This document shows, in pieces, positions 1 through 38,125 of a stretch of 38,125 nucleotides of DNA; position 1 is the stretch's first letter, and every line of letters begins with the position of its first letter. The stretch lies in NCBI GenBank assembly GCA_945873585.1, contig CAMCDO010000002.1, positions 1-38,125 on the forward strand, read 5' to 3'. Made by a program: the position numbers and the translations under genes. The notes beneath the pieces were generated by a model that had not been told where the DNA came from, did not search any database, and worked only from the letters and a program-made list of their open reading frames with translations. This DNA is from Verrucomicrobia subdivision 6 bacterium. GTDB lineage: Bacteria; Verrucomicrobiota; Verrucomicrobiia; Methylacidiphilales; Verrucolacustridaceae.

Positions 1-447
1 GAGACCCTCGACGCCACCTTCAGCTATCCCGATAGCCAAAAAGTCGCCCCTGCCCGCATCGACTCAACTTCTCCTCGTACCGCCATGATCACCGACCAAG
101 TCGAAATCAAGGGAACCATGGCTTTCGATGGCGCCCTCGAATTTAACGGCACCTTTGAAGGCGAAATTATTTCTGAAGGCACTCTCACCATCGGCTCAGA
201 AGCTGTCATCAAAGCCGAAATTCAGGCCGCCAAGGTCATCATTCGCGGCAAAGTTCAGGGTAATATCACCGCCACCGACTCCGTTGAGGTTTGCGATCAA
301 GCCGAACTCTTTGGCGATGTCCGTAGCTCGAAATTTATTTTGTCGGAAGCAGCCACCTTCCGCGGTCGCTCCGATCCGATCGAAGGCAAAGCGGCTGCGC
401 CAGAGTTCTCTCCTGTCTTCCGTCGCCTCTCAACAAAATCTAAATAA
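1..447 (+). CDS. Bactofilin-family protein, 5'-truncated by window edge
   Basis: ORF 85..447 (VEIKGTMAFDGALEFNGTFEGEIISEGTLTIGSEAVIKAEIQAAKVIIRGKVQGNI, bactofilin beta-helix repeat pattern). The same frame is open to base 1 (ETLDATFSYPDSQKVAPARIDSTSPRTA-M), so the true start is probably upstream. Confidence 0.8.
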   Translation, partial: ETLDATFSYPDSQKVAPARIDSTSPRTAMITDQVEIKGTMAFDGALEFNGTFEGEIISEGTLTIGSEAVIKAEIQAAKVIIRGKVQGNITATDSVEVCDQAELFGDVRSSKFILSEAATFRGRSDPIEGKAAAPEFSPVFRRLSTKSK

Positions 448-456
448 TTTCGTAGG

Positions 457-1149
457 TTACGCCGCGGATGTCCCGGCTTGCGCGCGAATCTGGGCTCCAC
501 TTTCGGCCGTCAACTCAGCAAAAATCATCATCTCCGCTACCACCTTCCCTTTCGGCCCCACTTCTACTAAGCCCACAAAACGAGCACTTCCGCAGCGTAA
601 CTCCCCATCAATCCTCCCCTCCTGAAATACCAAAGGTCCACTGCACTCTAAACTCGATCCCACCTTAATCTCTAATCTCCCTCCGGTTGCTCCAGCTCTC
701 ACCTTAGCCTGTCCTTCCACCTGCAACCAATCCGCTGCCTCCAAAGCACCACTCGACCTACCCCTCAAAATAATATAAGCCGCCCGCGCTTTTGCCCCGC
801 CAAAGTTTCCCTTCGGCCCGATGGTCAACTGCCCCTCCAAACTGAGATTCCCTAAATGCTCCCCCACAATCTCACGGTGCCCCAACTCCAAATGTCGCCC
901 GCACGCTAAACAGTTCGACGATTGTGCTTCCTCCGCCACCATCTGCATCTCCCCACAATCAGCACAAGTCAGCTCCCGTTTTTTGACAGCTAACCTTTTC
1001 GCTCTACGTCGCCCCACCCCACTCCTTGCGGTTGCTTGGATATAGGAACCGCATCCTCGACAAGCTGTCGAAATGAAGTTTTCCGACTCCATCTGCTTCT
1101 GCCCGCACTCAGGACACTCCACCTCTACTTTTGCAATTACCTCCGCCAT
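457..1149 (-). CDS. Bactofilin-domain protein with two N-terminal zinc-ribbon (CxxC...CxxC) motifs
   Basis: CPECGQKQ...CRGCGSY and CADCGEMQ...CLACGRH, followed by a bactofilin-like repeat (LSLEGQLTIGPKGNFGGAKARAAYIILRGRSSG). Start MAEVIAKVEVECPECG at 1149 preferred over 1200 because it lies 4 nt after the upstream gene's stop. Confidence 0.75.
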   Translation of the reverse strand: MAEVIAKVEVECPECGQKQMESENFISTACRGCGSYIQATARSGVGRRRAKRLAVKKRELTCADCGEMQMVAEEAQSSNCLACGRHLELGHREIVGEHLGNLSLEGQLTIGPKGNFGGAKARAAYIILRGRSSGALEAADWLQVEGQAKVRAGATGGRLEIKVGSSLECSGPLVFQEGRIDGELRCGSARFVGLVEVGPKGKVVAEMMIFAELTAESGAQIRAQAGTSAA

Positions 1150-1153
1150 AACC

Positions 1154-1498
1154 TCAGCTTCCCACCGACAACTCTCCCTTAAAATCAGCTCCTGGCTCAA
1201 TCCGTAACGCCTTTCCCTTACACCTCGTCCTCAAAATTGCTTGAGGCCCAAGCCAAACCTGTCCCCGCCCGTCTATCCCCCCATCTACCCTTCCCTCCAG
1301 TCGCACATCTTGACCCTCTACAAAACCGGATACCACCGCCTCCGCCGCAAGCACAAGCTTACCTGATGCACGCACATTTCCTTTCACCTTTGCCCGTATC
1401 ACCCCATCCCGCCCCAGCTTAACATCCCCCATAATCTTTAACCCGTCCCCAGCCAAGGCGGGGTTTGCAGTCGCACCACTCTCTAAATCACTCATCAA
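1154..1498 (-). CDS. Bactofilin-family protein
   Basis: 114 aa; GLKIMGDVKLGRDGVIRAKVKGNVRASGKLVLAAEAVVSGFVEGQDVRLEGRVDGGI is bactofilin-like. Confidence 0.75.
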   Translation of the reverse strand: MMSDLESGATANPALAGDGLKIMGDVKLGRDGVIRAKVKGNVRASGKLVLAAEAVVSGFVEGQDVRLEGRVDGGIDGRGQVWLGPQAILRTRCKGKALRIEPGADFKGELSVGS

Positions 1499-1887
1499 CT
1501 AAAGATGGATCGCAACCAGAACCCATTCAAAGAAAATCCGCTTACCTCTCCACATCCTTACCTTCCCTCCCCAATCCCTAGGTCGCCTACGCTCAAACCT
1601 CAAAACTCTTTAAACCCACATTCTCACACTTTAACTTTCTCACCCTAATACCCATGGCGCGTCTGCGTCCCGCACATGCGGGAGCGGTCTCTCCGAGAAC
1701 GCCTGCGTTGAATTCCCCCGCGTAAGCGGAAATCCATCCCCGCGGGACAAGTAGCGAGATTGCGCGGGTGCGTAAGCACCCAAGCCCTCGAACCCGGAGG
1801 GGTAACCGCAAAGGTCATGGGCGGGTGTCAGGGGACCAATGGGCGGGGGTAGGTCCTAGGGGGCCAATACTTATTTTGTTCGCTCAA

Positions 1888-1922
1888 CGAGGCGGCCTCG
1901 GAGATGCCGCCGCTACCTAAGC
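1888..1922 (-). repeat. 35-bp dispersed repeat, copy A (inverted relative to 17822..17856)
   Basis: Reverse complement is GCTTAGGTAGCGGCGGCATCTCCGAGGCCGCCTCG, identical to 17822..17856; contains GGCGGC/GCCGCC hairpin arms. Confidence 0.85.
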
Positions 1923-2095
1923 CTCCTACTTCGAAACTACGTTCCCACATTCTACCCTTCGCACACTCCTACATTCTCACATCTAGAATCCCTTCGCGCT
2001 CCGCGTCTGCGCCCCGACCCGCGTCGGGGCTTTGCGGACTTAGCGCGAGGAATCCCCTCCACCAATCGCTAATTGCAGGTCGTAAATATTGGAAG

Positions 2096-3337
2096 TTACT
2101 TTTTCTTCTCCTTTTTCTCCTTCTTGTCTTGTTTGGCTGGTGCTGTGACTGCACTGGTCTTGGTAGCACCGACCTTCACGTAGCCTAGTGGCGGAGGAGC
2201 ATCTCCGCCCTCCCCACGCCCTATCGCCTCGATGACTTCCATCACCTCCGGACTAGGGCTTACACCTGCTCGTGTCATATAACTCAAAAGCAGTACCACA
2301 TTGATCTGACGAGCCCGGGGATGATCATGCCCCTTCGCCGTCTTAATGGCCTTCAACCAGTAGGTGTTGGCCTTTTCCTTTTCCCCCGCCTTCTCATAAC
2401 CCTCCGCAATCGCCATCATGGCTTCAGGTTGGAAGAAAAACGCAATGAGATCGGGCTTGGCCGAAGCCAATTCGAGGCAACGCATGGCTTCCGGCTTATC
2501 CCCAGTGACCAGGAGGGCCAACGCTGCATTGCGAAGTCCTAAAGCATACCCTTCCGTGCGGGGATCCAGCGACTGGGCCAGTTCCATTGATTCCCGTGCC
2601 GCCACGGTACCCTCACCCACCAAGCCACTCTCATAGGCTGCGATAGCCAGACGGGACCAACACTCCGTAGCCGTCCCGGGATCAGCGTTGGGAATCAGAC
2701 GCTCAATCAAACCATAAAGATCCACCTTGGCCGCTCGTGTAGCAGTGGGATTTTTGAAATGATAAAGAAGTACCCGAACCGTAGGACTGATAGCTTCTTG
2801 ACGCATTTTTTTATCCTCAGGAATCTTTTCCTGGGAATTACGAGCCAACTGCGCAGCCTGCAGGAGATTAGCTGCGAACTCCTTTTGGGTGGGATCTAAG
2901 ATGGCATCCATACGCGTGCTGGCCTGCGTAACCTTACCCAAACGCATTTCAGCTCCAGCCAAATAGGCGTTCCTTAGTCCCTTATCAGAATCGGTAAGAA
3001 TCCAGGTATCTGCATCGGCCCATCGGATCAACTGCTTGGCCTGGTTCGCATACCCGTTGTTCGCTGCATCCCAAGCCAGCGTGGAGAGTGCCAACCCACG
3101 TTGGGCTCCCCCAATCTCTTGAGCTTCCTTCATGGCGGTCTCATAATCATGAAAATCCCCGGCCTGACGCAATAATTGAATGCCAAGGAGGTTCCGGGCC
3201 TCGTCATTTCCGGAAACAAGCTGGTTCTTGTCCCAGGCCAAAGAAAGGGTTGCGGGTATCTTTCCTTCAGGAAGAGGCGGGCGACAACCAACTGCCAAGA
3301 CCGCAAAAAGCATGACTAAGAGTGTGTATTTATTCAT
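2096..3337 (-). CDS. TPR-like lipoprotein, Lys-rich C-terminus
   Basis: MNKYTLLVMLFAVLAVGC lipobox; alpha-helical repeat sequence (AMRCLELASAKPDLIAFFFQPEAMMAIAEGYEKAGEKEKANTYWLKAI); ends KKEKKEKKK. Confidence 0.7.
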   Translation of the reverse strand: MNKYTLLVMLFAVLAVGCRPPLPEGKIPATLSLAWDKNQLVSGNDEARNLLGIQLLRQAGDFHDYETAMKEAQEIGGAQRGLALSTLAWDAANNGYANQAKQLIRWADADTWILTDSDKGLRNAYLAGAEMRLGKVTQASTRMDAILDPTQKEFAANLLQAAQLARNSQEKIPEDKKMRQEAISPTVRVLLYHFKNPTATRAAKVDLYGLIERLIPNADPGTATECWSRLAIAAYESGLVGEGTVAARESMELAQSLDPRTEGYALGLRNAALALLVTGDKPEAMRCLELASAKPDLIAFFFQPEAMMAIAEGYEKAGEKEKANTYWLKAIKTAKGHDHPRARQINVVLLLSYMTRAGVSPSPEVMEVIEAIGRGEGGDAPPPLGYVKVGATKTSAVTAPAKQDKKEKKEKKK

Positions 3338-3359
3338 TTTGTCTTATCCTGGAAATGAA

Positions 3360-3385
3360 GCGGGCCGGTCTTGCGACCGGCCCGC
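3360..3385 (-). terminator. Strong hairpin, candidate terminator of the upstream secreted-protein gene run
   Basis: gcgggccggtc-ttgc-gaccggcccgc: perfect 11-bp GC-rich stem with 4-nt loop, just downstream of the stop at 3412 and before the gene starting at 3337; only a weak T-run follows. Confidence 0.65.
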
Positions 3386-3411
3386 CTCTTCAAACGTGTT
3401 AGATACGATAA

Positions 3412-6171
3412 TTAGAGAGGCGTGACCCGCACGAAGGTCAGGCCGGAACGGGCCAGATTCTTCGAAATGTTTCCCCCATTACCTGTCTCAGTAGAGAAAG
3501 GCAGGTAAGTTTTGTTATCGCTCGAAACTTCGATGCTGTACTGGATGAGGTTGGCACCGGTGAAGTTGGCGATCACATTTCCGGAACCGTCCCGAGTGAG
3601 GGACACATTAGGAACAACCACATTGTTTTCGGCAAACACGCCCAGCTGATCGGCCAAGGACCAACCCTTTTGCCAATTGAAGTCGCGGAATGCCCCACGG
3701 AAGGTGTTCGCAACAAAGAAGTTGCCTCTGTTAACAGTCACCGAAGGCTGAACGCCCGTAGTAGCTCCTGCAGCGACAGCAATCGAGGCGCGAGGATCCG
3801 TTCCGTTAGAACGTTCCGCGACACCTGCAGCAAGAATTGGATTAACACCGTTAAGACGACCATTCGAGCCTGTGCTGGTCACCACATCCGTGGCAACAAA
3901 TAGGTTGTTGAGACCAGTAGCCAGCATTTTGTCGACTGCAAAACCATTGTTAATAGTGCTACCACCTGACGATGTACGACCGCTCGTCGTGGGGAACATC
4001 GCGGCGCCTGTCGAAGTATAGTTCGCGACAGTAGGAGTAGCTGTAGTTCCACCACCACACTTGGACCAAGTATTATAAGCAATTACCCCAGATGGTTCAC
4101 CAGCAACCGTCGGGACAAACGGGGAAACCACAATCCTGCGACCTGAAGAACTGCTTGTCGCCTGGTCCTGAATCGCGCCTGAGGGAGATTCAACAAAGAC
4201 GGAACTCAGAATCTTACCACCAGCGTTATCTTTGAAGTTGGGACCAGCACGATCCTTAGGGAAAGTGCCTTTGCAGTTATATCCCACACCAATCGCAGTC
4301 ATATTGAAGTAGGTGAACTCCGTTCCAGGATAGGTGGCATTGGATATAGTGTTTGGATCCTCATTTCCGTCATTCTCAGTCAGATTATCCCCAATATTTC
4401 CGGAAGGCCGACCTGTATCCGCGTTGAAGGAGCGAGTATTATTTTGGAGAATGGATAGGAACTGACCATAGCCACGGTATCCCTGATCCGAGTCAAAACA
4501 GTCGTCCCCACCGAAATTCGCCGCGCAATACCTCAGGTTATTATAACCAGCGAACATTTCATAGTCGTCGTCGGCATTACCGAAGACCTCGAGATATTCG
4601 CTGACTGTGGCACTACCGACCGCACCATAGGTAACTCCGTTGATCTCGTTGTTTGGCGAGGCAATAAAACCGCCAAATGAAAACCGGCAGAACCTAATAC
4701 ATCCACTGTTGTCATTAGGGTTGGTACCACCATAAATTCCACCGCTGTAAGTCGCCCGGGCAACGGCATCATCAGCTTCTAGCCCGTAGACCGCACCGTC
4801 GATCGCTTGGAAACCTTCGATGAAGTTAGCACCGATTCCACCTTTCACCGGGATCGCAGATGGATCGGAAACCGCACCTGCTACTGAGCAAGTCGCGGTC
4901 GCTTGGGTAGTTGCGTTCCCATCCGTGATTGTCAGAGTCGGAACTGTCCCCATCGTCAAAACTCCACCTGCGCCTGGAAGCTTGACGACTACCCCATAAA
5001 GAGTGGTAGGAGCTAGCCGCATCTTGACGACTGGCAGAACCGTGCAGGTCGTGCTGCCGACAGCCGCGCCAGGTAACGTATTGTTACCAGTCAGGTAACC
5101 ACTGGTATGAGAATATTTGAAGGCTACCTGAGCGCCGCTAAACCCGTTAGCAGTCAAGAACGGATCTGTGTCCTTTTTGGTAGGCACATTGTACTGCAAA
5201 CCTGCAGTCGCAACAGGAACAGCTGTGATTTCCCAGTAATCGTCACCACCTGTGGCAGTCGCATCAGCAGCGCTTGTGCCCGTACCGGCGAAAACAGTGT
5301 CTATTCCATTGTTGTAAGAGACCGTAGGAATACCAAGAACAGTTTTAGTTGCAGTTCTGGAGCCGTCTGCAGGAGTTGCTACAAATGATGGTTTAGAACC
5401 AGTGAATTTTCCACCATTTGAGATATAGGTAGATGCTACGCCAACTGGATTGAAGAGGGCCTCTAAGCTATAGTTCTTGGCATCGCTAAAAGTAAATGTC
5501 GGATTTTCAGTGTAGCCGGAGCCAGTCGTGTTGATAGCCACCTGCAGATTGCCTGCAGCACCAGTCGGAGCACCGAAACCAACGGGCGCCCTGCCCAAGA
5601 CGATCAAACCACCCCATTGGCCATCGACGCCATGCGCAGTAAAGGAGGAACCGGCTAAAACGGTGTTATACCTCGCAGCTTCAATTGCTATTTCAGCGTC
5701 AGTCTTAGTAACCCCGTTTAACGTGTTGGGAATGGTTTTAATTCCACCGGAAGTGAACGGGTCACCCCATGAGGTAAAGCAAATCGGGGATTCTGCGGTG
5801 CCTTGAGCCACGATTTGTGCGCCTCGGGTAATGATCAGACAGCCCACATCGGCCGGATTAAGCGTGCTCGTACCACCAGTAGTCGAGGGCTCGCCACGGA
5901 TAATGGTTCCTGGCTCAATAGTCAAAGTGGCGGGAGATTCCACAAAGGTCAGGTTGTTCAAGATGTAGACCGTATCTGATGTCCAACGCTGGTCCTGGGT
6001 GATGACGGTAATACGATTGGCGAGAGGGCCGGTTGTTCTAGTAAGGTTACCGTCAATTTCACTGACGTTTTGAAAGTAATACCCGTTCCTGAATGTCCGA
6101 GTATCGGCTGCCTGAGATGAGCCCACCGCTAGGATCAATCCGAGTGTAATTTTGATGAGGTTGTTTTTCAT
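3412..6171 (-). CDS. Large secreted beta-helix-like surface protein (919 aa)
   Basis: Signal peptide MKNNLIKITLGLILAVGSSQAA; motifs NNLTFVESPATLTIEPGTIIRGEPS...LIITRGAQIVAQGTAESPICFTS and SEYLEVFGNADDDYEMFAGYNNLRYCAANFGGDDCFDSDQGYRGYGQFLSIL match a recurrent family of parallel beta-helix surface proteins known from Bacteroidota, Proteobacteria and Verrucomicrobiota. RBS-like AAGGAA before ATG. Confidence 0.75.
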   Translation of the reverse strand: MKNNLIKITLGLILAVGSSQAADTRTFRNGYYFQNVSEIDGNLTRTTGPLANRITVITQDQRWTSDTVYILNNLTFVESPATLTIEPGTIIRGEPSTTGGTSTLNPADVGCLIITRGAQIVAQGTAESPICFTSWGDPFTSGGIKTIPNTLNGVTKTDAEIAIEAARYNTVLAGSSFTAHGVDGQWGGLIVLGRAPVGFGAPTGAAGNLQVAINTTGSGYTENPTFTFSDAKNYSLEALFNPVGVASTYISNGGKFTGSKPSFVATPADGSRTATKTVLGIPTVSYNNGIDTVFAGTGTSAADATATGGDDYWEITAVPVATAGLQYNVPTKKDTDPFLTANGFSGAQVAFKYSHTSGYLTGNNTLPGAAVGSTTCTVLPVVKMRLAPTTLYGVVVKLPGAGGVLTMGTVPTLTITDGNATTQATATCSVAGAVSDPSAIPVKGGIGANFIEGFQAIDGAVYGLEADDAVARATYSGGIYGGTNPNDNSGCIRFCRFSFGGFIASPNNEINGVTYGAVGSATVSEYLEVFGNADDDYEMFAGYNNLRYCAANFGGDDCFDSDQGYRGYGQFLSILQNNTRSFNADTGRPSGNIGDNLTENDGNEDPNTISNATYPGTEFTYFNMTAIGVGYNCKGTFPKDRAGPNFKDNAGGKILSSVFVESPSGAIQDQATSSSSGRRIVVSPFVPTVAGEPSGVIAYNTWSKCGGGTTATPTVANYTSTGAAMFPTTSGRTSSGGSTINNGFAVDKMLATGLNNLFVATDVVTSTGSNGRLNGVNPILAAGVAERSNGTDPRASIAVAAGATTGVQPSVTVNRGNFFVANTFRGAFRDFNWQKGWSLADQLGVFAENNVVVPNVSLTRDGSGNVIANFTGANLIQYSIEVSSDNKTYLPFSTETGNGGNISKNLARSGLTFVRVTPL

Positions 6172-6216
6172 TTTATTTTTCCTTGTTTAATTTTTCGGTT
6201 GTTTTGATTTTGAAAG

Positions 6217-6900
6217 TTAGACGGCCTGCCGGCGGAGGCGGAGAGCCCCCAGCCCGAGTGCACCCACTACCAGCAAGGTGGTGACGGAAGGTTCCGGCAC
6301 GGCAGCGGCAGTGATTGAGTTGGCTGTCTGCGTACCGAAGATCAACTGACCATTATCGGCGTCCAAAGCGAAGTCAACGACGGGATCCCCAGTGTTGGCG
6401 AGGAAGTTCATTGCGGAACGAATAAGAATAGCATTGTTGGCCCCAGAAGCGGTCCAATTGGCCAATGCATCGGTCCAAGCGGAGTCTACCGAAGCCAAAG
6501 CCAAGATGTAGGCATCCTGACCGGCAAACTGGCCTGCAGCTACGGTGTAAGAACCAGTGATTCCGTTTCCGACGTTGATATTGGATCCACGGAGACCGTT
6601 ACCGGTATCTCCGACGAGAGAACCATTGCTGATACCAAAACTGGCCAAAGGACGGAAAGAATTCAGCAGGCTGGACCCGCCTGCCTGTACATCAGACAGG
6701 GAAAGGAGGGTACCATTGGCTTCACTGCCAAAATTACCAATCCAAACACGACCAGTTTGGTTAAGAGGACTGAGAGCCGTCGGCAGATTGACTTCGAGAT
6801 CGGCATAGAGAGTGTAACTCATATTGACCGCGTGGGCCGAACCGATGTTGAGGATGAAGCCAGCGACAAGGGCCAGCAATTTGATTGTGTTGTTTTTCAT
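6217..6900 (-). CDS. Secreted PEP-CTERM sorting-domain protein
   Basis: Signal peptide MKNNTIKLLALVAGFILNIGSAHA; C-terminus AVPEPSVTTLLVVGALGLGALRLRRQAV (VPEP + TM + Arg cluster). Confidence 0.85.
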   Translation of the reverse strand: MKNNTIKLLALVAGFILNIGSAHAVNMSYTLYADLEVNLPTALSPLNQTGRVWIGNFGSEANGTLLSLSDVQAGGSSLLNSFRPLASFGISNGSLVGDTGNGLRGSNINVGNGITGSYTVAAGQFAGQDAYILALASVDSAWTDALANWTASGANNAILIRSAMNFLANTGDPVVDFALDADNGQLIFGTQTANSITAAAVPEPSVTTLLVVGALGLGALRLRRQAV

Positions 6901-6926
6901 GTCTGTTTTTTTCCTTTGGGTTTAAT

Positions 6927-8045
6927 TTACGAATTCTTAGCGCGGAAAAACATTCGGTTTTTCCAAGCATTCACATAATCACCAGAAGAGGTAAAGGTGG
7001 CAGCAAACGTCCCCGTCACACCGGTTTGAACTGTAATAGTGCTCCACGTGGCAGCACTCAGTTCGTTCTTAAACTCAATTGTGTAGCTAGCGTTGGGATT
7101 GCCGACAAAATTGTGAATGACCGAAGTCTGGCCAGCATTTAAAACGGGCGTGCCTAACGATGCCACGCGTAACGTTGTCGAGGCATATGCGGTAAGCGGG
7201 CGAACTTCGGTGGCGAGTGCGTAATTGGAGTTCCCTGCCTGAGAGGCGGTGATCTCGACAGGACCAGCTCCAACAATTGTGACAACATTCCCTTGGACCG
7301 TGGCCACAGCCAGATTGGATGAACTATAAGTCACAGGCAAATCGCTCGACGCCGTGGCGCCCAAGGTGAACGAATCACCAACGCTCTTGGAGGGCAGTGT
7401 GCCAAAGGTGATTGTTTGAGGCAAAGTGGCCGCACCTGGAGCGGAAGCGAGTTGAACCCCGCTTTGAGTAACCGAACCTACCAGCGCTGCCATATTAAAG
7501 GTGAAGGTCTCGGTGCTACCGACTGTGGTGTCTATGGCAATGGTTTCTCCAGGTAGCCGCAGGGGATCCCTGGGCATGTAAAAATCTGTTCCCTCTGGTA
7601 GGGCCCAAGTGAAAATTCCTAGCTGGTCAGAACCGCTTGTCATCACAAGGAAAGCCCTGTTTAGAGCCAAGGCATTATCAATTTCATCTATTACTGTAAC
7701 CCCATCGGAATCGTAAACGTAAGTCGTGTCTACAGCGGTATAATCACCATCAAATAAATAGGAGTTTCCACCCGTGTAGGAGAGCTGAGCTATACTTATG
7801 AAACTGCTTGAGAGATTTGAGCGGTTGATTGCACTCCAGTTGGTTGGGACAGAACTGAACCACCCCAACTGGAGGGTTGTTGCCCCCGAGGTAGACAAGA
7901 CTGTCCCTGTCGAACTCGTAGCGCCAAATGCATTTTCCCAATCAACAAGCAGTTCTATGTTGGCTGCTTTGGCACCCGACAAAGGACAGAAAAAACTTAA
8001 GATGGCGTAGAGCGCTATCCGGGATTTCTTTCTAAGATTTGTCAT
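6927..8045 (-). CDS. Secreted protein with bacterial Ig-like domain
   Basis: Signal peptide MTNLRKKSRIALYAILSFFCPLSGAKAA; Ig-like segment QTITFGTLPSKSVGDSFTLGATASSDLPVTYSSSNLAVATVQGNVVTIVGAGPVEITASQAGNSNY. Confidence 0.7.
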   Translation of the reverse strand: MTNLRKKSRIALYAILSFFCPLSGAKAANIELLVDWENAFGATSSTGTVLSTSGATTLQLGWFSSVPTNWSAINRSNLSSSFISIAQLSYTGGNSYLFDGDYTAVDTTYVYDSDGVTVIDEIDNALALNRAFLVMTSGSDQLGIFTWALPEGTDFYMPRDPLRLPGETIAIDTTVGSTETFTFNMAALVGSVTQSGVQLASAPGAATLPQTITFGTLPSKSVGDSFTLGATASSDLPVTYSSSNLAVATVQGNVVTIVGAGPVEITASQAGNSNYALATEVRPLTAYASTTLRVASLGTPVLNAGQTSVIHNFVGNPNASYTIEFKNELSAATWSTITVQTGVTGTFAATFTSSGDYVNAWKNRMFFRAKNS

Positions 8046-8086
8046 TTGCCCCTTTCTTATCGTTGATCCGCTTGGAATTTAATGGG

Positions 8087-9079
8087 TTATTTGGTGATCA
8101 CCTGAGGCGCAAAGGCGATATTTTCCCTGACCTTGTTGACGATCAGGAATGCATCCCCTACTCCGAGAATCTTGTCGTCCGAAACAGCGCCCCCTGTGGA
8201 TTTCACAAAGTTACTTCCGTTGTTGTGGTAGGAAACATACCTGCCCCCCTCAAGGAAGCGTAGGCTGTCCGCACCAGCTGCGTTAGCGCCCTTGGTGAGA
8301 TACTTGGCCAAGTCTGATTGCGCCAAAGTAACCGCAGCGGGATATGGATTGGCAACGATCGTGCCGCTGGTTCCTTCAAGAGTGATCTGGCTACGGGCTC
8401 CACGATATTCACCCACCAAGTTGATGGTCTTGGCCAAGTTGGCCTTAAAGGCAAAGCCGGATCCGAGCGTAACTCGTACATGTGCGCGATTTAGACCAGT
8501 AGCACCGCGGTTGCTCTCCAAACGCCATCCGAAATTTCTCTGGTAGAAAAAGCGATTCAGAAGACCACTCGAGGAAAGCACGGAAATAACGTCAGATACT
8601 CCTACCGCGCTTCCGCTTTGCAACCCGGCTCCTCCTGGGAACAAGGAATCCAAGGTATGATCCAAGCGGAGGACAAAAGTGGTATCGGCGGTGAGCGCAG
8701 GCAAACTTCCAATTACGGTCGCCGTGCTTCCGCTGAAAGCAGTTACCTGCTTGATCAGACCGGTGGAGGGACCGCTTGTGAATTCCACAATGTAGTGGTT
8801 ATCCGATGCTGGGGCCAGTTCAGCCGTGCCCACTTCGCTCACTGCGGAATAGGAGCCGAAAGTATTCACACCAAACGCCGTGAAGCTAGTGGCTCCGGAA
8901 ATGACATCAGAGGCTACTTCGCCCTTGAGGAGGACTGGGCGGGCTAGGAATACGCCGACAAGTTTCGTTTGGCCCGCGGCTATGGCCACGGGGAGGTTGA
9001 GGTAAGCAGTGCCGACATCGGCAGCCTGCAAGGGCAACGCGAGGGCGGATAGTACGAGGATAAGGTTACGAATTTTCAT
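8087..9079 (-). CDS. Secreted protein of a verrucomicrobial repeat family (TIGR02597-like); paralog of 11812..12870
   Basis: Start MKIRNLILVLSALALPLQAA (ATG at 9079) chosen over 9133. Shared blocks with 11812..12870: VGVFLARPVLLKGEV, HTLDSLFPG, SDVISVL...GWRLESNRG. Confidence 0.65.
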   Translation of the reverse strand: MKIRNLILVLSALALPLQAADVGTAYLNLPVAIAAGQTKLVGVFLARPVLLKGEVASDVISGATSFTAFGVNTFGSYSAVSEVGTAELAPASDNHYIVEFTSGPSTGLIKQVTAFSGSTATVIGSLPALTADTTFVLRLDHTLDSLFPGGAGLQSGSAVGVSDVISVLSSSGLLNRFFYQRNFGWRLESNRGATGLNRAHVRVTLGSGFAFKANLAKTINLVGEYRGARSQITLEGTSGTIVANPYPAAVTLAQSDLAKYLTKGANAAGADSLRFLEGGRYVSYHNNGSNFVKSTGGAVSDDKILGVGDAFLIVNKVRENIAFAPQVITK

Positions 9080-9457
9080 ATTGGTGTTTTCTCCTTGGTT
9101 TATTTTTGTTGAAGCCAAAATCTGTTTCGACATGCAGAAAAAGTACTCAGTAATATTTTTTCCGCTACTGGTTTATTGTAACGTTTGTGTGACAAAAATA
9201 CTGCCCAAGTGGAAATATAATCATTGATTGGCAATGACTTGCGTTTTTTTATCTAAAAATGGCATATTTTCGTCACACAAGACTGACCTACTTTTGTCTC
9301 AGTCTCTTGCTGAAAACGCCGAAAAGTTCCGATCTTTACAAATTTCTAATGATGCCTTTTATCCACGCTGAATGAGTCCGTTCGTAGGATTCAAAATGAC
9401 ATCATATTGTCACAAGCCACCCTTTGACCTTTCGGAAAATGAGACTTACCTAACTAC

Positions 9458-11815
9458 ATGCCTATGTCCGCTTCCATTTTTAGTTTACCTTCCTTTTTCC
9501 TGTCCCCAAGGATAAGAAAGAAAAAAACCTGTTTGTTTTTCTCCCTCTTGGGAGATGGCATTAAAGCCATCGGAATGGTAGTTGGCCTGTTGGGCATGAC
9601 CTCTTCCCTCCAAGCGATCGAAAAAGTCACGATCACCGGTACTGCTGGGATTGCGGATGAAAGTGGAAACTCGCTGGCCACCAGTTCCATCATCCGCGTC
9701 GGCGTTTTGAACGATTCAACCAGCACAACGACCCCGCTGACCGATGCTCAGATTGCAAGTTTACTGAACGGCTCCCAGGCGGAGGTCCGCACCAATCTGG
9801 ACAATCTTTTTGCCACGGGAAAATCCACCCTTTGGGGATCCACCACCGTGAATACGGTTTTTAATGGCGCTGCCATTGCCAACCTCACGAAAACCTCCAC
9901 CACGGTTTTTGACGGAAATCCTATTTATATTCTGGTTTTCAACACCACCTCGATCGCAACCGCCACCCAGGTCGGTGTTTTTGTTTACAATGACGGGGTC
10001 TCCTCCCTTGTCTTTCCTGCCGTGGGAGCCGGATCTTTGGCCTCCGCCGATCTCGAATTCGACGGCAATGATTTCGATGGTCCGAATATGCTCCCCTGTT
10101 TGGGAAGCATCGGAGCGGACGGCATTTACCGCTTGGCCACGATCGGAAATGGGTATGGCATCGTCAGTTCACTCACGGCCAGCGCCACCCGCAATAACGC
10201 CTTCAGCTACTTCATCACCGCCAACAACGGGGTCACTTCCTTCAATGCTACTAGCCTGCCCACCGGGCTTTCCATCAGCACCACAACGGGAGAAATCAGC
10301 GGCACCCCCACGGCCGACGCCGGGACTTACAACATCCTTCTCACTGCCACCGGCCCCCTCGGCGCTCGCACCGCCACGCTGGTTCTTACCCTCAGCGACC
10401 CTGCCGGAGACACCCCTTCGATCACCAGCAGCTTGGCCAACCAATCGACGGTGGCCGGTGTCGCTTACGCCGGGTACACCATCACGAGCGACAACCCCCC
10501 CAGTCTCTATTCCGCGACCGGTTTGCCGACGGGCATGTCCTGTGCCGCCGGCACAGGGGTGATTTCCGGAATTCCCAGCCAAACGGGAACTTTCAATGTG
10601 ACCATACGGGCCACTAATGTCTCCGGAACGGGCTCCTCCTCCTTTTCCCTCACGGTAACCGCCCCTACCCTTAGCTTTACCAATGCGTCCCTGAGCCTCA
10701 ACTCCGCAGGCACAACTGTCGCTCCCACCGGATCGGGAGGGTTTGTTCCCACGGCCTACACTCTCGGAAGCGCCCTGCCGACAGGATTATCCCTCTCTCC
10801 AACAACCGGTATCATTTCCGGCACTCCCACTGCGATCGGTACAACAACCGTGACGGTCAATGGAACGGCCAATGGAGTCACCGCCTCGGGAACGATCACC
10901 ATCTCCGTCAACAGCCAAACCCCCACGCTGAACAGTGCCACCACGGTGACGGGATATGTGGGCACCCCCATCACCTACACCCTGACAACAACCGCGAATG
11001 TCAGCGCCGTAGCCCCTGATTCCTACTCCATTCTGGGATCCAGTGCTGTCCCTGTCTCTTGGTTGACTGGAAAGTTGAATGCCACCACCGGCGTGTTCCA
11101 GGTCACTCCGACTGAATCCGGGGTTTTTGCCGCACAGTTCCGCGCCAACAATGCTCTGAATGCCGCTGGTTTGGGCGGTGGAGACAGCCCCATCCTTACC
11201 GCCACCTTCACGATCGAAGTCAATCCTCCCACCTTAGTGGATAGCACGAATGCCTCCACTTATGTCACGTTGGCCGGCACCGACTATGTCTCCATGGCCG
11301 CCTACAGTACAAAAACCTTTACCATCAATTATAACGGGGCAACCACAACCTCCTTCTCAAATTTACCGGATTGGCTCTCGGGAACGACTTCCGGTCTAAA
11401 TGCTTCCGTTTCCGGACGCCCCACCCAGCCGGGAACCTACACCATCCGTAAAACGGTCTCCAACATCGGTCGCGGAGGAGCTTTGCAAAGTGTCAGCCGT
11501 GACCTCGTGATCACCGTGGTCGGAAGTTCGCCCAGCGTGGTGGGATCCGGCTTTGTAACTCCTCCCGCCGGGCAAGTCGGCCAAGCGTACCGGCAATACA
11601 TCACCGCCAGCGGGGCTACTCGTTCGGCCGCCGACCCTGTATCTTTTAATGCGTCGGGGCTTCCTCTGGGTCTCTCCTTCGCCACGGCCGCCGACCGTCA
11701 GATGGGTCTGATTACCGGCACCCCCACCCAAGCCGGTACCTACGCAGTGAAATTTTACATCGCCAACCCCAAGGGTTACATCACCCAGAACGCCACCCTC
11801 ACAATTCTCCCATGA
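9458..11815 (+). CDS. Secreted protein with tandem putative-Ig (He_PIG-like) repeats (785 aa)
   Basis: Repeats such as SLPTGLSISTTTGEISGTPTADAGTYNILLTATG, GLPTGMSCAAGTGVISGIPSQTGTFNVTIRATN, ALPTGLSLSPTTGIISGTPTAIGTTTVTV, GLPLGLSFATAADRQMGLITGTPTQAGTYAVKFYIAN. Confidence 0.85.
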   Translation: MPMSASIFSLPSFFLSPRIRKKKTCLFFSLLGDGIKAIGMVVGLLGMTSSLQAIEKVTITGTAGIADESGNSLATSSIIRVGVLNDSTSTTTPLTDAQIASLLNGSQAEVRTNLDNLFATGKSTLWGSTTVNTVFNGAAIANLTKTSTTVFDGNPIYILVFNTTSIATATQVGVFVYNDGVSSLVFPAVGAGSLASADLEFDGNDFDGPNMLPCLGSIGADGIYRLATIGNGYGIVSSLTASATRNNAFSYFITANNGVTSFNATSLPTGLSISTTTGEISGTPTADAGTYNILLTATGPLGARTATLVLTLSDPAGDTPSITSSLANQSTVAGVAYAGYTITSDNPPSLYSATGLPTGMSCAAGTGVISGIPSQTGTFNVTIRATNVSGTGSSSFSLTVTAPTLSFTNASLSLNSAGTTVAPTGSGGFVPTAYTLGSALPTGLSLSPTTGIISGTPTAIGTTTVTVNGTANGVTASGTITISVNSQTPTLNSATTVTGYVGTPITYTLTTTANVSAVAPDSYSILGSSAVPVSWLTGKLNATTGVFQVTPTESGVFAAQFRANNALNAAGLGGGDSPILTATFTIEVNPPTLVDSTNASTYVTLAGTDYVSMAAYSTKTFTINYNGATTTSFSNLPDWLSGTTSGLNASVSGRPTQPGTYTIRKTVSNIGRGGALQSVSRDLVITVVGSSPSVVGSGFVTPPAGQVGQAYRQYITASGATRSAADPVSFNASGLPLGLSFATAADRQMGLITGTPTQAGTYAVKFYIANPKGYITQNATLTILP

Positions 11816-12870
11816 AAAATCCTAATCCCTCTTCCTTTTTTCGCTTTATCGGAAAGCTCGGGCTGCTGCTTATTCTCACGCCCAAGCTTTTTGCCGAACC
11901 CGTACAGCTACCCTATTCCCTGCCTCCCGGTCGAAGCTATGTGGGAGTTCCCCTCCTTCGTCCCGCGCTATTCTCGGGAAAGATCAATCATGCGGACTCC
12001 GCTCATTTCCGCATCCAGGTGAATTCTTATCCTCCCATCGATTTCACCACCGTCCCAGGATGGGGCACCGGCCCTTGCTTTTTAGAAGTTTCTTCGGCCC
12101 CCGCCGACGCCTCTCTCGAGGGCGAACGGTACGAGGTGGACCCCGTTCGGACCCTGGAAGAAAAAGGTTTCGTGGTGCTGAAAGTCTCCCCGTACAGCAC
12201 CCGGACCGATCTCCCCTCCGCTCTGGCTGGCGCCAGCTTTTCCATTCATCCCCATTGGACACTCTCCTCCCTGTTCGGCAGCGCCAACACCACGGCCCTT
12301 GGAAAAGGGTGGTCGGCCGCTGCCAGTGACGAAATCCGTCTTTACGATCCCACTGCGAAATCGGGCTATCGTGCCTTTTTTTCCTGCACGGGGGATGCCA
12401 AGAATCTTTCGGGATGGCGATTGGCCGCCAACCGAATGGGGCCCGAACAATCAGAGACCGTTTTCCCGCCAGGTTGTGGAATCGTCCTATGGAGGAAATC
12501 CGAGAGTAATTTGACCTTCACGGTGACGGGCGAACCCCGCACCCACGCTTTTCGGTTCCCCCTTCGCGCAGGAATGAATCTCTTGGCTCCCGGGCATCTG
12601 AAAGATTTCTCTCTCCAAGGACTTTCTGCAGTCTCCGCAAACGGGTTCGTGGCAGGTTCCGCTCCCGCCAGTTCGGATCAGGTCCGCATTCTGGTGGGAC
12701 AAAGAATGGAAACCTTTGCTTTTCTGGCCGGGACACCGCCCCAATGGGTATGCCTAGAGTCCCGTTACAGCCTTCCCCCGGAGGAAGCCGTGATTGCTCC
12801 GGCGACCAAAGCCTTGGAAATTCGCAAGGTGAAGGCCGACCCCGACTTCGTCATTCCCTACGTCCCTTGA
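11812..12870 (+). CDS. Secreted protein, paralog of 8087..9079
   Basis: Signal peptide MKNPNPSSFFRFIGKLGLLLILTPKLFA; VGVPLLRPALFSGKI, HWTLSSLFGS, SDEIRL...GWRLAANRMG. ATGA overlap with the preceding gene (11812/11815). Confidence 0.65.
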   Translation: MKNPNPSSFFRFIGKLGLLLILTPKLFAEPVQLPYSLPPGRSYVGVPLLRPALFSGKINHADSAHFRIQVNSYPPIDFTTVPGWGTGPCFLEVSSAPADASLEGERYEVDPVRTLEEKGFVVLKVSPYSTRTDLPSALAGASFSIHPHWTLSSLFGSANTTALGKGWSAAASDEIRLYDPTAKSGYRAFFSCTGDAKNLSGWRLAANRMGPEQSETVFPPGCGIVLWRKSESNLTFTVTGEPRTHAFRFPLRAGMNLLAPGHLKDFSLQGLSAVSANGFVAGSAPASSDQVRILVGQRMETFAFLAGTPPQWVCLESRYSLPPEEAVIAPATKALEIRKVKADPDFVIPYVP

Positions 12871-12875
12871 GGACC

Positions 12876-12893
12876 TTCCCAACTCATTGGGAA
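12876..12893. terminator. Hairpin between convergent genes, possible bidirectional terminator
   Basis: ttcccaa-ctca-ttgggaa, perfect 7-bp stem with 4-nt loop, between stops at 12870 (+) and 12894 (-); no long T-run. Confidence 0.45.
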
Positions 12894-15848
12894 TCAGAAT
12901 CCGTATTTCAAGCTTAGGGAAACATCATATCCCTTGGTATAAGCCAAGTAATCCACTTCAGTCCCCTGATAGGTGATGGTCTGCCGGAAGATCGGGTTCA
13001 GAAGATTCTTTCCTCGGAAGGTAAAGGACCAGTGATCGGCGAACTCCTGGGTCAGATTAAAATCCAAAGAGGGCGCTGGTTGCTCGTAAATATCCGGTAA
13101 ATCGTAGCCCACCGCATAGAGGTAAGGCCCCGTCACATTATAAAATAGTCCGGCAAAGAATCCGTTGGGTTGGTCATCGTAACTGAGGCCGGCATTGATG
13201 ATATACAGAGGTTGCCCCTGCAAGGGGCGGGTAGTGGAGTAGTTGCCCACTCGGGTCTGGGCAATTCTCTGCTGGTCGGCGCTGAGGGGCACTTCGGACT
13301 GAACGTAGGTGGCATTAAAGTTGACGGAGAAGTTTTTCAGATACTCGTGACACTGATCCAGCCTTTTGCGGGCTTCGAATTCTGCCCCCCAAAGGGTGCC
13401 GTTCTGGTTATTCTGATACTGATAGAACTGGGTATCCCCCAGTTGGGCGATCGACTGCTCAATCGGAGCTTTGATGGACTTATAAAATGCGCTCACGGCA
13501 ATCACCTCTCCCCCACGTGGGAAATATTCGATCCGCATGTCGTAGTTGTTGACGTGGGAAACCTTCAGTCGGGGATTGCCGACAAAGATGGTGGCATCGG
13601 AAAAGTCTTGGGTCACCACCGGCCCCATTTCTTTGAATGAAGGCCGGGCAATCGTTTGAGACCAGGCGAGGCGTAAATTCATTTCGGGCATGATCTGGAA
13701 TGTGGCACCAGCCGCTGGCAGAAGATCCAGCTCCTGAATATCGGCCGTAGCGGCGGCCGTCGTCGGGAAAAGCGTGGAGGTAGGCCCCTTCACTTGGATG
13801 TTGGTATTTTCAAAACGGGTTCCACCCGTAAAGGTCAACTGCGGAAAGAGACGAAAGTCGGTCATCACATAAGAAGCCAGTACTTGCTGGTAGGCGTTGT
13901 AGTAAGTCCCCAGTCCGGACGAGTTGTTCGAGGCGGTCCACGACATGAAATCTCCGTTGCCCTGCCCGGTCGGATTGACCAGTCCGGACCGGTTTTCGTT
14001 CAGAAAGACATCATTCCAGTTCTGCCCATTTGCCTCCGCCTCGTTGTAGGCCTGATAGTCCTGCGGATAGTCAGTTCCGCCGTATTCGTAAACAAAACTG
14101 GCCTGGTTGTAATCTCGTTGTGTCGTATCGATGTAAAAACCCGTTTTGAATTTGCTGGGATTGTCCTTCTCCTCGAAATAGGGCACGGAAATGTTGGCAA
14201 TGGCGTTGTACTCTCCCTCCGTGAGTTGCCGTTGATACCGCTGGAGAGGCCGTTTCGATGCCGTGAACGAAGGATCCCCTGGCTGGAGTTCCGTGTAACC
14301 CCCCGTGGTCGGGTCATAGGCATTCTGAAAAAGTCGCTGGTCCGGCTCGTTCAACTGGGCTTGCCCAAACCCCCCGACCCAATCGATCTCGATTTCCCGG
14401 AACGTGTCGATCTTGTGATCTCCGTTCAACTGGACATAACCCAACTGCCTTTCACTGTACTGAATCGTGGTGTACTGGAACTGTGTGTCGGCTGGCAGCG
14501 AAGGGTTCAAAGCTTTGTCGGAAAACTGGAAGTCTACCGTATCCGTGGCCTGCTGGTTAAAGATCACGTTGATCGCCACCCGCTGGTCCTTTTCCGGCTG
14601 GACGGCAAAATTCACCAGTCCGCCCCAAAGAACATCCTCCGAAGCCTTGTTGTCGCTGAGAATGATATCGGGATTAAGTGCGCCTGCTTGAATGGAATAA
14701 TTTCCTCGGGTGGTTTGCGGATTGAAAATATTTTTATGCCGGTAACTGAAGGCACCAAAGGTGCCGATTTTCTGATCCGGCCCATAGTCCACCGAATCCC
14801 CTCCCTGCATGTTAAAGCTGTAGTTCGGACCCGGCGTGCTGTTGGTCAGGCCCACCACGGAACTCATCTGCCGCATGGCGTTGTTGACGTTCTCTGCCTT
14901 GTCGAGGTTGGCATTTCCCGCGTTCAAGGTCTGGGGATCCAGATTCACAAGATTGGGATTATTGATCACACTCTGAGGAATTTCCCTCTCATTGGCTCGA
15001 AAGCCGAACGGTCCCGTTCCCCCTCCCGCGTAAGTCAGATAATCCGGATTGAAGGTGGCCTGGCTGTTGTACTCCACGGTGGCAGAAGCTCCGAACGAAG
15101 GTTTGTCCGGAAACTGCTTCGTGCGGATATCGACGCTACCCCCCGTGAAATCTCCTGGTTGATCCGGAGTGAAGGTCTTGGTTGTGTTGATGCTCTCCAA
15201 AGTCGGCCCCGGAAAAAGATCCACGTTGATCGCCCGCTTATCCGGATCGGACGAAGGCAACCTCCCCCCATTCATCAGCGTGTTGACGTACCGATCGGAC
15301 AGACCGCGCACGACGACGTATTTGCCGTCCACCACCGAGGTTCCGACCATCCGCTTCAGCGCATCACCGGCGGTGGAGGCTCCCAGCTTGGAAATCAGAT
15401 CCGCCCCGATGGTGTCCAAGACGGCCGTGGCCCCCTGCCGTTCTGCCAAAAGTCCAGTTTCCGAGGTTTTTTCCAAATCCCCGGGAACCACTAGCTCCTC
15501 CATTTCCTCCACCTCGGCGATTGTCTCCACCCGAATATCGTTAAACAGTCCGCTCGCAACCGAAACATCCGGCATGGCTCTCGTGACATAGCCCGACGAG
15601 CGTGCCGTCAGGACATAAACTCCCGGAGGCACCCCGCTGATCGTGAAACGCCCAGCTTCATCCGTCATCGCCCCGAAGGGTGTGTCCTGCAAGGCGACGG
15701 AGGCCCTAGCAATCGGTTGACCAAAATCGGAATCCAGAACCTGCCCGCGGATTCCGCCGAACCCTTGCGCAAAAAGAATGCCTGGCAGGAAAAGAAACAG
15801 TCCCGTCATCACTAAACGAATCAACCAAGAAAAAAACTGCGAAGGCAT
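12894..15848 (-). CDS. TonB-dependent receptor with N-terminal carboxypeptidase-regulatory-like domain and plug
   Basis: Signal peptide; GIRGQVLDSDFGQPIARASVALQDTPFGAMTDEAGRFTISGVPPGVYVLTARSSGY; plug DALKRMVGTSVVDGKYVVVRGLSDRYVNTLMNGGRLPSSDPDKRAINVDLFP; C-terminal beta-barrel ending LSLKYGF. Confidence 0.93.
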   Translation of the reverse strand: MPSQFFSWLIRLVMTGLFLFLPGILFAQGFGGIRGQVLDSDFGQPIARASVALQDTPFGAMTDEAGRFTISGVPPGVYVLTARSSGYVTRAMPDVSVASGLFNDIRVETIAEVEEMEELVVPGDLEKTSETGLLAERQGATAVLDTIGADLISKLGASTAGDALKRMVGTSVVDGKYVVVRGLSDRYVNTLMNGGRLPSSDPDKRAINVDLFPGPTLESINTTKTFTPDQPGDFTGGSVDIRTKQFPDKPSFGASATVEYNSQATFNPDYLTYAGGGTGPFGFRANEREIPQSVINNPNLVNLDPQTLNAGNANLDKAENVNNAMRQMSSVVGLTNSTPGPNYSFNMQGGDSVDYGPDQKIGTFGAFSYRHKNIFNPQTTRGNYSIQAGALNPDIILSDNKASEDVLWGGLVNFAVQPEKDQRVAINVIFNQQATDTVDFQFSDKALNPSLPADTQFQYTTIQYSERQLGYVQLNGDHKIDTFREIEIDWVGGFGQAQLNEPDQRLFQNAYDPTTGGYTELQPGDPSFTASKRPLQRYQRQLTEGEYNAIANISVPYFEEKDNPSKFKTGFYIDTTQRDYNQASFVYEYGGTDYPQDYQAYNEAEANGQNWNDVFLNENRSGLVNPTGQGNGDFMSWTASNNSSGLGTYYNAYQQVLASYVMTDFRLFPQLTFTGGTRFENTNIQVKGPTSTLFPTTAAATADIQELDLLPAAGATFQIMPEMNLRLAWSQTIARPSFKEMGPVVTQDFSDATIFVGNPRLKVSHVNNYDMRIEYFPRGGEVIAVSAFYKSIKAPIEQSIAQLGDTQFYQYQNNQNGTLWGAEFEARKRLDQCHEYLKNFSVNFNATYVQSEVPLSADQQRIAQTRVGNYSTTRPLQGQPLYIINAGLSYDDQPNGFFAGLFYNVTGPYLYAVGYDLPDIYEQPAPSLDFNLTQEFADHWSFTFRGKNLLNPIFRQTITYQGTEVDYLAYTKGYDVSLSLKYGF

Positions 15849-16024
15849 ACTCTTTTTTGGATTTTACCCTGAAGGATGCGATGGCGTTTGATCGGTCAAA
15901 AACACAGCTTGTGAATCGATTCCGAACAACCCCAAAACGACACTTCGACGACTATTCACAGGTTCTTTTCTGACTCTCGGATAGACACTTGAAGCTTCCC
16001 GCTGACTTTTCATTCTTCCTCCTT

Positions 16025-16798
16025 ATGTGCCGAAGGGGTGTGTGGATCGCTTGGCTAACGCTTTTTTCAGCGGTCTCTTGGGGTGCGGACACTGGCGGAG
16101 TCGATACCGCTCAAAATGACGCGGCCAATGCCCATCCTTTCGTAACCCCGCCTCCTTTGTCGGATCCCAATGCGGAACTGGTGGACCGCCCCCTCCCTGG
16201 AACAAAATCCGAGGCTGACGGATCTTTTGCCGGTGAAAATGGCGGGGCTTTGACCCCCTACTACGTTCGCACCGGGATCGGCTTGAGTTTCATTACCAAT
16301 GTGGATTACCCGGATTTCGGCATTACTGGCAGCGTCGACATGGCTCCGGGTTTTGCGACGGGGGTGATGTTGGGTACACAGTTCCACGACAACATCGCCT
16401 TCGAAATCGAGGGCGGCCTGCTTTACAATACGGTTTATTCCAATCAGGCGGGAAATATCACAGCGACCAATATGGCGCAGATCACCAATGTTCAGCTGTT
16501 TCAGGTTCCGATGATGGGGAATTTCATTTTCCGTACCGATCCCCTAGGAGCCACCCGGATTCGCCTGGTCGCAGGAGGTGGCATGGGAGGCATTTTTCGC
16601 CAAGTCTTTGTCACTGGAACTCCGAACAACTACACCGAAAGCCAGACCTTGGCTGCGTATCAAGGGTTTGGCGGAATTCAGATCAATCCTGGAGAGCCCG
16701 ATCTGATGGTGGATGTTCAGTTTCGCTATTTGAATTCGATCACAGGACAGTCGGTTCCCTCCATGTCGATCATGGGGACAGTGACGATTCGCTTTTGA
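16025..16798 (+). CDS. Outer-membrane beta-barrel protein, paralog of 16795..17643 and 25504..26307
   Basis: ATG at 16025 (MCRRGVWIAWLTLFSAVSWGAD) preferred over TTG at 15989; barrel-like alternating pattern, APGFATGVMLGTQFHDNIAFEIEGGLLYNTVY; ends with aromatic VTIRF. Confidence 0.7.
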   Translation: MCRRGVWIAWLTLFSAVSWGADTGGVDTAQNDAANAHPFVTPPPLSDPNAELVDRPLPGTKSEADGSFAGENGGALTPYYVRTGIGLSFITNVDYPDFGITGSVDMAPGFATGVMLGTQFHDNIAFEIEGGLLYNTVYSNQAGNITATNMAQITNVQLFQVPMMGNFIFRTDPLGATRIRLVAGGGMGGIFRQVFVTGTPNNYTESQTLAAYQGFGGIQINPGEPDLMVDVQFRYLNSITGQSVPSMSIMGTVTIRF

Positions 16799-17643
16799 GC
16801 CAAGGTGTGAATGTGAGAAGGTATGCGAGGGGATTCAGGGGTTCAGGAGTTAAGGGGTTAAGGTTTTTAAAGTCGTGCTTACTGATCATGATGTTTTTCT
16901 GTGGATCGAATCTGTTTGCCCAGAGATTGTCCCTGACCGACGTGCAGGCCCAGCCGGTCACGGGTCCAGGGCCAGGCCTGCGGATTGCACTCGGTGGCAC
17001 GGTCAATTCAGACATGTCGGTCGCCCAACGGGACACCCGAGATTATCCTCAGGCGAATATCAGCCCTCTCTTTTCGAATCAGGTGCAGTTCAATGGAACA
17101 GTCAGTTATGAGTCGATCGGTTTCAACCCAGGTTTCCGTTTCGATTTTGCCCCAGGATACCGCCTGAACGAGTGGATCAATTTCGAGTTCGAAACTGGTT
17201 GCATCTACAACACAGTCGAGTCGTACACCATCACGGGAAATGGGACTTTCACAGGGGTTGGTGGCAATCCGAATCTCAATGGAACGATGAAGATGGATGC
17301 GGAAGGATATCTCTTGCAGGTGCCACTGATGGTGAACGTCGAGTTTTCTTATCCGATCGGGGATGGATGGAGACCATTTGTGGGTGCAGGCGGAGGGGGC
17401 ATGTTCCAAAAACTCACTGTCAGCACCATCTCGGGAACGATCAACTATCAGGGGGACTTTAATCAGTCGAACTTCATGGGAGCGTGGGAGGCCTTCCTTG
17501 GGTGCGGATACCAGGTGGCACCAGGTTTCGATGTGTCGATCGCGTATCGTGTCGATGGGGTGCTCAGCCCAGAATTTGGGGGCTACACCATGCAGAATTT
17601 TTACACCCAAGCGGCCGAATTTGAGATGAATTGGAGGTTTTGA
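16795..17643 (+). CDS. Outer-membrane beta-barrel protein (start uncertain)
   Basis: FNPGFRFDFAPGYRLNEWINFEFETGCIYNTVESYTI; hydrophobic leader FLKSCLLIMMFFCGSNLFAQ; C-terminal EMNWRF. Only TTG/GTG starts are available upstream of the signal-like segment. Confidence 0.7.
   Translation: MSQGVNVRRYARGFRGSGVKGLRFLKSCLLIMMFFCGSNLFAQRLSLTDVQAQPVTGPGPGLRIALGGTVNSDMSVAQRDTRDYPQANISPLFSNQVQFNGTVSYESIGFNPGFRFDFAPGYRLNEWINFEFETGCIYNTVESYTITGNGTFTGVGGNPNLNGTMKMDAEGYLLQVPLMVNVEFSYPIGDGWRPFVGAGGGGMFQKLTVSTISGTINYQGDFNQSNFMGAWEAFLGCGYQVAPGFDVSIAYRVDGVLSPEFGGYTMQNFYTQAAEFEMNWRF
16834..16865 (+). repeat. 8-bp tandem array, 4 units (ttcagggg ttcaggag ttaagggg ttaaggtt)
   Basis: Direct reading; lies within the 5' part of ORF 16795..17643. 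Confidence 0.8.
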
Positions 17644-17652
17644 GGAAGGGGA

Positions 17653-17692
17653 TTCAGGGGTTCAGGGGTTCAGGGGTTAAGGGATTCAGGGA
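17653..17692 (+). repeat. 8-bp tandem array, 5 units (ttcagggg x3, ttaaggga, ttcaggga)
   Basis: Direct reading; begins 10 bp after the end of ORF 16795..17643. Confidence 0.85.
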
Positions 17693-17821
17693 ACACGTTG
17701 CTCACGCAAAGGTCGCCAACCCTACTACGTCCCGCATGTGCGGTACTTCGAAGGGGGCCCAGGGCGGGCGGGTGAGAATGTAAGAACGTGGGAAGGTGCG
17801 AAGGTTGTTTTGCAGCTGGAA

Positions 17822-17856
17822 GCTTAGGTAGCGGCGGCATCTCCGAGGCCGCCTCG
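17822..17856 (+). repeat. 35-bp dispersed repeat, copy B
   Basis: GCTTAGGTAGCGGCGGCATCTCCGAGGCCGCCTCG, exact reverse complement of 1888..1922. Confidence 0.85.
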
Positions 17857-18007
17857 CTGGGTGCTCAAAGCTGGAGAATCAGCGCAGGCTACCTGGGTTT
17901 TAGGATTATGAAGAGACAGACTCCCCCGCCCAGAACTGTTACTAAAACTTATTCGTACCTAGTTGGCATTAGCACTTAATTGTCACACTACATTTCTCGC
18001 TTAGCCA

Positions 18008-18997
18008 ATGGCTCATTTCATTCTTAGGGCTATGGTTTTGCGTATTTTTTTATTGGGTCTTATTTTCTTGGTGGCTTGTCCTATTCAAGCCCAAGAGAAC
18101 TCAGGCCGGCTGACCGTTGCCCCTTCCAGCGTAACTAACGCACCGTCGGCCACACCAACCCAGCCAGCTGCCACAAAAGCCCCAGAACCAACATCGAATA
18201 TGGTGGATGCTCCACTTCCAGAAATTGCCAACCAACCCAATGTCATCACCCCATCCCAGACCTCAGGAACCGATGGTCCTAAGGGTCCGCGTGATGGCCA
18301 CTGGTACGCATCGGTATTTGGCGGGGCCATGGTTGAGCAGTTTCAAGTCAATGCAACTTCAACTGCGATTGGCCAACAACCTCTGGATCAAGGGCCGAGT
18401 TCAAAGTTGGGGTCCTACGCAGGTTTCAAGGTGGGGTACGATTTCGCAGTGCGCGACGTCCAACTAGCATTCGGGGGTCCTACTCCAATGCGTACATCCA
18501 TGGAGTTGGAAGGAAGCTATTTAGGAACCTACGAGAAAATTCCTCTTTATAACGTCAGCACAGGTAGTCCGACAGTTGGTTATGAAACCTACAGTCTGAA
18601 CGCCTATAATGTCATGTTAAATGGCTTGGTTAAATTCGAAGACCTTCCTGTCACCCCTTACTTTGGCGGTGGGGTCGGCGTTGTTTTTATGTCCGCCTTA
18701 AATCACAAAATGGACGTAAATGGCATCGTCAACGGGACTCCGACAACTTACTCCACTACTTCCTCTACAGGAAACAACACTAGCCTAGCCCTTCAGGCCA
18801 TAGTTGGACTGGAAAAAGAAATCTATGACAACCTCACTCTCTTTGTGGAATATAAATTTCTTGCCTGGCTCGATGTGAGATTTGCCTACGGCAGCGAACC
18901 AACCCTTAGCACCCCTCCGACGCAAGGCGGATCAAACTCACAGAACGATTTTACCGCCCAGCAACTTCTATCAGCTGGTGTGAAATATAGCTTTTAA
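18008..18997 (+). CDS. Outer-membrane beta-barrel protein, first gene of the TonB operon
   Basis: Signal peptide MAHFILRAMVLRIFLLGLIFLVACPIQAQ; Pro/Thr-rich linker; GHWYASVFGGAMVEQFQ...TPYFGGGVGVVFMSALNHKM...LQAIVGLEKEIYDNLTLFVEYKF...LLSAGVKYSF. Confidence 0.7.
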   Translation: MAHFILRAMVLRIFLLGLIFLVACPIQAQENSGRLTVAPSSVTNAPSATPTQPAATKAPEPTSNMVDAPLPEIANQPNVITPSQTSGTDGPKGPRDGHWYASVFGGAMVEQFQVNATSTAIGQQPLDQGPSSKLGSYAGFKVGYDFAVRDVQLAFGGPTPMRTSMELEGSYLGTYEKIPLYNVSTGSPTVGYETYSLNAYNVMLNGLVKFEDLPVTPYFGGGVGVVFMSALNHKMDVNGIVNGTPTTYSTTSSTGNNTSLALQAIVGLEKEIYDNLTLFVEYKFLAWLDVRFAYGSEPTLSTPPTQGGSNSQNDFTAQQLLSAGVKYSF

Positions 18998-19002
18998 TTA
19001 CT

Positions 19003-19905
19003 ATGAATCCCACTGTTTCCTATTTATTTTCTTCCAAGCTCGCAAAGCGATCGCCAGTGAGCCGGTTAAGAACACTCGTTCTTTGTCGTGCCACCTTGTT
19101 TTTCATTTATTCGCTCTCCTGCTTGACCCTTCGTGCAGCTGAAACGAGTTCCCCTACAAACACCCCCACCCCAGCCCCACCCGCGATGAAGGTTACCAGC
19201 GAGACTGCCCCCCTCATCGAGGCCACTCGTGAAACCTTGACCAAATGGGTTGAGACCAAACAACTCATCTCCAAAGAAAAGTCGGAGTGGGCATCCGGCA
19301 AGGACATCTTGGAAGATCGCGTCCGCCTAGCCGAAGCTGAAACCGCTACCGTTCGGGAGAAGTTAAAGGAAATCTCCGTAGCCGTGGCAGAAGCCCAAAA
19401 GAAACGAGACGAGCTTGCGGCTCAAACCGACAAACTAAAAGCCACCGCTGAAAAATCGAAGGCCATGGTCATCGCTGCAGAAAAGAAGCTCCGCCCCCTC
19501 CTTCCCCAACTGCCCGAGCCTCTCCGTGAAAAGCTCAAGCCGATCATTGCGCGCTTTCCTGAAGACTCGGAGAAATCGACCGCTTCCCTGGCGGAACGCC
19601 TCCAAAACGTCTTAGGTATTCTTGATCAAGCCAGCGCCTTCAACTCCACCGTGGCTAGCGTGAAGGAGCTCCGCACCTTTCCCGATGGCACACGTGCCGA
19701 GGTCACCACCGTTTATCTTGGCCTTAGCCAAGCCTACTATACCAACCGCGAAGGCACCTTAGCGGGAATCGGTCACCCCGGACCCGATGGCTGGGTCTGG
19801 AAACCTGACAATACCAACGGAAAGAAAATCCTCCTCGCAGTGCACTATCTTGAAGGAAAGGAAAAGGGGACTACCTTTATAGATCTCCCAGTAAAAATAC
19901 AATGA
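19003..19905 (+). CDS. DUF3450-like periplasmic coiled-coil protein (TonB-system component)
   Basis: Signal/TM, long coiled coil (KEKSEWASGKDILEDRVRLAEAETATVREKLKEI), C-terminal VTTVYLGLSQAYYTNREGTLAGIGHPGPDGWVWKPD typical of DUF3450; located directly before exbB. Confidence 0.75.
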   Translation: MNPTVSYLFSSKLAKRSPVSRLRTLVLCRATLFFIYSLSCLTLRAAETSSPTNTPTPAPPAMKVTSETAPLIEATRETLTKWVETKQLISKEKSEWASGKDILEDRVRLAEAETATVREKLKEISVAVAEAQKKRDELAAQTDKLKATAEKSKAMVIAAEKKLRPLLPQLPEPLREKLKPIIARFPEDSEKSTASLAERLQNVLGILDQASAFNSTVASVKELRTFPDGTRAEVTTVYLGLSQAYYTNREGTLAGIGHPGPDGWVWKPDNTNGKKILLAVHYLEGKEKGTTFIDLPVKIQ

Positions 19906-21812
19906 GTACAAATTTTCAGCGTTCGTCCTTACGTTATCAACCGAAGGTGATTTCGAATTTTGGAATTCGGATTTCGCAATGGATCCTCTCAAGCCTCTTG
20001 TCTGCCTTGCTGATTTCTACCTTCAGCGCGTTCGCGGAGCAATCGCCCGATGCCAATGTCCAACTCCGAGCCCCCAAAGCGGAGTTTGTTGCACCTCCAT
20101 CGGACAAGCCTTCAACCCCCGAGCCTGCCCCTGCCCCTACGATCCTTCCTCCCGCTCCTCCCAAGGCGACTGATATCCTTGCAACCGCATCCACAAAAGC
20201 CCGAGCCGACCTGGATGCAGCCTTAAAAGAGCTCACCGCAACTCGGGAAAAGATTTCTTCGGAAAAACTGCCCCTCAGCAAAAAACTTTCTTTGGCCGAG
20301 GACGACTTGGCTCTTGCCCGAAAGGAGCTGGACCTTGCCCAGCGAGCCCGAGACATGAAAAATCTCGATCAATCCTCACTGAAGGCGGAAATCAAACAGC
20401 GCGAAGAGGAAAACACCTACATGCTCAACCTGCTGAACGAATTCGGCAGAAATTTCGGGGAGAAAAGCATTCATATTTCAGAACGTGCAGGTCACCGCGA
20501 GAAGCTCGACCTGGCCAAGGCCACCCACGAAAACAGCAACGCATCCCACGAGGATAAGTACAAAGCTTCCTTCCGCGTCGTCGATGCCGCCCTCACCCGT
20601 ATCGAAGACCTTCTCGGTGGCCATAGCTACCCTGGGGTGGCTCTTGATGCCCAAGGGGGACTAGTCGAGGGCAAGTTTGCCCAGATCGGCCCCATGGTCC
20701 TCTTCTCCTCTGCCGACGGCTCGGTTGCAGGCTGGGCCTCCGAGGCCAAGGGATCTAAAGAAACCGTTCTGAAAGGGGCGGAACACTCGAAAATCTTTGG
20801 CACTGCTTTCGCCTCCCTCATGGCTGGAGGGGAAGCGGTCATTGCCTCTGATTTCACTATGGGACAGGCCCTAAGAAATTACGGGAACAAAAATTCGATC
20901 ATCCGTACCTTCATTCACGGCGGGCCCATCATGTGGCCCCTGCTCTTTTCCGCAATCGTGGCTGCGATTGTTTCTCTCGAACGGTCTCTGTTTATTGTTT
21001 CGGAAAAACGGCGCCAAAATCCTGAGCAGGTTGAAAAGATCTTCACTTTGGTGGAAAGTGGCAACCAGCCGATGGCGATCCAAGTCGCCAACGGCTCCAC
21101 CGATTTCGTGGCTCGAGTCCTCGGCTTCGCCCTTGCCAACGCCAACCTTTCTATTAGCCAAGCCATCAACAAGGCGAGTGCCATCGAACTCAAAAGGTTT
21201 GGCCGTGGTCTACCCATCCTCGACACCATCATCACCGCCGCCCCCCTTCTCGGACTGCTCGGCACGGTGACCGGCATGATGAACACCTTCAGCATGATGG
21301 GTGGGGATGAGCTGGGAGCTCCTACCGCCATCACAGGCGGTATCGCCGAAGGTCTGATCGCGACCGCATTCGGTCTGTTGATCGCCATCACCTGCTTGTT
21401 CCCGAACAACTATCTCAATGCCCGAATCGAATCGGCCCAACACGAAATGGAAGATGCCGGCCGCCGACTCGAACTAATGCTCATGGCAGAAAAAGCCTTC
21501 GAAAGAGCCAGTCACTCCCATGGAGGGGATCATGGGAATCCTCCTCCCGCCCCCCGTTCGACTCCGCCTCCATCGCCTATCCCGCCATCCTCACCCTCAA
21601 CCGCAGCCACCCGCATGCCCGTGGCTCCTCCCAGCTCGGTTGTACCCCCAGCAACCCCCCCGCCCTCTCTTCCAGCGGTGACTCCGCCAACTCCCCGCCT
21701 CCAAGCCAAACCTGCGATCCCCGCGAATAAACCCGCCGCTGGGAAAATTGGCCTCAAGCTTCTTTCCCTCTTTAAGCCCAAATCCAGCGGCCCCTCCACA
21801 GGAAAGGCCTAA
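19902..21812 (+). CDS. exbB: MotA/TolQ/ExbB proton-channel protein with long periplasmic coiled-coil N-terminus (TtpC-like) and Pro-rich C-terminal tail
   Basis: GGPIMWPLLFSAIVAAIVSLERSLFI...LPILDTIITAAPLLGLLGTVTGMMNTFSMM...ITGGIAEGLIATAFGLLIAITCLFPNNYL. ATGA overlap with the upstream gene. Confidence 0.9.
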   Translation: MSTNFQRSSLRYQPKVISNFGIRISQWILSSLLSALLISTFSAFAEQSPDANVQLRAPKAEFVAPPSDKPSTPEPAPAPTILPPAPPKATDILATASTKARADLDAALKELTATREKISSEKLPLSKKLSLAEDDLALARKELDLAQRARDMKNLDQSSLKAEIKQREEENTYMLNLLNEFGRNFGEKSIHISERAGHREKLDLAKATHENSNASHEDKYKASFRVVDAALTRIEDLLGGHSYPGVALDAQGGLVEGKFAQIGPMVLFSSADGSVAGWASEAKGSKETVLKGAEHSKIFGTAFASLMAGGEAVIASDFTMGQALRNYGNKNSIIRTFIHGGPIMWPLLFSAIVAAIVSLERSLFIVSEKRRQNPEQVEKIFTLVESGNQPMAIQVANGSTDFVARVLGFALANANLSISQAINKASAIELKRFGRGLPILDTIITAAPLLGLLGTVTGMMNTFSMMGGDELGAPTAITGGIAEGLIATAFGLLIAITCLFPNNYLNARIESAQHEMEDAGRRLELMLMAEKAFERASHSHGGDHGNPPPAPRSTPPPSPIPPSSPSTAATRMPVAPPSSVVPPATPPPSLPAVTPPTPRLQAKPAIPANKPAAGKIGLKLLSLFKPKSSGPSTGKA

Positions 21813-21817
21813 GCAAA

Positions 21818-22240
21818 ATGGCAGGCGGAGGCGGCGGTGTTTCTAGAGGAGGGCGAAAAAAAGCCCGGATCGAAATCATTCCTCTGATCGACATCATGTT
21901 CTTCCTTCTCGCCACCTTCGTGATGGTTTCCCTTTCCATGGTCAAGAACGAGGGAGTCTCCGTCATGCTCCCCGGCTCCAGCACCTCCGAGGCGAAGGAG
22001 AAGGACGACAGCATCACCACCGTTTCCGTCGCAGAAAGCGGCGACGTCTACATCAATCAGGAAAAAGTTACGATGAGCCAACTCCCTCTCCGCCTCTCTT
22101 CGATCAAAGCCTCAAACCCAGATCCGAAATTTACCCTCAATGCCGACGCCCGTGCCAATTTCGACAAAGTGGTCGTTGTCCTGGATGAAATCCGGAAGCT
22201 CGGTATCACCAAAATCGGTATCTCCACCAAAACTCGATAA
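21818..22240 (+). CDS. exbD: ExbD/TolR biopolymer transport protein
   Basis: KKARIEIIPLIDIMFFLLATFVMVSLSMVKNEGVSVMLPGSST; single TM and C-terminal VVLDEIRKLGITKIGISTK. Confidence 0.93.
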   Translation: MAGGGGGVSRGGRKKARIEIIPLIDIMFFLLATFVMVSLSMVKNEGVSVMLPGSSTSEAKEKDDSITTVSVAESGDVYINQEKVTMSQLPLRLSSIKASNPDPKFTLNADARANFDKVVVVLDEIRKLGITKIGISTKTR

Positions 22241-23028
22241 TGAGTCCTGCCTCTCCTCCTCCACTTCCGCGGCCTACCCCCCCCGCCTCGCGGTCTCCCA
22301 ATTTTCAGACACGGAAGGAAGCCAATCTTTATCCCCTCTGCATGGCCGCCATCTTGGGCTTGGCCCTCTTCTTGATCGTCGTCGTAGGTGGAATCCTTTT
22401 CCCCGTCTCTAATTTTGAGAAGAAGAAGAAAGTCGAAGATATTCAAGAGGTCGATATTTCCAACATCAAAAAGCCAGACACCGAGCCCCCCAAAGAAGAC
22501 GTCGAGCAGGAGAAAGAGCCACCCCCTCCAGCCCCCATTATGGAAAATGTCAATGTGGCCGCCCCCCAGATGGATGACGCTCCCGCCCTCGCCCCGATGA
22601 GCTTGAGCGATCTCGAATCCGCCCTCGCCCCCGGTGGTGGTGGCGGGATGTTTGGTGGGGGAGGAGGCTTTCAATCGGGTCGCATCGGCGGGAAAGGCGG
22701 CCCCGGAGGAACAGGCACCGACATGGATCAAGCCTTCTCCATGGCCGACCTCGATCAAAAACCGCGCGCCGTTTACCAGCCCGCCCCAACCTATCCAGCC
22801 GCCCTCCGCTCTCGAAAAATTGATGGCGTGGTCACAGTAATATTTGTCGTCGATGCCAGTGGTCGAGTCGCTAATGCCAAGGTGGAAAAAAGTTCCGACC
22901 CTGCGTTCGATAAACCTGCCCTCGATGCGGTGCGCAAATGGAAGTTTGAACCCGCAATGAAAGAGGGCCGAAAAGTTTCGGCTAAAATGCGTGCCCCCAT
23001 TCGCTTCGACACCAAGGCCTCTTCATGA
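22240..23028 (+). CDS. tonB: TonB energy transducer
   Basis: N-terminal TM, Pro/Glu linker, Gly-rich segment, C-terminal YPAALRSRKIDGVVTVIFVVDASGRVANAKVEKSSDPAFDKPALDAVRKWKFEPAMKEGRKV. TAATG overlap with exbD. Confidence 0.93.
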   Translation: MSPASPPPLPRPTPPASRSPNFQTRKEANLYPLCMAAILGLALFLIVVVGGILFPVSNFEKKKKVEDIQEVDISNIKKPDTEPPKEDVEQEKEPPPPAPIMENVNVAAPQMDDAPALAPMSLSDLESALAPGGGGGMFGGGGGFQSGRIGGKGGPGGTGTDMDQAFSMADLDQKPRAVYQPAPTYPAALRSRKIDGVVTVIFVVDASGRVANAKVEKSSDPAFDKPALDAVRKWKFEPAMKEGRKVSAKMRAPIRFDTKASS

Positions 23029-24431
23029 AAAGAATTCTCCTTCTTTCCTTGGCCTACACCCTTCCCCTGTTTGCTGAGCCAGCAGATCCCTCGGCCCACG
23101 ACCCCAAGCCCGCCCCCGGCTCCCCTGGCGCTACTCGTGCTGCGGTCATGCAAATCTTCGCCGATCCCGACTTCCGCAAACGCGCTATCGAAAACTTTAA
23201 TATCTCCAGCGATCTCGAACCCAAACTTCCCGCCACCGAGAAAGATGCCTTTACCAAGATCGCCGACCTTGCCGCTACCGACGTAGTCAAAGCCTACTTC
23301 GAATTAAAATCTATGGTTACTGCCGATTCGAGTGCCGTGTTCGATTTCACTCTCGGATCAATCGCCTATCAGCTTAACCGACCAAACGAAGCCGCTAAAT
23401 ACCTTGAGAGTGCTACTCGGAAATTCCCCAACTATCTTCGTGCTTACAAAAATCTCGGCTTAATTCAACTTCAACAGGGCCGAACCGATGATGCCATCAA
23501 GAGTCTGACCCGCTCAATCGAGCTGGGTGGAGGAGACGGCAACACCTTCGGCCTCCTCGGTACCGCCTACGTCTCGAAAGAAAATTTTGTCTCAGCCGAG
23601 GGAGCTTTCCGCAATGCTCTCCTTCTTCAGCCTACGACCCCCGAGTGGAAGCTGGGTCTGGCCCGCTGCATCTTCCGCCAAAACAAATACGCCGAGGCCG
23701 TCTCACTGATGAACGACCTTATCGAACGGCAACCCGACAAACCTGAATTTTGGCTTCTCTTAGCTAGCGCCCACCTCGGACTCAAAGAGCCTATCGCCGC
23801 AGCCACCTGCTACGAAATGATCGACCGTTTAGGAAAGTCCACCCCCGACACATTGACCTCCTTGGCCGACATCTACATCCAAGAATCGAACTATCCCTTG
23901 GCAGTGGAGACCTACCTGCGTGCCCTCGATCTCAAACCTGGCCAGAAGATTGATCGCCCCCTTCGGGCTGCCGAGGTGTTGAATGGTAAGGGCGCGCCAG
24001 CAGAGGCGGGCATCCTTTTGGAAAGATTGAAGATTTATGCAGGCAACAATATCGATGCGGACAAAAAGAAGAAGATGTTGAAGCTGGAAGCCAAAATCGC
24101 CTCGGCCCAAGGCAAAACAGCCGAATCCGCTGCTGTCTTGGAGCAGATTCTCAAAGAGGATCCTCTGGACGGAGATGCCTTACTACTCCTTGGGCAACAC
24201 TATGCGAAAAGCAACCAGCCCGAAAAAGCGATCTTCCTCTTTGAGCGTGCGGAGGGGATGGAGCAGTTTGAGGCGGATGCTAAGGTTCGCCATGCCCAAG
24301 TGCTCGTGACCGCAGGCAAATATGACGAAGCCGTCCCCCTCCTAAAACGTGCCCAGGAAATCAAAGCACGGGACAGCATCGCCCGCTACCTCGAACAAAT
24401 CGAACGCCTCCTCAAAACCCGAGCCAAGTAA
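23025..24431 (+). CDS. Secreted TPR-repeat protein, TonB-system associated
   Basis: Signal peptide MKRILLLSLAYTLPLFAEP; repeated TPRs (PNYLRAYKNLGLIQLQQGRTDDAIKSLTRSIEL...). ATGA overlap with tonB. Confidence 0.88.
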   Translation: MKRILLLSLAYTLPLFAEPADPSAHDPKPAPGSPGATRAAVMQIFADPDFRKRAIENFNISSDLEPKLPATEKDAFTKIADLAATDVVKAYFELKSMVTADSSAVFDFTLGSIAYQLNRPNEAAKYLESATRKFPNYLRAYKNLGLIQLQQGRTDDAIKSLTRSIELGGGDGNTFGLLGTAYVSKENFVSAEGAFRNALLLQPTTPEWKLGLARCIFRQNKYAEAVSLMNDLIERQPDKPEFWLLLASAHLGLKEPIAAATCYEMIDRLGKSTPDTLTSLADIYIQESNYPLAVETYLRALDLKPGQKIDRPLRAAEVLNGKGAPAEAGILLERLKIYAGNNIDADKKKKMLKLEAKIASAQGKTAESAAVLEQILKEDPLDGDALLLLGQHYAKSNQPEKAIFLFERAEGMEQFEADAKVRHAQVLVTAGKYDEAVPLLKRAQEIKARDSIARYLEQIERLLKTRAK

Positions 24432-24502
24432 TTTAGCGATCCCACTCTTTTGCTTCAGCTACCCCCCTTGATTTTCAGCAAACCTAGGCTTCACTGTAGG
24501 AT

Positions 24503-25102
24503 ATGAAGAGAGTTGCTCGGTTCCTCGCCTTGATGGTTTTCTCGCATGCGATAGCTGCGGTTGACTACTCGGCCTCGCTGGAGCAGAAGGCACGGTCGGG
24601 GGATCATCAGGCTCAAATGGATCTAGCGATTGTCTATGAGCAGGGTCGAGGCGTGCCAAAAGATGAGCGTAAAGCGATGGAGTGGTTTCAAAAAGCCCGC
24701 CAAGGGGGATATCCGGATCAGGAGCTAGCGCAACTCAACCAACAGAGGGTGGCTCTTGCCAGCTCCAGAATCGAAATAGCCGTCCAAACTTATCGCACTC
24801 AAAATGGGGACCGCCTCCCTACGTCCCTAGCCGAACTTTCCTCTCTTGGAATTTTGACCGAGGCGCCCAAAGATCCGTGGGGTCGAGAGATTGCTTATAT
24901 TCCCTCACCCGATGGTAAGACCTACTCACTCTTTTCGATGGGTCCTGATGGTGCTCCCAAAACCTCCGATGACATTGTGGCTCTCCAATCTGGACCCAAT
25001 CTGGATGTCGAAACGGCGGCTGGAAGCGAGGAGCCTCCGATGCCGTGGTGGAAGGCTTGGCTGGTCAAGATCTGGAGCTGGCTGACCTTCTGGAGGCGTT
25101 AG
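24503..25102 (+). CDS. Sel1-like repeat fused to type II secretion GspG-like C-terminal domain
   Basis: QAQMDLAIVYEQGRGVPKDERKAMEWFQKARQGG (Sel1) then IEIAVQTYRTQNGDRLPTSLAELSSLGILTEAPKDPWGREIAYIPSPDGKTYSLFSMGPDGAPKTSDDIV (GspG C-terminal pattern); N-terminal signal peptide instead of a prepilin helix. Confidence 0.75.
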   Translation: MKRVARFLALMVFSHAIAAVDYSASLEQKARSGDHQAQMDLAIVYEQGRGVPKDERKAMEWFQKARQGGYPDQELAQLNQQRVALASSRIEIAVQTYRTQNGDRLPTSLAELSSLGILTEAPKDPWGREIAYIPSPDGKTYSLFSMGPDGAPKTSDDIVALQSGPNLDVETAAGSEEPPMPWWKAWLVKIWSWLTFWRR

Positions 25103-25189
25103 CCGGCAGCCAGCTTAGCATCGGAGGTCGGGTTTAGGAGCGGCGGATGGGAAAGCCGCGGAAAGGGCGCAGAGCAGGAGGGCTACGCC

Positions 25190-25357
25190 TTACAGCCAAA
25201 AATACCACCAAGGCCTCTCCTCGCCGATCGTCCACTCATCGCGGAGATCGTTCGACAGGGTCGATTCCTTAACCACCCCATTTTTGCCTGGGAAATAAAC
25301 TGTGCTTTCAACATCAGCTTCTTCGTATCGAATTTTGGGGGTTGTTACGATCTTCAT
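25190..25357 (-). CDS. Possible small protein or gene remnant (55 aa), not in the supplied ORF track
   Basis: MKIVTTPKIRYEEADVESTVYFPGKNGVVKESTLSNDLRDEWTIGEERPWWYFWL*; same frame open upstream to about 25408. No convincing RBS. Confidence 0.35.
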   Translation of the reverse strand: MKIVTTPKIRYEEADVESTVYFPGKNGVVKESTLSNDLRDEWTIGEERPWWYFWL

Positions 25358-25503
25358 GCCGACAAGATGGTTTTTCTCCTGTACCTTGCCAGCAACGTTT
25401 GTGTGACATTTTTACAAATGTTTTTCCCGACTTGCTCGCACTTTGCCTCGCCTTGGCCGTCCCCTTTCTCGACGTGGCACCGATTCCCCTGCATGCCAGT
25501 GGG

Positions 25504-26307
25504 GTGAAATTATGTATTTTTCTTTTCGGCCTTTTGTTCCTAACGGGAACGATTTCCGAAGGCCAAACTCCGCTGGCTGCACCTGCACCCGCTCCTATGG
25601 ATGAAGAAAATTATGTACCCCCGTGGAAGATGGGAGATTCAAAAGAGGGCACGGGCTTCGACTGGTACGTTGCCCCTGCTATGGGAATTTCCATGATCAG
25701 CGATACCGATATTAATCAGTTCTCAGGAAACACCAGTGGCACAACTGTGAGCAGTGGAGCTGCCACCCTCGCCTTCAATCCAGGATTTCGGATGGACTGT
25801 CCGATTGGAGCCAAAATCACCGACTGGTTTGCGCTCGAATTCGCTCCCGGGTTTATGCTGAATACGATTCAGTACATCGAGCCCACCAATGGATCTCTCT
25901 CGATCGGCACCCAGACCGTGTCCCAAAATGGTCAGGGCTCCTTGGTCGGCGACTACTATCAAATCCCGATGCTTGCCAACTTCCTCTTTACCATTCCGAT
26001 CCATCCCCAATTCACCATCACAGCGGGCTTTGGCGTGGGAGGCATGGTGTCTGCAGCCCAAACAACCTCTCTCCAAGGTGTTTCGCTGGAAGGCTCTGAC
26101 GGAATCGGCACCGCCCTCTCCTTTGCCTACTCGGGCCAATTTGGACTAGATTTTCCCTTTTCGGAAAAAATGCAGGCAGGCCTTTATTACAAGTACACCG
26201 GCACCGGAGCTCAAGATTTTACGGGCGGCAACTTCTTCCAATTCGTCCAGAATAACAACGGGACTTCCACTCAGAGCGTCGAAGGCTATTTCCTCTATCG
26301 GTTTTAA
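25504..26307 (+). CDS. Outer-membrane beta-barrel protein, paralog of 16025..16798 and 16795..17643
   Basis: GTG start at 25504 gives a signal peptide (MKLCIFLFGLLFLTGTISEGQ); LAFNPGFRMDCPIGAKITDWFALEFAPGFMLNTIQYIEPTNGS; C-terminal VEGYFLYRF. Confidence 0.7.
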   Translation: MKLCIFLFGLLFLTGTISEGQTPLAAPAPAPMDEENYVPPWKMGDSKEGTGFDWYVAPAMGISMISDTDINQFSGNTSGTTVSSGAATLAFNPGFRMDCPIGAKITDWFALEFAPGFMLNTIQYIEPTNGSLSIGTQTVSQNGQGSLVGDYYQIPMLANFLFTIPIHPQFTITAGFGVGGMVSAAQTTSLQGVSLEGSDGIGTALSFAYSGQFGLDFPFSEKMQAGLYYKYTGTGAQDFTGGNFFQFVQNNNGTSTQSVEGYFLYRF

Positions 26308-26357
26308 CCCCCCCCCAACATCTCTTCGATAGAGACTGGGGTCGTAGATCGGATTTA

Positions 26358-26839
26358 TTAAGTTTGTCTACGGATTGCCTGATTCAGAAGTGGCAAGAAG
26401 GCAATATCTTTCGGCCGACCTACTGCTTTTTTTGAGCGGATAATGGAACGAAGTGGGAGGACTCGAACAACCTGACCCGCAAAGCGCAATCTTCGCGCTT
26501 TGGGGTACTCCTGGGAAAACGATCGCAATCCATCCAACCGAAACAGAAAATTTACTAAAGTATCATCTTTTAGTGCGACGACGGTTCGGGCAAGGACCGA
26601 TCCCCCCATGCGCTGGGCGATCCCCAGCAACCGAGGATAGGATCGTTCTGGGAGATCTACCCAAAGATCGGTGTCGATCGTCCCAGCCGGGACCCCTTGG
26701 AGAACAGCGGCAACCATTCCCGCGAGTTGAAAACGGATTTTCTCTTTTTTAAATTCACGGAGGAGGAGACCAAGCTCCGGAAGGCGACGACGCGACGATA
26801 TCGTTCGTCGGGGGTGGCTTGCTCGAACCATTGCCACAT
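26358..26839 (-). pseudogene. Nucleotidyltransferase-like protein, apparently frameshifted near its 5' end
   Basis: Frame B: ELGLLLREFKKEKIRFQLAGMVAAVLQGVPAGTIDTDLWVDLPERSY; frame A supplies the natural-looking N-terminus MWQWFEQATPDERYRRV; frames switch at about 26771..26803. Confidence 0.45.
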
Positions 26840-27184
26840 CACCTCTTCGTCCCCCCCCTTTTTTTTTCTCATTCCCAACGTTAACCCTTATCCTTTGCAG
26901 GGTGAAGACGGAAGATTAGTTCAGAGCATCCGGTCACCGAACAAACGATAGGAAATGACTTAAGCACTCTCCGCCGAGGTTAGGCTTTTGAAGGTGCAAT
27001 AGTACCCGGAGTTTCAAGGTTCTATTTTGGATTCTTGTAACTCGAGAAAACCTCCTAGCAAAAAGCAGGCTTTTAAATTACTATACACAAATGACTTATA
27101 TTGGGCCGTAGGTCATAAGTCTCGTTCCCCATAAAATGCACGCCTGCCTTTCAAAGATAATCGACCCTTCACATCAAGAGAATT

Positions 27185-27256
27185 GCCTCGGCTAGGGCTC
27201 GAACCTAGGACCCGGTGATTAAGAGTCACCTGCTCTACCAACTGAGCTACCGAGGC
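27185..27256 (-). tRNA. tRNA-Lys (anticodon CTT)
   Basis: Reverse complement gcctcggtagctcagttggtagagcaggtgactcttaatcaccgggtcctaggttcgagccctagccgaggc folds as a cloverleaf: acceptor GCCTCGG/CCGAGGC, anticodon loop CTCTTAA, T-arm GGTTCGAGCC. CCA not encoded. Confidence 0.95.
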
Positions 27257-27308
27257 GTAAGCCGAATATCATATCGCCCCCGCCCCCCCTCGGCAATTCC
27301 AGACCACT

Positions 27309-27770
27309 TCAGATTTTCTTCGGTTCCACTCCCTCATCTCCCGCCAAAATTAGTGCCACCACCACCAATCCCAAATGAATCCCAATATCCGCCACCGTCG
27401 ATTGCCCCCCAATTAACATCTGCCCAAATGCCAAGGAAATATAAAGGAATCCCGCTAAAACCAATGGCACCCGATTCCTCCCTGCCACCAAGATCCCCGC
27501 CCCCAACAATATCTCGGCATAGGGCAAGCCACCGACAAACAACTTCACCGACCAAATCGGCGGGAAAGGACGTTCCAAAAACGGTTGCATCAACGCCGGC
27601 ATGACCTGCGCATAAAACTGAGAAAAACTTAATCCTTCCGGCCCATTGAATTTTCCCAGTCCCGCTGTTAAAAACCGCAGCCCCAGAAATAACTGCAAAA
27701 GAAGAAATGCCCAGTCCCGACTTCCCCACCGAATCCAAAACGGCCGCGCGTCTAACGGATCCATCCTCAT
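27309..27770 (-). CDS. DoxX-like integral membrane protein
   Basis: LLQLFLGLRFLTAGLGKFNGPEGL...GGLPYAEILLGAGILVAGRNRVPLVLAGFLYISLAFGQML: four-TM DoxX-like pattern. ATGA overlap with lysC. Confidence 0.6.
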   Translation of the reverse strand: MRMDPLDARPFWIRWGSRDWAFLLLQLFLGLRFLTAGLGKFNGPEGLSFSQFYAQVMPALMQPFLERPFPPIWSVKLFVGGLPYAEILLGAGILVAGRNRVPLVLAGFLYISLAFGQMLIGGQSTVADIGIHLGLVVVALILAGDEGVEPKKI

Positions 27771-29008
27771 ACCCTTTCCCCCAATCGAAACTCCCGATGC
27801 GCCGCACGCACCGCCTTCGATCCCGCCTCTTCATCCACCACCACCGTAATCTTGATCTCACTCGTGCTGATCATTTGGATATTCACGCGCGCCGCCGCCA
27901 ACGCCCGAAAAAGCTGAGCCGCCACCCCACTGTGGCTGCGCATCCCAATCCCCACCACCGACAACTTCGCCACCCCCTCCTTAAATAAAATCTGCCGCGC
28001 CCCGCCTGAGCGAACAAAAGGCTCAAGAAATTTCCGCACCTTCGCTAACTCCTCCCGTGGCAAGGTAAAGGTAATATCCGTTTGCGCTTTCCCTTGGCGC
28101 CCCCCCGTCGGTAGCGAAATATTCTGCACAATCATGTCCACACTGATCCCCGCCTTGGCAATGCCCGTAAAAAGTTTTGCCGCCACCCCAGGTCGATCCG
28201 CAACCCCCACCAGCGTCACCTTCGCCTGGCTTTTTTCTAAACTCACTCCACGCACCACTACCCGCTCCATCGATTTTGCTTCTTCTTTAACCATAGTTCC
28301 TCTTGCACGATTGAAACTCGACCGGACCTCAAAGACCACCCCGAACTTCTTCGCAAACTCCACCGATCGCGCCTGCATCACTTTTGCCCCTGTACTCGCC
28401 AACTCCAGCATTTCGTCATAAGAAATCTCCGCAATCTTGCGCGCCCTCGGCTCGGTTCTTGGATCCGCTGTGTACACCCCATCCACATCCGTATAGATCT
28501 CACACCGCTTCGCTTTCAGCACCGCCGCCAACGCAATCGCCGTCAAATCCGATCCTCCCCGCCCCAGCGTGGTTACCTGCCCCTCCATCGTCTGGCCCTG
28601 AAATCCAGCCACAATCACCACTCGTCCCAAACGAAGATGCGCTTCCACCGCTTTCGGGCTCACATTGGCAATCCGTGCTTTCATATGGGTACCGTCCGTA
28701 ACAATCCCCGCTTGCGCTCCCGTCATCGCCACCGCCGCAATTCCACGGGCCTGCAAAGCAATCGCCAAAAGCGCCGTTGTCGTTTGCTCCCCTGTAGCCA
28801 TCAAAAGATCCATCTCCCGCTCGCTCGGCTCTGCATGCAACCCCCTAGCCATCTTTAAAAGCCCATCCGTCACTCCACTCATCGCCGAAACCACCACCAC
28901 AAGCCGATTCCCCTTTCGCCGCGACTCCGCCACTCGGTCCGCCACCTTCTGAATTCTTTCCAAATTGGCCACCGAGGTTCCCCCATACTTTTGCACTAGA
29001 AATTCCAT
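27767..29008 (-). CDS. lysC: Aspartate kinase
   Basis: MEFLVQKYGGTSVANLERIQKVADRV; GFQGQTMEGQVTTLGRGGSDLTAIALAAVLKAKRCEIYTDVDGVYTADPR; C-terminal ACT domains. ATG at 29008 preferred over 29080. Confidence 0.96.
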   Translation of the reverse strand: MEFLVQKYGGTSVANLERIQKVADRVAESRRKGNRLVVVVSAMSGVTDGLLKMARGLHAEPSEREMDLLMATGEQTTTALLAIALQARGIAAVAMTGAQAGIVTDGTHMKARIANVSPKAVEAHLRLGRVVIVAGFQGQTMEGQVTTLGRGGSDLTAIALAAVLKAKRCEIYTDVDGVYTADPRTEPRARKIAEISYDEMLELASTGAKVMQARSVEFAKKFGVVFEVRSSFNRARGTMVKEEAKSMERVVVRGVSLEKSQAKVTLVGVADRPGVAAKLFTGIAKAGISVDMIVQNISLPTGGRQGKAQTDITFTLPREELAKVRKFLEPFVRSGGARQILFKEGVAKLSVVGIGMRSHSGVAAQLFRALAAARVNIQMISTSEIKITVVVDEEAGSKAVRAAHREFRLGERV

Positions 29009-29122
29009 ATTTTTACTTTGCCACCCGATTCCCCCATACCAAATCCAAAAGTTCACCTTCCCCAACTCCTCGTTCGCCATCCTAGACTTTCACGCCCTCC
29101 TTTTTTCATCTAGGGTTTAGCC

Positions 29123-31918
29123 ATGTCCGACCTGCGTTCCCAGACCCTCGCCACTTTCTCCTCTGGCTCCACCTCCTACCATTTTCAAAGCCTCTCCAAG
29201 CTCGGCCAACAACTAACCCTCGACCTCTCCCGCCTTCCCATTTCCCTCCGCATCGTCCTCGAATCCGTCCTTCGCCACTGCGACGGATTTTCTGCTCGCC
29301 CCCGCGATGTCGAGAATCTTGCCCGCTGGAATGCTAAGAAACCCGCCTCAGAAGAAATTCCCTTCACCGTCGCCCGAATCGTTCTACAAGACTTCACTGG
29401 CGTACCCCTTCTCGTTGATCTCGCCGCTATGCGCGATGCCGTCGCTCGGCTCAAAAAAGATCCGCAACTCATTGAACCGCTCGTCCCCGTCGATCTCGTC
29501 GTCGATCACTCCGTCCAAGTCGACGTCAACGGCACCAAGCAAGCCTTCATGCTCAATATGCAGTACGAGTTTAAACGTAACCGCGAACGCTACGAATTTC
29601 TTAAGTGGGGCCAACAAGCTTTCCAGACCTTTGGCGTTGTCCCCCCAGGCATCGGCATCGTTCACCAAGTTAACCTCGAGTACCTTGCCCGCGGCGTTTT
29701 TACCAAGAAACAAAGCGACGGATCCCTTCTTGCTTATCCCGACTCTCTCGTCGGTACCGATTCTCACACCACCATGATCAACGGCCTCGGCATCGTTGGC
29801 TGGGGCGTCGGCGGAATCGAAGCCGAGGCGGGAATGCTCGGTCAACCCCTTACCTTCCTCACCCCTGAAGTTGTCGGCGTCTATCTCACTGGCGAACTCC
29901 CCCCCGCCGCCACCGCCACCGACCTTGCCCTCACCCTCACCCAGATTCTTCGCCAGCACAAAGTCGTTGGTAAGTTTGTCGAATTCTATGGCCCCGGCGC
30001 CGCTAAACTCACCCTCCCCGATCGCGCCACCATTGCTAATATGGCACCCGAGTATGGAGCCACCATGGGCTACTTCCCTGTCGATCAAGAAACTCTCGCC
30101 TACCTCCAGGGTACCGGACGTCCTCAAGAACTCGTCCAACTCGTCGAAGACTACTATCGCGCCCAAAATCTTTTCGGCATCCAAACCAAAAAGGACGCCA
30201 TCGACTTCTCTTCCCTTGTCGAACTAGATCTCACCACCATTCGCCCAAGCGTCGCAGGCCCCAAACGCCCCCAAGACCGCATCGAAATTCCTGCCCTCCA
30301 GTCCACCTTCCTCGGTCTCCTAGCCAAGCCCATAGCTGAAGGCGGCTACGGCAAAGATCGCCACCAGTGTGCCCAATCGGCCCAGATATCTCTCTCCATC
30401 GACGAACAGGAAATGATCTCCGATCGACCCACTCCAGATCCTCTTCCAAAAGTTTCACAATCGAAAAACCAAACTCCAGTTTCAGCCACGCTCCATAACG
30501 GATCGGTCGTCATCGCCGCCATAACCTCCTGCACCAATACCTCCAACCCCTCCGTCATGCTCGCCGCAGGCCTCCTAGCCAAAAAAGCGGTCCAACGCGG
30601 CCTGACCGTCCCCGACACCATCAAAGCTTCTCTAGCCCCAGGCTCCCGTGTTGTCTCCGACTACCTCGACGCCACAGGCCTTCAACCTTACCTCGATCAA
30701 CTCGGTTTCAATCTCGTAGGCTATGGATGCACCACCTGTATCGGCAACTCAGGCCCACTTCCCGCTCCAATTGAGAAAGCAGTCCTCGACCACGATCTCA
30801 TCACCGCCAGCGTGCTTTCCGGGAATCGCAACTTTGAGGCCCGCGTGCACTCTTCTGTCAAAGCCAACTTTCTTATGTCTCCGCCTCTCGTCGTCGCCTT
30901 CGCCCTCGCTGGTCGGATCGATATCGATCTCTCAAAAGACCCGCTCGGCCATGGCCACGACGGAAAACCGGTCTACCTCCGCGATCTCTGGCCCACCCGT
31001 GAGGAAATCGCGCAGGCTATGAAATCCGCACTCAAGCCCGAAGTCTTTCGCCGCCTCTATCGCGATTTCTCTGAGCAAAATCCGGCCTGGAACGAAATTC
31101 CCAGCACCCCCGGCCAAACCTACGCTTGGGACCGTAATAGCACCTACATTCAAGAACCCCCTTTCTTTGCTAACTTCACCCTCCAACCGATTCCCGTTCC
31201 CGCCGTCACCCAAGCCCGCTGCTTAGGTATTTTCGGCGACTCCGTAACCACCGATCACATTTCCCCCGCAGGCAACATCAAGAAAACCTCCCCTGCAGGG
31301 TCCTACCTCATCGCACACTCCGTTCCTGTGGAAGACTTCAACAGCTACGGCGCCCGTCGAGGAAACGATCAAGTCATGACCCGCGGAACTTTCGCTAACG
31401 TCCGCATTAAGAATCTTATGATCCCAGGAGTCGAAGGGGGCACCACCCTCGACCTGCTCAACCCTCAACGCCCGCAAATCTCCATTTACGAAGCCGCTCA
31501 GAAATACCAAAATGCTAAAGTTCCCTTGATGGTTCTCGCTGGGAAAGAGTACGGCACGGGCAGTTCTCGCGATTGGGCCGCCAAGGGCACCCGCCTCTTA
31601 GGCGTCCGCGCAGTCATCGCCGAAAGCTTCGAGCGCATCCACCGCTCCAATCTAGTCGGAATGGGCGTTCTTCCTTGTACCTTCCCCGAGGGCGTTACCG
31701 CTCAAACCCTGAAACTCAACGGCACGGAAACTTTTTCGATCGAAGGACTAAGCCAACCACCCAAACCCCAGGAAAAACTTACCCTACGAATTCAACGGGA
31801 AAGCGGCTCCACCGAAACAACCCCAATTCTCAGCCGACTCGATACCCCCATCGAAGTCGAATACTACCTTCACGGCGGCATTCTTCCCTTCGTCCTCCGC
31901 CAACTTCTTTCCCGCTAG
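29123..31918 (+). CDS. acnA: Aconitate hydratase (AcnA type)
   Basis: [129 protein letters not shown]. Confidence 0.97.
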
Positions 31919-31921
31919 CCG

Positions 31922-32881
31922 CTAGATTTTTGCGAGGATTTTCTTCTCAAGCTTTACGATATCCGCAGAAAACAAACGAATCCCTTCCGCCAACTTCTCC
32001 GTCGCCATCGCATCCTCGTTCAGCAAGAAGCGGAAACTCTTCTCATCCAACGGCAGCTTCTCTATCGAATCCTTCTTGGCCTCCGCCACATCCAACTTCT
32101 GTACCACCGCCACACTCGAACTCTGTAACTCACCCAGCAAATTTGGACTGATTGTCAACAGATCACACCCCGCCAACTCGAGAATCTGCCCCATATTCCG
32201 AAAGCTCGCCCCCATCACCTGCGTGGCATATCCGAATTTCTTGTAATACGCATAAATCTGCTTCACCGATTTTACCCCAGGATCTTCCACCCCCACATAC
32301 TCCTTCCCCGTGCTTTTCTTATACCAATCGTAAATCCGCCCCACAAAAGGAGAAATCAACCGTGCACCCGCCTCCGCACAGGCCACCGCTTGCGGAAGCG
32401 AAAACATCAAAGTCAAATTACATTGGATCCCCTCCTTCTGAACAATCTTCGCTGCCTGCGCTCCCTCCCAAGTCGCCGCAATCTTGATCAATATCCTCTC
32501 CCGATCAATCCCCGCCGCCCGATAAATCTCAATCAAGTGCCTCGCCTTCTCCACCGTGGCCTGTACATCAAACGAAAGCCGAGCATCCACCTCCGTCGAA
32601 ACTCGTCCCGGCACAATTTTCAAAATCTCCCGCCCAAACAGAGTCAGTAGTTGATCAATAATCGCACGCGCACGCACCTCTTTCGATCCAACTCCACCCT
32701 TTCCCTCCGCCACCGCCTTCTCTAGCAATCCTTGGTACGCAGGCATCTCCACCGCCTTCTCGATCAAAGTCGGATTCGTCGTTGCATCCTGCGGAGCATA
32801 CGCCTTCATCGAGGCGAAATCCCCCGTGTCCGCCACCACCGTGGTGAACTTCTTTAACTGCTCTAAAGCGTTTGTGCTCAT
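31922..32881 (-). CDS. tal: Transaldolase
   Basis: [22 protein letters not shown]...[72 protein letters not shown]. Confidence 0.97.
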
Positions 32882-32887
32882 CGTCTC

Positions 32888-34255
32888 TTATTCTCCTAAA
32901 TGTTCCTGTAAAAGAGGCTGCAACCTCTCTTCAACTTTACGAATCCTATCGATTTCGTCCGCTTCGACAAGCAGTCGTATCAGATTTTCTGTTCCTGAAT
33001 ACCGCAGAAGAATCCTCCCCTTCTGCCCTAGAAATTTCTCCATCTCCGCCACCGCACCAGCCAAAACCGGAATCGTCTCCCACGGCACCTTCTCCCTCAC
33101 CCTCACATAACTCAACTTCTGTGGATACTTTTTCATCCCTTTTCGCATCTGTGCTAGCCGCAATTTTTTCCTTTGCACCAAATCCAAAATCTTCAAGGCC
33201 GAGAGCAGTCCATCCCCCGCAGGCGATATATCGTGAAAAAGCAGATGCCCCGACTGCTCTCCCCCCAAACAAAAACCACCCGACCGCATTGCCTTCGCCA
33301 CATACCGATCTCCCACCGGCGTCCTGAGCACTTTCCCGCCCCGTGACTCGACCGCTTCGTCTAATCCCATATTACTCATCACCGTCACCACCACCGTCTT
33401 ACCTGATAACTTCCCTCTTTCCAGTGCATCCAAAGCCGCCATCGCAATCACCTCATCGCCGTCCACCCTCTCCCCCTCCTCATCGACCAAAACCATTCGA
33501 TCCGCATCCCCATCATGAGCCAATCCAATCCAACCCGGTTTTCTTTGAATCACCTCTATCAGCTTCTCGGGATGCTCAGATCCACAACCTGCGTTGATAT
33601 TTTTCCCATCAGGCTTTTCCGCAATTACCTCCACCTCCGCCCCCAACCCGCGTAATACAGTCGGAGTCGTAAACCAAGCCGCTCCATTCGCCGCATCCAC
33701 CACAATCTTTAATCCCGCTAACGAAAATTCCGCAGGAAACCCTTTTCTCAACCGATTCCCATACCCCTCCAACGCCCATCGTGCACAGGAGAAATCCATC
33801 TTCGGCGTTTTCTCCGTGATCAAGGGTGGATGCTTCTCATCCAGACACGCTTCAATCGCTTCCTCCTGCTCATCCGTCAACTTTGCCCCATCCTCCCCAC
33901 AAAACTTTAGCCCGTTATCTCCCACCGGATTATGGGAGGCACTCAAAATAGCCCCGCCACAAGCTCCCTTCTCCTCCACTAACATCCCAACCGCCCCACT
34001 CGGAATCACCCCCAATACCTCTGGAACTAAACCCGCCGCGCGTAACCCAGAAACCAGCGCCGCCTCCAGTATCGGACCCGAGCCGCGCGTATCTCGCGCT
34101 ATTAAAATTTTTCCACCAGCCGACTTTTCGGAAAAGTACTTGCCCGCAGCCCATCCCATCGCCGCCACAAATTCAGGTGTCATTGGCACTTGCCCCACTT
34201 TCCCACGAATCCCATCCGTCCCAAACCACTTCCGCACCCCTCCCCCCTCTCCCAT
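32888..34255 (-). CDS. glmM: Phosphoglucosamine mutase
   Basis: VRKWFGTDGIRGKVGQVPMTPEF; catalytic GGAILSASHNPVGDNGLKFCGEDG; ALEGGQ-equivalent GGFCLGGEQSGHLLF. ATG at 34255 overlaps the cdaA stop (TAATG). Confidence 0.94.
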   Translation of the reverse strand: MGEGGGVRKWFGTDGIRGKVGQVPMTPEFVAAMGWAAGKYFSEKSAGGKILIARDTRGSGPILEAALVSGLRAAGLVPEVLGVIPSGAVGMLVEEKGACGGAILSASHNPVGDNGLKFCGEDGAKLTDEQEEAIEACLDEKHPPLITEKTPKMDFSCARWALEGYGNRLRKGFPAEFSLAGLKIVVDAANGAAWFTTPTVLRGLGAEVEVIAEKPDGKNINAGCGSEHPEKLIEVIQRKPGWIGLAHDGDADRMVLVDEEGERVDGDEVIAMAALDALERGKLSGKTVVVTVMSNMGLDEAVESRGGKVLRTPVGDRYVAKAMRSGGFCLGGEQSGHLLFHDISPAGDGLLSALKILDLVQRKKLRLAQMRKGMKKYPQKLSYVRVREKVPWETIPVLAGAVAEMEKFLGQKGRILLRYSGTENLIRLLVEADEIDRIRKVEERLQPLLQEHLGE

Positions 34256-35196
34256 TAACGCATCCCCGCCCGCATCCCCGCCACAATCAACCCCAACCCG
34301 CCCCAAGCAATCACCGCCAACCCCAAGCAGATCGCCGCCCGTACCAACCTCCTTATAAAGGCCCTAGGCCCTGCCGAGGGACGTAAAAATCCTCGCGCTA
34401 ACCCACCTACCCAAGAAACCCCCTCGCCACCTGCCACCAGAATCTCTGTCAGCTTTTGCCGTAACGCATCAATCTCCAAGGGCCTCTCCATCGTCCCACG
34501 ACGACACAAAGTAATCTGACCCGACTCCTCCGAAAGAACCAAAATCACCGCGTCACTCTCCTCGCTCAAACCCAACGCCGCCCGATGCCGCAACCCCAAC
34601 ACCCGACTCATCCCCTGCTGGCTTACCGGCAAAATACAACCCGCCGCCACCAGTCGGTCCCCTCTCAAAATCACCGCTCCATCGTGCAACGGAGTCTGGT
34701 TGAAAAATACCGTCGCCAACAGCTCCTCCGAAACGGTGCCATGCACAGGCACGCCCGAATCCATTACCCCCTGCGCAAGATCCGACTGCTCGAAAACAAT
34801 CAACGCCCCATATTTCCGTTCTCGAAGTGCCTCGATCGCTTTGATCACTTCTTCAATGACGAAAGACTGACGCTCCGCATGAATCGAAAATCCGCCCGCC
34901 CGTCCGATCTCCGCCAAAGCCCGCCGAATCTCAGGCTGAAACAAAATCAAAAAGGCCAGCACCAAAACCGAAACAAAGGCCTGCAGAAGAAAACTCAGCA
35001 CCCGTAACTCCAAAAACCTCGACGCCACCAGCGCGACAACAAAGACCAGCAAAAATCCGCTCAAGACCTTAGCCCCCTGCGTCCGCCTCAGAAGCTTGTA
35101 CCCGTAATAAAAAACCGCCGTCAGAATCAGAATCTCCAACGCGCCTTGCCAGCGCAAGTCACGGTACGGTTCCAGCCAGCTAACGGGCACGATCAT
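34255..35196 (-). CDS. cdaA: Membrane diadenylate cyclase (DAC domain), CdaA type
   Basis: N-terminal TMs; NQTPLHDGAVILRGDRLVAAGCILPVS (DGA) and LGLRHRAALGLSEESDAVILVLSEESGQI (RHR). ATG at 35196 (MIVPVSWLEPYRDLRW) preferred over 35394. Confidence 0.93.
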   Translation of the reverse strand: MIVPVSWLEPYRDLRWQGALEILILTAVFYYGYKLLRRTQGAKVLSGFLLVFVVALVASRFLELRVLSFLLQAFVSVLVLAFLILFQPEIRRALAEIGRAGGFSIHAERQSFVIEEVIKAIEALRERKYGALIVFEQSDLAQGVMDSGVPVHGTVSEELLATVFFNQTPLHDGAVILRGDRLVAAGCILPVSQQGMSRVLGLRHRAALGLSEESDAVILVLSEESGQITLCRRGTMERPLEIDALRQKLTEILVAGGEGVSWVGGLARGFLRPSAGPRAFIRRLVRAAICLGLAVIAWGGLGLIVAGMRAGMR

Positions 35197-35240
35197 AGAG
35201 TGAGAAGAACAGAAACGGCACTCGCTGTCGATGCGTAGAA

Positions 35241-36470
35241 TTACCGAGCTGCCCTTTTCTTCAACTCCAATCGATCCAGCTCTCGTCCCATTCGGCTCAA
35301 CGTCACCACCTCCACCGTCTCTTTTTTTAATTTGATCACGTTGATGTAGTTTTCCTGGGCATACGCTTTGCGCAACGGGATCGACTCGGCGCACCTCGCC
35401 TCCCTCGGTTCCACCCCGATCGACCCATTCCCCAGAACCATAACTTTCCGCCCCCCCTTTCCCTCACTTTCCACTCTCTGCATATCATGATCGTGGTGAT
35501 TGAAAACTGCCGTAGCGTCCGACTTCTCGATCAGCGGAATCCACTCACTTCTTGCATATCCACTCATCGGCTGCGCGTTCCAGGTTCGAGCCGACGGATA
35601 ACACGCGATATGCCATGAAACGAAAACCCACGGTACGCTCTTTCTCGCTGCCAGGTTTTTCTCCAACCACTTCGTCTGCCGCTCCATCGGGGTGATATGC
35701 CCAGTATCTAAAAGAAGAAGGGAAAGATAATTTCCGAAATCCATCCCGATAGGCTCATCTCTCTGGTAGAGACCGCCAAATAAAGCAAAAAAGAAGGGGG
35801 CCTTCTTTTTCATATCCTCAAAGGTTGCCCCCTCCTGCCAATACCCTCCTTGAACCTCATGATTCCCGATTCCGGGCACCAACGGGATTAACTTTCCATC
35901 CGTCCCTTGGGCGACTCGGTGCCACATCTCCCAAAACCGAATCTCCCTGGCAACATCCTTTCCGTCGCTATACGAAATATCCCCTCCAAGACTAAAGAAG
36001 AGGGGATTTTTCTGGCAGGCCAAAGTCAACATCTCCTCCGCAGCTTGGGTGGAGTCGGAATCTCCCCCCTCCGCAAAGATCAGCTCCTCTCCCATGTCCA
36101 AAGGGGCGGTTCGAAACCTCTGCTCCGGCGAATCCCCTACCTGGAATACATACTCTTTTCCTGCTTCCAATTCCTTCCAACGGACTCGTGATAAACTCCA
36201 CCTCGGCATTCCCCTCTTCTCGGGATCGGGAAAGTCGGTGCTCGTGCTCCTCGCCACTTGCCACGTTGGTTCTCCTAGCTTTTTCCAGCGCACCTCCTCC
36301 CCTTTACCCTTTTCAGGACGATCCCCCAACCCAGGACCCCGCAACCACTGGGCCGTCATCGTCGTACACGGATCACCCTCCCACGTAAGCAAGAGCGTCT
36401 TTGGGACCTCCTCCGCCTCGCCTCTTAAACAAAGGCAAACAACCAAGATGAGTAGAAACCAAGATTTCAT
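35241..36470 (-). CDS. Secreted metallophosphoesterase, purple-acid-phosphatase-like
   Basis: Signal peptide MKSWFLLILVVCLCLRGEA; Fn3-like N-terminus; metal motifs SLGGDISYSDG, GIGNHEV, FVSWHIACYPS, FNHHDHDMQR. Confidence 0.82.
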   Translation of the reverse strand: MKSWFLLILVVCLCLRGEAEEVPKTLLLTWEGDPCTTMTAQWLRGPGLGDRPEKGKGEEVRWKKLGEPTWQVARSTSTDFPDPEKRGMPRWSLSRVRWKELEAGKEYVFQVGDSPEQRFRTAPLDMGEELIFAEGGDSDSTQAAEEMLTLACQKNPLFFSLGGDISYSDGKDVAREIRFWEMWHRVAQGTDGKLIPLVPGIGNHEVQGGYWQEGATFEDMKKKAPFFFALFGGLYQRDEPIGMDFGNYLSLLLLDTGHITPMERQTKWLEKNLAARKSVPWVFVSWHIACYPSARTWNAQPMSGYARSEWIPLIEKSDATAVFNHHDHDMQRVESEGKGGRKVMVLGNGSIGVEPREARCAESIPLRKAYAQENYINVIKLKKETVEVVTLSRMGRELDRLELKKRAAR

Positions 36471-36755
36471 TCACGAAGCCTAAAAGCAAAACTCCAAAAA
36501 GCCAATCCAGCCAAACAAAAGCTTCAGAAAGAAAAGCCATCAATTCAATCCCCACATTTCGGCTCTGATTAAGCATGGGGCTTCTCCTGTTATTTGTCTT
36601 TAGAGCTTTTTCCGGAGAAATCGGCTCGCTAACTGGTATTCAGATCATGCCTTTTGCCCCTTCCCCTTTAGCCTTGTTGGATTTAGCCACCCTCGGCTTT
36701 TCTTATCTCGATAATGAAGTCCCCAACCCATAACTTAAACCTACGACACTATGTG

Positions 36756-37691
36756 ATGAGCAAGATCGCAGAGAATAACGCCACAGTTCTTTTCGCAGCC
36801 TTGGGCTGCCTGCTGGCTCTAGAATTCCAACATCTTGGCCTTCACCCAGTGCCCTCTTCAGGACTGGCCGCCTTGTTTCTTATCATCGTCTTATCGATAC
36901 TCAATATCGGCGGAGCTTGCGGTCCCGCTATCCTTTGCGGTTCCTTTGCGGGCATGAGTTTCCTGCCTGACCTCCTCCCTGCCTTGAATGGTTTTCAAGG
37001 ACATCTTCCGTGGATCCTATTCGCCCTCCTGCTCTCCTGTGCCGTGGGCTTCGTCTACCTCCTCACCCAGAATCTCAGCGATAAATTCCCTCGTGGGATG
37101 CTCAACGGATTCGGGGGAAAACTCGGTGCCACCGCCTTTGCCGCCACCCTGCTCTGCACCTACTTAACTCGGTTGTTTCTTGGCATTCCAACTCCTATTC
37201 ATCCACCCACCTCGAACGAAGTTTCGGTCTTCTTGGGAAATCTTTCCCTTCTCGATTTTGGATTTTCCATCCTCGCCAGCATGGCAGGTGCAGTCCTTCC
37301 AATTCTGCTCACCGGAAAAGAGATCCTTCTTATCCCACTTCCCGTGCGGCAAAAGTCGATTTACCAGCTCACGGCAAACAGCAAAGTGATGGGCATCGCA
37401 CTTTTGGGTTTCGCAGTGGGAGGCCCACTTCTTCTCATCCCGCAGGTCGGGCAAATCATGGCCACTTCCTGGTACATGGGCACATTCGTAAGCATGACGG
37501 CCCTATCGCTACCCGCACCTAATCGATTCAAGCTCTTGGCAGGAACCCTCGCTCCCGTCTTCCTCTGGATTCTGCAAACCCGCTTTCACGGAACGGGCGG
37601 ACTCCTTGGCTTAGCAGCCCTTCTTTCCGTATTTACGATCCATACAGTTGGAATTGTGGGAAACTTCGTTCTCAGGAGAACTGCAGCGTAG
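36756..37691 (+). CDS. Polytopic integral membrane protein of unknown function
   Basis: Multiple hydrophobic segments across MSKIAENNATVLFAALGCLLALEF...NIGGACGPAILCGSFAGMS...IVGNFVLRRTAA; start 36756 or 36714. Confidence 0.6.
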   Translation: MSKIAENNATVLFAALGCLLALEFQHLGLHPVPSSGLAALFLIIVLSILNIGGACGPAILCGSFAGMSFLPDLLPALNGFQGHLPWILFALLLSCAVGFVYLLTQNLSDKFPRGMLNGFGGKLGATAFAATLLCTYLTRLFLGIPTPIHPPTSNEVSVFLGNLSLLDFGFSILASMAGAVLPILLTGKEILLIPLPVRQKSIYQLTANSKVMGIALLGFAVGGPLLLIPQVGQIMATSWYMGTFVSMTALSLPAPNRFKLLAGTLAPVFLWILQTRFHGTGGLLGLAALLSVFTIHTVGIVGNFVLRRTAA

Positions 37692-37758
37692 CAGAACGTT
37701 CGTTCAAGTCCTTCCAGCGGAAGGGGTGCCCAAGGGCCTTATGATTTGCCAGTTCGAC

Positions 37759-38019
37759 CTATTTTTTGAGACAAACCATCAGGGCACCCGTTAATCGCCC
37801 CTCCCCGTCAGTCAGCGGCGCATAGTGGGCATCACACGCATGGCCAAACAAGGTGACCTCTCCGGTAAAGGAACGTTTTTCAAGAAGCGCTGCGTACCCT
37901 GGGTTGCTTCGATCAAGCTTCGTGCCCACCGCGGATTTTCCATCCTCCACATGCAATGTCGTATGCTTCCGGACAAAATCTTGCCCTTTAAATTCAAAAA
38001 TCGTACTTTCTTGGACCAT
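37759..38019 (-). CDS. Stand-alone Cache-like sensor domain (86 aa)
   Basis: STIFEFKGQDFVRKHTTLHVEDGKSAVGTKLDRSNPGYAALLEKRSFTGEVTLFGHACDAHYAPLTDGEGRLTGALMVCL matches the membrane-distal/proximal Cache pattern found in chemoreceptors; in-frame TGA just upstream of the ATG. Confidence 0.7.
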   Translation of the reverse strand: MVQESTIFEFKGQDFVRKHTTLHVEDGKSAVGTKLDRSNPGYAALLEKRSFTGEVTLFGHACDAHYAPLTDGEGRLTGALMVCLKK

Positions 38020-38125
38020 TTTTAATTTCTTTCTATTTCAATCTTACACCATTTCAAATTTCCGTAGCGATCTTTAAAAGCGGGCTAGTCATCCGAAGCG
38101 TTCTCCTCGGGCAGTAAAACGAAAC

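Follow-up and report, generated by a model that had tools for sequence, protein, structure and literature searches.

What does a bacterium gain from a cluster of about 22 kb in which secreted proteins, a TonB-dependent receptor (TBDT) and a TonB motor are combined: a nutrient brought in, or proteins sent out? We addressed this question for the locus in Table 1, which lies in a 38,125-nucleotide stretch of DNA from an uncultured Verrucomicrobia subdivision 6 bacterium (the window). A first-pass annotation had taken these genes for one functional locus in which export was as likely as uptake; the first part of that reading holds, whereas the second is not supported. The locus is most likely a phosphate-starvation uptake system, for which we infer both the substrate and the direction of transport.

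Gene content of the locus

All named genes have intact open reading frames at the coordinates first assigned to them, and their grouping is far beyond chance. The initial count of five secreted proteins was too low, as the 372-aa protein and the TPR lipoprotein share the same operon; the carboxypeptidase-regulatory-like N-terminus of the receptor and the full TonB motor were both recognized correctly.

Table 1. Features of the locus, with coordinates in the window
Feature	Coordinates	Strand	Evidence
TPR lipoprotein, 413 aa, last gene of leftward operon	2096..3337	-	lipobox VGC; weak TPR_2
Secreted 919-aa β-helix protein, ElpS/FII-type (predicted)	3412..6171	-	Sec signal peptide, no lipobox
Small secreted protein with PEP-CTERM-like tail	6217..6900	-	partial NCBIfam PEP-CTERM matches, all below cut-off
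Secreted 372-aa protein	6927..8045	-	no Pfam/NCBIfam family match
TIGR02597-like secreted protein a, first gene of leftward operon	8087..9133	-	E=1e-5, below cut-off
Pho-box-like 17-mer TGACATCATATTGTCAC, divergent promoter between two secreted-protein operons	9397..9413	+	half-sites 11 bp apart
Secreted 785-aa protein, four He_PIG Ig domains	9458..11815	+	PF05345 1.8e-38
TIGR02597-like secreted protein b	11812..12870	+	E=2e-7, below cut-off; 4-bp overlap with Ig gene
TBDT, 984 aa	12894..15848	-	CarboxypepD_reg PF13620 (2.5e-16), Plug PF07715, barrel PF00593
Small predicted outer-membrane barrel	15989..16798	+	no Pfam match; kept between receptor and motor
Small outer-membrane barrel	16795..17643	+	PF13505 8.8e-7
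Small barrel 5' of motor	18008..18997	+	weak Surface_Ag_2; position conserved
DUF3450 protein (TtpB-type)	19003..19905	+	PF11932 5.6e-29
TtpC/ExbB-like proton-channel protein, long N-terminal extension	19902..21812	+	PF01618 (MotA/TolQ/ExbB) 1.8e-25, residues 417-517
ExbD	21818..22240	+	PF02472 1.9e-27
TonB	22240..23028	+	PF03544 (TonB_C) 5.9e-24
TPR protein, TtpD position	23025..24431	+	TPR_16 7.8e-38

Among the accessory genes, that of the TPR lipoprotein adjoins the β-helix gene in the genus and at further PVC loci, the position of TIGR02597-like protein a is conserved, and homologues of the 372-aa protein occupy the same position in three congeners (G011, G015 and G020). No exosortase was found in the assembly, which is 80% complete. 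The barrel with the PF13505 match is 88–93% identical in most congeners and 78% identical in G007. The motor genes form one rightward run (19003–24431), and a second TonB gene is present in the genome, at C104.

The best NCBIfam subfamily for the receptor is TIGR01782, at 245 bits against a cut-off of 310. A TonB-box-like EELVV lies at residues 117–121, and E115, E117, E118, V120 and V121 are invariant in the receptor alignment. A PDB sequence search with the receptor and the β-helix protein returned nothing informative beyond the N-terminal domain and the plug.

A β-helix partner for the receptor

The 919-aa protein matches no Pfam or NCBIfam model, and its own AlphaFold prediction, made with 8 sequences, has a pLDDT of 42.5. 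A 438-aa relative (64 sequences) gave a confident, all-β model, the best PDB matches of which are right-handed β-helix proteins, with pectinases and alginate or pectate lyases as fold neighbours. The window protein is linked to Bacteroidota and Pseudomonadota members by tblastn and HMM continuity. On this continuity and the relative's model, we assign it as a predicted β-helix surface protein of the ElpS/FII-type family. Residues D534, D535, E538, D556, D557 and D560 are invariant among the 64 relatives, and with such an acidic cluster in common, the label 'non-enzymatic' that the secreted proteins had been given is not established.

The routes by which these proteins would reach the surface differ within the family. 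A type IX secretion tail is present in at least 7 of the 64 relatives, and a lipobox in most Pseudomonadota and some Bacteroidota forms. Like the window protein, about 6 of 40 members from Pseudomonadota have no lipobox, so a lipoprotein anchor is not universal. The 919-aa protein carries no known sorting tail, and our search for a C-terminal sorting domain common to it and the other secreted proteins of the genus found none.

Receptor and β-helix protein form a conserved unit

The window carries both genes in a single cassette and on the same strand, with 6.7 kb between them. At every one of the 40 β-helix loci examined in 299 evenly drawn Pseudomonadota genomes, a same-strand TBDT was found (40/40), directly adjacent in 39, compared with 0/40 control windows; in other collections, a TBDT was present at 65 of 69 evaluable loci. 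Mirror-tree correlations between the two families were 0.77 and 0.90, values reached in 0 of 1,000 permutations each. The receptor and the β-helix family thus form a real conserved unit, the two are not routinely found apart, and the proposal of a single functional locus is borne out.

These data also bear on whether fast-evolving surface antigens have merely come to lie, by chance, with a receptor on one side and a TonB operon on the other. The secreted proteins are only about 30–60% identical between species whose motors are 85–94% identical, and in G007 the cassette has no motor nearby, as ordinary neighbours might. Against this stand the adjacency counts and their controls, the common strand, the short gaps and the mirror trees, which refute chance for the receptor and β-helix protein, although not for the Ig and PEP-CTERM-like proteins; as an account of the locus, we regard it as highly improbable. 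Furthermore, the receptor, β-helix and Ig proteins of G000 are nearest to those of G015 and G020, but its motor is nearest to those of G001 and G006, and therefore the receptor and secreted proteins moved together. Within the genus, these sequence relationships show a cassette that moved independently of the motor.

A predicted phosphate switch

As remarked earlier, the genes of the 22-kb cluster taken by themselves show no visible nutrient link; the promoter, the remainder of the genome and the relatives do. The 17-mer TGACATCATATTGTCAC in the divergent promoter recurs unchanged in front of pstS in four congeners (G003, G006, G009 and G010), and the chance expectation for a Pho-box-like site in the window is 0.06 at 3 mismatches. 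When the window's own genome was searched with a pstS-derived query, a sequence present before pstS in those four congeners, only three sites came within two mismatches, one of them in the cassette promoter, one at pstS (C26:6450) and the third at the gene of another secreted Ig protein. The pattern TGNCAYNNNATTGTCAC, which the window site matches perfectly, is present in 10 of 13 genomes of the genus, with no matches for a backwards control, and lies just 5' of pstS in G001, G003, G006, G009, G010 and G011. A Pho-box PWM, trained partly on cassette-like sites and following a match first noticed through a congener, gives a strong site in the cassette promoter of G001, G006, G007, G011, G015 and G020 as well. 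It gives none before the receptor or motor in the window, and these may therefore be expressed independently, as is reported for CC_0171. When the window was scanned by itself for E. coli-type Pho boxes, the result did not exceed shuffles; only the pstS promoters of congeners gave it meaning. From this predicted site, the cassette is probably under phosphate control.

Gene neighbourhoods point the same way. The cassette of the congener G006 adjoins phoB-phoR-pstCAB-phoU, and L114 carries pstSCAB-phoU-TBDT-β-helix on one strand, with L064 and L112 similar. In many phyla the pair has pstSCAB-phoU, phoBR or Pit genes as neighbours, with phoBR or Pit genes near it in many Bacteroidota. Phosphate genes were near 25 of 78 β-helix loci and, a borderline result, near 6 of 40 in Pseudomonadota, against 1 of 40 control windows.

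Phosphate control could still be only a stress cue, with the pair importing another ligand such as a glycan, a metal chelate or a protein. The lyase and pectinase fold neighbours of the β-helix relative fit this, as do the plant cell-wall binding that Lidbury et al. suggested for FI–FIII (PMC8115612) and the siderophores that Vibrio DUF3450-type motors serve (PMC6957404). We consider such a ligand unlikely in view of the Pho-box-like site, the recurrence of pst, pho and Pit neighbours over many phyla, and the reported regulation of FI–FIII (PMC8115612), with induction when phosphate is depleted and tight repression in response to N and Fe limitation. An iron or siderophore reading of the motor was also considered; the phosphate context led us to place it lower.

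Uptake or export

In the phosphate-uptake system that we favour, low phosphate would lead PhoB to switch on both secreted-protein operons, and the 919-aa protein would reach the cell surface or medium, there to capture or process a phosphorus-containing ligand. The receptor would accept the ligand from it and, energised by the DUF3450-TtpC-ExbD-TonB-TPR motor, import that ligand, after which PstSCAB, encoded elsewhere in the genome (C26), would carry phosphate through the inner membrane. The role of co-regulated accessories would fall to the Ig, TIGR02597 and PEP-CTERM-like proteins.

We place phosphate scavenging above protein export because the promoter carries the control site of phosphate-uptake genes and because of the receptor pairing. 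Were the motor-energised receptor instead to move the 919-aa and other secreted proteins outwards, as Oar does for PopC, their tight linkage and co-inheritance would be explained, and so would the CarboxypepD_reg N-terminus common to Oar (PMC6434023) and the window receptor; ElpS, moreover, does not depend on the T2SS to cross the outer membrane (PMC2996285), and the 919-aa protein lacks both lipobox and known sorting tail. However, export routes vary among relatives (type IX tail, lipobox) whereas the TBDT partner does not, phosphate regulation is in keeping with nutrient uptake, and ElpS was still produced after deletion of CC_0171, an observation on production and not on surface display (PMC2996285). 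The Oar/PopC parallel is itself weak, since PopC has no signal peptide (PMC6434023) and the window proteins have one. With the Pho-box-like site and the pst/pho neighbours of relatives, export is a quite improbable reading and not the equal of uptake.

Comparison with known systems

For many bacteria, the passage of scarce phosphate or organic phosphorus through the outer membrane is poorly understood. Our analysis ties a verrucomicrobial locus to scattered Caulobacter and Flavobacterium reports, shows that the pairing of receptor and secreted protein persists across many phyla, provides a functional lead for TIGR02597 proteins and reduces the uptake-or-export question to a simple mutant test. 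Tentatively, and with rather more doubt than conviction, we suggest that the TBDT/β-helix pair may be a distinct cross-phylum, bipartite class of outer-membrane phosphorus-uptake system parallel to SusCD. The partner's invariant acidic site would then be metal-binding or catalytic, and the verrucomicrobial form would have its own motor without a separate ExbB and recruit TIGR02597 and TPR subunits. No window protein matches the SusD Pfam family.

The motor resembles Vibrio TonB2/TonB3 (TtpB/DUF3450, TtpC, ExbB2, ExbD2, TonB2, TtpD; PMC6957404) in its order of DUF3450, TtpC-like, ExbD, TonB and a further last gene. Vibrio TonB2 has a separate ExbB2, which the window lacks, with ExbD directly after the TtpC-like gene at 21818; Pontiella L116, unlike the window, has both ExbB-type genes. 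Myxococcus Oar is alike in being a TBDT with a CarboxypepD_reg N-terminus near Ton genes, but PopC is a protease and not a β-helix protein, and Oar/PopC has no phosphate link.

In Flavobacterium johnsoniae, PUSIV comprises the FII lipoprotein Fjoh_0546 and the TBDT Fjoh_0545 in a PhoBR operon, and phosphate depletion strongly induces this system (Lidbury 2020, PMC8115612). The likeness lies in a pectin-lyase-fold secreted protein, a CarboxypepD_reg TBDT and phoBR neighbours, an arrangement also seen in L073, L079, L085 and L088; homology to FII is suggested by synteny and fold, not by FII's own sequence. In Bacteroidota the protein is a lipoprotein about 450 aa long, and no motor genes adjoin it, whereas the window protein has a Sec signal and, unlike FII, no lipobox.

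Caulobacter crescentus ElpS (CC_0170) is a surface protein made under phosphate starvation and encoded beside the TBDT CC_0171, and the co-occurrence of the two families was noted by the authors, who reported intracellular phosphate as unchanged (Le Blastier 2010, PMC2996285). The order β-helix lipoprotein-TBDT-GspC-GspD-GspE-GspF in L151 is that of the ElpS/CC_0171 locus, and it is this order and the published description, not ElpS's own sequence, that provide the tie. The window protein differs in its 919 aa and its lack of T2SS neighbours, and sits among TIGR02597, Ig and PEP-CTERM-like genes with a dedicated motor. By analogy, ElpS/CC_0171 and FII/Fjoh_0545 are best regarded as the published counterparts of the window pair.

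A conserved receptor and β-helix pair

The TonB-dependent receptor (TBDT) and the secreted 919-aa β-helix-family protein form a real, conserved system. Across the order, receptor homologues occur in nine genomes and 919-aa homologues in nine, with eight in common, in line with the co-occurrence on which the first-pass annotation had staked its single TonB-powered locus. The wider cassette, which adds TIGR02597-like, Ig, PEP-CTERM-like and TPR lipoprotein genes, is found whole or partial on the gene maps of relatives G001, G006, G015, G017, G020, G007 and G011 and of the outgroup family member G024. By genome-wide scan, the 919-aa protein has relatives in Verrucomicrobiota, Bacteroidota, Ignavibacteria, Rhodothermales, Zixibacteria, Marinimicrobia, Acidobacteria and Gammaproteobacteria.

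A same-class TBDT is present at 65 of 69 evaluable β-helix loci, on the same strand at 62. In an even draw of 299 Pseudomonadota genomes, guarding against search bias, 46 carry the β-helix family, and each of the 40 loci read encodes a TBDT on the same strand (≤600 bp away in 39) versus none of 40 control windows elsewhere in the same genomes, which bears out the one-locus claim. TBDT and β-helix distance matrices correlate with r of 0.77 (56 loci) and 0.90 (39 loci; 0 of 1,000 permutations each), partly owing to shared species history.

Double-length Pseudomonadota members (900-980 aa), mostly two tandem β-helix units, occur at L136-L141, L144-L150, L156, L160, L163, L168 and L169. Locus L055 (JASGCJ010000015.1), titled Candidatus Paceibacterota, carries this verrucomicrobial cassette, and the record's organism name looks wrong.

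The predicted model of a 438-aa relative (pLDDT 91.4) best matches right-handed β-helix enzymes, tailspikes and adhesins in the PDB, with TM-scores so low (~0.2-0.3) that fold class only is assignable. Asp226, Asp227, Glu230, Asp247, Asp248 and Asp251 do not vary among 64 sequences drawn from several phyla (534, 535, 538, 556, 557 and 560 in the 919-aa protein), as would fit a putative site on neighbouring coils for metal binding or catalysis.

Gene layout and motor

The 1.41-Mb assembly (113 contigs, 80% complete) has the window on its contig C2; near relatives in the genome-wide scan are named, for example, Verrucomicrobia bacterium UBA3063/UBA2460 and Verrucomicrobia subdivision 6 bacterium. 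Every gene named at first pass is open where it was placed. Family searches confirmed a TBDT with a CarboxypepD_reg N terminus, a He_PIG Ig protein and a TonB motor ordered DUF3450-MotA/ExbB-ExbD-TonB-TPR; the TIGR02597 pair and PEP-CTERM-like tail were also recovered, both only as weak matches.

Features of the window; the layout of both operons and the receptor gene is that suggested by gene spacing
Feature	Position	Strand	Remarks
Bactofilin genes	1-1498		Left edge; adjoin the cassette, not part of it
Leftward operon	9133 to 2096	-	TIGR02597a, 372 aa, PEP-CTERM-like, 919 aa, TPR lipoprotein; gaps 26-74 bp
Pho-box-like site	9397-9413		~45 bp before Ig gene
Rightward gene pair	9458-12870	+	
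Receptor gene	12894-15848		Convergent to rightward pair
Sel1 repeat fused to GspG-like C-terminal part	24503-25102		Directly after motor; position kept in G001 and G006
Metallophosphoesterase	35241-36470	-	Purple-acid-phosphatase-like, signal peptide; 11 kb from motor

The motor corresponds to the TonB2 operon of Vibrio, in which siderophore use through TonB2 requires both the first gene (DUF3450, TtpB2) and the last (TtpD2) (PMC6957404). In the window, ExbD comes straight after a 636-aa TtpC/ExbB-like protein; an extra ExbB is present at other PVC loci (L116, L126 and L128). Within the genus, the motor of this genome (G000) is most similar to those of G001 and G006 (85-94%), whereas its TBDT, β-helix and Ig proteins have their closest matches in G015/G020 (for the Ig protein, G017 ranks equally), so the receptor has been exchanged along with the secreted proteins and separately from the motor. 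The G024 locus encodes one more protein, with two TonB_C matches, next to the motor (L048:3873-4664).

Probable phosphate control

The pattern TGNCAYNNNATTGTCAC matches in 10 of 13 genus genomes, and its backwards control in none of the same 13. It lies directly upstream of pstS in six species; the window copy sits in the divergent promoter common to both operons, its 17-mer identical to four of the six pstS-upstream copies. Allowing up to two mismatches, G000 has three sites: the window copy, one at its pstS and one ahead of a secreted Ig protein of 1496 aa (control, 0). With two TGTCA-like half-sites 11 bp apart, the motif of the window and pstS promoters resembles the E. coli Pho box.

The 1496-aa protein (L206:5395-10045, contig C17) combines He_PIG with a Shr-like heme-protein-interacting domain and is likely another phosphate-regulon member. 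A further Pho-box-like site, TGCCATAAGATTGTCAC, occurs in five species (G000 at L207:5243 on contig C63, G002, G003, G010 and G012), in G000 between another TIGR02597-like gene and an amino-acid-kinase gene.

In other genomes, phosphate genes also neighbour the pair. Locus L114 reads pstSCAB-phoU-TBDT-β-helix, pstB-phoU is adjacent at L064 and L112, and PhoB/PhoR-like and Pit (PHO4) genes are neighbours in many Bacteroidota. Within the genus, phoB-phoR-pstCAB-phoU begins ~2.2 kb past the TPR lipoprotein gene in G006, and a PhoB-like gene adjoins the receptor in G007. Such genes lie near 25 of 78 β-helix loci and, in Pseudomonadota, near 6 of 40, versus 1 of 40 control windows, all of them from Pseudomonadota; the 6/40 comparison is borderline by itself. 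A phosphate link is possible for the window's metallophosphoesterase, at which a search for a Pho-box-like site found none.

Uptake or export

Export had been held as reasonable as uptake, a reading that the comparison across lineages does not support. Type IX tails occur in at least 7 of 64 β-helix partner proteins, most Pseudomonadota forms and several from Bacteroidota have lipoboxes, and the 919-aa protein has a plain signal peptide. Because the partner uses several known surface routes by lineage while the TBDT stays constant, export is disfavoured. In Caulobacter, ElpS is exposed at the surface even when its T2SS is missing, and is still produced without the receptor CC_0171 (PMC2996285); the study gives no surface-display result for that mutant, which leaves export a possible, if disfavoured, reading. 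Uptake agrees with the probable control by phosphate and with what TBDTs generally do, and the locus is most likely a phosphate-starvation uptake system. The TonB-box-like EE-VV stretch of the receptor is invariant in the alignment.

Known counterparts

The window family is provisionally likened to ElpS by gene order and to Flavobacterium FII by synteny and fold; locus L151 shows the gene order of the Caulobacter ElpS locus (GspC, GspD and GspF confirmed by Pfam). The known counterparts are ElpS/CC_0171 in Caulobacter (Le Blastier 2010, PMC2996285) and FI-FIII with phosphate-induced TBDTs in Flavobacterium (Lidbury 2020, PMC8115612).
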